A DNA stretch of 64,000 bases from Arthrobacter sp. ATA002. Lineage in GTDB: Bacteria; Actinomycetota; Actinomycetes; Actinomycetales; Micrococcaceae. The translations under genes and the position numbers were made by a program. Below the pieces are notes generated by a model that was given only the letters and a program-made list of their open reading frames with translations, did not search any database and was not told the origin of the DNA. The stretch spans positions 1,922,001-1,986,000 of the forward strand of contig NZ_CP114015.1 of NCBI RefSeq assembly GCF_026898095.1, in the 5' to 3' direction. Shown here in pieces: positions 1-64,000 of the stretch (position 1 is its first letter; each line of letters starts with the position of its first letter).

Positions 1-530
1 AGGAACTGGGCCTGCGGCAGCTCCAGCAGCGGCACCTGCCAGGCCCAGCCGCGCTGCGGGTCGGAGTAGAAGTGGAACTCGTCCATGATGACCGTGCCCA
101 GGTCAGCGTCGGGACCCTCGCGGAGGGCAATGTTGGCCAGGATTTCCGCGGTGCAGCAGATGATCGGCGCGTCCTTATTCACCGAGGAATCTCCGGTGAC
201 CATGCCAACGTTCTCGGCGCCGAAGATCTCGCACAGGGCAAAGAACTTCTCCGACACCAGGGCCTTGATGGGGGCGGTGTAGTAACTGCGCTCGTCGTGC
301 GCCATGGCGTGGAAGTGCGCGGCAATGGCCACCATGGACTTGCCCGAGCCCGTGGGGGTGGCCAGGATGACGTTGTTGCCGGTCACCAGCTCCATGACGG
401 CTTCGTCCTGCGCCGGGTACAGTGCCATGCCGCGGCTCTCGACCCACTCCAGGAAGGACGTGTAGGTCTCGTCGGGATCGATGGTGCGGGTGCTGGACGG
501 GCCGGAGGCAAGCTGTTCAAGAAGTTTCAT
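1..530 (-). CDS. DExH-box RNA/DNA helicase, N-terminal part (cut by window edge)
   Basis: About 176 N-terminal residues of a superfamily 2 helicase; the C-terminal remainder lies beyond base 1. The protein begins [13 protein letters not shown] and has a Q-motif-like LYPAQDEAV, then Walker [10 protein letters not shown] near residue 55, motif Ia [12 protein letters not shown], motif Ib-like VTGDSSVN, and the Walker B/DExH box MDEFHF near residue 150. This matches the actinobacterial DEAD/DEAH helicases that carry a DUF3516 tail, but that tail is not visible here, so the assignment to that subfamily is inference. The ATG at 528-530 gives the only start that precedes the Q-motif. It sits head to tail with the next minus-strand gene. 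Confidence 0.85.
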
Positions 531-604
531 GTCCCTACCAGACTATCGGGCGCGGCTGTGCGTTGCGGACCGGCGCCCGGAACGGCTGGGAGAGCCCGGA
601 ACGG

Positions 605-1623
605 CTAGGAGAACCGGCGCACCTGCGTCCATCCCGGGTCGGGATCGTGCCGGAGCGTGCCGCCGGCCGCCCGGGCCGCAGCCGAAACCGCCGCGAGCCC
701 GGCGGGGTCCTCCGAATCCGAGTAGTAGTGGAGCACCCGGGCACCGGCGGCGCTCTCATGGGCGACAAGGATTCCGGCAGCTCCGAGGGAGGAGGAGATG
801 GCCGCTTCGTGCCCCGGAGCGCCTCCAGGCCGGCCTGCGTCGGGAGACCGTTCTCTCCGCCGCTGTAGGGGAGGCGCACCCGGGTATGGAGGTCGAACGT
901 CGGATAGTCGATCCACCGCAGGGGCCGGCGCGCCGCAACCATGACAGGGCCGCCGTCCTGCGTCGTTCCGTTCAGCAGGACCCATCCGGCCGGTGCGGAG
1001 GCCGCGGCAGCGGTAACGGCGGCCAGGAGCTCGCCGGCGGCCACATCCGCCGCCGCGCCGGCGGCGGCCGGCTCGACGGCACCTATCCACCGGGTCACAC
1101 CGTCTTCGCCGAGAAGCCAGTCAAGGAGGAGGAAGCAGATTTGCCGGCTCCGGCCCTCGGCCACCGCGGTGAACAGCGGATGGTGGATGACGACGTCGAA
1201 ACGGCCCGTGCGGGAATCTTCCCGCAGACCGAAACGGGCGGAGCCCAGAGAAAAGCTGCGGCCGTCAATCTCGAGGCTCTGGCCCGCCACGCCGGGCACC
1301 GGCTGTCGGGCGGCGGCGAACTCCCATTCCCCGTCCGCGCGGGGAGCGCGCCGGAGCCAGAGTTCCGCGATCCGCCGCAGCACGGGATCGCCCTCGGAAC
1401 TGACGGCGAGGAGATGGCGGGAGGTGCGCCCCGGGGCCGTGTCCCACGCCAAGTCCGGATGCACGGCGGCGAGCCGTTCCTCCATCTCGGCGGGAAGGGA
1501 ACCCCAGTGGCCGGTCGCCGCGGCCGCACTGAACCGGGAGCCGGCGCCCGATGTCCACCACGTCCAGAAGTTGTCAATGTGCTGTTCCGGCCCCGCAGAG
1601 ACCCCGCGCCTGAAAATTCCCAT
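605..1623 (-). CDS. DUF695-like hypothetical protein (frameshifted in this sequence)
   Basis: A protein of about 339 residues once one missing base is allowed. The first 270 residues begin MGIFRRGVSAGPEQHIDNFW and read in one frame. After GLEALRG (near 811-817, a GCCCC run) the sense continues in the next frame with HEAAISSSLGAAGILVAHE and a C-terminal segment ending DPGWTQVRRFS, typical of the end of DUF695/RraB-like domains (...HYYSDSEDPAG...). The shift equals loss of one base. The stop of the corrected frame is at 605-607. Function is unknown. The family link is moderate confidence only, from the pattern of short conserved stretches rather than from a search. Confidence 0.6.
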
Positions 1624-1791
1624 GTCCGCCCTTTCCCGCCGCTGCCGTGTTCCGCCATGAACCTACCCCGGACAGTCCGGGAGACGCCGCCGGCCGCGGT
1701 ACCGGCGCGGCGGCAGCGGCGGCCATCCGCGCATGACCCGGGATGAAGGCCCGGCCGCTGCCGCACCGGCCCCTTTGCTAGGCTCGGCGGC

Positions 1792-2569
1792 ATGAAATGG
1801 GATCCCCGGAAGTACACACAGTTCTCCTCGCACCGTGACCGGCCGTTTTTGACCTCACGGCCCGCATCGCCGCTGATAATCCGCGCAGGGTTGCTGACCT
1901 GGGCTGCGGTCCGGGAACCCTGACTGCCGCGCTCGCCGCCCGCTGGCCCGGTGCGCAGGTCACCGGCGTCGACTCTTCGCAGGCAATGGTGGACCAGGCC
2001 AGGGCTCTGGAACTGGCACCGGACAACCTGGACTTTGTGCAGGCGGGCATTGAGGAGTGGGAGCCGCAGCCCGGCACCGATGTGGTGGTTTCCAACGCGG
2101 CCCTGCAGTGGGTGCCGGGCCACGCGGACATGATGCGCCGCTGGGCCAAGCAGCTGGACGCCGGTGCCTGGCTGGCCGTCCAGGTGCCGGGAAACTTGGG
2201 GCGCCTTCGCATGCCTTGATGCGGGAACTGGCGGCAAGCGCAGAATGGGCGGACAAGCTTGACGGCGTGCTGCGCCACAGCGACGCCGTGGATGAACCGG
2301 AGGACTACCTGGGACTGCTCATTGAAGCCGGCTTTGAGGCCGACGTGTGGGAGACGAGTTACCAGCAGATGCTGCACGGTGAGGACCCGGTGCTGGAATG
2401 GGTCCGCGGAACCGCGCTGCGGCCGGTCATTGACGCGTTGGACGCCGCAGACTTTGCGCGCTTCGAAACCGAATATGCGGCCCTGCTCCGCGAAGCCTAT
2501 CCGCAGCACTCCTGGGGAACAGTCTTCCCGTTCCGGCGTATTTTCATGGTGGGCCGGAAGCAGGGCTAA
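1792..2569 (+). CDS. tam: Trans-aconitate 2-methyltransferase (two frameshifts in this sequence)
   Basis: S-adenosylmethionine-dependent methyltransferase of the Tam family, which methylates trans-aconitate, a spontaneous inhibitor of the TCA enzyme aconitase. Read across two breaks, the protein runs MKWDPRKYTQFSSHRDRPF, the SAM-binding motif VADLGCGPGTLT, VVVSNAALQWVPGH, and ends FPFRRIFMVGRKQG. The first break lies in a T5 run at 1846-1850 and the second in a G4 run at 2198-2201; each is repaired by one added base. About 259 residues after repair, the usual length for the family. The gene stands alone, divergent from the gene before it and convergent with the permease after it. Sequencing error is the likely cause of the breaks. 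Confidence 0.8.
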
Positions 2570-2571
2570 GC

Positions 2572-3981
2572 TCAGGCCTCGGGAGGCAGGTGCCGCTCGT
2601 CGGGCCAGGTGCCCGGAATATCGATCGTCCGGTTGCGGGCCGCCCGCATCAGGGGGGTGTTGAGCGTATCAATCTGCGCGTTCGCGTGGCCCTGGGCGCC
2701 GGCGCCGCCGCGCGGGTTCTGCCGGGAGAGATACAGCGCCGCGCCGAGCGCGGTCAGCAGGAACCCGGCCAGCAGGGCAGCGGGGTTCAGGGAGGGCAGC
2801 TGGCCCGCCGCCGCCAGCGCCGCCAAGATCGGGATCACCGGTCCCAGCGGCAGCCGCGCGCCGTCACCGGGCCACTTGCGGTAGCCCAGCACCGCGGCCG
2901 CAATGCTCACCACCACCATGGCGATGATCGCGGCGACGTTGGCGATCGACACCACAAACGTGGTGTCGCGCAGGAGGACCAGCAGCACGGTGATGACCCC
3001 GAGCAGCAGCACGCTCACATAGGGGTGGCCGCCGCGGGTGTGCCGGCCCAGGGCCGCGGGAACATCGCCGCGGGCCACCATGCGGAGCATGATTTCGGAG
3101 GCGCCGAGCACGTTCGCGTTGGCGCCGGAAAGCGTGGACAGGCACGCAGCGAACGCCACCAGCAGACCGCCCCAGCTGCCCATCACGATCTCGGCCGCCT
3201 GGGACACCCCGGTTGCCTTGAAGACGGTGATGCCGCTGGCCGTCATCGCCAGCACCGTGCCCAGGTAGACCAGGCCCGACACCAGGATGGTCAGCATGAT
3301 GGCCCGCGGCACCGTCTTGCGCGGGTTCTTCACCGAGCCGGCCATGTTCGTGATGACGTTGAATCCCGTGTAGGCGGTGAACAGCAGCGCCGTCGCGGAG
3401 AATACGCCGCCGGTGCCCGACGGAAGCGGACGGTCCAGGTCGTCGGGGCGCAGCTCGGTCAGACCCCAGACAGCAAACAGCACCAGCAGGGCCAGCTTGA
3501 TGCCCACAATCCACGTTTCGGCCCGTGCCACCGCCGACGTCGGGCCGAGGTTCAGGGCTGTCACCAGTGCGGTGACCACGAGCGCCACCAGCAGGATGCT
3601 TGCCGCCGGCAGGAAATATTCACTGAAATAGTCTCCGAAGGAGACCACCAAATAGGCGATGATGGTGGCGCCGTTGAGGTAGAACGCCCACATCACGATG
3701 AACCGCCAGAAGGGTCCCAGAAGGGTGCCCACCGGGGCATATCCGGACTCGCCGTCCTTGGCGCGGGTGGAGACCACGATGAAGGACAGGGCGCACAGGA
3801 ACATGACGATCCCGGCAAGGATGTAGCTCAGGGCGGCAGCCGGTCCGGCCAGGTTGACGGCGGTTCCGGAAAGCGTGAACACTCCGCCGCCCACCGTGGT
3901 TCCGACGCCGAACGCGACACATGACACCAGCCCGATCTGCCCCGGTGCCCTCGGTGTGCTGGCTGACGGTGGACTGGCCAT
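2572..3981 (-). CDS. APC-superfamily amino acid permease
   Basis: An integral membrane transporter of 469 residues with about 12 hydrophobic segments. The N-terminus IGLVSCVAFGVGTTVGGGVF is the glycine-rich first helix of the amino acid-polyamine-organocation (APC) superfamily, which moves amino acids or related amines by symport or exchange. A loop SGANANVLGASEIMLRMVARGDVP in the second half resembles the conserved cytoplasmic loop of the family. Substrate cannot be told from sequence. The gene overlaps nothing: it ends three bases after tam, converging with it, and the MBL-fold gene upstream reads in the same direction about 100 bp away. The reading frame is intact. Confidence 0.85.
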   Translation of the reverse strand: MASPPSASTPRAPGQIGLVSCVAFGVGTTVGGGVFTLSGTAVNLAGPAAALSYILAGIVMFLCALSFIVVSTRAKDGESGYAPVGTLLGPFWRFIVMWAFYLNGATIIAYLVVSFGDYFSEYFLPAASILLVALVVTALVTALNLGPTSAVARAETWIVGIKLALLVLFAVWGLTELRPDDLDRPLPSGTGGVFSATALLFTAYTGFNVITNMAGSVKNPRKTVPRAIMLTILVSGLVYLGTVLAMTASGITVFKATGVSQAAEIVMGSWGGLLVAFAACLSTLSGANANVLGASEIMLRMVARGDVPAALGRHTRGGHPYVSVLLLGVITVLLVLLRDTTFVVSIANVAAIIAMVVVSIAAAVLGYRKWPGDGARLPLGPVIPILAALAAAGQLPSLNPAALLAGFLLTALGAALYLSRQNPRGGAGAQGHANAQIDTLNTPLMRAARNRTIDIPGTWPDERHLPPEA

Positions 3982-4080
3982 GGCTGCACGCTCTCAGTTA
4001 GTCCGGCAGAGCCCCCTTGGAGCGTACGGCCGCCCTCGGCGCCGGTCAACGGACCGGCCCCCCGCGGCGCCGGCAGGCAC

Positions 4081-4719
4081 CTACCAGCCGCGTTCCTTCC
4101 ATTCCTGCAGATGCGGACGCTCGGCACCGAGGGTGGTGCCGGCGCCGTGGCCGGGGTGCACCACGGTGTCGTCCGGAAGATAATCGAACACACGTTCGAC
4201 AGTATCCTCGTACAGCGACGCGAAACGCTCCGGATCCTGCTGTGTGTTGCCCAATCCGCCCGGGAACAGCGAGTCGCCGGTGAACAGATGCGCCGGGCCG
4301 TTCGGGCCGCGGTACAGCAGCGCGACGGAGCCGGGCGTGTGGCCGCGCAGCTTAATGGCCTCCAGCTCAAAACCGTCGAACCTGCCGACGTCTCCGTGGT
4401 CCAGCGGTACGTCGGTGGGCACCTCGATGTCCGGAATATCCTCGCTGCCCGCGGCCGTCCGGGCTCCGGTGGCCCGTACGGCTTCGGCTAGCGCCCGCAC
4501 ATGGTCCCAGTGGCTGTGCGTGGTGACTATCAGCTCCACCTTTGCCGGAACGGCGGCGTCTGCGGCCGCTTCCTCCAGCAGCCCGGCTATGGCCGGGAAA
4601 TCATCGGCGGCATCAATGAGTACCTGTGCGCCGGTGTCTTTGGCCGTTATGACGTAGACGTTGTTGTCCATGCTGCCCACGGACCGGCTGCGGATAGTGA
4701 CTTTCTCCAAATCGAACAT
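4081..4719 (-). CDS. MBL-fold metallo-hydrolase (glyoxalase II-like)
   Basis: A 212-residue metallo-beta-lactamase-fold hydrolase. It contains the metal-binding THSHWDH motif (HxHxDH) near residue 70, a further metal histidine in LRGHTPGS, the bridging aspartate region LFTGDSLFPGGLG, and the final histidine in VVHPGHGAGT. These are the ligands of a di-metal (usually Zn) hydrolase resembling hydroxyacylglutathione hydrolase; the actual thioester or ester substrate is unknown. The ATG at 4717-4719 gives MFDLEKVTIRSRSVG, a sensible N-terminus; the same frame stays open far upstream only because of GC bias. It is divergent from the ABC exporter genes that follow, sharing a 171-bp spacer. Confidence 0.85.
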   Translation of the reverse strand: MFDLEKVTIRSRSVGSMDNNVYVITAKDTGAQVLIDAADDFPAIAGLLEEAAADAAVPAKVELIVTTHSHWDHVRALAEAVRATGARTAAGSEDIPDIEVPTDVPLDHGDVGRFDGFELEAIKLRGHTPGSVALLYRGPNGPAHLFTGDSLFPGGLGNTQQDPERFASLYEDTVERVFDYLPDDTVVHPGHGAGTTLGAERPHLQEWKERGW

Positions 4720-4890
4720 GACGGTAAGTCTAGTTCCGGCCGGTGGCGAACCGGGAGAAGCCACGGGAACAGCGGGGGCGCTCGCCGGTGCCGGCCGGAG
4801 CACGGGCAGCCGGGGGTATTGCCTGCCCGTGGGAGGCGGCGTACGTTCGGATGGTGCCGGTGCTGGAACCGGCCGGTCCGGGAGGAAAGC

Positions 4891-6624
4891 GTGCTCGTAC
4901 GGCTCATCCGGCAGAACCTGGCACCCTACAAGGGCGCCGTGGCCGCCGTCGTCATCCTGCAGTTCCTGCAGACCGCAGCCACGCTGTACCTGCCCACCCT
5001 GAACGCCGACATCATCGACCGCGGCGTGGTGGTGGCCGACACGGGAGTCATCCTGGGCCTTGGCGGCTGGATGCTCGCCATTACGGCCGGGCAGGTGCTC
5101 TGTGCGGTCACCGCCACATACTTTGCCGCCCGGGTGGCCATGAGCGTGGGCCGGAACATCCGCGACAACCTGTTCACCACGGTTGAGTCCTTTTCCTCCC
5201 GGGAAGTGGGGGTCTTCGGCGCCCCGTCCCTGATCACCCGGACCACCAACGACGTCCAGCAGGTGCAAATGGCCCTGCTGATGACCTTCACCGTGATGGT
5301 TTCCGCGCCGATCATGGGTGTGGGCGGAGTACTGCTTGCGCTGAACCAGGACGTGGCACTCTCCGGCATCCTGCTGCTGATCCTGCCGGTGCTGTTCGTG
5401 GTGATCGGGCTGGTGCTGCGCCGGCTGATTCCGTTGTTCCGCCGTGCCCAGAAACAGATCGACCGGGTGAACTCGGTCCTGCGCGAACAGATCATGGGCG
5501 TTGCGGTCATTCGGGCCTTCGTGCGCGAGCGCACCGAGGAAACCCGCTTCGACAGCGCCAACCGGGACCTGACCGGAACGCAGCTGCGGACCGCGCAGTA
5601 CATGGCCCTGCTCTTCCCCGCCGCGATGCTCGTCGCGAACCTGGCGTCCGTGGCGGTGGTGTGGCTGGGGGCCTACCGCATTGATGCGGGCCAGATGCAG
5701 ATCGGAGCCCTGACCGCCTTCATCGCCTACATCATGCAGATCCTGATGGCGGTCATGATGTCCATGTTCATGATCATGATGCTCCCGCGCGCCGCCGTCT
5801 GCGCTGAACGCATCTATGAGGTCCTCGACACTGAAAGCACGGTGCATGACGCGCAGGGCGCGGTCCCGCTGGTGTATGACGGCGGAAGCCTGGTGTTCGA
5901 CGGCGTCGGCTACACCTATCCGGACGCGGAGGCGCCGGTGCTGCACGGGATTTCCTTCACAGCAGAGTCCGGCAGAACCACCGCCGTCATCGGCTCCACC
6001 GGATCCGGCAAATCAACGCTGCTGAATCTGGTGCCGCGGCTGCTGGATGCCACCTCCGGAGAAATCAGCATTGACGGGCAGGACACAGCCGCGGTGACGC
6101 TGCAGTCGCTGCGCAGCGGGATCGGACTGGTGCCGCAGAAGGCCTACCTGTTTGCCGGAACGGTCGCCTCCAACCTGAGGTTCGGCAAGCCGCAGGCCAG
6201 CGAGGCTGAGCTCTGGGAAGCGCTGGAGATCGCCCAGGCCGCCGATTTTGTCCGTGCCTCCGAAGGGGCGCTGGAACACCGGGTGGAACAGGGCGGCGGG
6301 AATTTCTCCGGCGGGCAGCGGCAGCGGCTGACCATCGCCCGGGCACTGGTGGTCCGGCCCTCCGTCTACCTGTTCGACGACAGCTTCTCCGCCCTGGACT
6401 TCGCGACCGATGCCCGGCTGCGGGCCGCCCTCAAGCAGCGCACCCGCAACTCCACCGTGCTGATCGTCGCCCAGCGGGTCAACACCATCACCGACGCCGC
6501 GCGGATCGTGGTGCTGGAGGAGGGACGGATCGCCGGGCAGGGAACACATGAGGAGCTGATGTCCTCCTCGCCCACGTACCGCGAGATTGTCGAATCGCAG
6601 CTCACCGCCGAGGAAGTACAGTGA
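4891..6624 (+). CDS. ABC exporter half-transporter, degenerate-site subunit
   Basis: A 577-residue half-transporter: six membrane segments in residues 1-300, then an ATPase domain. Walker A is GSTGSGKST, the signature is intact (NFSGGQRQR), but Walker B ends in Asp-Asp (YLFDDS) where the catalytic glutamate would be, and the switch histidine is replaced by Gln (LIVAQRVNTI). That is the hallmark of the non-catalytic Walker site of heterodimeric exporters. I chose the GTG at 4891 because GGAGGAAAGC lies directly before it; the frame is open further upstream without sense. The stop overlaps the next start by four bases (GTGA), so the two subunits are translationally coupled. Likely a drug or lipid exporter. 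Confidence 0.9.
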   Translation: MLVRLIRQNLAPYKGAVAAVVILQFLQTAATLYLPTLNADIIDRGVVVADTGVILGLGGWMLAITAGQVLCAVTATYFAARVAMSVGRNIRDNLFTTVESFSSREVGVFGAPSLITRTTNDVQQVQMALLMTFTVMVSAPIMGVGGVLLALNQDVALSGILLLILPVLFVVIGLVLRRLIPLFRRAQKQIDRVNSVLREQIMGVAVIRAFVRERTEETRFDSANRDLTGTQLRTAQYMALLFPAAMLVANLASVAVVWLGAYRIDAGQMQIGALTAFIAYIMQILMAVMMSMFMIMMLPRAAVCAERIYEVLDTESTVHDAQGAVPLVYDGGSLVFDGVGYTYPDAEAPVLHGISFTAESGRTTAVIGSTGSGKSTLLNLVPRLLDATSGEISIDGQDTAAVTLQSLRSGIGLVPQKAYLFAGTVASNLRFGKPQASEAELWEALEIAQAADFVRASEGALEHRVEQGGGNFSGGQRQRLTIARALVVRPSVYLFDDSFSALDFATDARLRAALKQRTRNSTVLIVAQRVNTITDAARIVVLEEGRIAGQGTHEELMSSSPTYREIVESQLTAEEVQ

Positions 6625-8621
6625 GCGCCCCGGCACGCGGCGCCTCCCGGCCGCCGGCGTACGGTCCCGGCAGGGGCCCCGGGGCCGGTCACGGCGGAGG
6701 GCACGCTCCGGCGGCAAAACCCCTCAATTTCCGGGCCAGCGTGAAGCGGATCCTCTCCCTCATGGGTCCGGACCGGCTGCGCCTGGTGCTGGTGATGACC
6801 GCCGCCGTCGTATCCGTGGCGCTCGCCGTCACTGCCCCGCGGATCCTGGGCGAAGCCACCAACGTGATTTTCGACGGCGTGATTGGCGCCGGCCTGGAAC
6901 CGGGAGTCAGCAAGGACGAGCAGGTCCGGGCGCTGCGCAGCGCAGGGGAGGACCAGCTGGCGGACATGCTCGCCGCCATGAACGTGGTTCCCGGGGCCGG
7001 GGTGGACTTCAGCCGGCTGCGGGTGCTGGTGCTGGGGGTGCTGGGCATCTACCTTGCGGCCTTCTTCTTCGGCTGGCTGCAGGCACGCGTCACGGCCCGC
7101 GTGGTCCAGAACGCCATGTACCGGCTGCGGAAGGACGTGGACGGCAAGCTCTTCCGGCTGCCGATGTCCCATTTCCAGCGCGAATCGCGCGGAGATGTGC
7201 TCAGCCGGGTTACCAATGACATCGATAATCTGGCACAGACCCTCTCCCAGACGCTGACCCAGATCGTCACCTCCGTGCTCACTATTGTGGGGGTGCTGGG
7301 CATGATGCTGTGGCTCTCCCCGCTGCTGGCGCTGATCGCGGTGATTACGGTGCCGGTCTCCGCCGTCGTCACCGTACTGATTGCCCGGCGCTCGCAGGTG
7401 CAGTTCATGCAGCAGTGGAAGTCCACGGGCGAGGTGAACGGATACATCGAGGAGATGTTCAGCGCGCAGGACGTGGTGAAGGCCTTCGGGCAGCAGGAAC
7501 GCGTCGTGGAGGGTTTCCGGCCGGCCAACGAAACCCTCTACCGGTCCTCCTTCCGGGCCCAGTTCGTTTCCGGCATCATCATGCCCACCATGCAGTTCAT
7601 CTCGAACCTGAACTATGTGGCGGTTGCCGTGGTCGGCGGCATCCTGGTGGCCAACGGGCGGCTCTCCATTGGCGGAGTGCAGGCCTTCGTGCAGTACAGC
7701 CGCCAGTTTTCCCAGCCGCTGGGACAGATCGGGTCACTAATCAACATGCTGCAGTCCGGTGTCGCATCAGCCGAACGTGTGTTCGAACTTCTGGATGACC
7801 GGGAGCAGGAGCCCGACCCGGCGGATCCGCTCCTCCTGCCGGACGTCAGGGGGCGGGTGGCCTTTGAGCACGTGGACTTCAGCTATTCACCCGACGCTCC
7901 GCTGATCCGGGATCTGTCCTTTGTCGCCGAACCCGGGCAGACCGTTGCCATTGTCGGTCCCACGGGGGCGGGCAAGACCACCCTGGTGAACCTGCTCATG
8001 CGCTTCTACGACCCTGACGCCGGCCGGATTACCATTGACGGCGTGGACACCGCACGGATGCGCCGGGACGATGTGCGGAAGAACATTGGGATGGTACTGC
8101 AGGATGCCTGGCTCTTTGAGGGGACCATCCGGGAGAACCTGGCCTACGGGGCGCCGGAAGCCACCGCGGAGCAGATTGTCGAGGCGGCGCGGGCCACCCA
8201 CGTGGACCACTTTGTGCGCTCGCTGCCCGACGGGTACGACACGGTGCTGGCGGACGACGGCGGAACGCTCAGCCAGGGGCAGCGGCAGCTGATCACCATT
8301 GCCCGGGCATGGTTGGCGAATCCGTCCATCCTGGTTCTCGATGAAGCAACCAGTTCGGTGGACACCCGGACCGAAATCTCCATCCGGCTGGCCATGAACG
8401 CCCTCCGGGAAGCCCGGACCAGCTTTGTGATCGCCCACCGGCTGTCCACCATCCGGGACGCCGACGTCATCCTGGTGGTGCGCGGCGGGGAAATTGTTGA
8501 ACAGGGAACCCACGAGGGGCTTCTGGCGGCCGAGGGGTTCTATGCGGAGCTCTACCGTTCCCAGTTTGCGGAGCCCGCCGCGGCGGATGACCCCGGGAAC
8601 GCGGCAGGCCCCCCGGTGTGA
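6621..8621 (+). CDS. ABC exporter half-transporter, catalytic-site partner
   Basis: A 666-residue partner of the preceding subunit. A proline/glycine-rich tail of about 40 residues precedes the membrane domain, then comes an ATPase domain with Walker A GPTGAGKTT, Walker B with a proper glutamate (ILVLDEATSS) and a switch histidine (FVIAHRLST). Its signature, however, is LSQGQ rather than LSGGQ. Combined with the partner, one composite ATP site is canonical (this Walker site plus the partner's signature) and one is degenerate, as in TmrAB or BmrCD-type heterodimers. It starts with GTG overlapping the previous stop. Substrate is not deducible. Confidence 0.9.
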   Translation: MSAPARGASRPPAYGPGRGPGAGHGGGHAPAAKPLNFRASVKRILSLMGPDRLRLVLVMTAAVVSVALAVTAPRILGEATNVIFDGVIGAGLEPGVSKDEQVRALRSAGEDQLADMLAAMNVVPGAGVDFSRLRVLVLGVLGIYLAAFFFGWLQARVTARVVQNAMYRLRKDVDGKLFRLPMSHFQRESRGDVLSRVTNDIDNLAQTLSQTLTQIVTSVLTIVGVLGMMLWLSPLLALIAVITVPVSAVVTVLIARRSQVQFMQQWKSTGEVNGYIEEMFSAQDVVKAFGQQERVVEGFRPANETLYRSSFRAQFVSGIIMPTMQFISNLNYVAVAVVGGILVANGRLSIGGVQAFVQYSRQFSQPLGQIGSLINMLQSGVASAERVFELLDDREQEPDPADPLLLPDVRGRVAFEHVDFSYSPDAPLIRDLSFVAEPGQTVAIVGPTGAGKTTLVNLLMRFYDPDAGRITIDGVDTARMRRDDVRKNIGMVLQDAWLFEGTIRENLAYGAPEATAEQIVEAARATHVDHFVRSLPDGYDTVLADDGGTLSQGQRQLITIARAWLANPSILVLDEATSSVDTRTEISIRLAMNALREARTSFVIAHRLSTIRDADVILVVRGGEIVEQGTHEGLLAAEGFYAELYRSQFAEPAAADDPGNAAGPPV

Positions 8622-8750
8622 CCCTCCTCCCGGCACCGGAGGGCCGGGCATGGCAAAATGGAACTGCAGCGGGTGGAAACCGGCCCGCATCACCAGCCCG
8701 GCCGGCGCAATCCCCCGGACGGCACCAGCTCCCAACATGAAGGCGGTCCC

Positions 8751-9128
8751 ATGAGTGACGACGTCCTGTCCTGGGTCCGCATCGACGGCACCAGCACCGT
8801 TCCTCCTTTCGAACAGCTGCGGGTCCAGATCCTCGACGCCGCAAATGAAGGGCGGCTTGCCGTCGGGACCCGCCTGCCGCCGGTGCGCGCGCTCGCCGCC
8901 CGGCTTGGCCTGGCGGTGAATACCGTGGCCCGGGCCTACCGTGAACTGGAACAGGCCGAAGTGGTCACCACGCGCTCGCGGGCGGGCACTGTCATTGCCG
9001 CGGCCGGGGACAACGGCCGGCGGCGCGTCGCCGAGGCGGCCGCCGTTTTCGCGGATTCCGTCCGCGCCAACGGCATTGATCCCCGGGAAGCCCTCACCTA
9101 TGCCGAAACGGCGCTTCGCCTGCGGTGA
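8751..9128 (+). CDS. GntR-family regulator, short YtrA-like form
   Basis: A 125-residue DNA-binding protein. Residues 1-75 form a GntR winged helix-turn-helix: PPFEQLRVQIL, then LAVGTRLPPVRALAARLGLAVNTVARAYRELE, the recognition-helix region typical of the family. The remaining ~45 residues are too short for a FadR or UTRA ligand domain, so this resembles the YtrA subgroup, which often controls neighbouring ABC transporters. It lies 130 bp after the heterodimeric ABC exporter and in the same direction, so it may regulate it; that is inference from position. The ATG at 8751 follows a purine-rich AAGGCGG. Confidence 0.85.
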   Translation: MSDDVLSWVRIDGTSTVPPFEQLRVQILDAANEGRLAVGTRLPPVRALAARLGLAVNTVARAYRELEQAEVVTTRSRAGTVIAAAGDNGRRRVAEAAAVFADSVRANGIDPREALTYAETALRLR

Positions 9129-9139
9129 ACAGGGCGGTG

Positions 9140-9175
9140 TCGAATACATCTTCGAACCAAACGGTGAACTACAGT
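9140..9175 (+). promoter_or_regulatory. LexA/SOS-box-like operator and -10 element of uvrA
   Basis: The stretch 9140-9155 reads TCGAATACATCTTCGA. It matches the Gram-positive/actinobacterial LexA consensus TCGAAC-N4-GTTCGA at 10 of 12 fixed positions and is a perfect inverted repeat in its outer six bases. A TACAGT at 9170-9175 is a plausible -10 hexamer. It would place transcription start at about 9182-9184, right on the GTG at 9183, suggesting a leaderless message. uvrA is a known LexA target in mycobacteria and Bacillus. The match is by eye, not scored. Confidence 0.55.
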
Positions 9176-9182
9176 GGAATTT

Positions 9183-12101
<2,919 letters not shown>

Positions 12102-12140
12102 AACCGCCGGCCTAAGCCGAAGCGCGGCGGACTTCGCAGG

Positions 12141-12173
12141 AAAAGGTATTCCCCGGCGGGAATGCCTTTTTCT
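12141..12173 (+). terminator. Intrinsic terminator after uvrA
   Basis: A 13-bp stem with one G-T wobble pairs 12141-12153 (AAAAGGTATTCCC) with 12158-12170 (GGGAATGCCTTTT) around a CGGC loop, and runs into T's. The A tract on one side and T tract on the other would allow it to act in both directions. It ends the uvrA transcript 40 bp after the stop. Confidence 0.85.
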
Positions 12174-12205
12174 GTACCTGGCCGCTGGTGTGGGAAACTG
12201 TCCCG

Positions 12206-12910
12206 GTGAAAGATTCCCGGCTCTTAGTGCTCTTTGACCTGGACGGAACCCTGGTGGATCCGGCAGGCAGCATCACCGGCGGTATCAGTGCCGCCCTCGA
12301 AGCGTGCGGCCTGCCCGTGCCTGACGCAGCGGACCTGCAGCGGATGGTCGGACCGGCGCTTGTCACGTCGCTGCGGGAAATTGCCGGTGTGCCGGAAGGG
12401 CGCATCAGCGAGGTTGTGGCGCATTACCGTGCCGGGTACCGGGAAAGCGGAATGGCCGGCAGCCGGCCCTATCCGGGAGTCGCCGGGGCCGTGGAGGCGC
12501 TGCGCGCCGGCGGCGCCGCAGTGGCTGTTGCCACCCAGAAGCCGGAGCCGCTGGCCCGGGACCTGCTCCGGATGCAGGGGCTGGCCGGACTGTTTGACTC
12601 CGTTCACGGTTCGCCGGCCGACGAGCGGGCTGCCGCGGCCCTGGACGGGAAGGCCAGCATCATCCGAGCCGCGCTGGACCGGCACGCCGGACGCTATGAC
12701 CGTGCGGTGATGGTGGGGGACCGCCGGCATGACGTCGAAGGCGCCGCCGCCAACGGACTGGAATGCATCGGTGTTTCCTGGGGATTCGCCCCCGACGGCG
12801 AGCTTGCCGCTGCCGGCGCCGCCGCCGTCGCCGGCTCGGCCGGTGACCTGCTGACGGAGCTCGAACGCTTCCGGGCGCAGGAAAGGGACACCGCGCATGG
12901 GCGTCTATGA
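12206..12910 (+). CDS. HAD-family phosphatase (phosphoglycolate phosphatase-like)
   Basis: A haloacid-dehalogenase superfamily hydrolase of about 234 residues. Motif I is LFDLDGTLVDP with both catalytic aspartates, motif II lies in AVATQKPEPL (Thr), motif III is the lysine in DGKASIIRAAL and motif IV is VMVGDRRHDVEGAAAN. A small helical cap between motifs I and II places it in subfamily IA, near Gph/PgmB, acting on a small phosphorylated metabolite. I chose GTG 12206 directly before KDSRLLVLFDLDG; GTG 12188 is possible. Its last 14 bases overlap the next gene, implying a two-gene operon. Confidence 0.85.
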   Translation: MKDSRLLVLFDLDGTLVDPAGSITGGISAALEACGLPVPDAADLQRMVGPALVTSLREIAGVPEGRISEVVAHYRAGYRESGMAGSRPYPGVAGAVEALRAGGAAVAVATQKPEPLARDLLRMQGLAGLFDSVHGSPADERAAAALDGKASIIRAALDRHAGRYDRAVMVGDRRHDVEGAAANGLECIGVSWGFAPDGELAAAGAAAVAGSAGDLLTELERFRAQERDTAHGRL

Positions 12911-13565
12911 CCTGACGCGGGCGTCCACCCGGGGCCTCATCGCGGGCCTGTGCCGGCCCACTGTTATCGGCCTGGAGAACGTGCCCGCCACAGGTGCGTT
13001 CATCGTGGCCGCGAACCACCTCTCGTTCCTGGACAGCGTGCTCACGCAGGCGCTGATGCCGCGGCCGGTCGCGTTCTTCGCCAAGGCGGAGTACTTTACC
13101 GGCACCGGCGTCAAAGGCGCCGCCATGCGGACGTTTTTCGAAGGCGTGGGGTCCATTCCCGTGGAGCGCGGCCAGCAGGCGGCATCAGTGGCCGCGCTCA
13201 AGACCCTCCTGGACCGGCTGGAGCAGGGCAGCGGAATTGGCATCTACCCGGAAGGAACCCGCTCCCGCGACGGCCTGCTGTACCGCGGCCGGACCGGCGT
13301 CGGCTGGCTCGCCCTGACGTCCGGCGCGCCGGTGGTCCCGGTGGGGCTGATCGGCACCGGGAACCTGCAGCCGGCCGGCAGGAAGTGGATCAAGCCGCAG
13401 CACTTCACCATGAAGGTGGGGCGGCCGCTCTACTTCCAGAAAACCGGTCCGGACCACGCACTGCCGGCCCGCCGGCAGGCCACCGACCGGGTCATGGACG
13501 CCATTGCCGAGCTGTCGGGGCAGGAACGCTCCGGCAGCTACAACCAGAACAAGGCCGAAGGGTAG
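12897..13565 (+). CDS. 1-acyl-sn-glycerol-3-phosphate acyltransferase family protein
   Basis: A 222-residue PlsC-type acyltransferase that esterifies lysophosphatidic acid (or a related acceptor) in membrane phospholipid synthesis. The catalytic NHLSFLD (an N-H-x4-D motif) is at residue 38, the substrate-phosphate block FFEGVGSIPVERG near 78, EGTRSRDG near 118, and VVPVGLIGTG near 145. These are the four conserved blocks of the family in the right order. A weak N-terminal hydrophobic stretch suggests peripheral membrane attachment. It overlaps the HAD gene by 14 bases; the next gene, uvrC, begins 90 bp later. Confidence 0.9.
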   Translation: MGVYDLTRASTRGLIAGLCRPTVIGLENVPATGAFIVAANHLSFLDSVLTQALMPRPVAFFAKAEYFTGTGVKGAAMRTFFEGVGSIPVERGQQAASVAALKTLLDRLEQGSGIGIYPEGTRSRDGLLYRGRTGVGWLALTSGAPVVPVGLIGTGNLQPAGRKWIKPQHFTMKVGRPLYFQKTGPDHALPARRQATDRVMDAIAELSGQERSGSYNQNKAEG

Positions 13566-13655
13566 CGGCTGCCCGGCAGGCCGGCCGGTTCAGCGTCCGG
13601 CGAAAGCGGCGCGGGCCTGCGCAGCGGCGCCGCGCAGCGACCGTAGGATGGAAGA

Positions 13656-15672
13656 GTGGCAGATCCAGCAACATACCGGCCGAAGACGGGGGAGATCCCC
13701 ACCGCTCCCGGCGTTTACCGTTTCCGTGACGAGCACCGCCGGGTCATCTATGTCGGCAAGGCCAAAAATCTCCGGTCCCGCCTGAACTCCTACTTCGCCA
13801 ATCCGCGCGGCCTCATGCCTAAAACCCGGGCCATGGTGCACACCGCCGCCGGCGTGGAATGGACGGTGGTCGGCACCGAGCTGGAAGCCCTGCAGCTGGA
13901 ATACACCTGGATCAAGGAGTTCAACCCCCGGTTCAACATCATGTTCCGGGACGACAAGTCCTACCCCTACCTGGCCGTGACCATGGGGGAGAAGTACCCC
14001 CGCGCCCAGGTGATGCGCGGGGACCGGCGCAGGGACACCCGCTACTTCGGCCCGTTCTACCCGGCCAAGGCCATCCGGGAAACCCTGGACACCCTGCTGC
14101 GCGTCTTCCCGGTCCGCACCTGCAGCTCCGGGGTCTTCAAGCGCGCCGAACGCACCGGCCGCCCCTGCCTGCTGGGGTACATCGACAAGTGCTCCGCCCC
14201 CTGCGTGGGCCGGATCAGTCCGGAGGACCACCGGCAGCTGGCCGCCGAACTGTGCGACTTCATGGCCGGGGAGGGCAAGCGCTTCATCGGCACGCTCGAG
14301 AAGGAGATGCAGGCAGCCGTCGCCGAGCTGGACTATGAATCCGCTGCCCGGCTCCGTGACGACATCGCCGCCCTGCGCAAGGTCTTTGAACGCAACAACG
14401 TGGTGCTCAGCGAAGACACCGACGCCGACATTTTCGCCCTCGAGGAAGATGAGCTGGAAGCCTCGGCCCAGGTGTTCCACGTCCGCGCCGGACGCATCCG
14501 CGGCCAGCGCGGCTGGGTCGTCGAAAAGGTCGAAGACACGGACACCGCGGACCTGGTGGAACACCTGATCCAGCAGGTGTACGGCGAAGCCGGATCCACG
14601 GACCGCATTCCCCGCCAGGTGCTGGTCCCGGCGCTCCCGGCCAACGCGGAAGAACTGGGGCAGTGGCTCTCCGGGCTGCGCGGGGCCCATGTGGACCTCC
14701 GGGTGCCGCAGCGGGGGGACAAGAAAGCCCTGATGGAGACCGTCGCGCGCAACGCCGCCGACGCCCTGCGGCTGCACAAGAGCCGCCGGGCCGGCGACAT
14801 CACCACCCGCTCCGCCGCCCTCCAGGAACTGCAGGAGGCCCTCGACCTGCCCGTGGCGCTGCTGCGGATCGAGTGCTACGACATCTCCCATGTTTCCGGC
14901 ACCAACGTGGTGGCCTCCATGGTGGTGGCCGAGGACGGGCTCCCCAAAGTCGGACTACCGGAAGTTCTCGATCACCGGGGACGCCGCCCGCGACGACACC
15001 TCCGCCATGTACGACGTGATCTCCCGGCGCTTCCGCAACTACCTGGCCGAAAACGCCGATCCGGCGGCCGACCCCGCTGTCCGCCCGGAGGTTCCCGCGG
15101 AACTGCCCGCCGAACGCACCGGCACCGACGTCCAGCCGCTGACCGATACCCTGACCGCGGCTCCGCGCGCCAAGTTCGCCTATCCGCCCAACCTGGTCGT
15201 GGTCGACGGCGGCCAGCCCCAGGTAGCCGCAGCCTCCCGAGCCCTCGCGGACCTTGGCATCACCGACATCTACGTGGTGGGCCTGGCCAAGCGCCTGGAG
15301 GAAGTTTGGGTCCCGGACAGCGACTTCCCGGTGATCCTGCCGCGCGCCTCCGAAGCGCTTTTCCTGCTCCAGCGCATCCGGGACGAGGCGCACCGCTTTG
15401 CCATCACTTTCCACCGGCAAAAGCGGGCCAGGTCCATGACCGCTTCCCTGCTGGACGAGATTTCCGGCCTGGGACCGGCCAAGCGCGCGGCCCTGCTCAA
15501 GGAATTCGGCTCCGTCAAAAAGCTGCGGAATGCCTCCGTGGAGGAACTGCAGCGGGTCCCGGGCATCGGGCCGGCCCTCGCGGCGTCGGTCCACGCCCAG
15601 CTGGCGGAAAAGGGCGGGCAGCCCGCTGCCCCCGCCGTCAACATGACCACCGGCGAAATCATGGAAACTTAG
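13656..15672 (+). CDS. uvrC: UvrABC system protein C, excinuclease (frameshifted in this sequence)
   Basis: The nuclease that cuts on both sides of a lesion in nucleotide excision repair. The N-terminal GIY-YIG domain shows APGVYRFRD and [14 protein letters not shown]; a UVR motif ([17 protein letters not shown]) follows near residue 220; the RNase H-like C-terminal nuclease has [11 protein letters not shown] and VVVDGGQPQ; a helix-hairpin-helix pair [11 protein letters not shown] and [12 protein letters not shown] ends the protein. The frame changes at about 14945-14950 ([12 protein letters not shown]). The change is +1, fitting loss of two bases from AAGAAG or gain of one. Because the broken frame has no stop, it reads through into rapZ, a spurious fusion. 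GTG start. Confidence 0.92.
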
Positions 15673-15818
15673 CTAGGCTGGGTAATCGGCTTCTTCCCCT
15701 GCAGCCGCTGGCCTGCGCAGCATGCCCGGCACCGCTGCGCAGTAATTCACGGCAGAACACACCGGCGCGGGCCGCAGTGCCCGGCGCCGGACAAGACCCT
15801 AAGGATGGGACGACGGAC

Positions 15819-16718
15819 ATGAAGGAACAGGACGCGCTGACCCCGGTCAAGCCCGCCGAGTCGGAGCTGCTGGTGGTCACCGGCATGTCCGGCGCCGGAC
15901 GCAGCACGGCCGCCAATGCCCTCGAAGACCACGGCTGGTACGTGGTGGAGAACCTGCCGCCCATGATGCTGGGCACCCTGACCGAGCTGGTGTCCCGGAT
16001 GCCGCATTCCATCCCCCGGCTGGCGGTGGTCATCGACGTCCGCAGCAAGGAGCTCTTCCAGGACATCAGGGAGGCACTGAGCGGACTCCGGTCGGCCGGC
16101 GTTTCCTACCGGCTGCTGTTCCTGGACGCCGAGGATGAAACCCTGGTGCGCCGCTTTGAGCAGGGTCGGCGTCCCCACCCGTTGCAGGAGGACGGCAGCA
16201 TCCTGGACGGCATCGCCGCTGAGCGGGACGTGCTGAAGGAACTGCGCGCGTCCTCCGACGTCGTCGTGGATACGTCCAAACTGAACGTGCATGCGCTGGC
16301 AACCACGATCACGGAACTTTTCACCGAATCCGGTCCGATCGTGCTTCGGCTCAACGTGATGAGCTTCGGGTTCAAGTACGGGCTGCCCGTGGACGCGAAC
16401 TACGTGGCCGACGTCCGCTTCATTCCCAACCCGCACTGGGTGCCGCAGCTGCGCCCGCACACCGGACTGGATGAGGACGTGAAGGACTACGTCCTCGACG
16501 CGCACGGGACCCGCGACTTCCTGGACCGGTATGTCGACGCCCTGGAGCCGGTGATTGACGGCTACCGGCGCGAAAACAAGCACTACGCCACCATCGCCGT
16601 CGGCTGCACCGGCGGCAAGCACCGCTCCGTGGCCGTGACCGAGGAACTGTCCAAGCGCCTGGCGCAGCTGCCGCATGTGACGGTCAGCGCGCACCACCGT
16701 GACCTTGGGCGCGAATAG
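15819..16718 (+). CDS. rapZ: RNase adapter protein RapZ (nucleotide-binding)
   Basis: A P-loop protein of 299 residues. Walker A is GMSGAGRST (with Arg in place of the usual Lys, as is common in actinobacterial members), Walker B-like [10 protein letters not shown], a [19 protein letters not shown] block, and the C-terminal motif [10 protein letters not shown] that binds a small ligand in E. coli RapZ. In enterobacteria RapZ binds GlmY/GlmZ RNAs with RNase E; in actinobacteria this neighbourhood is conserved but the role is less clear. The ATG follows AAGGATGGGACGACGG. It abuts yvcK with no gap. The frame is intact; an apparent fusion to uvrC comes only from the uvrC frameshift. Confidence 0.93.
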
Positions 16719-17747
16719 ATGACGTTTTTGACCGGCCCGCTCCCTCTGATTCCGCAGACCGGAACGGCCCGCGAGGCCGGAGGCAGCGACGGCTCGCCGG
16801 CGGTGGTGGCGCTGGGCGGCGGGCACGGCCTGTCCGCGTCGCTGTCCGCCCTCCGCCTGCTGACCACAGACCTGACCGCCGTGGTCACGGTGGCCGACGA
16901 CGGCGGTTCCTCCGGCCGGCTGCGCCACGAACTGGACGTGCTTCCGCCCGGCGACCTGCGCATGGCGCTGGCCGCCCTGTGTGACGACACCGACTGGGGC
17001 CGGACCTGGCGCGACGTCATGCAGCACCGCTTCCAATCCCGTCCCGGCGTCCGCGGATCGCTGGACAACCATGCCCTGGGCAACCTGCTGATCGTGACCC
17101 TGTGGGAGCTGCTGGGCGATCCCGTGGCCGGCCTGCAGTGGGCGGGGGCGCTGCTCGGCGCCCGCGGCCAGGTCCTTCCCATGTCCACCCGGCCGCTGAC
17201 CATTGAAGGCGACGTGCTGCGGCGGTCCGAAGCGGGCGAGCATCTGGAACTGGTGACCGGGCAGGCACGGCTGGCCACAGCCGGAGCGCGGGGAAAGGTC
17301 GCCGAAGTCCGGCTGACGCCCGCGGATGCCCCGGCCTGCCCGGAAGCGCTCACCGCCATTGAACGGGCTGACTGGGTTATTTTGGGCCCCGGCTCCTGGT
17401 ATACCTCCGTGCTGCCGCACCTGATGCTGCCGGAACTGCGGTCCGCCCTTTCCCGGACGAAGGCCAAGCGGTGCCTGACCATGAACCTGAGCAATGAAAC
17501 CAAGGAAACTGCGGGAATGTCCGCGCTTGACCATTTGGCCGAGGTCAGGCGGTACGCACCCGGACTGCGGGTCGACGCCGTGCTTGCGGATCCGGCCGTC
17601 ATTGAAGACCCCGGCGCCTTCAGCGATGCCGTGGCCGCGATGGGCGGGCGGGCCGTCTTCGGTAAGGTGGGGGCAGCGTCAGGGCGGCCGATCCATGATC
17701 CGCTGCGCCTGGCCACTGCCTACCACGATATGTTTGGGGAGAACTAG
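16719..17747 (+). CDS. yvcK: YvcK/CofD-like gluconeogenesis factor
   Basis: A 342-residue member of the YvcK (CofD-like) family, a UDP-sugar-binding regulator needed for growth on gluconeogenic carbon and for peptidoglycan synthesis in Bacillus and mycobacteria (CuvA). Typical motifs are [47 protein letters not shown], and [15 protein letters not shown]. The ATG directly follows the rapZ stop, and whiA starts 10 bases after its own stop, so rapZ-yvcK-whiA is one operon, the standard arrangement in Gram-positives. Confidence 0.93.
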
Positions 17748-17757
17748 GAGTGTATTT

Positions 17758-18738
17758 GTGGCGTTGACCGCAGCAGTAAAAGAGGAACTTTCACGGCTTG
17801 ATGTGAAAAAGTCCTCCGTCCGCAAAGCGGAAGTATCGGCATTGCTGCGATTTGCCGGAGGACTGCACATTATTTCCGGCCGCATCGTGATCGAAGCTGA
17901 AGTGGATCTGGCATCCACGGCGCGCCGGCTCCGCGCCGCCATCGCCGAAGTGTACGGCCACGCCTCGGACATCATCGTGGTATCCGGGGGAGGCCTGCGG
18001 CGGGGCAACCGGTACGTGGTGCGGGTCGTTAAGGACGGCGAGTCACTGGCCCGCCAAACGGGGCTGCTGGATGCACGGGGGCGTCCCGTGCGCGGCCTGC
18101 CGTCCGTGGTGGTGAACGGTTCAGCCGCCGACGCCGAGGCCGTGTGGCGCGGCGCTTTCCTGGCCCACGGGTCACTGACGGAGCCCGGCCGGTCCTCTTC
18201 GCTGGAAGTGACCTGCCCCGGCCCGGAAGCAGCCCTCGCGCTGGTGGGCGCAGCCCGCCGGATCGGCATCGCCGCCAAGGCCCGCGAAGTGCGGGGCATC
18301 GACCGCGTTGTTATTCGTGACGGCGACACCATTGCCGCGCTCCTCACGCGCATGGGCGCCCACGATGCCCTGATGGTCTGGGAAGAACGGCGCATGCGCA
18401 AGGAGGTGCGGGCCACGGCCAACCGGCTTGCCAACTTCGACGACGCCAATCTTCGCCGGTCGGCCCAGGCCGCGGTTGCCGCCGGTGCCCGGGTGGACCG
18501 GGCCCTGGACATTCTGGGCGACGACGTGCCGGAGCACCTGCGGTACGCCGGCGAGCTGCGCGTGGCCCACAAACAGGCCAGTCTTGACGAGCTCGGACAC
18601 CTCGCGGAACCGCCCATGACCAAGGACGCCATTGCCGGCCGCATCCGCCGCCTCCTGGCCATGGCGGACAAGCGCGCGGCCGAGCTGGGGATCCCCGGCA
18701 CTGAGGCCAATGTGACTCCTGAGATGCTTGACGAGTAG
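17758..18738 (+). CDS. whiA: WhiA, sporulation/cell-division DNA-binding regulator
   Basis: A 326-residue protein with an N-terminal LAGLIDADG-derived domain ([31 protein letters not shown]) and a C-terminal helix-turn-helix ([25 protein letters not shown]). In Streptomyces, WhiA partners WhiB to switch on division genes; in non-sporulating relatives it affects division and chromosome segregation. The protein starts [16 protein letters not shown] from a GTG at 17758 preceded by CTAGGAG. It is the last gene of rapZ-yvcK-whiA. The LAGLIDADG part has no obvious catalytic acidic pair, as expected. Confidence 0.95.
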
Positions 18739-18855
18739 CGTGGAAGCATAGGATGGACTAAGCATGCTGCCGTTTTGGCGGCACTTGTGTTTCCGGGCGG
18801 AATGCCGTCCGGATAACCGATCCGCCCTAGTTTCCGACTCTTACAGGAGGATTTT

Positions 18856-19481
18856 GTGAACGAGTACACACTGCCGGAACTGCCGTACGACTACGCGGCA
18901 CTCGAGCCGAACATCTCGGCCCGCATCATGGAGCTGCACCACGACAAGCACCACGCAACGTATGTTGCCGGTGCCAACACGGCGCTGGCGCAGATGGCCG
19001 AAGCCCGGGAAAAGGGCGACTTCGCCACCATTCCGAAGCTGTCCAAGGATCTGGCGTTCCACGTTGGCGGCCACGTCAACCACAGCATTTTCTGGAACAA
19101 CCTTTCCCCGAAGGCGGCGACAAGCCGGTTGGCGAGCTTGCTGCAGCCATCGACGACTTCTTCGGTTCCTTCGATGCGTTCCGCGGCCAGTTCACCGCCG
19201 CGGCCACGTCGCTGCAGGGCTCCGGCTGGGCACTCCTGGCCTACGAGCCGCTGGGAAAGAACCTTGTTATCGAGCAGCTGTACGACCAGCAGGGCAACGT
19301 CCCCGTTGGCACCATTCCGCTGCTGATGCTGGACATGTGGGAGCACGCCTTCTACCTGGACTACGTCAACGTGAAGGCTGACTACGTCAAGGCCTTCTGG
19401 AACATCGTCAACTGGGCCGATGTGGCCACCCGCTTCGAGGCTGCCCGCACCGGCGCCCACACGCTGGTGCTCCCGGCCTAA
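18856..19481 (+). CDS. sodA: Superoxide dismutase, Mn/Fe type (frameshifted in this sequence)
   Basis: Dismutates superoxide to peroxide and oxygen. The N-terminal half shows [13 protein letters not shown] and [17 protein letters not shown] with the first two metal histidines. After a break at 19111-19118 (AAGGCGG, one base missing) the sense continues in the next frame with [25 protein letters not shown], and the metal-binding [12 protein letters not shown]. About 209 residues after repair, full length for the family. The GTG start at 18856 follows ACAGGAGG, a strong ribosome site. It lies between whiA and gap, a common place in Micrococcaceae. Metal choice is not certain from motifs alone. 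Confidence 0.92.
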
Positions 19482-19587
19482 TCGGGTTCACGGGGTCAAA
19501 ATCGGCGCCGTGCCGGTACCCCGGACAGGTCCAGCGCGTAAGATGAGTGCGAGGGTCCCCGCCGGGCCGCAAGGCCTGCCGGGGCTT

Positions 19588-19626
19588 CCGGCCCGGCCGG
19601 CCAACGTTGTTTGCCGGCCGGGCCGG
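19588..19626. other. Strong GC hairpin in the sodA-gap spacer
   Basis: A perfect 14-bp stem pairs 19588-19601 (CCGGCCCGGCCGGC) with 19613-19626 around the loop CAACGTTGTTT. No T tract follows, so it is not a classic intrinsic terminator. It could end sodA transcription through another mechanism, or form part of a structured gap leader, whose start codon is 98 bp further on. The spacer from 19482 to 19724 holds nothing else that I recognise. Confidence 0.5.
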
Positions 19627-19670
19627 GACCAGTCCCGGCACCACCAATCCCTGTCAGACCAGTGGCCTGA

Positions 19671-20729
<1,059 letters not shown>

Positions 20730-20791
20730 CGGCCGGCACCGCACCACCTCCCCCAAAGCCCCCAATGCCCGCAAGGGACGTAAAGGTAGAC

Positions 20792-22017
20792 ATGACAGTC
20801 AAGACACTCGAGGAACTGATCAGCGACGGCGTCGACGGCCGGTATGTGCTGGTCCGCTCGGATTTGAACGTGCCGCTGGACAACGGCCGGGTGGCCGATG
20901 ACGGGCGTATCCGCGCGTCCATCCCGACGATCGGGAAACTGGTGGAGCACGGGGCCAAGGTGATCGTCATGGCGCACCTGGGCCGGCCGAAGGGAACGCC
21001 GGACGAAAAGTACTCCCTGCGCCCGGCAGCGGACCGGCTGGACGAGCTCGCGCCGTTCGCGGTCGAGTTCGCCGAAGACGTGGTGGGTGAAAGCGCGCAT
21101 GAGCTGGCATCCTCGCTGGCCGCCGGTTCCGTCCTGGTGCTGCAGAACATTCGGTTCGATCCGCGGGAAACGTCCAAGGACGACGCCGAACGCCTGGCGC
21201 TGGCGCGTGAACTGGCCGGCCTGACCGGAAACAGCGGGGCCTACGTGGACGACGCGTTCGGTGCGGTGCACCGCCGGCACGCCAGCGTGTACGACATCGC
21301 CGAGATCCTGCCGGCCTACCAGGGCGATCTGGTGCACACCGAGGTGAAGGTGCTCAAGCGGCTGACCGAGAATCCCGAGCAGCCCTATGTGGTGGTCCTC
21401 GGCGGCTCGAAAGTCAGCGACAAGCTGGCCGTGATCGAAAACCTCATGGACCGCGCCGACTACCTCCTGGTGGGCGGCGGCATGGTGTACACCTTCCTCG
21501 CCGCGCAGGGATGCAAGGTGGGGGCTTCGCTGCTGGAATCCGACCAGATCGAGAACGTCAAGGGCTACCTCAGCCGTGCGAAGGAGATGGGCTGCGAGTT
21601 CGTGCTGCCGACCGACATCGTGGTTGCCGACGCGTTCGCCGCCGATGCCGACGTTGATGTGGTTCCTGCGGATTCCATGGAGAACAGCCGCTTCGGCGTG
21701 TCGGGCATCGGGCTGGACATCGGCCCTGATTCCGCAGCCGCCTTCGCGGAGAAAATCGGATCCGGCAAAACGATCTTCTGGAACGGGCCCATGGGCGTGT
21801 TCGAATTTGACGCGTTCGCCAACGGCACCCGCACGGTCGCTCAGGCGCTGAAGGACTCCGCCGGCTTCTCCGTGGTTGGCGGCGGCGACTCCGCCGCTGC
21901 CGTCCGGAAGCTTGGTTTCAGCGACAGCGACTTCGGCCATATTTCCACCGGCGGCGGCGCTTCCTGGAATACCTCGAAGGCAAGAAACTTCCGGGGCTGA
22001 CCGTCCTGGACCAGTAA
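20792..22017 (+). CDS. pgk: Phosphoglycerate kinase (frameshift near the 3' end)
   Basis: Transfers phosphate from 1,3-bisphosphoglycerate to ADP. Motifs: [30 protein letters not shown]-type [50 protein letters not shown] and [12 protein letters not shown]. The ending should read [20 protein letters not shown], but a base is missing at 21961-21966 (GCTTCCTGG), so the uncorrected frame ends early at 22000 with an out-of-frame tail. The corrected stop is at 22015-22017. About 408 residues. The ATG at 20792 follows gap by 62 bp. Confidence 0.95.
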
Positions 22018-22125
22018 CACCGGGATGCGGGCCTGCTGCCGAACGGCGGCGGGCCCGCACTTCCATGTCCGCTCTTCCCGCCCGGACACACCAACCATCC
22101 CTATAGCCACAAAGAAACCGGAGCG

Positions 22126-22942
22126 ATGATGACCACCTCGACCAACGGCAAGTTTGACCGGACACCCCTGATCGCGGGCAACTGGAAGATGAACATGGAC
22201 CACGTCCAGGGCATCACCCTGCTGCAAAAGCTGGCGTGGACGTTGAAGGACGCCCAGCACGACTACAACCGGGTGGAGGCAGCGGTCTTCCCTCCTTCAC
22301 CGACCTGCGCAGCGTGCAGACCCTGGTGCGGGGCGACAAGCTTGACCTCGAATACGGCGCGCAGGACCTCTCACCGGAGGACTCGGCGCCTACACCGGCG
22401 ACATTTCCGGTGCCTTCCTGTCCAAGCTTGGCTGCAAGTACGTCCTGGTGGGCCACAGCGAGCGGCGCACCGTCCACGGTGAAACCGATGAAATGCTGAA
22501 CAAAAAGCTGAAGGCTGCCTACCGCAACAACCTTGTGCCGGTGCTGTGCGTGGGGGAGGGCCTGGTGGTGCGCCAGGCCGGCCGGCATGTGGACCACACC
22601 CTGGAGCAGGTGCGCAGGGACCTCGAGGGGCTCGACGCCGAGCAGGTATCGGCCCTCGTCATCGCGTACGAGCCCATCTGGGCCATCGGCACCGGTGAGG
22701 TTGCCGGCCCCGGCGATGCCCAGGAAATGTGCGCAGCCATCCGCAGCGAAATCGCGGATCTGTACGACGGCGCCGTTGCCGCCAAGACGCGGCTGCTCTA
22801 CGGAGGATCGGTGAAGGCAGCGAATGCGGCGAGCATTCTGAAGCAGCGCGACGTCGACGGCGTGCTGGTGGGCGGTGCCAGTTTGGATGTGGCCGAGTTT
22901 GCTAATATTGTCAGGTTCGAACAACACCTGGTGACCGACTGA
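22126..22942 (+). CDS. tpiA: Triose-phosphate isomerase (two frameshifts in this sequence)
   Basis: Interconverts dihydroxyacetone phosphate and glyceraldehyde 3-phosphate. It starts with [14 protein letters not shown], carrying the catalytic asparagine and lysine. The reading frame breaks at 22289-22296 ([16 protein letters not shown]) and again at 22384-22387 ([17 protein letters not shown]). Both are repaired by one added base. The last part holds the catalytic histidine (VLVGHSERR), the catalytic glutamate ([12 protein letters not shown]) and the phosphate loop [12 protein letters not shown]. About 272 residues after repair. An ATGATG start allows 22126 or 22129. Confidence 0.95.
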
Positions 22943-23004
22943 TTGCAGCTGACCTGCACCGCAGCGCACGTCTCCAATCCATGAGTCACCCCGAAAGGCC
23001 GTAA

Positions 23005-23448
23005 GTGGAAATTCTGAAGATTATCCTGCTGGTTCTTCTCGCCATCACCAGCCTGCTGCTGACGCTGCTCATCCTGCTCCACAAGGGGCGCGGGGGCGGC
23101 ATGTCGGACATGTTCGGCGGCGGCATGACCAGCAGCATGGGGTCCTCCGGGGTTGCGGAAAAGAACCTGAACCGTTTCACCGTGATGCTCGGACTCTCCT
23201 GGGGTGCCGTGATCATTGCCCTGGGCCTGATCCAGCGTTTTTCCGGCGAAGCCTGGTTCGGCAGCAAGCGCCCCGCGGCGCAGAAGCCTGAGGGCCTGCT
23301 GCAGCCCGGTGAGGCGGCTGCAGCGGGCCATCCACGTCAAAGCCCCGGTGATCCCTGCGGATCACCGGGGCTTCCGTTGCCCGGGGCGGGGGCGCGGCTA
23401 CTCGTCCCCGCCGGGCCCGGACCCCTCGGGGTCCAGGAGACGCTCTGA
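23005..23448 (+). CDS. secG: Preprotein translocase subunit SecG (3' end probably frameshifted)
   Basis: Small membrane subunit of the SecYEG channel. Two hydrophobic segments (residues 2-24, IILLVLLAITSLLLTLLILL, and 53-72, FTVMLGLSWGAVIIALGLIQ) flank the conserved loop KGRGGGMSDMFGGGM. The visible frame runs 147 residues to 23448, through a terminator and into the 3' end of pgl, which is far longer than the usual 75-90 residues. One lost base near 23290-23305 would instead end the gene at the TGA at 23310-23312, just before that terminator, so I think the true end is there. GTG start. Confidence 0.85.
   Translation: MEILKIILLVLLAITSLLLTLLILLHKGRGGGMSDMFGGGMTSSMGSSGVAEKNLNRFTVMLGLSWGAVIIALGLIQRFSGEAWFGSKRPAAQKPEGLLQPGEAAAAGHPRQSPGDPCGSPGLPLPGAGARLLVPAGPGPLGVQETL
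23340..23373. terminator. Bidirectional terminator between secG and pgl
   Basis: A perfect 15-bp stem: 23340-23354 (AAGCCCCGGTGATCC) pairs with 23359-23373 around a CTGC loop. It lies between converging secG and pgl and can stop both. The flanks are AT-poor, so the U tract is weak on either strand. Confidence 0.75.
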
Positions 23449-24222
23449 GAGCTGGGATGCTGCCGCCTGGTCAACGAGCCAGCGTGTCTTGATCCGCCCG
23501 CGGGCACCTGCAGCGGGAACCTGGACCGGTCCGGCGCCGGCCAGCGCCAGGCCGACGGCACCTGCTTTGTCTTCACCGGCCACGGTCAGCCATACTTCCT
23601 CGGCGGTGTTAATCGCTTCCAGGGTCAGGGAGACCCGTTCCGGAGGCGGCTTCGGCGCGTTGCTGACCGAAACCACGGTTTCCCCGGTGGTTCGAACACC
23701 GGCCATCTCGGGGAAGAGGGACGCGATGTGGGCGTCCGGGCCGACTCCCAGCAGCAGCAGGTCAAAGCGCGGGAGCCGGGAATCAGGGGCCTCGAAACCC
23801 TGCGGCAGCCGCTCTTCGGCGGCTGCGTCAGCCAGGGCGCGGGCATAGCCGGCGGCCGCCTCGTCCACGGAGGCAACCTCCTCGGAGGAGGGGACGGGGT
23901 GCACCCGGGCGGGATCGACCGGCAGCCGGGACAGCAGGGCCTGCCGGGCCTGCACCGCGTTGCGGTCCGGAGAATCCGCAGCCAGGAACCGTTCATCGCC
24001 CCACCAGAAGTTCACCTTTGACCAGTCAACGGCGACGCGTGCCGGAGCGGTGGCCACGGCGTCAAGCACGGCAATTCCGACGGTTCCTCCGGTCAGGACC
24101 ACAGTGGCCACCCCCCGGCGGCTCTGTACGTCCACGAGTTTGGTGATCAGCCGGGCCGCGGTCGCCGTGGTCAGGGCCTCAACACTGGGATGGATGCTTA
24201 CTCCATTGGGTGAATAACTCAT
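23398..24222 (-). CDS. pgl: 6-phosphogluconolactonase
   Basis: Hydrolyses 6-phosphogluconolactone to 6-phosphogluconate, the second step of the oxidative pentose phosphate pathway. Of 274 residues, the family blocks are VVLTGGTVGIAVL (substrate phosphate), VNFWWGDERFLAADSPDRN, LLLLGVGPDAHIASLFPE (with the catalytic-region histidine), and RVSLTLEAINTAEEVWLTVAGEDKA. It is the last gene of tkt-tal-pgi-zwf-opcA-pgl and overlaps opcA by four bases. The frame is intact. Confidence 0.95.
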   Translation of the reverse strand: MSYSPNGVSIHPSVEALTTATAARLITKLVDVQSRRGVATVVLTGGTVGIAVLDAVATAPARVAVDWSKVNFWWGDERFLAADSPDRNAVQARQALLSRLPVDPARVHPVPSSEEVASVDEAAAGYARALADAAAEERLPQGFEAPDSRLPRFDLLLLGVGPDAHIASLFPEMAGVRTTGETVVSVSNAPKPPPERVSLTLEAINTAEEVWLTVAGEDKAGAVGLALAGAGPVQVPAAGARGRIKTRWLVDQAAASQLSERLLDPEGSGPGGDE

Positions 24223-25154
24223 GCGGTGGCCCCTTCCCGGGACAGGCAGGCTGCCAACCCCTGCGTTAGTACTTCGCCGTACACTTCATCCGGATCCAGC
24301 CGGCGGAGTTCCTCGGCCAGGCAGTCGCGCAAATTGCGGCGCGGCAGCGGGATTTGCTGCTCCGGCTGTCCGGGCTGGGTGAGGTGGGCAGTGACCTGGT
24401 CAGGACGCGACAGTTCCACGTTACCGGCAGCCCGCTCGAAAACCACCCGGCGGATGCCCGTTCCGGGCTCTCCCTCGATGATCTCCACGGGTACCTGCAG
24501 GGCGTGCTGCAGCCATGCTGCGAGCAGGAAGGTGCTCGCCGAGTCGGAGGCTCCGGCCACGCTCACGGACTGCACGGGATCCGGCCCCGCCCCGTCCAGC
24601 ACCGCTGCCAACTGAATCCTCCAGTTGGTGAGCCGTGTCCAGCTCAGGTCGGTGTCGCCGTCGGCGTAGTCATCGGCCAGGGCGAGCAGCGCCTTTTTGG
24701 GGTCCGGGGCGGTTGCGGCGTCGGTTATCCTGCGGTGCGCGATACCGCCCAGGGGAGTCGAGGAGGGGTTGTCCGGAACGCCGTGGGGCCACCAGACAAC
24801 AATGGGGGCGTCCGGCAGCAGCAGGGCGGAGACCAGTGAAACGCTCTCACCGGCGAGCTCTCCGCAGCCGGACAGGACGATCACCTCGGAGGCTCCCGCA
24901 TCACCGCCGACCCGGATTTCGGCGTCGAGCCGTGTGCCGGCCTCGAGCGATCCCTCGGCCAGCACGATGATCCGGCAGGGGTGTTCCCGGCTGGCTTCGT
25001 TGGCGGCGGCGATGGCCTCCTCGACGAAGTCGGGCTGGGTGTCGACCACCAGGGTCAGCACACGGCCCAGGGTCACCACGCCGCCCCTCTCGCGCATGGC
25101 GACAATTTCCTTGGATACCTTGGACGTTGTTGTGTCCGGCAGTTCTACGATCAC
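24219..25154 (-). CDS. opcA: OpcA, glucose-6-phosphate dehydrogenase assembly protein
   Basis: A 311-residue OpcA protein, needed for assembly or redox-dependent activity of glucose-6-phosphate dehydrogenase in cyanobacteria and actinobacteria. It starts MIVELPDTTTSKVSKEIVAMRERGGVVTLGRVLTLVV and contains IVVWWPHGVPDNPSSTPLGGIAHRRITDA, characteristic of the family. It is placed between zwf (4-base overlap at its start) and pgl (4-base overlap at its end), so the three are translationally coupled. It has no catalytic motif. Confidence 0.93.
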   Translation of the reverse strand: MIVELPDTTTSKVSKEIVAMRERGGVVTLGRVLTLVVDTQPDFVEEAIAAANEASREHPCRIIVLAEGSLEAGTRLDAEIRVGGDAGASEVIVLSGCGELAGESVSLVSALLLPDAPIVVWWPHGVPDNPSSTPLGGIAHRRITDAATAPDPKKALLALADDYADGDTDLSWTRLTNWRIQLAAVLDGAGPDPVQSVSVAGASDSASTFLLAAWLQHALQVPVEIIEGEPGTGIRRVVFERAAGNVELSRPDQVTAHLTQPGQPEQQIPLPRRNLRDCLAEELRRLDPDEVYGEVLTQGLAACLSREGATA

Positions 25155-26693
25155 GGCCTTCTCCAGGTCCTTCCGTCTTGGGCCAGCAGTTCATCAGCGG
25201 AGTCCGGACCCCAGCTGCCAGGGGCGTACGGCTCCGGCTGGGTGCCCAGGGACGCCCAGTACTCTTCGAACGGATCAACGATCTTCCAGGAAAGTTCCAC
25301 TTCCTGGTGCCGGGGAAACAGCGGCGGCTCACCCAGCAGCACATCCAGGATGAGACGTTCGTAGGCTTCCGGGCTGGACTCCGTGAACGAATGGCCGTAG
25401 CCGAAGTCCATCGACACGTCACGGACTTCCATTTGCGTGCCCGGTACCTTGGACCCGAAGCGGATGGTGGCGCCTTCATCCGGCTGGACCCGGATCACGA
25501 TGGCATTCTGGCCAAAGTCGTGGTCATTGTGGTCCCGGAAAAGCAGGTTCGGGGCACGTTTGAACACCACCGCAATTTCAGTGACACGCCGGCCGAGCCG
25601 CTTCCCGGCCCGCAGGTAGAAGGGGACCCCGGCCCAGCGGCGCGTGTTGATGTCCAGGCGGACGGCGGCGAAGGTTTCCGTGGTCGAGTCGGGGTTGAAA
25701 CCCTCTTCCTCCAGGAATCCGGTGACTTTTCCCCGCCCTGCCAGCCTCCGGTGTACTGGCCGCGTGCCGAGTGCTTGGACAGGTCCTCCGGAAGCCGGAC
25801 GGCCGCGAGGACTTTTCCTTCTCCGCGCGCAGGTGGTCGGCGTCAAAGGAGATGGGCTCCTCCATGGCGGTCAGCGCCAGCAGCTGCAGCAGGTGGTTCT
25901 GGATGACGTCGCGGGCTGCACCCACGCCGTCGTAGTAGCCGGCGCGGCCGCCGATGCCGATGTCTTCGGCCATGGTGATCTGTACGTGGTCCACGAAGTT
26001 CGCGTTCCAGATTGGTTCGAACATCTGGTTGGCGAAGCGCAGGGCCAGGATGTTCTGAACCGTTTCCTTGCCCAGGTAGTGGTCAATGCGGAATACCGAA
26101 TCCGCGGGGAACACCGACTCCACCACGTTGTTGAGCTCCCGGGCGGACTGCAGATCGTGGCCGAAGGGCTTTTCGATGACAACCCGTCGCCATTTGCCTT
26201 CGGAGGTCTCGGCGAGGCCGTGGCGGGACAGCTGCTGGCAAACCTGCTCGAAGGACTTTGGCGGCACTGACAGGTAGAAGGCATGGTTGCCGCGGGTCCC
26301 GCGCTCGGAGTCGAGGGCCTCGAGCGTGGCCTTCAGGTTGGCGAAGGCCTCGTCGCTGTCGAAGCCGCCCTCGACAAAACGGATGCCCTGGGCGAGCTGC
26401 TTCCACACATTCTCGTCAAAGTCGGTGCGGGCATGCGCCCGGACGGATTCCAGAACCTGGGCGGCGAAATCCTCATTGCTCCACGGCCGCCGGCCGAAGC
26501 CGACCAGCGAGAAACTGGGCGGCAGCAGACCGCGGTTGGCCAGGTCGTACACGGCCGGGATGAGTTTCTTCCGGGCCAGGTCTCCGGTGACACCGAAGAT
26601 TACCAGCGATGACGGGCCCGCGATCCGGCTGAGCCGCCGGTCTCGGGGATCCCGCAGCGGGTTGCCGGATCCCTGTTTTTCCTCCGCCGCCAT
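25151..26693 (-). CDS. zwf: Glucose-6-phosphate dehydrogenase (two frameshifts in this sequence)
   Basis: Oxidises glucose 6-phosphate with NADP+, the entry to the pentose phosphate pathway and main NADPH source. The first 290 residues show VIFGVTGDLARKKLIPAVY (coenzyme fold), VIEKPFGHDL, and the active-site RIDHYLGKE with the catalytic histidine downstream. Breaks follow near 25811-25817 and 25731-25736; both sit where a GAAAAG is followed by TC and one base (G in AAAAGG) is missing. The final part (VTGFLEEEGFNPDSTTETFAAVRL, RAPNLLF) reads on to 25151. With both repairs the gene is 514 residues, the usual length. It abuts pgi, with one base after the pgi TAG... ATG spacing minimal. Confidence 0.94.
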
Positions 26694-28322
26694 TTAGCTG
26701 ATGCCGCCTTCGGCGCTCAGCTGACGGACGGCGTCTTCGAGTTCGCGGACGCCCTGTTCACGGTCGGTCAGGTGCAGGCGCAGCACCGGGCGGCCCTGGC
26801 CGGTAAGGACGGCGGCGTCTCCTGCGGCCTGGGCGCTGATCAGTTCCCCGAAGGTGAACGGCCGGTCCGGAATCGAAAGGTCTTCCCGCGGTGTTCCGGT
26901 GATCTGCAGGTAGACGCCCTGGGGCTGGCCGCCCTTGTGGAACTGCCCGGTGGAGTGCAGGAACCTCGGCCCCCAGCCAGAGGTCACCGGGCGGCCGGTG
27001 GCCGCAGCAAGTACGGGCCGGATGCCGGCGAGCTCAGCCTGGCCAAAGCGGTCCAGGTAGGCCTGGATGCTCAGGTAGCCGTCGGCGCCCAGCTGCGCTG
27101 TCAGCGCCTTGAGGGCCCCGGCGAGGGTGCCGGCACCGCCCAGCAGGCCGGCCGGTCCGCGGACCTCCACGGCGCCGTCGGTGAAGGCCGGGCCGGTGGG
27201 GGCCGGACGGTCGTCCAGCAGGCCGCGGGCCGCCTTCTTGGCGGCTTCGACGTCGGGCTGGTCGAAGGGGTTGATGCCCAGCAGTCGGCCGGCGACGGCC
27301 GTGGCCACCTCCCAGAGCATCATGGAGCCGCCAAGGGTGCCTGCCACGACCGCCTGGTCGCCCTCCGGGGCGGCGTCGGAGTCAACGGCCGTCAGGCGGA
27401 CGGTCAGGACATCGGCGGCACCGGACGTGATTTCCGGGGCGCCGGGCTCCACGACGACCGGCAGCAGGCCGGTGCCGAGCTTGCCGGTGGACTCGGCAAT
27501 GAGCTGCTCGGCCCAGTCTGGGAATCCGGCCAGTCCTGACCCCTCATCGACGATGACCACTTTGTTGCGCAGCGGATCGGTGCCGCCGAGGGCTGCACCG
27601 AGCTGCAGTCCGATGTTGCCGCCGTCGTTGTCACTAAGAATTTCGAGCGCGTCTTCCGCGTCGTCCAGGAGCGCCTCAATGTCGGCGCCGGCAAGGCCGG
27701 ACGGGACCAGGCCGAAGGCAGTCAGCGCGGAATAACGGCCGCCGACGTTGGGATCGGCGTTGAAGACCGCACGGTATCCCGCCTCGCGTGCAGCACCGTC
27801 CAGCGGCGAGCCGGGGTCGGTGACCACCACGATGCGGGACTTGGCGTCGATCCCGGCGTCGGTGAAGGCCTGTTCAAAGGTGCGGCGCTGGGAGTCGGTT
27901 TCCACCGTGGAACCGGACTTGGAGGAGACCACAATGAGGGTATTCTCCAGCCCGGCTTCCAGGGCGGCCCGGACGGCATCCGGGTCGGTGGAGTCAAGCA
28001 CAGTGAGATCAACTCCGGCAGTGCGGGTGATGACCTCCGGGGCGAGGGAAGAACCGCCCATGCCGGCGAGGACCACACGGGTCACACCCTCGGCGGCCAG
28101 TTCTTCCCGAAGCCCGCGGATCTGTCCGACGAGCGGCCGGGAGGCTTCCGCCGGGTTCAGCCATCCGAGCCGGATGGATGCCTCGGCTTCCGCGTCGGGA
28201 CCCCACAGGGTGGGGTCCTGCGCCAGGAGACGGGCGGCGACCTCGTCACGAACCAGTGCAGGTACGTTGTTTTCGACGGCGGCCAGCGCCGCTCCGGCTG
28301 CTTCGAAGGACAGTGTGGTCAT
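26694..28322 (-). CDS. pgi: Glucose-6-phosphate isomerase
   Basis: Interconverts glucose 6-phosphate and fructose 6-phosphate, linking glycolysis and the pentose phosphate shunt. This 542-residue protein has two SIS (sugar isomerase) folds: the first with VVLAGMGGSSLAPEV and LIVVSSKSGSTVET (phosphate binding), the second with STGQFHKGGQPQGVYLQI and the active-site glutamate/lysine region. It is the actinobacterial short branch rather than the E. coli-type enzyme. It sits between tal and zwf on the minus strand with nearly no spacing. The frame is intact. Confidence 0.92.
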   Translation of the reverse strand: MTTLSFEAAGAALAAVENNVPALVRDEVAARLLAQDPTLWGPDAEAEASIRLGWLNPAEASRPLVGQIRGLREELAAEGVTRVVLAGMGGSSLAPEVITRTAGVDLTVLDSTDPDAVRAALEAGLENTLIVVSSKSGSTVETDSQRRTFEQAFTDAGIDAKSRIVVVTDPGSPLDGAAREAGYRAVFNADPNVGGRYSALTAFGLVPSGLAGADIEALLDDAEDALEILSDNDGGNIGLQLGAALGGTDPLRNKVVIVDEGSGLAGFPDWAEQLIAESTGKLGTGLLPVVVEPGAPEITSGAADVLTVRLTAVDSDAAPEGDQAVVAGTLGGSMMLWEVATAVAGRLLGINPFDQPDVEAAKKAARGLLDDRPAPTGPAFTDGAVEVRGPAGLLGGAGTLAGALKALTAQLGADGYLSIQAYLDRFGQAELAGIRPVLAAATGRPVTSGWGPRFLHSTGQFHKGGQPQGVYLQITGTPREDLSIPDRPFTFGELISAQAAGDAAVLTGQGRPVLRLHLTDREQGVRELEDAVRQLSAEGGIS

Positions 28323-28328
28323 TTTTTC

Positions 28329-29443
28329 CTAGGCCTCTTTCGCGGTATCCAGTGCGGTCTGAACAGTCTCCAGGAGCTCTCCCCAGCTGACCACGAACTT
28401 GTCCAGGCCTTCGGTTTCGAGCTGCTCGACGACATCGTTGTAGGAAATGCCGAGCCCGTCCAACGCATCCAGGACGGCGCCGGACTCCGCGTACGTGCCG
28501 GTGACGGTATCGCCGGTGACTTCGCCGTGGTCCGCCGTGGCGTTCAGGGTCTTCTCCGGCATGGTGTTGACCGTGTGCGGTGCAACGAGGCCGGTGACGT
28601 ACAGGGTGTCCGGCAGCGCCGGGTCCTTGACGCCGGTGGAGGCCCAGAGGGACGCTGCGCGTTTGCCCCGGCCGCGGCGAGGACGGACCAGCGCTCGGTG
28701 GCGAACTGTTCCTCGAACACCTGGTAGGCCAGGCGGGCGTTGGCCAGACCGGCCTTGCCCTTGAGTGCCTGCGCTTCGCCGGTGCCGATGCCGTCCAGGC
28801 GCTTATCGATTTCAGCGTCGACGCGGGAGACGAAGAACGAGGCCACGGAGTGGATCTTGGACAGGTCGTGGCCGTTTTCCTTAGCCTGTTCGATGCCCGC
28901 CATGTACGCGTTGATGACCTCGCGGTAGCGCTCCAGCGAGAAGATCAGCGTGACGTTGACGCTGATGCCCGCGGCCAGGGTCGCGGTGATGGCCGGCAGG
29001 CCTTCCCTGGTGGCCGGGATCTTGATCAGCACGTTGTAGCGGCCAACCTTGTCGAACAGCTCGCGGGCTTCCTTGATGGTGCCCTCGGTGTCGCGGGACA
29101 GGCGGGGGTCGACCTCGATGGACACGCGGCCGTCCACGCCGTGCGTGGCCTCGGCCACTGGGGCGAAGACGTCGCAGGCCTGGAGGACGTCGTCGGTGGT
29201 GATCTCGAAAACGGCTTTGTCCACGTCCGCGCCTGAGCGGGCAAGCTGCTGCACCTGCGCGGCGTAGGACTCGCCGTTGGCCAAAGCGGCGGCGAAGATG
29301 CTCGGGTTGGTGGTGACGCCAACGACGTTCTTGGTGTCAATGAGGTCCTTGAGGGAACCCGAGACGATGCGTTCGCGGGACAGGTCGTCCAGCCAAATGG
29401 ATACGCCGGCTTCGGAAAGCTCAGCCGTAGGGGTGGAAGTCAT
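28329..29443 (-). CDS. tal: Transaldolase (frameshifted in this sequence)
   Basis: Transfers a dihydroxyacetone unit in the non-oxidative pentose phosphate pathway through a Schiff-base lysine. The N-terminal part has [12 protein letters not shown] and [15 protein letters not shown]; the catalytic lysine is in [17 protein letters not shown] near residue 140; [15 protein letters not shown] follows. A base is missing at 28660-28665 (GGCAAACGC), after which the sense continues with [13 protein letters not shown] and ends [15 protein letters not shown]...TAKEA. About 371 residues, the normal size of the actinobacterial long type. It is between tkt and pgi in the operon. Confidence 0.94.
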
Positions 29444-29466
29444 GAGTTGTCTCCTTATTGCTGGAA

Positions 29467-31656
29467 TTACTTCTGGTCGCCGGTTTCGGTGGAGTCTTCA
29501 CCCGACGGAGCGGCAGTGGTGCCGGACGGCGGGGCGTCGGATCCGTTGACCGCGGCCAGGGAATCCCGGGCTGCTTCGGCAACGGCTTCGGCGGTGATGC
29601 CGAACTCGCGGTACAGGGTCTTGTAATCGGCGGAGGCGCCGAAGTGCTCCAGGGAAATGCTGCGGCCGGCGTCGCCGACCATCTCGCGCCAGCCCTGGGC
29701 GATTCCGGCCTCCACCGATACGCGGGCCAGGATGCCCTTGGGGAGGACGGCTTCGCGGTACTGCGGATCCTGCTTGTTGAACCACTCGACGCTGGGCATC
29801 GAGACGACGCGGGCGGCAATTCCCTCGGCGGCGAGGGCTTCGCGGGCCTCAACGGCCAGCTGCACTTCCGAGCCGGTGCCGATGAGGATGACGTCGGGGG
29901 TCACCACGGCACCGTCGCGGACGGCTTCAGCCAGGACGTACCCGCCGCGGGCAACGCTGTCGGCCGACGCGAAGGCCCCGGCCGTGGCGGCACCGTCACC
30001 GCGCTCATAGGTGGGAATGTTCTGGCGGGTCAGCACGATGCCCGCGGGGTTCTCCGTGTTTTCCAGGATCGTCTTCCAGGCGACGGACACTTCGTTTGCG
30101 TCACCGGGGCGGACGACGTCGAGCCCCGGGATGGCGCGCAGCGACGCGAGCTGTTCCACCGGCTGGTGGGTGGGTCCGTCCTCGCCGAGGCCGATGGAGT
30201 CGTGCGTCCAGACATAGATGGACGGAACGCCCATCAGGGCGCCGAGGCGCACGGCGGGACGCTGGTAGTCGCTGAAGATCAGGAACGTGCCGGAGAACGC
30301 ACGGGTGCCGCTGTGCATGGTGATGCCGTTGACGATCGCCGCGGCAGCGTGTTCGCGGATGCCGAAGTGCAGCACCCGGCCGTACGGGTTGCCGGACCAG
30401 GCGTTGGTCTGCTTGCCGGCCGGAATGAAGGACGGGGAGCCCTCAATGGTCGTGTTGTTGGACTCGGCCAGGTCGGCGGAGCCGCCCCACAGCTCGGGAA
30501 GTACCGGGCCGATGGCGGAGAGGACCTTGCCGGACGCGGCGCGGGTGGACATGTCCTTGCCAGCGTCGAACTCGGGCAGGCTCTTTTCCCAACCCGCAGG
30601 CAGCGTGCCGGTGCTGATGCGCTCCAGGAGGGCGGCGCCGTCGGGGTTCGAAGCCTTCCAGGCCTCAAAGCGTTCGTTCCATTCGCGGTGTGCCCCGGAG
30701 CCGCGCGACACAACCTGGCGGGCATGCTCGAGAACGGCGGGGTCGACGTCGAAGGACTTCTCCGGGTCAAAGCCCAGGGCTTCCTTCAGCGCGGCAACTT
30801 CGTCCTTGCCCAGGGCCGAGCCGTGGATCTTGCCGGTGTTCTGCTTGTTCGGCGACGGCCAGCCGATGATGGTCCGCAGCGAGATGATGGACGGCTTGGT
30901 CGTTTCCGCCTTGGCGGCGAGCAGCGCGTTGTAGAGTTCGGCCACGTCTTCGACATACTCACCGGTCTTGGTCCAGTCCACCCGCTGGGTGTGCCAGCCG
31001 TACGCTTCGTAGCGCTTCAGCACGTCTTCGGTGAAGGAGATGTCGGTGTCGTCTTCGATGGAGATATGGTTCTCGTCGTAAATGACGACGAGGTTGCCGA
31101 GCTCCTGGTGGCCGGCCAGCGAGGAGGCTTCGGCGGTTACGCCCTCCTGCATGTCGCCGTCGGACGCGATGACCCAGGTGGTGTGGTCGAACGGGCTCTC
31201 ACCCTGCGGGGCGTCGGCGTCGAGCAGGCCGCGGAGCCGGCGCTGGGCGAACGCGAAGCCCACGGAGGAGGCCAGGCCCTGGCCAAGGGGGCCGGTGGTG
31301 ATTTCGACGCCGGCGGTGTGGCGGTACTCGGGGTGGCCGGGGGTCTTGGAGCCCCAGGTGCGCAGTGCCTCGAGGTCTCCGACCTCCAGGCCGTAGCCCG
31401 ACAGGAAGAGCTGGATATACAGGGTCAGCGACGTGTGCCCGGGGGAGAGGATGAAACGGTCGCGGCCGGTCCACTGGGGATCCGACGGGTCGTGCCGCAT
31501 CAGCTTCTGGAACAGCAGGTATGCCGCCGGTGCCAGGCTCATGGCTGTTCCCGGGTGGCCGTTGCCGACCTTCTCGACGGCGTCGGCGGCCAGCACGCGG
31601 GCAGTGTCCACGGCTTTCCGGTCCAGGTCTGTCCAGATCAGTTCTTGCTCTTCCAT
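29467..31656 (-). CDS. tkt: Transketolase
   Basis: Thiamine diphosphate enzyme moving two-carbon units between sugar phosphates. About 729 residues, intact. The N-terminal ThDP-binding domain shows [19 protein letters not shown] and the GDGxxN-type loop [22 protein letters not shown]; the pyrimidine domain has [19 protein letters not shown]; and the C-terminal domain starts with [17 protein letters not shown] start at ATG 31654-31656 ([12 protein letters not shown]); a GTG at 31663-31665 lies better behind the GAGAGGGG ribosome site and may be the real start. It heads the pentose phosphate operon; the long divergent spacer before it likely holds the promoter. Confidence 0.95.
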
Positions 31657-31665
31657 ATGTGGCAC

Positions 31666-32090
31666 GTTTACCGGGCCCCTCTCTACTACAGATGACCGGC
31701 GCGTCAAACGCCGGAGCGTCCTGAACACACTGGTTCCTTCCAGTGCATCCGGTTCCTTAATCACTCCAACAGCCGGAGCGGGAGAATCCATACCGGAGTA
31801 CGGGATGTTTTCGGTCCTGCCTGGGGCTGCCCAGCGGCAATTTACCCGCCGCGGGAAAGGTCCGCTCCAACCTTATCCCGTGGGCGGGGCCAATGGGCGT
31901 ATCGTTTCCTGACGGGACTGCCGTGCCGCGACGGCGTCAGGAGCGCGTCATATGTGCGTCATGAGGGCGCCGGCATGCGTCATACGGGAGGCCCGGCAGG
32001 CACCGCAATTCAGGGCTTCGTTTTCTACAGCCGATAGAGGCTATGATGATTGTGGACTTTTCGGCCCAGATTGGATGATGTGATCGCCCC
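31666..32090. other. Divergent tkt-ctaB spacer
   Basis: About 425 bp with no credible gene. It must carry the promoter of the tkt operon leftward and of ctaB rightward. For ctaB, a TATGAT at 32042-32047 is a good -10 match, but I see no convincing -35. An array of 11-bp direct repeats lies at 31934-31982 and is listed separately. Confidence 0.7.
31934..31982 (+). promoter_or_regulatory. Phased GCGTCA direct-repeat array (OmpR/PhoB-type operator architecture)
   Basis: GCGTCA occurs at 31934, 31945, 31956 and 31977, that is at steps of 11, 11 and 21 bp. A degenerate copy (GCGCCG) sits at 31967, filling the gap. The central pair reads GCGTCAT, four bases, GCGTCAT. Two 7-bp direct repeats with a 4-bp gap is the operator design used by OmpR/PhoB-family response regulators (E. 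coli Pho box, mycobacterial PhoP sites). The regulator and the gene controlled, ctaB or tkt, are inference. Confidence 0.5.
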
Positions 32091-33034
32091 GTGACAACCC
32101 AGCAAGCCCCCGCCGAACTTCCGGTGTATACCGGCAAGATGACGGCAGGCCGTAAGCTCCGGGCTTATGTGGCTCTCACCAAGCCGCGCGTCATCGAACT
32201 GTTGCTGGTGACAACCCTGCCAACCATGATCTTCGCCGAGCGCGGACTTCCGGGCCTGTGGCTCATTGTCGTCACCATGGTGGGCGGCGCCCTCGCAGCA
32301 GGCAGCGCCGGGGCGTTCAACTGCTACATCGACCGCGACATGGACAAACTGATGAAGCGGACCAAGAGCCGGCCGCTGGTGACCGGTGAGGTGTCTCCGC
32401 GGGAAGCCCTGGTGTTTGCCTGGGCCCTGGGCATCGTGTCAATTGCGCTGCTGTGGTTCGGGGCCAACCCGCTCACCGGTGTTCTCGGCCTCGGCGCGAT
32501 CCTGCTGTACGTAGTCTTCTACACCCTGATCCTCAAGCGCCGCACCACCCAGAACATCGTGTGGGGCGGCATTGCCGGGTGCATGCCGGTGCTCATCGCA
32601 TGGGCAGCCGTCACCAACAAGGTGGAATGGCCGGCGATCATCCTGTTCCTGATCATCTTCCTGTGGACGCCGCCGCACTACTGGCCGTTGTCCATGAAGT
32701 ACGGCGAAGACTACCGCAATGCTTCGGTGCCGATGCTGGGAGCGGTTGCCGGTGCCAAGCTGGTTTCGGTCCAGGTTGTTCTGTACGCCTACGCGACAGT
32801 GGCCTGCTCCTCCTGCTGGTTCCTGTGGGCGGGGCCGGCTGGGTCTACACTGGCGCCGCCGTCCTGAGCGGCGCCTGGTTCCTTTCCGAAACCCACCGCC
32901 TGCACAGCCGGGCGCAGCACGAAAACGTCACCGACAAGACCGCCATGAAGGTCTTCCACGGTTCCATCAGCTACCTCACCATCCTGTTCCTGGCGCTGGC
33001 CATCGACCCGTTCGTGGGCGGGCCGCTGCTGTAA
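32091..33034 (+). CDS. ctaB: Protoheme IX farnesyltransferase, heme O synthase (frameshifted)
   Basis: Membrane prenyltransferase attaching farnesyl to heme B, making heme O for aa3-type oxidase. It has multiple hydrophobic helices and the two prenyl-diphosphate binding regions: [21 protein letters not shown] (N/D-x3-D) near residue 80, and [21 protein letters not shown] in the second half. A base is lost near 32805-32813 (TGCTCCTCC); afterward the sense continues [21 protein letters not shown] and ends [15 protein letters not shown]. About 314 residues after repair. GTG start. ctaA lies 700 bp away on the opposite strand, convergent. Confidence 0.93.
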
Positions 33035-33045
33035 CTACAGTTCTG

Positions 33046-33129
33046 GTTGAGGTGCTGAGTGTTGAGGTGCTGACCTGTTAAGGTACTGAGTTCCTGAGTG
33101 CTGAGGTGTTCAGGTGCTGAGCTGCTGAC
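33046..33129. repeat. Degenerate 15-16 bp tandem repeat
   Basis: Just after ctaB the sequence repeats GTTGAGGTGCTGAGT, then GTTGAGGTGCTGACCT, GTTAAGGTACTGAGT and further decayed copies such as GTGTTCAGGTGCTGAG. About five copies in total. It looks like slippage-derived low-complexity DNA. Confidence 0.7.
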
Positions 33130-33203
33130 TGCGGAGAAGGGCCGGAGAAATCTCTGGCCCTTCTCCGCGTCCGGCGTCCGCGTATCTCCGGTTCCCTCCC
33201 CGC

Positions 33204-33576
33204 CGAGTGTCGGGATGATGCCCTTCCGCGGCGGTCATTCCGGCATGACCCCGACTCTCGAAGGGGGATTCAGGCGTGACCTCTACAATCGATTTCCGTG
33301 GGCAACGTTCCCGCCGGGCGGCGTCCTTATGGCCCGCGGCGGATCAGGACCCACTACGTCCGTCGGCTGTCGGGATGATGACGTTCCGCTGCGCCGAGTG
33401 TCGGGATGATGCCCTTCCGCCGCGCCGAGTGTCGGGATGATGCCCTTCCGCCGCGCCGAGTGTCGGGATGATGCCCTTCCGCCGCGCCGAGTGTCGGGAT
33501 GATGCCCTTCCGCCGCGGTCATTCCGGCATGATCCCGACTCTCGATGGGGGGGTCGGGCATGACGTCTACACTCGA
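33204..33576. repeat. Palindromic repeat family with 31-bp tandem array
   Basis: Two copies of an 89-bp element (33204-33292 and 33488-33576) begin CGAGTGTCGGGATGATGCCC and end near CTACA[A/C]TCGA, with an internal inverted copy GGCATGA[C/T]CCCGACTCTCGA. Between them a 31-bp unit beginning GCGCCGAGTGTCGGGATGAT recurs head to tail at 33391, 33422, 33453 and 33484, preceded by a decayed copy at 33362. Alternating direct and inverted modules give REP/BIME- or MITE-like character. Confidence 0.85.
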
Positions 33577-33701
33577 TGCCAGGCTCGATCCAAGAATCGC
33601 CGGTCTCGCTGCCGCGCCGGTCTCGCGGCCTCGCTGGCCTCGCTGTCACGCCGCCCCACCGCCCGACGGCCCCGCCCACCCGCGACAGACGGACACAAAA
33701 T

Positions 33702-33729
33702 GGGCCGGACCCCCGAAAGGATCCGGCCC
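33702..33729 (-). terminator. Intrinsic terminator of ctaA
   Basis: An 8-bp stem pairs GGGCCGGA (33702-33709) with TCCGGCCC (33722-33729). On the minus strand it is followed by ATTTTGTG, a short U-rich stretch, 24 bp beyond the ctaA stop. Confidence 0.7.
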
Positions 33730-33749
33730 GCGTTATGCAGAACGAAGGA

Positions 33750-34814
33750 CTAGCGGCGTGCAGCCGTCCCGGACGCGGCAGCCTTCGGCCTTACCCGGCC
33801 GGCGGCAGCGGGACCGGCGGCCGGATCGGCACCGGGTACCCGGCGGGAGAAACCGGTGAACACCACGTGGGCGGCTGCAGCGGTCAGCAGCGAAGCGCCA
33901 AGCATGTGCAGTCCCACCAGGACGATCGGCAGGTGCAGGAAGTGCTGTACGTAGCCAATGGCTCCCTGCGCCAGGACAATGGCGGTCAGCAGCAGCAGCG
34001 ATGAGCGCAGGCGGCCGTCCGTTGCGTGTCGGTACACCAGGTAGAGCGCCACGGCCAGGGCGAAGACCAGCAGGTAGACGGGGACCACGTGGACGCGCGT
34101 CATCAGATCCGGGTCAAGGCCGTTACGGGCGGCACCGTGATCGCCTGCGTGCGGACCGGAGCCGGTCACGATGACGCCGAGCACCACGGACAGGGCGGAA
34201 AGGACGCCGAGCGCACCCAGCAGCGGGCGCAGCGTGCGGGAGGCCAGCGGGCCGTTGGTGCCCGCCAGCTGGCCGGGGGTCAGCCAGGCCCGGTTGACCA
34301 GCACCGTCGCCAGCACAATGAGGATCATGGACAGGATGAAATGGCCGCCCACAATCCAGGGGTTCAGGCCGGTCCAGACGGTGATCCCGCCCAGCAGCGC
34401 CTGCGCGGGTATGCCGGCCAGCAGGACCACCGAGAGGCTGAACAGGTCGCGCCGCTCTGCGCGGGCCTTCCACACGCTGAAGACCATGCCGAAGGCAATC
34501 GCGGCCAGCACGAAGGTGAGCAGCCGGTTACCGAATTCGATGATCCCGTGGACGCCCATTTCCGGCGTTGTGGTCAGCGAATCAGGAGTGCACATGGGCC
34601 ACTCGGGGCAGCCGAGGCCGGACGCCGTCAGCCGGACGGCACCTCCGGTGACGACGATGCCGATATTGGCGGCCAGCGACGCTATCGCCAGCCCGCGCAC
34701 AGTCTTTCGTGCGGCCGGTGCGGCAGGTGCGGCCTGAGCGGCCGGGGACGCGGGAGCGGGGGAGGAAGGTGCCGGCTTGCCGGCGGATGTTGGGGACACT
34801 GAATCTAACTCCAT
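33750..34814 (-). CDS. ctaA: Heme A synthase, COX15/CtaA family
   Basis: Oxidises the C8 methyl of heme O to form heme A for cytochrome aa3 oxidase. About 354 residues with eight hydrophobic helices. Histidine ligands lie in TPEMGVHGIIEFGNRLLTF, VVGGHFILSM-like IVGGHFILSM, DLMTRVHVVPVYLL and VLVGLHMLGASLLT. The characteristic ASGLGCPEWPMCTPDS has the loop cysteine pair found in many Gram-positive CtaA proteins. An Ala/Pro-rich tail precedes the first helix. ATG 34812-34814 overlaps the end of the ABC permease gene by ten bases, so it is coupled to it. A second Pro/Ala/Arg-rich tail ends the protein. Confidence 0.93.
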   Translation of the reverse strand: MELDSVSPTSAGKPAPSSPAPASPAAQAAPAAPAARKTVRGLAIASLAANIGIVVTGGAVRLTASGLGCPEWPMCTPDSLTTTPEMGVHGIIEFGNRLLTFVLAAIAFGMVFSVWKARAERRDLFSLSVVLLAGIPAQALLGGITVWTGLNPWIVGGHFILSMILIVLATVLVNRAWLTPGQLAGTNGPLASRTLRPLLGALGVLSALSVVLGVIVTGSGPHAGDHGAARNGLDPDLMTRVHVVPVYLLVFALAVALYLVYRHATDGRLRSSLLLLTAIVLAQGAIGYVQHFLHLPIVLVGLHMLGASLLTAAAAHVVFTGFSRRVPGADPAAGPAAAGRVRPKAAASGTAARR

Positions 34815-35547
34815 TTGAACCATCGGACGGCAGCGAGGCCGCCCAGGACTGTCCACGCCAGCAGAATCAGCATGGCGGGGATATTGAAAGCTGCATCAAT
34901 CAGTGCCGAGCGCATGGCTTCTCCCAGTGCGGCAGAGGGCAGGATCTCCACAAAAGGTTGCATGATGTCGGGCAGATTGCCGGCCGGGATGATGATGCCG
35001 CCCACCGCTGCCAACAGTATCCACAGCAGGTTGGTCACGGCCAGTGTCGCTTCCGGACGGGCGGTCCCTGCCACGAGAAGGCCCAGGGCAGTGAAGGCGG
35101 CCGCCCCGAGCAGCAGCGAGACCAGGGCCACCGGAATGCCGGTCCAGGCCGGCTGCCAGCCGAAGAACGCGGCAACAATGCTCACCACGGCCACCTGGAT
35201 GGCGAGGACGGCGACGACGGCGATTCCCTTTCCTGCGATCAGCCCGGCCTTGCCCAGCGGGGTGGTGGACAGGAAGCGCAGGACGCCGTAGCGGCGGTCG
35301 AAGCCGGTTGCGATGCCCTGGCCGGTGAAGGCGGTGGACATGGCGCACAGGGCAAGGATGCCCGGGGTCGCCATGTTCACCCGGGAGGTGCCGTAGCCGT
35401 CCAGGATGGGTGTCACGCACAGGGCGACCAGCGCCATCAGCGGCAGGAACACGGCGAGGATCAGCTGTTCGCCGTTGCGCAGCATGGTGACCGCCTCGTA
35501 GCGGCCCTGATTCAGGATGCGGACGGGCAGGAGGCGGGTGCGCTCAT
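34805..35547 (-). CDS. ABC-2 type permease (start probably frameshifted)
   Basis: Membrane half of an exporter whose ATPase is the next gene upstream. It has about six hydrophobic segments (LILAVFLPLMALVALCV; ILALCAMSTAFTGQGI; IAVVAVLAIQVAVVSIVAAFFG; and others) and ABC-2-like TTPLGKAGLIAGK. No plausible start lies in the sense frame near its first residues. An ATG at 35545-35547, overlapping the ATPase stop as ATGA, would be in frame if one base were lost at about 35537-35543; I adopt that. About 247 residues. Ends WFKWS, with ctaA starting inside it. Cargo unknown; linked by position to heme A synthesis. Confidence 0.82.
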
Positions 35548-36503
35548 CGGATTTCCCTTCCGGACAGGTCAAGGAAGACGTCCTCCAGGGACCGCGAGGC
35601 CATGTGGACCGCCGTGGGCAGCAGGTCCATCCGGGCCCACCAGGCGGCCAGCTCGGCAAGGTCGGCGGGGGTGATGGCGCCGCGCAGGGTGTAATGGCCG
35701 GACACGGGCTCGGCGGTGGCCAGGTGGGGAAGCCCGACGGCGGCCAGCTCGAGTCCCGGGACGGCGTCGAAGGTCAGCAGCCGCTGGTCGGCAAGCTCAC
35801 CGGTCTGCCTGGTCAGTTCCGCGACCGTGCCCTGCGCCACCGTCTTGCCGGCGTCGATGATGTAGACGTAATCCGCGAGTTTCTGTGCGTCGTCCATGAG
35901 ATGGGTGGTCAGGATGATGCCCAGGCCTTCGTTGCGCAGTTCCGCGATCAGGTCAAAGACGATCTGCCGGGACTGCGGATCCAGCCCGGCGCTCGGCTCG
36001 TCCAGGAACAGCACCTCCGGGCGCCCGATCAGCGCGGCCGCCATGGCCAGCCGCTGCTTCTGCCCGCCGGAGAGTCTGCGGATGTTGGAGTTCGCGAAGC
36101 TGCCGATGCCCAGCCGGGCCACCAGTTCCTCAACAGGGCGGGGATGCGCGTACATGGTGGCGATGTGATGCAGCAGGGGGACCGGGCGGGCGGACGGGGG
36201 AAGGCCGCCGTCCTGGAGCATCACTCCCACCCGGCTGCGCAGGTCGGCGCCGGCCCCGTAGGGATCCTGCCCCAGCAGCCGCACTTCGCCGCCGTTGATG
36301 GGCTGCAGTCCCTGCGCGCATTCCAGTGTCGTGGTCTTGCCGGCACCGTTGGCGCCGAGCAGGGCGGTCACCGAGCCGCGGTGCGCGGTGAAGTCCACGC
36401 CCGCCAGGACGCGGATCATTTTGCCGTCGAGACCGGTTACCGGACCGCAGTCCTTAATCAGGCCCTTTATGGTCAGGCAGGGTTCATCGTTAGGCACCGT
36501 CAT
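35544..36503 (-). CDS. ABC transporter ATP-binding protein (ABC-2 exporter)
   Basis: ATPase of 319 residues with Walker A GANGAGKTT, Q-loop LQDGGLPPS, signature LSGGQKQRLAMAAAL, Walker B EVLFLDEPSAGLDP, and switch histidine ILTTHLMDDAQ, as in DrrA/NatA-type exporters. A ~90-residue C-terminal extension ends with ASRSLEDVFLDLSGREIR, a typical end for such subunits. It forms an operon with the permease and ctaA and is divergent from sufR. In other actinobacteria an ABC-2 pair next to ctaA occurs regularly; the cargo is not established. Confidence 0.92.
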   Translation of the reverse strand: MTVPNDEPCLTIKGLIKDCGPVTGLDGKMIRVLAGVDFTAHRGSVTALLGANGAGKTTTLECAQGLQPINGGEVRLLGQDPYGAGADLRSRVGVMLQDGGLPPSARPVPLLHHIATMYAHPRPVEELVARLGIGSFANSNIRRLSGGQKQRLAMAAALIGRPEVLFLDEPSAGLDPQSRQIVFDLIAELRNEGLGIILTTHLMDDAQKLADYVYIIDAGKTVAQGTVAELTRQTGELADQRLLTFDAVPGLELAAVGLPHLATAEPVSGHYTLRGAITPADLAELAAWWARMDLLPTAVHMASRSLEDVFLDLSGREIR

Positions 36504-36641
36504 ATTCTACGTTAGGTAGTACAGATGGATGCACCCCGCCGGCCGGAGCCGAAATACCGCAGGGAGCGCGAACTGTCGGTGGGAAGCCTGTCCTTAGTGG
36601 CATGCGGGAACAGATTAGGTCATGCTTGTGTTGTGTATTCT

Positions 36642-37424
36642 ATGAGCAACTCTGAGCCGGAGGCAGTGGCCAAGCCGGCAGCAGCCCGCGAAGCGGAGGA
36701 ACGCACCCGGGACCGTGTCCTGGGCGCGGTGCTGGAGCATGGTCCGGTCAGCGCGGCGGAACTCGGTGAACGGCTGGGCTTTACCCCCGCGGCCGTCCGC
36801 CGGCACCTCGATGCGCTGTCCGGCCAGGGGCTGATCGAAATTAAGCGCGTCAGCAGTCCGTCCTCGGGTGCCGGACGCCCGGCGCGCCGCTATGTGCTGA
36901 GCGCGCAGGGTCAGGCGTACCTGGGGAACGACTACCTGGACATCGCCACCGAGGCGCTGCGCCAGCTCGGCGTGGCGGCCGGGCCGGAGGCCATCGAGAA
37001 GTTCGCCGCGGACCGCTTTGCGCGGATGGAGGAACGCTACCGTCCGGTGGTTGAAGCAGCCGGACCGGAGGTCTCCGACAAGGCGCAGGCGCTGGCGGCG
37101 GAACTGACGAAGGACGGATTCGTAGGATCCACCACCATGATCGGCACAGCCAAAAAGCCCAGCACGCTGCTGAGTGTGCAGCTGTGCCAGGGGCATTGTC
37201 CGATTCAGGGCCTCGCCAGTGCCTATACGGTCTTCTGCGACAAGGAAACCGAAGTTTTCGCCCGCCTGCTGGACGTCGATGTTCGTCGGTTGTCCACGCT
37301 TTCCCGCGGGGGGCACGTATGTACGACCCACATCCCCGTGGGTCGAACCGGGTCAGCGGCACACGTCCCCGTGCATGCCGCAGCCAACCAGTCCACATCC
37401 ATTCATCAGCAAGAAAGGCCGTGA
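36642..37424 (+). CDS. sufR: SufR, Fe-S-sensing repressor of the suf operon
   Basis: Winged helix-turn-helix regulator (about 260 residues) that represses suf genes when it holds a [4Fe-4S] cluster. N-terminal [38 protein letters not shown]. The C-terminal cluster-binding cysteines are in [23 protein letters not shown] and [12 protein letters not shown] 36642 begins MSNSEPEAV; the frame is open upstream to 36525 without sense. Its stop TGA overlaps the sufB ATG by one base, so the operon is coupled. The promoter must be in the 138-bp spacer shared with the divergent ABC exporter. Confidence 0.92.
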
Positions 37425-38899
37425 TGACGGATCAAGTAACGCAGAAGTCAACGGCGCCCTCATCGGTGCCGGAGTCTGTGATTTCAGACATCCTGGAAAA
37501 AAACCCCGAACTTGAGGGCATTGGAACCTACGAGTACGGATGGGCAGACTCCGACGTCGCCGGCTCCAATGCGCGCCGCGGACTCAGCGAGGAAGTCGTC
37601 CGGGACATCTCGGCGAAGAAGAACGAACCCCAGTGGATGCTGGACCTTCGCCTGAAGGGCCTGAAGTACTTCGACCGCAAGCCGATGCCTACCTGGGGTG
37701 CAGACCTCTCCGGCATCGACTTCGACAACATCAAGTACTTTGTGCGCTCCACGGAGAAGCAGGCCAACACCTGGGAGGACCTGCCCGAGGACATCCGCAA
37801 CACGTACGAGAAGCTCGGCATCCCCGAGGCTGAGCGCGGCCGCCTGGTTTCCGGCGTCGCCGCACAGTACGAGTCCGAGGTTGTTTACCACCAGCTCCGC
37901 GAGGACCTGGAACGCCAGGGCGTCATCTTCCTGGACACCGACACCGCGCTGAAGGAACACCCGGAAATTTTCCAGGAATACTTCGGCACCGTCATTCCGG
38001 TGGGTGACAACAAGTTCGGGTCACTGAACACCGCAGTGTGGTCCGGCGGCTCCTTCGTGTATGTCCCCAAGGGCGTCCACGTGGAGATCCCGCTGCAGGC
38101 CTACTTCCGCATCAACACGGAAAACATGGGCCAGTTCGAGCGCACGCTGATCATCGCGGACGAGGATTCCTACGTCCACTACATCGAAGGCTGCACCGCA
38201 CCGATCTACACCTCGGACTCGCTGCACTCCGCCGTCGTCGAAATCATCGTGAAGAAGGGCGCCCGCGTCCGCTACACGACCATCCAGAACTGGTCCAACA
38301 ACGTGTACAACCTGGTCACCAAGCGGGCCATTGCACACGAGGGCGCCACCATGGAGTGGATCGACGGCAACATCGGGTCCAAGGTCACCATGAAGTACCC
38401 GGCCGTCTACCTGGTGGGCGAGCACGCCAAGGGTGAAACCCTGTCCATCGCGTTCGCCGGCGAAGGCCAGCACCAGGACACCGGATCCAAGATGGTCCAC
38501 ATTGCCCCGAACACCAAGAGCTCCATTATCTCCAAGTCCGTGGCCCGCGGCGGCGGCCGTGCTGCCTACCGCGGCCTGGTCCAGGTCCGTGAAGGCGCCA
38601 AGCACTCGGCCAACACCGTGCGCTGCGACGCCCTGCTGGTGGACACCATCTCCCGCTCGGACACGTACCCGTACGTGGACATCCGCGAAGATGACGTCAC
38701 CATGGGCCACGAAGCCACCGTTTCCCGCGTCAGCGAGGAGCAGCTGTTCTACCTCATGTCCCGCGGCCTTCCCGAGGACGAGGCAATGGCAATGATCGTG
38801 CGCGGCTTCATTGAGCCGATCGCGCGTGAGCTGCCGATGGAATACGCCCTTGAACTCAACCGCCTCATCGAACTCCAGATGGAAGGAGCCGTCGGTTAA
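37424..38899 (+). CDS. sufB: Fe-S cluster scaffold SufB
   Basis: Scaffold subunit of SufBCD, where Fe-S clusters are built. 491 residues, intact. Motifs: [46 protein letters not shown], the cluster-region cysteine in [10 protein letters not shown], and [25 protein letters not shown] near the C-terminus with [15 protein letters not shown] and [22 protein letters not shown]. The ATG overlaps the sufR stop and the gene's own stop overlaps sufD (TAATG). Confidence 0.96.
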
Positions 38900-40230
38900 T
38901 GTCGAAGCTCAACGACGTCGTCGAAACCGTGACCGAGAAGGTCAGCAACGCAGTAGGGGAAGTCAAGGCCAGGATCGGCGCGCCCTCAGGGGACAGCCGG
39001 ATCCGGATTGACGGATTCACCGAAGAGGGCGAGAACCTCTCGCCGCTGAATGAGTCCTCCGCGGTGCTCGGCGGCGACAGCAGCAAGTCCCACAGCCACG
39101 GGGCAGGTGCAGGCATTCCGGACAGCTCACGCGCCGGACGACTGACCTCATACCGCCGCGGCGACTTCGGCAAACTGACCGGACGTGAAGAAGACTGGCG
39201 GTTCACCCCGCTGAAGCGCCTTCGCGGCCTGCACACGGCTGAACTCACCGGCACCGCACCCGAGGTGGCCGTTGTGGCTCCCGACGGCGTGCTCGTGGAG
39301 AACGCGGCCCGCACCGATGCCCGGATTGGCTCCGCCGGCATCCCGGAGGACCTGGTTGCAGCCGCCGCCTGGGAAGCCTTCACCGAAGCCACCGCCGTCA
39401 CCATTCCGGCCGAAACCGTTGTGGACGGCAGCGTCACCCTGACCATGACCGGTGCCGGCAAGGACCCGGCGGCCCAGCACATCGTCATTACCGCGGAGAA
39501 GTTCTCCAAGGCAGTGGTGGTCCTGGACCACAAGGGCTCGGCAACGCTGTCCCAGAACGTGGAGATCGTCGTCGGCGACGGCGCGGAACTCACCGTGGTT
39601 TCGGTCCAGGACTGGGACGACGACGCCGTGCACGCCTCGGCGCAGTACGCGAAGATCGGCCGCGACGCGAAGTTCAAGCATGTGGTCGTAAGCCTCGGCG
39701 GCGACCTGGTGCGTGTTACCCCGTCCTCCCGCTTCACCGCGGTGGGCGGCGACGTGGAAATGTTCGGCCTGTACTACGCCGATGCCGGCCAGCACCTGGA
39801 GCAGCGGCTGTTCGTGGACCACGCGGTTCCGAACTGCAAGTCCCGCGTCATGTACAAGGGTGCCCTGCAGGGCCGCGACGCCCACACCGTCTGGGTGGGC
39901 GACGTCCTGATCCGCAAGGAAGCAGAAGGCACCGACACATACGAGGTCAACCGCAACCTGCTGCTGACCGACGGCGGCCGCGCCGACTCCGTGCCCAACC
40001 TGGAAATCGAAACCGGACTGATCGAGGGTGCCGGCCACGCCAGCGCCACCGGCCGGTTCGACGACGAGCACCTGTTCTACCTGATGGCCCGCGGCATCCC
40101 CGAGGATGTCGCCCGCCGCCTGGTGGTCCGCGGGTTCCTCAACGAGATCATCCAGCAGATCAAGGTCCCGGCACTGGAAGAGCGGCTCACCGAAGCCGTC
40201 GAGCGCGAGCTCGCACAAGTCGAGAGCTAG
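38899..40230 (+). CDS. sufD: Fe-S cluster assembly protein SufD
   Basis: Structural partner of SufB in SufBCD, needed for iron loading. 443 residues. The C-terminal beta-helix shows VVLDHKGSATLSQNVEIVVGDGAELT, RGFLNEIIQQIKVP, TASGRFDDEHLFYL-like ATGRFDDEHLFYLMARGIPEDVARRLV and MYKGALQGRDAHTVWVGDV. The first ~75 residues (SKLNDVVETVTEKVSNAVGEVKARI) are longer than in many SufD proteins and look linker-like. Coupled to sufB by TAATG; sufC starts 101 bp after its stop. Confidence 0.95.
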   Translation: MSKLNDVVETVTEKVSNAVGEVKARIGAPSGDSRIRIDGFTEEGENLSPLNESSAVLGGDSSKSHSHGAGAGIPDSSRAGRLTSYRRGDFGKLTGREEDWRFTPLKRLRGLHTAELTGTAPEVAVVAPDGVLVENAARTDARIGSAGIPEDLVAAAAWEAFTEATAVTIPAETVVDGSVTLTMTGAGKDPAAQHIVITAEKFSKAVVVLDHKGSATLSQNVEIVVGDGAELTVVSVQDWDDDAVHASAQYAKIGRDAKFKHVVVSLGGDLVRVTPSSRFTAVGGDVEMFGLYYADAGQHLEQRLFVDHAVPNCKSRVMYKGALQGRDAHTVWVGDVLIRKEAEGTDTYEVNRNLLLTDGGRADSVPNLEIETGLIEGAGHASATGRFDDEHLFYLMARGIPEDVARRLVVRGFLNEIIQQIKVPALEERLTEAVERELAQVES

Positions 40231-40331
40231 CCGGGGTTTCCCGGGAGCCGCGCGGCTCCCGGGGGATCGTTCCCACACTTTTTGAAGCTTAAATACGCAC
40301 CAGAGCGTGCAAAGGAGAAAGCGTAACTCGT

Positions 40332-41119
40332 ATGTCTACTCTTGAGATCAAGGATCTTCACGTCAGCATTGAGACCGAACAGGGTGTCAAGAAGCAGATC
40401 CTGAAGGGCGTCAGCCTGACCATCAACACCGGTGAGACCCACGCCATCATGGGCCCCAACGGCTCCGGCAAGTCGACCCTGGCCTCCACGATCGCCGGCC
40501 ACCCGCGCTACACCGTCGACAGCGGCTCCATCACGCTGGACGGCGCCGATGTCCTGGACATGAGCGTGGACGAGCGTGCCCGCGCCGGCCTGTTCCTGGC
40601 CATGCAGTACCCGGTGGAGGTTCCCGGCGTCACGATGACCAACTTCCTGCGCACCGCCAAGACCGCGCTGGACGGCGAAGCCCCTCGCTGCGCCACTGGA
40701 CCAAGGACGTCAAGTCCGCCATGAGCCAGCTGCGCATCGACGCCGACTTCGCTTCGCGCAACGTCAACGAAGGCTTCTCCGGCGGCGAGAAGAAGCGCGT
40801 GGAGATCCTGCAGCTCGAACTCTTCCACCCGAAGTTCGCCATCCTCGATGAGACGGACTCCGGTCTCGACGTCGACGCGCTGAAGGTTGTTTCCGAAGGC
40901 GTGAACCGCGAGCACGCCAAGGGCGAAATGGGTACGCTGCTGATCACCCACTACACCCGCATCCTGCGCTACATTAAGCCGGACTTCGTTCACGTGTTCG
41001 TTGACGGCCGCATTGCCGAGCAGGGCGGCCCCGAGCTGGCCGACCGCCTGGAAGAAGAAGGCTACGACCGCTTCACGGGTGCCAACGCGACGGCCGCCGG
41101 CGCGCTGAACCAGGCGTAA
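40332..41119 (+). CDS. sufC: Fe-S cluster assembly ATPase SufC (frameshifted in this sequence)
   Basis: ABC-type ATPase of SufBCD. It starts [18 protein letters not shown] and has Walker [11 protein letters not shown] near residue 38. The frame breaks at 40680-40685 (GAAGCCCC, one base lost) after ALDGEAP, then continues [19 protein letters not shown], signature [16 protein letters not shown], Walker [13 protein letters not shown], and switch histidine [10 protein letters not shown]. About 262 residues repaired, the normal SufC length. An AAGGAGAAAGC site lies upstream. It has no membrane partner, as expected. Confidence 0.95.
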
Positions 41120-41149
41120 GAACTTTCCGCAACAACTGCCAAGGAGCAG

Positions 41150-41482
41150 ATGATGAGTGAGCCGAATCTGGCCCAGACCTCCCTTGAGGATGTCGAAGAG
41201 GCACTGAAGGACGTTATCGACCCCGAACTGGGTGTCAACGTTGTTGACCTTGGTCTGCTCTACGGACTGCGGTACGCCGAGGACGGCGCCCTGCTGATCG
41301 ACATGACGCTGACCACCGCCGCCTGCCCGCTGACCGATGTGCTCGAGGAGCAGGTTGGCCAGGCGCTGGACGGCGTCGTGGATGACTGGCGCCTGAGCTG
41401 GGTCTGGATGCCGCCGTGGGGTCCGGAAAAGATCACCGACGACGGCCGCGACCAGATGCGCGCGCTGGGATTTAATATCTAA
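41150..41482 (+). CDS. sufT: SufT/DUF59 metal-sulfur cluster assembly factor
   Basis: A 110-residue MIP18/DUF59-type protein that helps Fe-S cluster maturation or delivery. It has VEEALKDVIDPELGVNVVDLGLLYGL, the family's DPE motif, LTTAACPLTDVLEEQV with the conserved cysteine, and MPPWGPEKITDDGRDQMRALGF. It is the last suf gene, with a strong terminator 15 bp after its stop; sufS and sufU are not found between sufC and it. Confidence 0.92.
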   Translation: MMSEPNLAQTSLEDVEEALKDVIDPELGVNVVDLGLLYGLRYAEDGALLIDMTLTTAACPLTDVLEEQVGQALDGVVDDWRLSWVWMPPWGPEKITDDGRDQMRALGFNI

Positions 41483-41496
41483 CGCAGCAGGCTGAC

Positions 41497-41544
41497 AAGG
41501 GCAGGGCCGCTTCCCCGGTTACGGGGAGCGGCCCTGCCCTTTTT
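41497..41544 (+). terminator. Intrinsic terminator of the suf operon
   Basis: A ~20-bp stem with one bulged T: 41497-41517 pairs with 41522-41541 around GTTA. AAGGGCAGGGCCGC pairs with GCGGCCCTGCCCTT, followed by five T's (41540-41544). A strong terminator that also separates the convergent biotin-transport operon. Confidence 0.9.
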
Positions 41545-41607
41545 GCCGAAAAGAAGGCCGCCGGAGGTGCACGCACAGTGCGGACCGCAGGGAAACGGCG
41601 CCGGGGC

Positions 41608-42267
41608 TTAGGGGTTAACCTGTCCAGGTCCAGGTCCAGGTCCGGGGCTGCCCGCGGCCTCACCGATCCCGCGCGCCGCCAGGGCGTCGCCGGTCTGCTG
41701 GGCGTAGGCCACGGCCCGGATCACGACCGGAACCGTCAGCGCCCGCGGATTCCGTTCCAGGCCGCGGGCCATCGCCGAGTGGCGCACCTCCTGCGCAGAG
41801 TCGAGCAGGAACGGAATGCTGCGCATCATCAGGGCCAGAGTCAGCCCAAACCGCTCGGGGTCGGCACCGAGGAACCGGAGCGGCCGGGCCAGGGCCACCA
41901 GTCCGTCCAGCAGCTCCTGCGGGGGTGTGGTCAGTATCAGCAGCCGGGCAGCGGCCACGCAGGCCACGATGTTCCCGACCACCAGGAGTGCGGCGGCCGG
42001 GCCGTTGGACCAGGCCTGAAACGCTCCCAGCAGCAGCAGGACCGGCCACATCACCTTCAGGGGCCGCCAGGATTCCTGAAGCAGCCGCGCCGCGGCATAC
42101 ATTCCAAGGATGAGGATCAGTGCTGTGCCCAGCAGCGGGAGCGAACGCAGAATAAGCAGCGTCAGGGACAGCACGACGACGGTGGCGGCCTTGACGCCCA
42201 GCGGTACCCGGTGGATGGGGGAACCACCTGGGCGGTAGGCGCCCAGCAGGTCCGCGGAACCCCTCAT
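41608..42267 (-). CDS. bioN: Biotin ECF transporter transmembrane protein (EcfT/BioN)
   Basis: Membrane T-component of an energy-coupling-factor importer, 219 residues with five hydrophobic segments. The coupling helix region has SAMARGLERNPRALT, a short Ala-Arg-Gly motif that contacts the ATPases, as in CbiQ/BioN. A proline/glycine-rich end (PGPGPGPG) follows. It starts at ATG 42267, eleven bases past the ATPase stop. With the ATPase and BioY next door it makes a complete BioMNY-type biotin importer. Confidence 0.88.
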   Translation of the reverse strand: MRGSADLLGAYRPGGSPIHRVPLGVKAATVVVLSLTLLILRSLPLLGTALILILGMYAAARLLQESWRPLKVMWPVLLLLGAFQAWSNGPAAALLVVGNIVACVAAARLLILTTPPQELLDGLVALARPLRFLGADPERFGLTLALMMRSIPFLLDSAQEVRHSAMARGLERNPRALTVPVVIRAVAYAQQTGDALAARGIGEAAGSPGPGPGPGQVNP

Positions 42268-42277
42268 GACCGGTCCC

Positions 42278-43017
42278 TCATGACCGGCCTTTCACAGCCT
42301 GTGTGCCTGCCGGCGCCAGGGCCAGCGCCCGGTAAGCTGCCAGCGCGGCATCCGGTGCGCCGTCGAACACGATGCCCTCGTCCTCCACGACCAGGACCCG
42401 GCCGGCGTCCCCGGCGAAATCCAAGTCGTGCGTGGTGTAGATGATCTGCTGCGGGAGCTCCCGAAAGATGCTCCGCAGCCGTGCGGTGTTGCGCAGGTCC
42501 AGCAGGGTGCTGGGTTCATCGGCCACCAGGACGTCCGGCTGGACGGCCAGCACGGAGGCCAGCGCCATCAGCTGGCGCTCCCCGCCGGAAAGGTCGTAAA
42601 TGCTGCGGTCGGCCAGGTGCAACAGGCCAAGGTCCGCCAGCCGCGCCTCCGCGGAGGCGCGGCGCTCCGGGCGGCTGCGGATGGTCGCGCGGAGGGAGAG
42701 CTCGACGTCGTCCCGGCCGGTGGGCATGACCAGCTGGGAAAGCGGATCGGTAAAGACGAAGCCCACGCGGCGCCGCACCCGGCTGCCGCGGGACACGGTG
42801 TCCAGCCCGTCCACGGTCACGGTTCCGGTATCCGGTGCCAGCAGTCCGTTGAGCAGCTTCAGGAGGGTGGATTTGCCCGACCCGTTGGCGCCGATCACCG
42901 CAATCCGCGCTTCATTGAGTTCCAGGGTTAACGGACGCAGGATCGGCTCAGCGGCGGCGGGGGACGACGGGCCGGGGAGCGGAGCACCGACACATCCTGC
43001 AGGCATATTCGGACCAT
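42278..43017 (-). CDS. bioM: Biotin ECF transporter ATPase (EcfA/BioM), start frameshifted
   Basis: ATPase of the ECF importer: Walker A GANGSGKST, signature LSGGERQLMALASVL, Walker B VLVADEPSTLLD, switch histidine IIYTTHDLDFAG. Sense N-terminus would be MVRICLQDVSV from the ATG at 43015-43017, which overlaps the bioY stop (TGATG). One lost base between about 42957 and 42990 separates that start from the rest (EPILRPLTLELNEARIAV). About 247 residues. Order bioY-bioM-bioN with tight coupling. Confidence 0.85.
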
Positions 43018-43646
43018 CAGCGGCCCTTCGCGGCGAGGCGGGGGAACGCGGTGAAAACGCTGACACCCACCACGGCCGCCAGGAAGTTCTTCAGTACGTC
43101 ACCGGGCCAGAACGCCATGTCGGCTGCCAGTGCCGCCGGAAAGTCCAGCTTCGCGTTGATCATGAGCCCCGTGATGCCCAGCGGATGCACGGTGATGAAA
43201 CTCGCTCCCATGGCGGCGGCGAACAGCAGGGGCAGCCGGGCACGGCGGGTACGGCGCAGGACCAGCCGGGACAGCAGCCCCACTGCGAAGGCGGCCGGAA
43301 CAAAGGCGAGGAGATACCCGGCGGACGGGCCGGCAAGGACCCCCAGGCCGCCGGTGAACCCGCTAAACACCGGGATGCCGGCCAGGCCGGCCAGCAGGAA
43401 CAAGCCCACGGCCGCAGCGCCGCGGCCCGGGCCCAGGATGATCCCGGCCAGCATGACGGCGAGTGTCTGCAGCGTGATCGGAACGCCGGCACCCAGCGGA
43501 ATGCCCGGCAGCAGTGAATACGCGGCAACCAGGGCGGCAAACACGGCAATCAGGGACAGATCCGCAGCCGTCCAGCGCCCTCGTGCGGTCCGCGGATGCC
43601 GGGGGAGAGCCCGGGGGCGGCGGGGAGAGTGTTCATCGGGTCTCAT
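43017..43646 (-). CDS. bioY: Biotin transporter BioY (ECF substrate-binding subunit)
   Basis: S-component that captures biotin. 209 residues with six hydrophobic segments. VPITLQTLAVMLAGIILGPGRGAAAVGLFLLAGLAGIPVFSG holds the BioY signature GxxxGxxxxxLYLxxGLxGxPVF in a variant form; AKLDFPAALAADMAFWPGDVLKNFLAA is the C-terminal family block. Start ATG 43646 (MRPDEHSPRRP) after a long open but senseless stretch. A TATAAA on the minus strand at 43779-43784 could be the -10 in the spacer with the divergent ABC-F gene. Confidence 0.93.
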   Translation of the reverse strand: MRPDEHSPRRPRALPRHPRTARGRWTAADLSLIAVFAALVAAYSLLPGIPLGAGVPITLQTLAVMLAGIILGPGRGAAAVGLFLLAGLAGIPVFSGFTGGLGVLAGPSAGYLLAFVPAAFAVGLLSRLVLRRTRRARLPLLFAAAMGASFITVHPLGITGLMINAKLDFPAALAADMAFWPGDVLKNFLAAVVGVSVFTAFPRLAAKGR

Positions 43647-43866
43647 TTCGTAGAAGTTCCACAAGGAGTACGGCAGCCCCGTCCCGGCGGTCCAAGGATG
43701 CAAGCCGCGCCGCTGCTGCGCAATGCCGCGGGTATCCCTGTCGACACTAGCGCCGCCCGCCGGGAATTCCTTTGGAGGTTTTATACAAGACGGCGATGAA
43801 CGGTAGACTTGAAAGGCTGCCATCGCAGTTCACGCACTATCCCCAACCCCTCGAAAGGTCCACTGA

Positions 43867-45463
43867 GTGATTTCCGTATCTAATCTCGAGCTCCGTGCCG
43901 GCGCACGTTTGCTCATGGAAGCGGTCTCATTCCGTGTTGACAAAGGCGACAAAATCGGACTGGTGGGACGCAACGGTGCGGGTAAGACCACTCTGACCAA
44001 GGTCCTGGCAGGAGGCGCTGCCGGCCGGCGGGCACGTCAAGCGCACCGGCGAAATCGGCTACCTTCCGCAGGACCCGCGGACTCCCGACATGGAGCAGCT
44101 GGGGCGCGACCGGATCCTCTCGGCCCGCGGACTGGATAAAGTCTCGGCCCAGCTCAAGAAATGCCAGGATGAGATGGCCAGCGACGACCCCAAGGTTTCG
44201 CAAAAGGCCATGAACCGGTATGACCGGCTGGAGGCGGAGTTCCTGTCCGCCGGCGGGTACGCGGCGGAATCCGAGGCGGCCGCCATCACCGCCAACCTGG
44301 CCCTGCCTGACCGGCTGCTGAACCAGCCCCTGAGCACCCTCTCCGGCGGTCAGCGCCGCCGCGTGGAGCTGGCCCGCATCCTCTATTCCGACGCCGAAAC
44401 CATGCTCCTCGATGAGCCCACCAACCACCTCGACGCCGACTCGATAGCGTGGCTGCGGGAATTTTTGAAGAACCACTCCGGCGGCCTGATCGTGATCAGC
44501 CACGACACCGAACTGCTGGAGGCAACGGTCAACAAGGTCTTCTCACTGGACGCCAACCGCGCCACCATTGATATCTACAACATGGACTGGAAGCGCTATA
44601 AGGTCCAGCGCGAGACGGACGAGCGCGCACGGAAGCGTGAGCGCGCCAACACGGAAAAGAAGGCCGGAATCCTGCTGGCCCAGGCCAACAAGATGAAGGC
44701 CCGTGCCTCCGGCGCCTCGGCCGCACAGAGCATGCTCAAGCGCGTGGACCGCCTCATGGGCGGCCTCGACGCCGTCCGCGCCACGGACCGGGTGGCCGCT
44801 CTGCGGTTCCCGGATCCGGCGCCCTGCGGGAAGACGCCGCTGATGGCCGAGGGGCTTAGTAAGAGCTACGGCTCGCTGGAGATCTTTACTGACGTGGACC
44901 TGGCCATCGACCGCGGCTCCAAGGTGGTCATCCTGGGTCTGAACGGCGCCGGCAAGACCACGCTGCTGCGGATGCTGGCAGGAGTGGACACCCCCGACAC
45001 CGGAAAGCTCATCCCGGGCCACGGATTGAAGGTGGGCTACTACGCCCAGGAGCACGAGACCCTGGATACGGAACGGACCGTGCTGGAAAACATGCGCTCC
45101 TCCGCGCCGGACATGGACGATGCCGAAGTGCGCAGCGTCCTTGGGTCCTTTATGTTCAGCGGCGACGACGTCGAGAAGAAGGCCGGGGTCCTTTCCGGCG
45201 GTGAGAAAACCCGGCTTGCCCTGGCCACCATCGTGGCGTCCTCGGCCAACGTCCTGCTGCTGGACGAGCCCACCAACAACCTGGACCCGGCTTCCCGCGC
45301 GGAAATCCTGGGCGCCCTGAGCAGCTACTCGGGTGCCGTGGTGATGGTGAGCCACGATGAGGGTGCCGTGGCGGCGCTGAATCCGGAGCGTGTGGTGCTG
45401 CTGCCCGACGGCGACGAGGACCACTGGAACGAGGACTACCTGGACTTGGTGACGCTGGCGTAG
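43867..45463 (+). CDS. ABC-F family ATPase (frameshifted in this sequence)
   Basis: Soluble tandem ABC ATPase acting on ribosomes (translation factor or antibiotic protection class). Domain 1: Walker A GRNGAGKTT near residue 40, signature LSGGQRRRVELARI, Walker B TMLLDEPTNHLDADS. A charged linker follows (RERANTEKKAGILLAQANKMKARASG), then domain 2: GLNGAGKTT, LSGGEKTRLALA, VLLLDEPTNNLDP. A break at 44009-44014 moves the frame by +1 (VLA|EALPAGGHVKRTGEIGYLP), fitting loss of two bases from GGCGAGG or gain of one. About 532 residues. -10 TAGACT at 43804-43809 with a weak -35 TTATAC 17 bp upstream. Confidence 0.9.
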
Positions 45464-45483
45464 GACAGCAGCTCCAGATTTAC

Positions 45484-45521
45484 AGCAAAGGCCCCATGCA
45501 CTGCATGGGGCCTTTGCTTTT
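45484..45521 (+). terminator. Intrinsic terminator after the ABC-F gene
   Basis: A 17-bp inverted repeat: 45484-45500 (AGCAAAGGCCCCATGCA) and 45502-45518 around a single central base, then TTT. It closes the ABC-F transcript. The 240 bp beyond it, up to 45760, hold no gene; the last 60 bp are unusually AT-rich. Confidence 0.88.
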
Positions 45522-45760
45522 GCGCTGACGGGCCGGTTCCTGCCCGGGCGGGGAGTGCAGGCCGCATTCGGCTGCCTTTCACCAGAGGGGCATGTGCGGG
45601 TACGGGCTTTCCACTTGGCCGAAGGCAAGCGTTACTCTCTGCCCGGGTGGGCAGGGAGGTTCCAGGCACAGGGCCGGCTTCATATCCCTCATTGTGTGCA
45701 GCTTTCTCTTTCTATCCAGTTCTATACTGTTATATAAAAACTTCTGGATATAAGGCTACA

Positions 45761-46937
45761 ATGGGTGCTATGCACAGTGCCTCAAACCCCTACTCACCCG
45801 GTGCCGGACGCCGGCCATTCGAACTGGCCGGCAGAACAGCCTTGATCAATGATTTTGACCTCCTGATTTCCCGGGCGGCCGCCGGGCGTACGGACCGGGG
45901 GATCGTGCTGCATGGACTGCACGGAGTGGGCAAAACCGTCCTGCTCACCGAATTCCGGCGCCGGGCGGAAGAGGCCGGTTTCCTCGTGGTGTCGCTGGAG
46001 GGCCGGGATGCGGAGGGCGGGCCGAAGGCGGTCCGGGCCAAGCTCGCCAGGGGACTGCTGCAGGCGGGCAGGAAGGCCAGCTCCCGCGCGAAGACGCCGG
46101 CCCTCGCCGCGGCGCTGGGCACCATCGCTTCCTTGCCGCCGGCCTGCAGGTGAGCGGGATCGATGTGGGGGTGGGAGCGCGGCACGGCCGCGGCGACTCG
46201 GGTGCCTTTGCCGTGGACCTGGAAGAAACGGTGGAGGACACGGCCGTTGCCCTGGGCGAACGTAAATCGGCGCTGATGCTGGTGGTGGACGAGCTGCAGA
46301 ACCTGGATCCGGGGCTGTTGTCGGCGCTGCTGGCGGTCCAGCACCAGGCCGGGCAGCGGGACTGGCCCTTCTATGTGGTTGCCGCCGGGCTGCCGAACCT
46401 GCCGGCTGCCTTGAACGCATCCCAACGCTATGCCGAGGGGCTGTTCACCTATCGGAGCGTGGGCGCGCTGGACCGGGAGGACTCCGCTGCGGCGTTGACT
46501 GCCCCGGCCGCGGCGGCGGGGTCTCCTATGATCCCGAGGCGCTGGACCTGCTGCTCAATGCCGCCGGAGGCTACCCCTACTTCCTTCAGGAGTACGGATC
46601 CGCTGCCTGGGAATCCGCCCCGCGTCAGCACATCACCGCACAGGACGCCCGGGTCGCCGTCGAAATCGGCCGTGCACAGCTGGACCAGGGGTTCTTTCCC
46701 ATGCGGTGGCGCCGCGCCACGAAGGCTGAACGGGAGTTCCTCCGGCTCATGGCGGTGGACGGTGCAGCGGGATCCGGGACCGCCACGCTGGCCGCCAGGG
46801 CAGGCAAGAAGATGACGTCCATGACCATGACCCGCGGGTCCCTGATCCGCAAGGGCATCATTTATGCCCCCTCGCTGGGACAGGTGTCCTTCACCGTTCC
46901 GGGCATGGCCGACTACGTGCGGCGGGTCACCGCCTAA
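45761..46937 (+). CDS. AAA-type ATP-binding protein (two frameshifts in this sequence)
   Basis: A single-domain P-loop ATPase of about 392 residues, similar to the Orc1/Cdc6-like AAA_16 proteins common in Micrococcaceae. It starts MGAMHSASNPYSPGAG and has Walker A LHGLHGVGKTVLL near residue 55 and Walker B LMLVVDELQNLDP near 175, then WPFYVVAAGLPNLP (sensor 1) and a C-terminal winged helix (FLRLMAVDG...GKKMTSMTMTRGSLIRKGIIY). Breaks at 46131-46136 and 46518-46521 (a G4 run) each need one added base. The start follows AAGG within AT-rich DNA (TATACT at 45723-45728). No partner gene is adjacent; function unknown. Confidence 0.75.
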
Positions 46938-47100
46938 TCCGGCGCCGGAAGCCGTATGCCGATCTACTTCCGCCCGGCGTCGAACCGGACGTCTTCGGCG
47001 GCTTTTCCTGTATCCGGACGGGGTCGGGGCAGTGTTCTGCCGTTCCCGGGTGGTACGGGACCGGTGAAGCCAATGGCAGCAATGAGCCGGCTGCGCACTT

Positions 47101-48990
47101 TTGAACCCCGCATGCCGTCTCGGTAGGCTTGATATTCTGGTCCGGTCCGGACCGGTCCGGGCCCGCGTAGGCTATCAATCCAAGGACGGCACCGTTATTC
47201 CTGCCTCATCTTCCCTTTCTTTTCGCCGCTGCCTGGCCGCAGGCGCCCTGTCGCTGGGACTGGTCCTGTCAGGATGTGCAGGGCAGACCGGGGCCGCCGA
47301 GGGGACCGGCTCTCCGGACACTCCGGCCGTCTCGCTGGCCCAGGCCCGGGAAATAACGGGTGTCTTTGACGGAGGCGCGGGCGCGGCGGCGCTGGCTGCC
47401 AGCGCCGCGTTCTTTACCTCCAGCCCCGCAGCAGTGATCCTAGCCGCGCCACCGTCAGATCCCGCCGCCGCTTCCGCGGAACCCTCAGCCCCGGAGGCGG
47501 CGGCTTTCGGCCAGGCATCGGCGGCCGCCGCCGGGCTGGGCGTTCCCCTGCTGGTGGCCGAACCCGGGCTTGAGGATCAGATAAGCGCCGAACTGGACCG
47601 GCTGGGCACCGGTGCCGTGATCCTTTACGGCGATCCCAACGGCGGCTGGCCGGCGTCAGTGGGGAAGCGGACCCGGGTGCCCGGGCCGGAAGACGCCGAG
47701 AGTTTCCGTGACGCGCTGGGACTGGACGCGCTGCCCGCCGCAGCTGAACCGCTGGTAACCCAGATTGCGGCGATGAACCGCGGAACCGGCCTCGCCGTTC
47801 CCGGGCTGGACGTCCCCGCGCCGCAAGGCAGTGAACCTGCCACAGAGCCCGCCCCTGAGCCGGCCGGCTCCGAGCCAGCCGCCCAGCCGGCCAGCCCGGA
47901 CAAAACCCCGGTGGGGCGCGATGCCGCGGAGGAGCTCCCGGAGTTCAGCGCCGCGGAGGAAGAGAGCGGCGCCGTCGTACTGGCGACGGAGGATCCGGCG
48001 TCGGCCGCGGCGGTGGCCACCGCACGTGCTGCCGGCGCGGAAGTCCGCATGGTCGACACCGCGGATCCCCGTGCCGACGCAGAGGTCATTGAGGTGCTGC
48101 GCAACCACCGGGAGGGCGGCATCTACGCAGCCGGGGACGCCTTCGGCGGCGAGGAGAATTTCACGGCGCAAAGCGACGTTGCCCTCAATGCGTCGGAATT
48201 GCCCGGCGGCGGCCAGACAGTTTTCCCTGGACGGCGGATGGTTGCGCTCTACGGGCACCCCAGCGGCGGGAGCCTCGGCGTGCTCGGCGAACAGGGCATG
48301 GCTGAAACCCTTCAGCGGGCCAAGGAGACAGCCGCCCAGTATCAGCCCCACAGCGAGGAGCCGGTGATCCCGGCCCTGGAAATCATTACGACCGTTGCCA
48401 GCTCCGAAGCCGGGGGCGACGGCGACTTCTCCGATGAAACAGCGGTGGCGGACCTGCTGCCCTGGATCGAGGCGGCCGAAGCCGCCGGGGTCTACGTGGT
48501 CCTGGATTTGCAGCCCGGATACAGCACTTTCCTGGAGCAGGCCATCCGTTACGAGGAGCTGCTTAAGTACCCCCATGTGGGGCTGGCCCTGGATGCGGAG
48601 TGGCGGCTGGCGCCCGGGCAGCGTCATTTGGAGCAGATCGGATCCGTGGACGCTGCCGAAGTCAACGAGACTGCGGCGTGGCTCGCGGGCCTGACCCGGG
48701 AGAACGTCCTGCCGCAGAAGCTCTTCATGCTGCACCAGTTCAGTCTCTCGATGATCCACAACCGGGACCAGCTGGACGTTAGCCATGGCGAACTCGCAGT
48801 AAGCCTGCATGCCGACGGGCACGGCACACCCGGTGAGAAGCTGGACACCTGGAACGTCCTGCGTGCAGGGCTGCAGCCCGAGATCTGGCCGGGCTGGAAG
48901 AACTTCTACGACGAAGACACTCCCATGCTGACTCCGGAGCAGACCTATGGACAGGTCGAGCCCAAGCCCTGGTTCATTTCCTACCAGTAA
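47101..48990 (+). CDS. Secreted lipoprotein of unknown function, no ordinary start codon
   Basis: A large predicted lipoprotein: SLSFRRCLAAGALSLGLVLSGC is a lipoprotein signal with lipobox LSGC, so the mature part is anchored outside. Residues to ~190 (VILAAPPS...AAAAGLGVPLLVAEPG...GTGAVILYGDPN) resemble a decayed cell-wall-binding repeat 2 fold. An acidic Pro/Ala-rich linker (EPATEPAPEPAGSEP) follows. The C-terminal half (YVVLDLQPGYSTFLEQA; VGLALDAEWRL; LPQKLFMLHQFSL) looks like a TIM-barrel hydrolase. The only canonical in-frame start is TTG 47101, far upstream of the signal. AAGGACGG at about 47184 sits before GTTATT, so an ATT start or a hidden frame error is possible. Confidence 0.7.
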   Translation: MNPACRLGRLDILVRSGPVRARVGYQSKDGTVIPASSSLSFRRCLAAGALSLGLVLSGCAGQTGAAEGTGSPDTPAVSLAQAREITGVFDGGAGAAALAASAAFFTSSPAAVILAAPPSDPAAASAEPSAPEAAAFGQASAAAAGLGVPLLVAEPGLEDQISAELDRLGTGAVILYGDPNGGWPASVGKRTRVPGPEDAESFRDALGLDALPAAAEPLVTQIAAMNRGTGLAVPGLDVPAPQGSEPATEPAPEPAGSEPAAQPASPDKTPVGRDAAEELPEFSAAEEESGAVVLATEDPASAAAVATARAAGAEVRMVDTADPRADAEVIEVLRNHREGGIYAAGDAFGGEENFTAQSDVALNASELPGGGQTVFPGRRMVALYGHPSGGSLGVLGEQGMAETLQRAKETAAQYQPHSEEPVIPALEIITTVASSEAGGDGDFSDETAVADLLPWIEAAEAAGVYVVLDLQPGYSTFLEQAIRYEELLKYPHVGLALDAEWRLAPGQRHLEQIGSVDAAEVNETAAWLAGLTRENVLPQKLFMLHQFSLSMIHNRDQLDVSHGELAVSLHADGHGTPGEKLDTWNVLRAGLQPEIWPGWKNFYDEDTPMLTPEQTYGQVEPKPWFISYQ

Positions 48991-49032
48991 CCTCGAAAGT
49001 TGGGATGCCGGGGGAGGGAAAACCGCCCCTGG

Positions 49033-49920
49033 CTAGAAGCCCTGGGCGTCCAGCAGGGCATCCTCTTCGTCTTCCTGGGTGCTGCCGCGCTGCCTGCGCG
49101 GACGGCGGCGGGGCGACGGAGCCGGATGTGCGGCGTAAGTTTCGTCGTCGTCGTCATCGTCGTAATCATCGTCGTCGTACCCTTCCTCCTCATCGCGCCG
49201 GTTCTGCGCCTCCTGCCATGCGGCATAGCCGAGGCCGACGAAGAGCATGACGCCAAAGGCAAACCACTGCAGGGCGTAGGAAAGGTGCAGGCCCTCATCC
49301 ACTGACGGTTTGGGAGCTGCCTCGGGAACCACATCGGGCTGGGGGCTCTCGCTGGCCATCAGCCCGTAGGCCCCCTGTTCCAGCTCGTAGCCGACGTCAT
49401 TCTGGTAGGCCGCCAGGTCGATGGAGGCCAGCTGGCCCTCGGGAGCCCCGCGCTGCAGGGTGGGCTCCGGCGGTTTGATGCGTGCGACGACGGTTACCTC
49501 ACCGGACGGGGCAGCGGGCACGGTGTCCGGACGTCCGGCTTCATCGTTGCCGATGGGCAGCCACCCCCGGTTAATCACGACGGCAGTGCCATCGGCGAGC
49601 TTCAGCGGCACCACCACTTCGTAGCCCGCGCGCCCGCTCAGCGGCCGGTTCCGGACGATGCGCTGGTTGCCGGTGTCGTACTCGCCGGTCATTTCCACCG
49701 GAAGCCACTCCATGGCCGGATCGTAGTTCGTGAACAGATCCGCAGCGTCATCGAACGCCACGGGAGCCGCATCGTAGTTGTTGACCACGTTGCCGATGTC
49801 CTCGCGGATCGCATCCCGCCGGTCCATCTGCCACATTCCCAGCCCGGCGCAGGCGGCGGCCAGGACACACACCAGGACGAACCAGCCCAGCCAGCGGCTG
49901 GACAGCAGGAAACGGTACAT
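49033..49920 (-). CDS. SURF1-family cytochrome oxidase assembly protein
   Basis: A 296-residue SURF1-like protein that aids heme a insertion into aa3 oxidase. Two transmembrane helices flank an extracytoplasmic domain: helix 1 SSRWLGWFVLVCVLAAACAGLGMWQMDRR near the start and helix 2 YALQWFAFGVMLFVGLGYAAW near residue 235. Family motifs: VEMTGEYDTGNQRIVRNRPLSG, VVVPLKLADGTAVVINRGWLP. A cytoplasmic tail is highly acidic (YDDDDYDDDDDDETY) then basic (RRRPRRQRG). Start ATG 49918-49920 overlaps the stop of the gene before it (TAATG). Confidence 0.9.
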   Translation of the reverse strand: MYRFLLSSRWLGWFVLVCVLAAACAGLGMWQMDRRDAIREDIGNVVNNYDAAPVAFDDAADLFTNYDPAMEWLPVEMTGEYDTGNQRIVRNRPLSGRAGYEVVVPLKLADGTAVVINRGWLPIGNDEAGRPDTVPAAPSGEVTVVARIKPPEPTLQRGAPEGQLASIDLAAYQNDVGYELEQGAYGLMASESPQPDVVPEAAPKPSVDEGLHLSYALQWFAFGVMLFVGLGYAAWQEAQNRRDEEEGYDDDDYDDDDDDETYAAHPAPSPRRRPRRQRGSTQEDEEDALLDAQGF

Positions 49921-50222
49921 TACGCGCTCCCGGCAGTGGTGTTCGGGGAAGCCGGCGCTTCGGCCAGCGGAAGCGTTTCCTTCCACAGGTCCCGCGTCTG
50001 CAGGTATTCTTCCAGCCAGCCGCGGTGGTCGCCGCATGCCAGCCACGTCTTACGGCGTTCCGGGGTGTGGATACGGGGGTTGTTCCACAGCAGCCGCCAC
50101 GCGGCGGGCTGTCGGCACCCCTTGCGGGAGCACACGGGCGAATCTCCGGCCGGGCCTGGCGGTTCGGTTCCGGGGGAAAGGTTGGCGCCGGTGGTCCGGG
50201 CCAGCTGGTCAAGAAGGTTCAT
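49920..50222 (-). CDS. Small Cys/His-rich hypothetical protein
   Basis: A 100-residue protein found next to SURF1 in Micrococcaceae. The C-terminal half has VCSRKGCRQPAAWRLLWNNPRIHTPERRKTWLACGDHRGWLEEYL; the Cys-x4-Cys, Cys and His could bind one zinc. Databases sometimes call relatives acetone carboxylase, but nothing here supports that activity. The stop overlaps the SURF1 start (TAATG) and its start overlaps the DUF3099 stop, so all three form one operon. Confidence 0.8.
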   Translation of the reverse strand: MNLLDQLARTTGANLSPGTEPPGPAGDSPVCSRKGCRQPAAWRLLWNNPRIHTPERRKTWLACGDHRGWLEEYLQTRDLWKETLPLAEAPASPNTTAGSA

Positions 50223-50644
50223 GCGGTTGGTGGTGCCTTATCTTCGTGGTGGCCGTCGCCGGGTTCAGTTCCGGCGACGGATTCGTCCTCAACCATTTCG
50301 CCCTGCAGCACCGTGGTTTCGGGGGTCTCCCTGTGCTCCTGCGGCTTCGGAGACTCCAGGGCCGGTGCTGGAAGCGCGTCAATCATGGATTCGGACGCCG
50401 TCATGTTGCGGGTGTCGGAACCGGCGTTGGCAATAACGACGGCAAAATAGGGGAGCACGACGGCGCCGGCAACGACCACCCAGAACAGCCAGCCGTGGAC
50501 CACGAACAGCAGCCCCAGGCATACGATGCGGATGCCCATGGACACCGAGTACTTGACCATGCGCGCGTGCATCTCATCGGTGTGCGCCGTGCGGGCGTCG
50601 GTGATCCGGGGGACCTGAGCGCCGCGGCTGGATTCCTTGTTCAT
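50219..50644 (-). CDS. DUF3099 membrane protein
   Basis: A 141-residue protein with two hydrophobic segments (VSMGIRIVCLGLLFVVHGW; LFWVVVAGAVVLPYFAVVIANAG). VPRITDARTAHTDEMHARMVKYSVSMGIR is the DUF3099 block that precedes them. The C-terminal third is acidic and disordered. ATG 50642-50644 follows GGGAGAGTG; the frame is open 33 bases further. It heads the operon with the small Cys/His protein and SURF1. Role not established; the position suggests oxidase assembly. Confidence 0.85.
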   Translation of the reverse strand: MNKESSRGAQVPRITDARTAHTDEMHARMVKYSVSMGIRIVCLGLLFVVHGWLFWVVVAGAVVLPYFAVVIANAGSDTRNMTASESMIDALPAPALESPKPQEHRETPETTVLQGEMVEDESVAGTEPGDGHHEDKAPPTA

Positions 50645-50757
50645 CACTCTCCCAAACAGATTTCCCCATTCTCTCACTGGATCCCGTGATGGAGAAGTTC
50701 GTTCCGGCCCGGTTAGGATCGAGTTCAGCCAACCCCCACTTCCAGCGAAGGAAATTT

Positions 50758-51488
50758 GTGCAGAACAACACCACCGCGCCGTCCACCGGCCGCAGCGTCC
50801 TAATTACCGGCGGCAACCGCGGCATCGGCCTCGCCATCGCCCGTGCGTTCCTTGCCAACGGGGACCAAGTAGCGATTACCTACCGCAGCGGGGACGTACC
50901 CGAGGGCATGCTCGGAGTTAAGGCCGACGTGACCGATATGGCCTCCGTTGACGCTGCTTTCACTGAAGTGGAGGCCGTCCACGGCCCCGTGGAGGTCCTG
51001 GTGGCCAATGCCGGCATCACCCGCGACACCCTGCTGCTGCGGATGAGCGAAGACGACTTCACCGACGTCGTGGACACCAACCTCACCGGCGCGTTCCGGG
51101 TCATCAAGCGTGCATCAAAGGGCATGATCAAGCTGCGCCGGGGCCGGGTTGTCCTCATCTCCTCCGTGGTGGGGCTGTACGGTTCACCGGGGCAGATCAA
51201 CTATGCCGCCTCCAAGGCCGGCCTGGTTGGCATTGCGCGGTCCCTGACAAGGAACTCGGCTCGCGGAACATCACCGCCAACGTGGTGGCTCCGGGGTTCA
51301 TCAGCACGGACATGACAAAGGCCCTGCCCGAAGACACGCAAAAGAACTACCTCTCTTCCATCCCGGCCAACCGCTTTGCCGAGCCGGAAGAAGTGGCCAA
51401 CGTGGTGCGGTGGATTGCCGGCCCCGAAGCGTCGTACATTTCCGGCGCCGTCATCCCCGTGGACGGCGGACTGGGAATGGGCCACTAA
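50758..51488 (+). CDS. fabG: 3-oxoacyl-ACP reductase FabG (frameshifted in this sequence)
   Basis: NADPH-dependent ketoreductase of fatty-acid synthesis. It has VLITGGNRGIGLAIA (coenzyme site), LVANAGITRDTLLLRM, the catalytic serine region VVLISSVVGLYGSPGQINYAASKAGL (Ser, Tyr-x3-Lys). A base is missing at 51245-51248 (CTGACAAGG): LTKELGSRNITANVVAPGFISTDMT continues in the next frame, ending AVIPVDGGLGMGH. About 243 residues repaired. GTG start at 50758 after AAGGAAATTT. The second SDR follows 163 bp later in the same direction, like mabA-inhA. Confidence 0.92.
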
Positions 51489-51651
51489 ACGCGCCCGGTT
51501 TCCCGCCGGAGCGGACAGTCCCGCCGCCAAGGTCTCCGGGGGATTCGTTGGAGGTTTCCACCACTTCGCGAAGCCCCCGGGACTGGCAGGATGGGAGGAG
51601 TTGCGCAAAACTTTGGACACTTTCTCCAAAACACCTCACAAAGGAGCACCC

Positions 51652-52416
51652 ATGGGCCTGCTGGACGGCAAAGCCGCCATCGTTACCGGATCCTCACGCG
51701 GCATCGGAGCGGAAGTGGCCAAGCACCTGGCCGCTGAAGGCGCCGGTGTGGTGGTCAATTACCGGCAGAAGGCGCCGCGGGCCAACAAGGTGGTCACCGG
51801 CATCGAGAACGACGGCGGCCGGGCCGTCGCCGTCGGGGCGGACCTGACCTCTGCGGAGGGTCCCGCAGCGCTGGTGGCCGCTGCCACCGGGAACTTCGGC
51901 GGCCTGGATGTCCTGGTGCTGAACGCCTCGGGCGGAATGGAAACCGGCGTTGAGGAAGACTATGCGCTGAAGCTTAACCGCGACGCGCAGGTGAACATGC
52001 TCACGGCGGCGCTGGAGGTCATGCCGGCCGGGTCCCGCGTGGTCTTTGTGACCAGCCACCAGGCGCACTTCATCAACTCAGTGCCCACCATGCCCGAGTA
52101 CGAGCCGGTGGCCCGCAGCAAGCGGGCAGGTGAGGACGCACTGCGTGAGCTGCTGCCGCAGCTTCAGGAGAAGGGCATCACCCTGGTGGTGGTCTCCGGC
52201 GACATGATCGAGGGAACCGTCACCGCCACCCTCCTGGACCGGGCCAACCCCGGCGCCATCGAAGCCCGCCGGGTGGAAGCCGGCCGGCTCTACTCCGTGG
52301 CCGAGTTCGGGGCTGAAGTGGCACGCATGGCCACCGCCGATGTGCCGTCCGGACACACGGAGTACGTGGGCGGGGCCGACTACCTCGGCGCCGGCCAGGT
52401 ACCCGCGGAGGGTTAG
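51652..52416 (+). CDS. SDR oxidoreductase with Y-x6-K active site, possible enoyl-ACP reductase
   Basis: A 254-residue short-chain dehydrogenase. It has the classical TGSSRGIG coenzyme loop and NYRQKAPRANKVV after it. Instead of NAG it has LNASGGMETG, and its active site reads YEPVARSK: tyrosine and lysine are seven apart (Y-x6-K), not the usual Y-x3-K. Y-x6-K is the mark of enoyl-ACP reductases; the FabL branch of Bacillus also keeps TGxxxGIG. Its place after fabG fits this. Identity is inference. ATG 51652 follows CAAAGGAGCAC, a strong site. Confidence 0.8.
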   Translation: MGLLDGKAAIVTGSSRGIGAEVAKHLAAEGAGVVVNYRQKAPRANKVVTGIENDGGRAVAVGADLTSAEGPAALVAAATGNFGGLDVLVLNASGGMETGVEEDYALKLNRDAQVNMLTAALEVMPAGSRVVFVTSHQAHFINSVPTMPEYEPVARSKRAGEDALRELLPQLQEKGITLVVVSGDMIEGTVTATLLDRANPGAIEARRVEAGRLYSVAEFGAEVARMATADVPSGHTEYVGGADYLGAGQVPAEG

Positions 52417-52418
52417 TC

Positions 52419-53395
52419 CTACAGCTTCACGAAGTGCCGCACCACGTCCAGGTTGGGCAGGTTCAGCACGGCACCGGCGGCGGCCTGCACTGCCGGCTTG
52501 GCATTGAATGCCACGCCCAGGGCGGCCGCCGCCAGCATGTCCAGATCGTTGGCTCCGTCGCCCACCGCGATCGTGTGCCGCATGTCGATGCCCAGGCCGG
52601 CTGCCCACTCGCGCAGCGAACGGGCCTTGGCCGCGCGGTCCACCACCGGGCCCTCCACGGTGCCGGTTAGCACGCCGTCCGCGGTGCCGAGCAGGTTTGC
52701 CCTGGCATGGGTCAGCTGCAGGCTCTCGGCCAGCGGTGCCAGGACCTGGCTGAACCCGCCGGACACAACGGCCACGGCGTGGCCGTCAGCCTGGAACTCC
52801 TTGACCAGCACCTCGGCGCCTTCGGAGAGCTCAATGCGCGCGCCCACCTCTCCGATGACCGACACGGGCAGCCCGGCCAGCGCTTTCACGCGGTGGTGCA
52901 GGCTTTGCGTAAAGTCCAGTTCCCCGCGCATGGCCGCCTCGGTTACCGCGGCAACCTCGGCCTCGCGTCCGGCGTGGGCCGCGAGCAGCTCAATGACTTC
53001 CTGCTTGATCAGGGTGGAATCCACATCCATGACCAGCAGCTTCCGCCCCGGTTCCAGCAGGGAAGAAGGGACGACGGCGCTGGCAGCTCCTGCGCGTCCT
53101 CGCCCAGGGCGGACGCTGCCGCGGTGACGGCCAGGCGCAGTGCCTGGATCCCGCCGTCGTACTCCACCATCAGTTTGGTGACGGCGTATCCGTTGCCCGC
53201 GGCGTTCTCCAATGCCATGATCCGGCCGCCCGCCACGCGCACCGCCTGCTGGACGGCCGAAAGGTACGCATCGGTGAGGGCGCGTCCATAGCTGACGACA
53301 CCGTAGTCGGGCGTGCCGCCGGACAGCGCCGCGGCAAGGTCCAGCATTTGCGTGCCGGGTTTCGTGCCGGCGCTGGCGTGGTTCTGGTCGGGCAT
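52419..53395 (-). CDS. serB: Phosphoserine phosphatase SerB (frameshifted in this sequence)
   Basis: Makes serine by removing phosphate from phosphoserine. The catalytic part has motif I LLVMDVDSTLIKQEV (both aspartates), motif II AVVSGGFSQVLAP, Lys in AKARSLREWA and motif IV IAVGDGANDLDMLAAAALGVAF. N-terminal ~110 residues form a regulatory, ACT-like domain (ALTDAYLSAVQQAVRVAGGRIMALE). One base is missing at 53056-53064, between LAPSSLLP and EPGRKLLVMDVD. About 325 residues. I chose ATG 53395 (MPDQNHAS); 53473 is possible. It converges on the SDR gene. Confidence 0.92.
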
Positions 53396-53527
53396 TTGCG
53401 TATCCGTTTCTGCAGGCGGGGCTGGAACTGCGGGTGGTGTCTGGTGGGCTTGGGGCAGGTAGGGTGCCGGCACAGCGCGGCGCCGCGTTTAGCCATCGGC
53501 CCTTTCTTTAGCCTAATGTCTAGTGCT

Positions 53528-54312
53528 ATGAGTGATGTTCTTGAATTTGCTGCCGTAAGTGTCGTTCGCGGCGGCAAGAGCCTGTTGGATGCCGTGGACT
53601 GGCAGGTCAAGGAGGGGGAGCGCTGGGTCATCATGGGACCCAACGGCGCGGGGAAGACCACTCTGCTCCAGATAGCCGGCGGGCGCATGCACCCAACCCG
53701 CGGCGTCGCCGGAATCCTGGAGGAAGTCCTCGGAGCCGTTGATGTGTTTGAACTGCGGCCGCGGATCGGCCTGGCCTCCGCCGCCCTGGCCAGCCAAATC
53801 CCGGGGCATGAAACCGTGCTCAACGTGGTCCTGACAGCCTCCTACGGCATGACGGGCCGCTGGCGGGAAAAGTACGAAAAACTCGACGAACGCCGGGCCT
53901 TCCGCCTGCTGCACGACTGGGGCATGTCCACCTTCATGAACCGCAGCTTTGCCTCCCTCAGTGAGGGCGAACGCAAGCGGGTGCAGATTGCCCGTGCCCT
54001 GATGACCGATCCGGAGCTGCTGCTCCTGGACGAACCGGCGGCCGGACTCGACCTGGCCGGCCGCGAAGACCTGGTGGCGCGGCTGGCCGGCTTGGCCCGG
54101 ACGAGGAAGCTCCCGCCATGGTCCTGGTCACCCACCATCTGGAAGAAGTGCCCCCGGGCTTCACCCACGCGCTGCTGCTGCGCGACGGCGGCGTGGTTGC
54201 CTCCGGACCGATCGAGGATGTCTTTACCGAGGAAAACCTCAGCGCCGCCTTTGACCTGCCCCTGGATGTGCAGCACGACGGCGGACGCTGGTCCGCCACC
54301 GCGCGCCGCTGA
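53528..54312 (+). CDS. ABC transporter ATP-binding protein (frameshifted in this sequence)
   Basis: Soluble ATPase of about 261 residues: Walker A GPNGAGKTT near residue 36, an LRPRIGLASAAL Q-loop area, signature LSEGERKRVQIARALM, Walker B LLLLDEPAAGLDLAG. A base is missing at 54110-54118; afterward the switch histidine region MVLVTHHLEEVPPGFTHALLL and a ~40-residue tail follow. It resembles YlmA/ModF-like ATPases that lack an encoded permease. No permease is adjacent, but a TauE/SafE transporter starts 28 bp later; that family does not use ATP. Role unknown. Confidence 0.85.
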
Positions 54313-54339
54313 CCTGCCGCGCAGCACGCACCATCGCCT

Positions 54340-55154
54340 GTGGACATTTTTCATGACGCCATAGTCTTTGTCGCCGGACTCTGGGCGGGAACCATCAACG
54401 CCGTCGTCGGCTCCGGGACGCTGGTTACCTTCCCCGTCCTGGTGGCCCTGGGGTACGCGCCGGTGGCCGCCACGATTTCCAATGCCATGGGCCTGATCGC
54501 GGGAAATCTGGCCGGCTCCTGGGGGTACCGCAGGAACTGGCCGGGCTGAAGTCCACGCTGCTGAAACTGCTGCCGGCGTCGATTCTGGGCGGCATCACCG
54601 GTGCGGCACTGCTGCTCCACCTGCCGGAATCCGTATTCGGCACGGTGGCGCCGTACCTGGTGGTGGCGGCGCTGCTCTTTGTCGTCTTCCAACCCAAGCT
54701 GCAGTCATGGGTGCGGCGGCGGGCGGAGGCTGCAGCCGCTGCCCCGCCCGTCGCCGGCGGTTCGGGGGATTCAGCGGTCCTGCCGAAACCGCCGCGCCGG
54801 CATGGCGTGATCCTCGTCATCCTGATCTACTTGGCGGGGGTTTACGGAGGCTATTTCGTGGCCGCCCAGGGAATCCTGCTGGTGGGCATCCTCGGCGTTT
54901 TCCTGCAGGGCACCATCCAGAACGCGAACGCGATGAAGAACATCCTGGTGCTGGGCGTGAACATCGTGGCCGCTGTTTCCTACCTGATTTTCGCGTTTGA
55001 CCGGATTGTGTGGCCTGTGGTGGCCCTCATTGCGGTGAGTTCCCTGATCGGTGGATTCCTGGGTGCCGCCGTCGGCCGGCGGCTGTCTCCGGTGGTGCTG
55101 CGCACCGTCATCGTGCTGCTGGGCCTGCTCGCCCTGTGGAATATGGTGTTCTGA
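54340..55154 (+). CDS. TauE/SafE-family sulfite/anion exporter (frameshifted in this sequence)
   Basis: Membrane protein with eight hydrophobic helices. It starts DIFHDAIVFVAGLWAGTINAVVGSGTLVTFPVL, the family's first repeat (A-G-x-x-N-x-x-x-G-x-G). A base is missing at 54531-54536 (GCAGGAAC), after WGYRR; the sense continues LAGLKSTLLKLLPASILGGITGAALL. The second repeat reads YGGYFVAAQGILLVGILGVFL. About 271 residues. GTG start. It overlaps nothing; the RNA methyltransferase start follows its stop directly. Substrate likely sulfite or another small anion, from the family only. Confidence 0.88.
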
Positions 55155-55973
55155 GTGAGCCTTCACCATCTGAGCACCGCGGCTGATCCGCGCGTCGCCG
55201 ATTACACCAACCTGACCGACACCGCGCTGCGCCGCCGCCGGGAACCCCAAGAGGGGCTGTACATAGCGGAGTCCTCGAAGGTCCTGCGCCGGGCGCTGGA
55301 CGCCGGACACCGCCCGCGGTCCTTTTTCCTGGCCGAGAAGTGGATTCCCGACCTGCAGGACCTGCTGGACCGCTACCCCGACGTTCCCGCCTACGTGGGA
55401 ACTGCGGATCTCCTGGAAGAAATCACCGGATTCCACCTGCACCGCGGCGCCCTGGCGGCGATGGAACGGCCACAGCCGCTCGAGCTTGCGCCCCTGCTCG
55501 CCACGGCGCGGCGGGTGGCCGTGCTTGAGGACATCGTGGACCACACCAACATTGGCGCCATTTTCCGCTCCGCAGCGGCACTGCAGGTGGACGCGGTTCT
55601 GGTCAGCCCGCGCTGCGCCGATCCTTTGTACCGCAGGGCTATCAGGGTGAGCATGGGGGCAGTCTTCCAGGTGCCCTGGGTGCGGCTGACCGACTGGCCC
55701 GGACAGCTGGAGGCCCTGCGCGGCGCCGGTTTTGTTACTGCCGCGCTGGCTTTGACCGCGGACTCGCTGGGCTTGGATGAGCTGAGCGCCCGCCGGGATG
55801 AACGCCTGGCCCTGGTGCTCGGAACGGAAGGCGACGGACTGGCTGCCGGCACCCTCGCTGCCGTGGACCTGACAGTGCGCATCCCGATGAGCGCCGGAGT
55901 GGACTCCCTGAACGTGGCGGCGGCAAGCGCCGTGGCCTTCTGGGAATGCCGCCCAGGGCCATTCCGGAGTTAA
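55155..55973 (+). CDS. TrmH-family (SPOUT) RNA 2'-O-methyltransferase
   Basis: SAM-dependent RNA methyltransferase, 272 residues. N-terminal substrate-binding part: YIAESSKVLRRALDAGHRPRSFFL. The SPOUT motifs follow in order: motif 1 VDHTNIGAIFRSAAAL (catalytic Arg), motif 2 LALVLGTEGDGLAA, motif 3 IPMSAGVDSLNVAAASAVAFWE. The knot-forming C-terminus is complete. Target (tRNA or 23S rRNA) is not deducible. The GTG starts immediately after the stop of the previous gene. Confidence 0.92.
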   Translation: MSLHHLSTAADPRVADYTNLTDTALRRRREPQEGLYIAESSKVLRRALDAGHRPRSFFLAEKWIPDLQDLLDRYPDVPAYVGTADLLEEITGFHLHRGALAAMERPQPLELAPLLATARRVAVLEDIVDHTNIGAIFRSAAALQVDAVLVSPRCADPLYRRAIRVSMGAVFQVPWVRLTDWPGQLEALRGAGFVTAALALTADSLGLDELSARRDERLALVLGTEGDGLAAGTLAAVDLTVRIPMSAGVDSLNVAAASAVAFWECRPGPFRS

Positions 55974-56147
55974 TGGCCCGGTTTCCCTTACCCTCGGCGG
56001 GCTTTAGTGCAACACTTGCGGCGTCACTGATAATCCACCGCATTTCGTTCTGGGGTCGCCATGCGCAGAGGTCACGGCCGGGTACCGCTCTCCCGGCGTG
56101 TTCCGGGAGCCTGTTCTCCGTCCGGCGGGCCTGACCGAAGAGCCGGC

Positions 56148-56993
56148 ATGCGTCTCTGCGCGGTGCTGGCGGCGGTGCTGCTCCTGCCGCTGGCGGCGTG
56201 CGGCCCGACGGCGGAGCAGCTCAGTGAGCGGCAGGCCGCCGCCGGCCCGTCCTCCGCTCCGACGGCACCCCGGCCCCGTCCCGCTCCGCCCGTTCCCGCG
56301 GCACCAGCCACTGCTGCCAGCACTGCCGCATCCGCTCCTGAGCCCATGAAGGTAGGGGTGAGCGGCAGCCAGGCAGGGATGCCGCAGGCGGTTCAGGATG
56401 CCTGCCAGTTCCTGCTGCGCCGGGATCCGGCCGCCCCGCCCCCTGACGAGGCCGCCTCCTGTGTCCGGGCCGCCATGACCGCCGGCGGAGGCGCCGTCCA
56501 AACCCTGGAAACGGCGTCGAGCTGGCTGCCGCAGGGCACCCACACCGTGGAATTCACCACCTCACCGGAGTTCTCCATGACACTGGAAAACCCGGACCTC
56601 AAGCTGGCCGTCACCGCCGGAGCCGGCGGTGGGAGCGTTGACACCGGGGGCGGCCGCATCGCCGCCGTCCCGGGCGGCACGCCCGAGGAAGCCTACGCGG
56701 CTGTCCTGGTCTCGGCTGCGGAACTGACGGCGAATCCGGAACGGGTGGGGGCGCTGCTCGCCGGATCGGTTTCGCTGGAGGTTGACCACACGGCCGTGCT
56801 CAACGGCGCCGTCCGCACCAAAATCAGCGGCCTTCGGCCCGGTGATGCCGATGCCGACGATATGATGCCCACGGGAGTGACGCTGTGGCTGGATGACTAT
56901 TACCGCCCCGTCCGGTACGAACTCACCGGGCGCGCCCGGGGGATCACCTCCAGCATCACCGCGGTCAACAGCGGGTGGGGAGCCGGACGCTAG
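56148..56993 (+). CDS. Putative lipoprotein, unknown function
   Basis: A 281-residue predicted lipoprotein. Signal MRLCAVLAAVLLLPLAACG with lipobox LAAC, then a proline/alanine-rich linker (PRPRPAPPVPAAPATAASTAAS). The folded remainder has SVSLEVDHTAVLNGAVRTKISGL and VTLWLDDYYRPVRYELTGRARG, which resembles LppX/LprG-like beta folds in style, but I do not recognise the family. ATG at 56148; the frame is open upstream. It precedes rpmE2 by 148 bp and does not belong to its operon. Confidence 0.72.
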   Translation: MRLCAVLAAVLLLPLAACGPTAEQLSERQAAAGPSSAPTAPRPRPAPPVPAAPATAASTAASAPEPMKVGVSGSQAGMPQAVQDACQFLLRRDPAAPPPDEAASCVRAAMTAGGGAVQTLETASSWLPQGTHTVEFTTSPEFSMTLENPDLKLAVTAGAGGGSVDTGGGRIAAVPGGTPEEAYAAVLVSAAELTANPERVGALLAGSVSLEVDHTAVLNGAVRTKISGLRPGDADADDMMPTGVTLWLDDYYRPVRYELTGRARGITSSITAVNSGWGAGR

Positions 56994-57006
56994 CGGCTCC
57001 CCGGCT

Positions 57007-57035
57007 TTAACCCGCACCTCCTCATGCGGTATGCT
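57007..57035 (+). promoter_or_regulatory. Likely promoter of rpmE2
   Basis: A TTAACC at 57007-57012 and TATGCT at 57030-57035 are separated by exactly 17 bp. Each matches the sigma-70 consensus at four of six positions. Transcription from about 57042 would leave a leader of about 100 bases before the TTG start at 57142. Confidence 0.5.
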
Positions 57036-57041
57036 AAATTG

Positions 57042-57141
57042 CTGATCCCCGTGGAAGTGTTCAACCGCGCGCCATGGGGGCATTCCAAGCTTTCAACCAC
57101 CAGTGCCTGGCAAAATCCAGGCACCAAAAGAAGGTAATACA
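57042..57141 (+). ncRNA. Candidate L31 ribosomal-protein leader of rpmE2
   Basis: The roughly 100-base leader holds a perfect stem (GTGCCTGG, loop CAAAAT, CCAGGCAC; 57103-57124), immediately before the AGAAGG ribosome site. Ribosomal protein L31 leader RNAs are a published class in actinobacteria (Rfam lists several), and they act by autoregulation. I identify this from position and the hairpin only; the covariance model has not been run. Confidence 0.45.
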
Positions 57142-57399
57142 TTGAAGTCTGATATCCACCCCACATACGGCCCGGTTGTCTTCCGCGATCTCGCGTCCGA
57201 CACCTCGTTCCTGACCAACTCCACGGCTACGTCCGCCAAGACGATTGAATGGGAGGACGGCAACACCTACCCGCTCATCGAGGTGGAAATCTCCTCCGCA
57301 TCGCACCCGTTCTACACGGGCAAGCAGCGCATCATGGACTCCGCCGGCCGTGTTGAGCGCTTCAACGCACGCTTCAAGGGCTTCGGCGCCAAGAAGTAA
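57142..57399 (+). CDS. rpmE2: Ribosomal protein L31, type B (zinc-free)
   Basis: 50S subunit protein, 85 residues: [29 protein letters not shown], then [28 protein letters not shown]. It has no zinc-binding cysteine pairs, so it is the zinc-free paralog; many bacteria use it under zinc limitation with Zur control, but I see no convincing Zur operator upstream. The start is TTG (57142) after AGAAGGTAATACA. A strong terminator is 37 bp downstream of the stop. Confidence 0.95.
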
Positions 57400-57435
57400 T
57401 CCGTTCGCAAAGAACAGCAGAGCTTCTAGACTAGG

Positions 57436-57467
57436 AAGGCCCGCCCGGATATCCGGGCGGGCCTTTT
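57436..57467 (+). terminator. Intrinsic terminator of rpmE2
   Basis: A perfect palindromic stem AAGGCCCGCCCGG (57436-57448) pairs with CCGGGCGGGCCTT (57453-57465) around ATAT, followed by TTTT. It lies between rpmE2 and lplA. Confidence 0.9.
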
Positions 57468-57487
57468 ACTTGGAAAAAGGAAACCGA

Positions 57488-58570
57488 ATGAACAGCAGCA
57501 CTGAACAGGACCACAGCCGCCGTCACGGAGAGTTCAAGGTGGCCGGCGGCAAGCTGGTGGTGGTGGACCTGGACGTCCGCGACGGGAAGCTGGCCAACGT
57601 TTCCCTGAGCGGTGACTTCTTCCTGGAACCCGACGATGCCCTGCTGAACATCAACCAGGCCCTCGAGGGGCTGCCCGAGGACGCGGCAGGGGTGGACATT
57701 GCCGCCGCGGTCCGGGAAAACCTGCCCGCCGGAGCTGTGCTGTTCGGCTTCTCGCCCGAGGCCATCGCCACCACCGTGCGCCGGGCGCTGGCGAAGGCCA
57801 CCGGCTGGAACGACCACCAGTGGGAAATCATCGGGCCCACGCCCCTCTCCACGCCCATGCACGTCGCCATGGACGAAGTCCTCGCGGAAGAGGTTGGGGC
57901 AGGCCGGCGCAATCCCACCCTGCGGTTCTGGGAATGGGAAACCCCGTCCGTGGTGATCGGCAGCTTCCAGTCCCTGCGCAACGAGGTCGATGCGCAGGGC
58001 GCGCAGAAGCACGGGGTGACGGTGGTGCGCCGGATCAGCGGCGGAGGAGCCATGTTCATGGAACACGGAAACGCCATTACGTACTCGATCTATGTGCCGC
58101 AGTCCCTCGTGGACGGGCTCAGCTTTGCCGAGTCGTATCCCTTCCTGGACGCCTGGGTGATGGAGTCGCTGGAAAAGCTCGGCATTAAGGCCTGGTACCA
58201 GCCGCTCAACGACATCGCCACCGACCAGGGGAAGATTGGCGGGGCTGCGCAGAAACGCTTCAGCAACGGCGGCATGCTGCACCACGTCACCATGTCCTAC
58301 GACATTGATGCGGACAAAATGCTCGAGGTCCTGCGCATCGGCAAGGAAAAACTGTCCGACAAGGGCACCACCAGCGCCAAGAAACGCGTGGACCCGCTCC
58401 GGCGCCAGACCGGCCTGACCCGCGAAGAAATCATCACCACCATGATGGACACCTTCACCGCACGCTACGGTGCCGTGCCCGCCGGGATCAGCGGTGAGGA
58501 ACTGGCCCGGGCCGAAGCCAAGGTCGCGGCGAAATTCGGCACCGCGGAATGGCTCAACCGCGTTCCGTAA
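57488..58570 (+). CDS. Lipoate-protein ligase, domain-swapped actinobacterial form
   Basis: Attaches lipoate to the E2/H-protein lipoyl domains. 360 residues. The first ~100 residues (FKVAGGKLVVVDLDV; VSLSGDFFLEPDDALLNINQALEGL) form the accessory domain which sits at the C-terminus in E. coli LplA; the ligase core then follows. Core motifs: VVIGSFQSLRNEVD, VVRRISGGGAMFMEHGNAITYSI, and KIGGAAQKRFSNGGMLHH with the catalytic lysine. ATG 57488 follows AAAAAGG. Order of domains is unusual but repeated in Micrococcaceae. Confidence 0.88.
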   Translation: MNSSTEQDHSRRHGEFKVAGGKLVVVDLDVRDGKLANVSLSGDFFLEPDDALLNINQALEGLPEDAAGVDIAAAVRENLPAGAVLFGFSPEAIATTVRRALAKATGWNDHQWEIIGPTPLSTPMHVAMDEVLAEEVGAGRRNPTLRFWEWETPSVVIGSFQSLRNEVDAQGAQKHGVTVVRRISGGGAMFMEHGNAITYSIYVPQSLVDGLSFAESYPFLDAWVMESLEKLGIKAWYQPLNDIATDQGKIGGAAQKRFSNGGMLHHVTMSYDIDADKMLEVLRIGKEKLSDKGTTSAKKRVDPLRRQTGLTREEIITTMMDTFTARYGAVPAGISGEELARAEAKVAAKFGTAEWLNRVP

Positions 58571-58638
58571 CACGCACCGGGCGGCGGAGGCGGATTGCTG
58601 AGCTTCGCCGCCGCTGCCGTCCGAGTAGACTGCCCAGC

Positions 58639-58980
58639 ATGGAAAAGAAGTCTCTCACCGCCCTCGCGCGGACCCAGCTGCAAATTGCCGGCGGCGCGTC
58701 GAGCGGACGCAGCGCAACCACTGTCTACGGGGGCCACGAACACGTGCTCCGGCAGACAGTCATCGCGCTGAACGCCGGATTCGTCCTGGATGAACACGAA
58801 AACCCCGGCGAAGCGACCGTCCACGTGCTCAGGGGCCGGGTCCGGCTGCTCTCGGAGGGGGACTCCTGGGAGGGTTCCGCAGGCGATCTGCTCATCGTGC
58901 CGCAGGCCCGGCACTCGCTTGAGGCCGTGGAAGATTCCGCGGTGCTGCTGACTGTCGCCAAGCGCGACCGCTGGCCCTAG
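58639..58980 (+). CDS. Cupin-fold protein
   Basis: A 113-residue small beta-barrel protein. Residues 35-110 form a cupin 2 domain: VLRQTVIALNAGFVLDEHENPGEATVHVLRGRVRLL and GDLLIVPQARHSLEAVEDSAVLLTVAK. Metal-binding histidines are H of DEHENPGEATVHVL, and H in ARHSLEAV. Such proteins bind small acids or metals; substrate unknown. ATG 58639 gives MEKKSLTALART; frame open upstream. It stands between lplA and pepN, convergent with pepN six bases away. Confidence 0.82.
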   Translation: MEKKSLTALARTQLQIAGGASSGRSATTVYGGHEHVLRQTVIALNAGFVLDEHENPGEATVHVLRGRVRLLSEGDSWEGSAGDLLIVPQARHSLEAVEDSAVLLTVAKRDRWP

Positions 58981-58986
58981 CCCGGG

Positions 58987-61605
58987 TTACCTGCCGGCCG
59001 CCTGCGCCCGGAGTGCCCGCAGCAACTGGTCCTGCTGCTCGATGATGATCCTGCGCAGGGCCGCCGGAGCCTCCGGGTTTGCCTCCAGCCAGTCCATGCT
59101 GGCCACCAGGACGGGATGGTCCGCGGGCACCATGTGTTCGGGCAGATCCTGGGCGCCGGGGAACAACCCGGCAACCACCCGGCCGGCAAGCTCGATGCTC
59201 CGCGAGTTCCAGACCAGGGTCAGTGACGCGAAATAGTCCGCGGAGAAGACGTCCAGCAGCTCATGGCTGCCGATGCTGAACCCCTCAATGGTTGCGGTGA
59301 GCAGCTGGTTGGACAGTTCATTCAGGTGCACGGCCTCCTGCCAGGCTGCCGCCTTGACGGCGGGGTCCGGGAAGGCCGCAGCCGCCGTGGTAAAGCCAAC
59401 GCGCCCGGAAGCGGTGGAGTCCCGCTCAAGCTCGGCGTCCAACTCGGCCGGCGCGGCGTTGCCGGTGGCAGCCAGCGCCTGCCACAGCAGCCAGCGCAGG
59501 TCCGAGTCCACGGCAAGCCCGGGGACTGTCGCCGTGCCCTGCAGCAGGCCGCGCAGCAGCTCGGTGTGGGATGTGCTGCGCCGGCCCAGGGCAGCGGCAT
59601 TGCGTGCCCAAATCAGCTGCCGGTCGCTGCCGGCCTCAGCCGCGTGGAGCTGTTCAACCACGAGTGAATACAGGACCTCGCGCAGGGTGCTGCGGCGCTC
59701 CGCGGGTGTATAACGCTCCACGGCAAAACGGGCATTGTCCAGCAGGACCCCCAGCACGCCGGCACCGGTTTCAGCCGGCGCGGCATGGACGATGAGCCGG
59801 ACATAGTCGGAGGCGCTGATCGCGCCGTCCCGGACACCGTTCCACAGCGCCGAGAAACAGACAGCCCGGGCCAGCGGATCGGGGATCCGGCCCAGGTTTT
59901 GCATCAGGACCTGCAGGGACTCATTGTCGAAACGGATCTTGGCGTAGGTCAGATCCTCGTCGTTGAGCAGCAGCAGGGCCGGGCGCGGCAAGCCGGTCAG
60001 CTCGGGCACCGCGGTGCGCGGGCCGTCGACGTCGATTTCCACGCTGCCGGTGCGGACCAGGGCACCGCTGCTGTCCGGGTTGTACAGACCGATGCGCAGG
60101 CGGTGCGGCCGCGGCACCTGTTCTCCGCTGACCGGATCGGGCGCGTTCTGGACGATCGTCACCGCGGTGATGACGCCACCGTCGTCCGTGTCCACCTCCG
60201 GTGTGAGCGTGGGGACACCGGCCGTCTGCAGCCACAGCCGCGCCCACAGGCCCATGTCCCGGCCCGAGGCGGCGCTCAGGGCGCGCAGCAGATCCGCAAG
60301 GGTGGTGTTGCCGTAGGCGTGCTCGCGGAAGTACCCGCGCGCTGCTTCGATGAAAGCGTCGAAACCCACGTAGGCCACCAGCTGTTTGAGCACCGACGCG
60401 CCCTTGGCGTAGGTGATGCCGTCGAAGTTCTGCTTCGCGGCCTCCAAGTCGGTAATGTCCGCGACGATCGGGTGCGTGGTCGGCAGCTGGTCCTGGACAT
60501 AGGCCCACGCCTTGCGCCGGTTGGCGAAGGACACCCAGGAGTTGGTGAAGCCGGTGGCGTTGTCCACCGCCAGGGCTCCCATGTAGTCAGCGAAGGATTC
60601 CTTCAGCCACAGGTCATCCCACCACGCCATGGTGACGAGGTCACCGAACCACATGTGCGCCATCTCGTGCAGGATCGTGTTGGCCCGGGCCTCGTACTGC
60701 GCCTCGGTGGCCTTGGACCGGAACACGTAAGCCTCGGTGAAGGTCACCAGGCCGGGGTTCTCCATGGCGCCGAGGTTGTACTCCGGCACAAAGGCGGAGT
60801 CGTATTTGCCGAAGGGGTAGGGGAAGGCGAACAGCTCGTGGAAGTACGCCAGTCCCTGCTTGGTGGTCTCGAAGATGTTCTGCGGGTCGAAATGCGCGGC
60901 CAGCGAGGACCGGCAGTAGGCGCCCAGGGGGATGTCCAGGACCGTGCCGTCCGGCAGCACAGTGGACCAGGAGTCCTCGGCCTTGAAGTACGGGCCGGCC
61001 AGCACCGAGGTGATGTAGGTGGAAATGCGCTGCGTGGGGGCGAAGTCCCAGCGGCTGATGCCGCCGCCGAGGTCCGTGCGGTTGGTTTCCGCCCCGTTGG
61101 AGGCAACTTCCCAGTCCGACGGCGCGCTGACACGGAAGGTGAAGGAGGCCTTGAGGTCGGGCTGCTCGAAGTTGGCGAACACCCGCCGGGCATCCGCGGG
61201 CTCGTACTGCGTGTAGAGGTAGGTGCGCGAATCGGCGGGATCGGTGAACCGGTGCATGCCCTCGCCGCTGCGGCTGTACAGGGCGGTGCCGTCCACTGTG
61301 ACCACGTTGACCAAATCCAGGCCCGGAAGATGGATGCGGGAGCCGTCGACTGCGGTGTCCAGCGGCAGCTCCCTGCCGTTCAGGACCACTGAGGTCACGC
61401 CGCCGTGGATGAAGTCCAGGAACGTTTCCGCGCCGGCCTCGCGGCAGCTGAAGCTGATGGTGCTGCGGGAACGGAACCCCGCCGCGCCGGGATCCTCGGC
61501 GGTGCCCAGGTCGAGTTCGACGTCGTAGGCGTCTACGGAGATGAGGGCTGAGCGGGCGGCGGCTTCTTCACGGCGCAGGTTCTGGTTCGACACTCCCTCA
61601 TTCAA
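58987..61605 (-). CDS. pepN: Aminopeptidase N (M1 family)
   Basis: Zinc aminopeptidase trimming N-terminal residues, cytosolic. 872 residues, intact. N-terminal beta domain, then LGAMENPGLVTFTE (GxMEN exopeptidase motif), the zinc motif HEMAHMWFGDLVTMAWWDDLWLKESFADY (HExxH-x18-E) near residue 315, and a catalytic tyrosine downstream. The C-terminal half (ERAP1_C-like) is helical. ATG 61603-61605 follows GGAAGATGGTTGA; a GTG 12 bases inside (VSNQNL) is an option. Neighbours are unrelated. Confidence 0.94.
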   Translation of the reverse strand: MNEGVSNQNLRREEAAARSALISVDAYDVELDLGTAEDPGAAGFRSRSTISFSCREAGAETFLDFIHGGVTSVVLNGRELPLDTAVDGSRIHLPGLDLVNVVTVDGTALYSRSGEGMHRFTDPADSRTYLYTQYEPADARRVFANFEQPDLKASFTFRVSAPSDWEVASNGAETNRTDLGGGISRWDFAPTQRISTYITSVLAGPYFKAEDSWSTVLPDGTVLDIPLGAYCRSSLAAHFDPQNIFETTKQGLAYFHELFAFPYPFGKYDSAFVPEYNLGAMENPGLVTFTEAYVFRSKATEAQYEARANTILHEMAHMWFGDLVTMAWWDDLWLKESFADYMGALAVDNATGFTNSWVSFANRRKAWAYVQDQLPTTHPIVADITDLEAAKQNFDGITYAKGASVLKQLVAYVGFDAFIEAARGYFREHAYGNTTLADLLRALSAASGRDMGLWARLWLQTAGVPTLTPEVDTDDGGVITAVTIVQNAPDPVSGEQVPRPHRLRIGLYNPDSSGALVRTGSVEIDVDGPRTAVPELTGLPRPALLLLNDEDLTYAKIRFDNESLQVLMQNLGRIPDPLARAVCFSALWNGVRDGAISASDYVRLIVHAAPAETGAGVLGVLLDNARFAVERYTPAERRSTLREVLYSLVVEQLHAAEAGSDRQLIWARNAAALGRRSTSHTELLRGLLQGTATVPGLAVDSDLRWLLWQALAATGNAAPAELDAELERDSTASGRVGFTTAAAAFPDPAVKAAAWQEAVHLNELSNQLLTATIEGFSIGSHELLDVFSADYFASLTLVWNSRSIELAGRVVAGLFPGAQDLPEHMVPADHPVLVASMDWLEANPEAPAALRRIIIEQQDQLLRALRAQAAGR

Positions 61606-61649
61606 CCATCTTCCGCAGGATCCCGGCCCCGGACCCGTCGGGCGCGGCC

Positions 61650-62669
61650 TTACCGGGTGAGCAGGACCGCGAGCGCCAGTCCCAGGGCACCGATGAGGAA
61701 CCAGGAGACCAGCGCTGCTGCCAGGGCGCGGGCACCGGAGACAAACAGCATCCGGAAGCGCACTCCCGCGCCGAGGGCAAACAGTGCGGCCGTGAAAAGG
61801 ACTTCCTGCACCGCGGCGGCGGCCGTGAGCACGCTGTCGGGCAGTACCCCGGTGGTGCGGACGGCGATCAGCGCCAGGAACCCGAGCACGAACAGGGGAA
61901 CCAGCGGCGGGAGTTTCCCCGGAGCGTCCTGTCCGCGGGCAGTCCTGCGCGCCAACAGTCCGGCGCCGGCAGCCAGGGGGGCCAGGAGCACCACCCGCGC
62001 CAGCTTGACGACGACGGCGGCAGCGAGCGCCGCTGTACCGGCGGTCTGCGCCGTGGCGACCACCTGCCCCACGTCGTGGACAGACGCCCCGGCCCAGATC
62101 CCGAAGGTTTCGGCCGGCAGGTCCAGGAGCGAAGCCAGCAGCGGCAACGCCCCGATGGCCAGTGTTCCGCAGAGCGTGACCAGCGCGATCGGCACCACGG
62201 TGTCCTCGTGGCGCACCCTCCGTGCCGCCGCCATCGCCCCCACGGCGGACACACCGCAGATCGAAAAACCCGACGCGATCAGCAGCGGTTCCTCACCCGG
62301 CAGGCGGAAGGCCCGGCACACCCAATACGTCCCGGCAAAGGCCACCGCCACAAGCACCACGATCAGGAGCAGGGCAGGCCCGCCCAGTCCGGCGATGTCG
62401 ACCAGTGAGACCTTCAGTCCCAGCAGGACGATCCCGGCACGCATCAGGGTTCTGGCGGCCGTTGACAGGCCCGGCTTTAGCGGTCCCGCCACCGCCCGGG
62501 ATATCCAGGGGAGGTTCCCGGCCAGCAGGCCGAGGACCACCGCTGCGGTGAGCATCGGCAGCCCGGGCAGAAAGCGGTGCAAGAGGTACGCGGGAAGGAC
62601 GGCCGCAGCGGCGGCGAGCAGGCCGGGCAGCAGCGGCGTGCTCCGTTGGCGCAGAGGGGTGCTGTTCAC
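61650..62669 (-). CDS. YeiH-family putative sulfate exporter
   Basis: Membrane protein with about ten hydrophobic helices, 339 residues. VVLGLLAGNLPW, ARTLMRAGIVLLGLKVSLVDIAGLGG, the family block SGFSICGVSAVGAMAA, VVPIALVTLCGTLAIGALPLL, and GIWAGASVHDVGQVVATAQ are typical UPF0324/YeiH features (cons_hypoth698). Function comes only from the family name. GTG at 62669 after AGGGTGGA is the start; the frame is open further. It is divergent from the P-type ATPase with a 188-bp spacer. Confidence 0.88.
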   Translation of the reverse strand: MNSTPLRQRSTPLLPGLLAAAAAVLPAYLLHRFLPGLPMLTAAVVLGLLAGNLPWISRAVAGPLKPGLSTAARTLMRAGIVLLGLKVSLVDIAGLGGPALLLIVVLVAVAFAGTYWVCRAFRLPGEEPLLIASGFSICGVSAVGAMAAARRVRHEDTVVPIALVTLCGTLAIGALPLLASLLDLPAETFGIWAGASVHDVGQVVATAQTAGTAALAAAVVVKLARVVLLAPLAAGAGLLARRTARGQDAPGKLPPLVPLFVLGFLALIAVRTTGVLPDSVLTAAAAVQEVLFTAALFALGAGVRFRMLFVSGARALAAALVSWFLIGALGLALAVLLTR

Positions 62670-62857
62670 GGTTCCACCCTGCCCCACACCGGGGGTCCCG
62701 CCAAACGGGGGGCGGGCCAAGCGTCCAACATTTTTGCCGGTCCGGAACTGTCCATGGTCATTTCGGTGCTTCCGGCTCCGGGATCCGTACGCGGGGGAGT
62801 CCACAGGGAGTGCGCTTGTTACAGTGAGGAACACCCCCTATTCCTGAGGCAGTCCGC

Positions 62858-64000
62858 ATGCAAGTCGATGACCGGCAACCGATCCCCGAACATCCCTGGA
62901 CGGAAACTCCTGAGCAGACGGCAGCAGAACTGGGAGTAGCCCCGGACACCGGGCTAACTGCGGACCAGGTCCGGCAGCGGTTGAGCAGCTATGGGCCCAA
63001 TGAGCTTGCGGCCGGCCGGAAAGTGCCGGCCTGGCGAAAAATTGTGGGACTGCTGGCGGACCGGTTGATCCTGGTGCTGATTGCAGCTGCAGTGGTCAGC
63101 GCGGTGGTATCCCGCGAGTGGGAGACTCCGGTGGTCATCCTTGCGGTCATTACCCTGAACACGGTCCTCAACTACGTTCAGGAACAGCGGGCGGAAAACA
63201 GCTTGGAGGCACTGCGCAGCAGCTCGGTCTCCGTGGCCACTGTGCGCCGCGGAGGCCGAAACGAGGACGTGCCGCGGCCCGAGCTGGTCCCGGGGGACAT
63301 CGTGCTCCTCGAAGCGGGGGACACTGTGCCCGCGGACGGGCGGCTGATTGAGGCCGTGCGGCTGCAGGTGGCTGAAGCGGCCCTGACCGGGGAATCCCAG
63401 CCGGTGAACAAGAACACCGCGGTCCTGGCCGACCCCGGACTTCCGGTGGCCGACCGCACCAACATGCTCTACATGGACACCGACGTCAGCCGCGGCCGCG
63501 CGGTGCTCCTGGTGACGGGCACCGGGATGCAGACGCAGATCGGCCGGATCGCTCATCTGCTGGGCTCCACCTTCGAGGAAAAAACCACGCTGCAGCGCAG
63601 CATCGACCAGCTGGCGAAGCTGCTGACCTATGTGGCGCTGGTGGTCGTGGCCGTAGTTTTCGTGCTGGGCCTGCTGCGCGGCGACAGCTGGGAGGATCTG
63701 TTCCTCACCGCCGTGTCGCTGGCGGTGGCCACCATTCCCGAGGGGCTGACGGCGGTGGTCGCCTTCACCCTGGCAATGGGTGCGTCCCGGCTTGCCGCAC
63801 GCGGGGCCATTATCAAGCAGCTCTCCGCCGTCGAGACCCTGGGCAGCACCTCGCAGATCTGCACCGACAAGACCGGCACCCTCACCCTGAACGAAATGAC
63901 GGTCCGGGCTATGTACACCGCGTCCGGCCGCAGCTTTCGCGTGACCGGTTCCGGGTACACCACGGAGGGCGCGGTGCTCAGCGCCGACGGGCGGCCGGCC
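62858..64000 (+). CDS. Cation-translocating P-type ATPase, N-terminal part (cut by window edge)
   Basis: The first 381 residues of a P2-type pump, presumably Ca2+ or another cation. The N-terminal cation-ATPase domain is LGVAPDTGLTADQVRQRLSS; TGES is in EAALTGESQPV; the membrane ion site is VATIPEGLTAVVAF; and the phosphorylation motif CTDKTGTLTLNEM begins near residue 335. The gene runs off the window at 64000. ATG 62858 gives MQVDDRQPIPEHPWT. No partner genes visible. Confidence 0.92.
   Translation, partial: MQVDDRQPIPEHPWTETPEQTAAELGVAPDTGLTADQVRQRLSSYGPNELAAGRKVPAWRKIVGLLADRLILVLIAAAVVSAVVSREWETPVVILAVITLNTVLNYVQEQRAENSLEALRSSSVSVATVRRGGRNEDVPRPELVPGDIVLLEAGDTVPADGRLIEAVRLQVAEAALTGESQPVNKNTAVLADPGLPVADRTNMLYMDTDVSRGRAVLLVTGTGMQTQIGRIAHLLGSTFEEKTTLQRSIDQLAKLLTYVALVVVAVVFVLGLLRGDSWEDLFLTAVSLAVATIPEGLTAVVAFTLAMGASRLAARGAIIKQLSAVETLGSTSQICTDKTGTLTLNEMTVRAMYTASGRSFRVTGSGYTTEGAVLSADGRPA

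Follow-up and report, generated by a model that had tools for sequence, protein, structure and literature searches.

Why should so many conserved genes, lying close together in one bacterial genome, be broken in frame? The stretch that raises this question, called the window here, is 64,000 nucleotides long (bases 1,922,001-1,986,000; G+C about 67%) and comes from an Arthrobacter genome of one contig and 3,904,590 bases (3.90 Mb). An earlier note on it counted twenty-two frame breaks in eighteen genes, nearly all of them repaired by one added base, and blamed an uncorrected long-read or draft sequence rather than decay. We have very little doubt that the breaks are residual indel errors of one or two bases, mostly losses beside short homopolymers, and that accurate reads were not used to correct the assembly. 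The feature is almost certainly an ordinary sequencing artefact and not real biology. Bases would have been lost mostly beside short homopolymers and left in an assembly made from long reads alone, with no correction by accurate ones, and the living cell would have intact genes.

A search with transketolase assigns the genome to Arthrobacter, where A. gandavensis JCM 13316 and Arthrobacter sp. APC 3897 are nearest (94% protein identity in the best segment). When a closer relative was sought among 28 other members of the genus, the best was only 91% identical in tkt DNA. We took a 68.5 kb syntenic region from each of five relatives (G007, G011, G003, G004 and G001), and these regions align across most of the window. 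The estimated completeness of the genome is 94.24, against 99-100 (rounded) in the 28 congeners searched, which agrees with a reading in terms of indel errors. An rRNA operon (G000:C1:497-5711) lies about 0.5 kb from the start of the contig, and this may reflect a contig cut or closed at a repeat.

Frame breaks in the window

The relatives' genes were predicted with a gene finder that ranks open reading frames (ORFs) by third-position G+C, and the net frame changes of the window DNA were then traced along each gene. Calls made against a single reference are unreliable close to the ends of genes and in genes of weak conservation, so we counted only breaks whose sign is agreed by several relatives and which lie within 3-98.5% of the gene. 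In the window a consensus call means the same sign in at least four of the five relatives. The comparison covers 51 gene clusters, some of them on the wrong strand or merged.

This test recovers 20 of the 22 sites, 18 with a net change of -1 and two of +1, and every break that it calls was already on the earlier list (Table 1). The other two are found by targeted alignment. Site 811-817 lies outside the consensus test; its gene is held by three of the five relatives, and the break is placed at 814-815 in all three. The permease site at 35537-35543 was missed because the gene finder sometimes picks the wrong strand. At the gene level, where three relatives were used, the break is placed at 35531 when the 278-aa ORFs of G011 and G003 serve as references, and against the 247-aa ORF of G007 it falls in the first codons and gives no call. 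From these alignments the permease break appears to hold, but less firmly than the one at 811-817.

All twenty-two breaks are therefore present in the sequence. Against the relatives, 20 sites are one base short and those in uvrC and ABC-F are two bases short (net +1), as had been claimed. The positions first given also stand to within about 10 bp at 18 of the 20 consensus sites, the exceptions being bioM and serB, whose places are uncertain. The bioM call is spread over 42944-42978, in a poorly alignable stretch where local alignment is messy, and the serB call is displaced by about 20-40 bp from the position first given and, with G011, was made on an ORF of the opposite strand. The earlier note had proposed comparison with a relative at each site. 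None of the five has a gap at the window sites that can be read (the bioM stretch is unreadable), and so the relatives compared are not seen to share the breaks.

Table 1. Sites in the window where the reading frame is broken, with the number of relatives agreeing
Gene	Position in window	Strand	Change and support
Gene with relatives of 339-392 aa (earlier called DUF695-like)	811-817	-	one base short; 3/3 relatives holding the gene, local alignment
tam	1842-1851	+	one base short; 4/5 relatives
tam	2197-2201	+	one base short; 4/5 relatives
uvrC	14944-14950	+	two bases short; 5/5 relatives
sodA	19106-19118	+	one base short; 5/5 relatives
pgk	21960-21966	+	one base short; 5/5 relatives
tpiA	22289-22296	+	one base short; 5/5 relatives
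tpiA	22384-22387	+	one base short; 5/5 relatives
zwf	25726-25736	-	one base short; 5/5 relatives
zwf	25811-25817	-	one base short; 5/5 relatives
tal	28649-28665	-	one base short; 4/5 relatives
ctaB	32805-32813	+	one base short; 5/5 relatives
ABC-2 permease, gene start	35531-35543	-	one base short; gap against 5/5 relatives
sufC	40680-40685	+	one base short; 5/5 relatives
bioM-like ATPase	42944-42990	-	one base short; 5/5 relatives by net frame; place uncertain
ABC-F ATPase	44009-44014	+	two bases short; 5/5 relatives
AAA ATPase	46131-46136	+	one base short; 5/5 relatives
AAA ATPase	46502-46521	+	one base short; 5/5 relatives; position spread over 18 bp
SDR (fabG-like)	51245-51248	+	one base short; 5/5 relatives
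HAD phosphatase (serB-like)	53056-53094	-	one base short; 4/5 relatives, at 53086-53094; place uncertain
ABC ATPase, near 3' end	54090-54118	+	one base short; 5/5 relatives
TauE/SafE permease	54530-54536	+	one base short; 4/5 relatives

With the relatives themselves as targets, breaks at three of four references number 0, 0, 2, 3 and 0 in G007, G011, G003, G004 and G001, and at four of four they number 0, 0, 0, 1 and 0. The window, run on five choices of four references, gives 19-20 breaks at three of four and 15-18 at four of four.

The gene names were checked on the intact copies of G011. There tam, tpiA, zwf, tal, ctaB, sufC and ABC-F score above the NCBIfam cut-off, while sodA, pgk and the bioM-like ATPase hit their families with scores below it; pgk is above Pfam's cut-off on the window's own ORF. 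The identity of uvrC is supported by Pfam, and AAA, SDR/fabG, HAD/serB, TauE, the ABC-2 permease and the ABC ATPase are placed at the level of a Pfam domain only. The name DUF695-like is not borne out: three G011 ORFs at that place matched nothing.

Two of the genes illustrate what the breaks do to annotation. After the uvrC break the ORF at 13656-16718 (+; 1020 aa) continues in the frame of rapZ, and Pfam finds a truncated UvrC domain together with RapZ within this single ORF. This is a false fusion caused by the break, and automatic annotation could report it. The sufC gene is split across ORFs 40332-40724 and 40721-41119, whose halves match ABC_tran 1-77 and 97-135, the second below Pfam's cut-off.

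ARAGORN also calls a tRNA-Pro(cgg) at 47814-47900 (-), inside a 629-aa ORF without a Pfam match. This call is probably spurious, because no such tRNA turns up in the eight stretches taken from four relatives, which were picked so as to cover the syntenic position.

Rate and spectrum of breaks beyond the window

The breaks are not special to the window. A 464 kb block, made of the window and 200 kb on each side, was compared with G007, G003 and G011. Over 255 kb of shared coding DNA, all three references agree on 104 breaks, of which 18 fall inside the window, and pairs of references give 4.1-4.7 breaks per 10 kb. When G007, G003 and G011 are the targets there are 5, 19 and 6 breaks in 284-288 kb, or 0.18, 0.67 and 0.21 per 10 kb. 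Elsewhere in the genome, nine 20-kb stretches near rRNA operons, read against G007 alone, hold 30 breaks in 88.7 kb of coding DNA, found in seven of the nine stretches and in 23 of 76 genes. A test against one reference, run with a coverage filter slightly laxer than here, has a noise level of 0.65-0.93 per 10 kb, so about 6-8 of these 30 may be noise.

The low background of agreed indels in the control relatives, itself partly alignment noise, lends some weight to a mixture that overlaps with our explanation: mostly errors, with a few real pseudogenes or strain-specific indels among them. The weakly conserved sites (bioM, serB and 811-817) are less sure and point the same way. However, the one- and two-base losses of the window, judged collectively and not site by site, match the kind that dominates the whole block. 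We think such a mixture unlikely, if well worth bearing in mind.

A strain that is really losing its genes through frameshift mutations would account for frames that are broken in the sequence as given. However, pgk, tpiA, zwf and sufC, which serve central metabolism and iron-sulphur assembly, are affected, and the toll in the block is what random placement by length would produce: 75 broken genes against 76.6 expected among 204, counting only genes conserved in the three relatives. The kind of break argues against decay as well. Among 148 breaks agreed by at least two relatives, we kept the 125 with one agreed gap and omitted 23 that are not cleanly placed. One-base losses make up 107 of the 125, and the rest are 9 of net -2, 5 of net +1 and 4 of other kinds, so small indels (net -1, -2 or +1) dominate with 121 of 125.

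The losses depend on run length. With runs in G007's genes as denominators, and a few losses read against G003, G/C losses per 1000 runs are 0.31, 0.27, 1.49, 2.29 and 32.26 for lengths one to five. At length five 14 of 434 runs are affected, about 100 times the per-run rate of length one. The A/T losses per 1000 runs are 0.32, 0.36, 1.72 and 7.81 for lengths one to four. Among the longer runs, G/C runs of six lost 0 of 25, A/T runs of five 0 of 110 and A/T runs of six 1 of 35, and for 51 of the 107 losses the corresponding run in the relative has a length of one. In the genome's own sequence, 79 of the 107 lie next to a run of at least three and 47 next to one of at least four; among 20,000 coding places drawn at random the shares are 23% and 5.9%. 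In a census of runs of at least three, long runs are not clearly depleted in this genome.

A stricter homopolymer test, made on the window only and requiring flanks conserved in at least three relatives, gives 9 length changes in 11,706 runs: 2 affect runs of five and the other 7 affect runs of 1-3. The corresponding counts for the five relatives are 0, 2, 1, 0 and 1 changes in 9,832-10,597 runs. The window exceeds these controls, but with so few changes no spectrum can be drawn up. The breaks were also searched for a methylation-like motif; the top eight words of each length mostly contain runs (CCCC, CCCCG, CTCCCC and CGGGGA are top words), and we claim no motif.

Comparable cases have been described. 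The Kastor paper (PMC12007338) reports a long-read draft with fewer than 2000 indel errors, in which correction brought pseudogenes from 23.3% to 5.6% and completeness from 92.2 to 99.7%; the deletions are tied to homopolymers of 2-8, mostly 4-5. That draft is like this genome in its homopolymer-linked deletions, many broken genes and lowered completeness, but most of its deletions are in A/T runs, whereas in this genome more of the losses fall in G/C (70 of 107). The report on Thermus thermophilus TMY (PMC8601142) describes a PacBio-only, high-G+C genome with numerous frameshifted proteins, whose differences from a new sequence are mostly single-nucleotide deletions. It shares high G+C and one-base deletions with our case, but there the platform and the corrected sequence are known. 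The Homopolish paper (PMC8011154) states that systematic nanopore homopolymer indels shift reading frames, and that some polishing steps reduce insertions and increase deletions. Frame-shifting homopolymer indels are common to those nanopore errors and to this genome, a likeness in the type of error.

The rRNA operons as an untranslated control

Ribosomal RNA is not translated, and its copies within one genome are normally near identical. Comparing these copies is the most telling test. All five genomes examined contain six matches to SSU and six to LSU. Indel variation among the copies affects 9 SSU and 35 LSU alignment columns in the window's genome, against 0 in G003, G007 and G009 and 3 + 5 in G001. 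Substitution columns number 5 SSU and 28 LSU, against 0-4 and 1-5 in the relatives; some of this substitution variation is probably real, and the remaining LSU variation may be real too where it falls in stretches with substitutions.

We call a column private when a single copy differs both from the other five in its genome and from every copy in the four relatives. The six operons have 29 private single-copy indel columns (11 losses and 18 insertions), whereas G003, G007 and G009 have 0, 0 and 0 and G001 has 8. Ten of the 11 losses are in runs of 3 to 5. Insertions exceed losses here, the opposite of what the genes show, and this excess may come from harder polishing of repeats. The 8 private columns of G001 (loci L104-L161 in part) may reflect the same problem in a milder form; across the region syntenic to the window, G001 has 0 agreed frame breaks.

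Sequence error explains private indels in conserved rRNA, and neither recoding nor the decay of protein genes does. Copies within one genome differ by indels at columns that are ungapped in four relatives, which decay of genes does not lead one to expect. The earlier note was right to set decay aside: the number of conserved genes hit fits random placement by length, the losses track homopolymers and the rRNA copies disagree too. We regard decay as highly improbable.

Some ciliates read through frame breaks by programmed frameshifting. A cell of that kind would fit with the good conservation of the proteins beside the breaks, since 15 gene rows compared with G011 have an agreed break and in 13 of these the best segment is 86-100% identical in protein. 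However, the breaks have no common sequence beyond short runs, a shift site is not seen in any relative (the bioM stretch being unreadable), and untranslated rRNA carries the same kind of indel. We find programmed frameshifting even harder to credit than decay. Least credible of all is a hypermutator in which the DNA of the strain, including that for rRNA, would truly have lost these bases and the ribosome would tolerate frame slips.

What the breaks mean for this genome

We believe, then, that residual sequencing error is the explanation. The evidence supports the part of the earlier claim that called the sequence uncorrected; that the reads were long ones we infer from the single contig and the type of error.

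The importance of this result is for data quality only. At about 4 breaks per 10 kb of shared coding DNA, and with more than a third of the conserved genes of the block split (75 of 204), the gene calls of this genome are untrustworthy until it is resequenced. Absences, pseudogenes and odd fusions called from it, such as the uvrC-rapZ ORF, are not credible. The matter is weightier if the genome represents its species in the collection, as the collection's description implies. For such records a comparison of the rRNA copies within one genome is a quick test.
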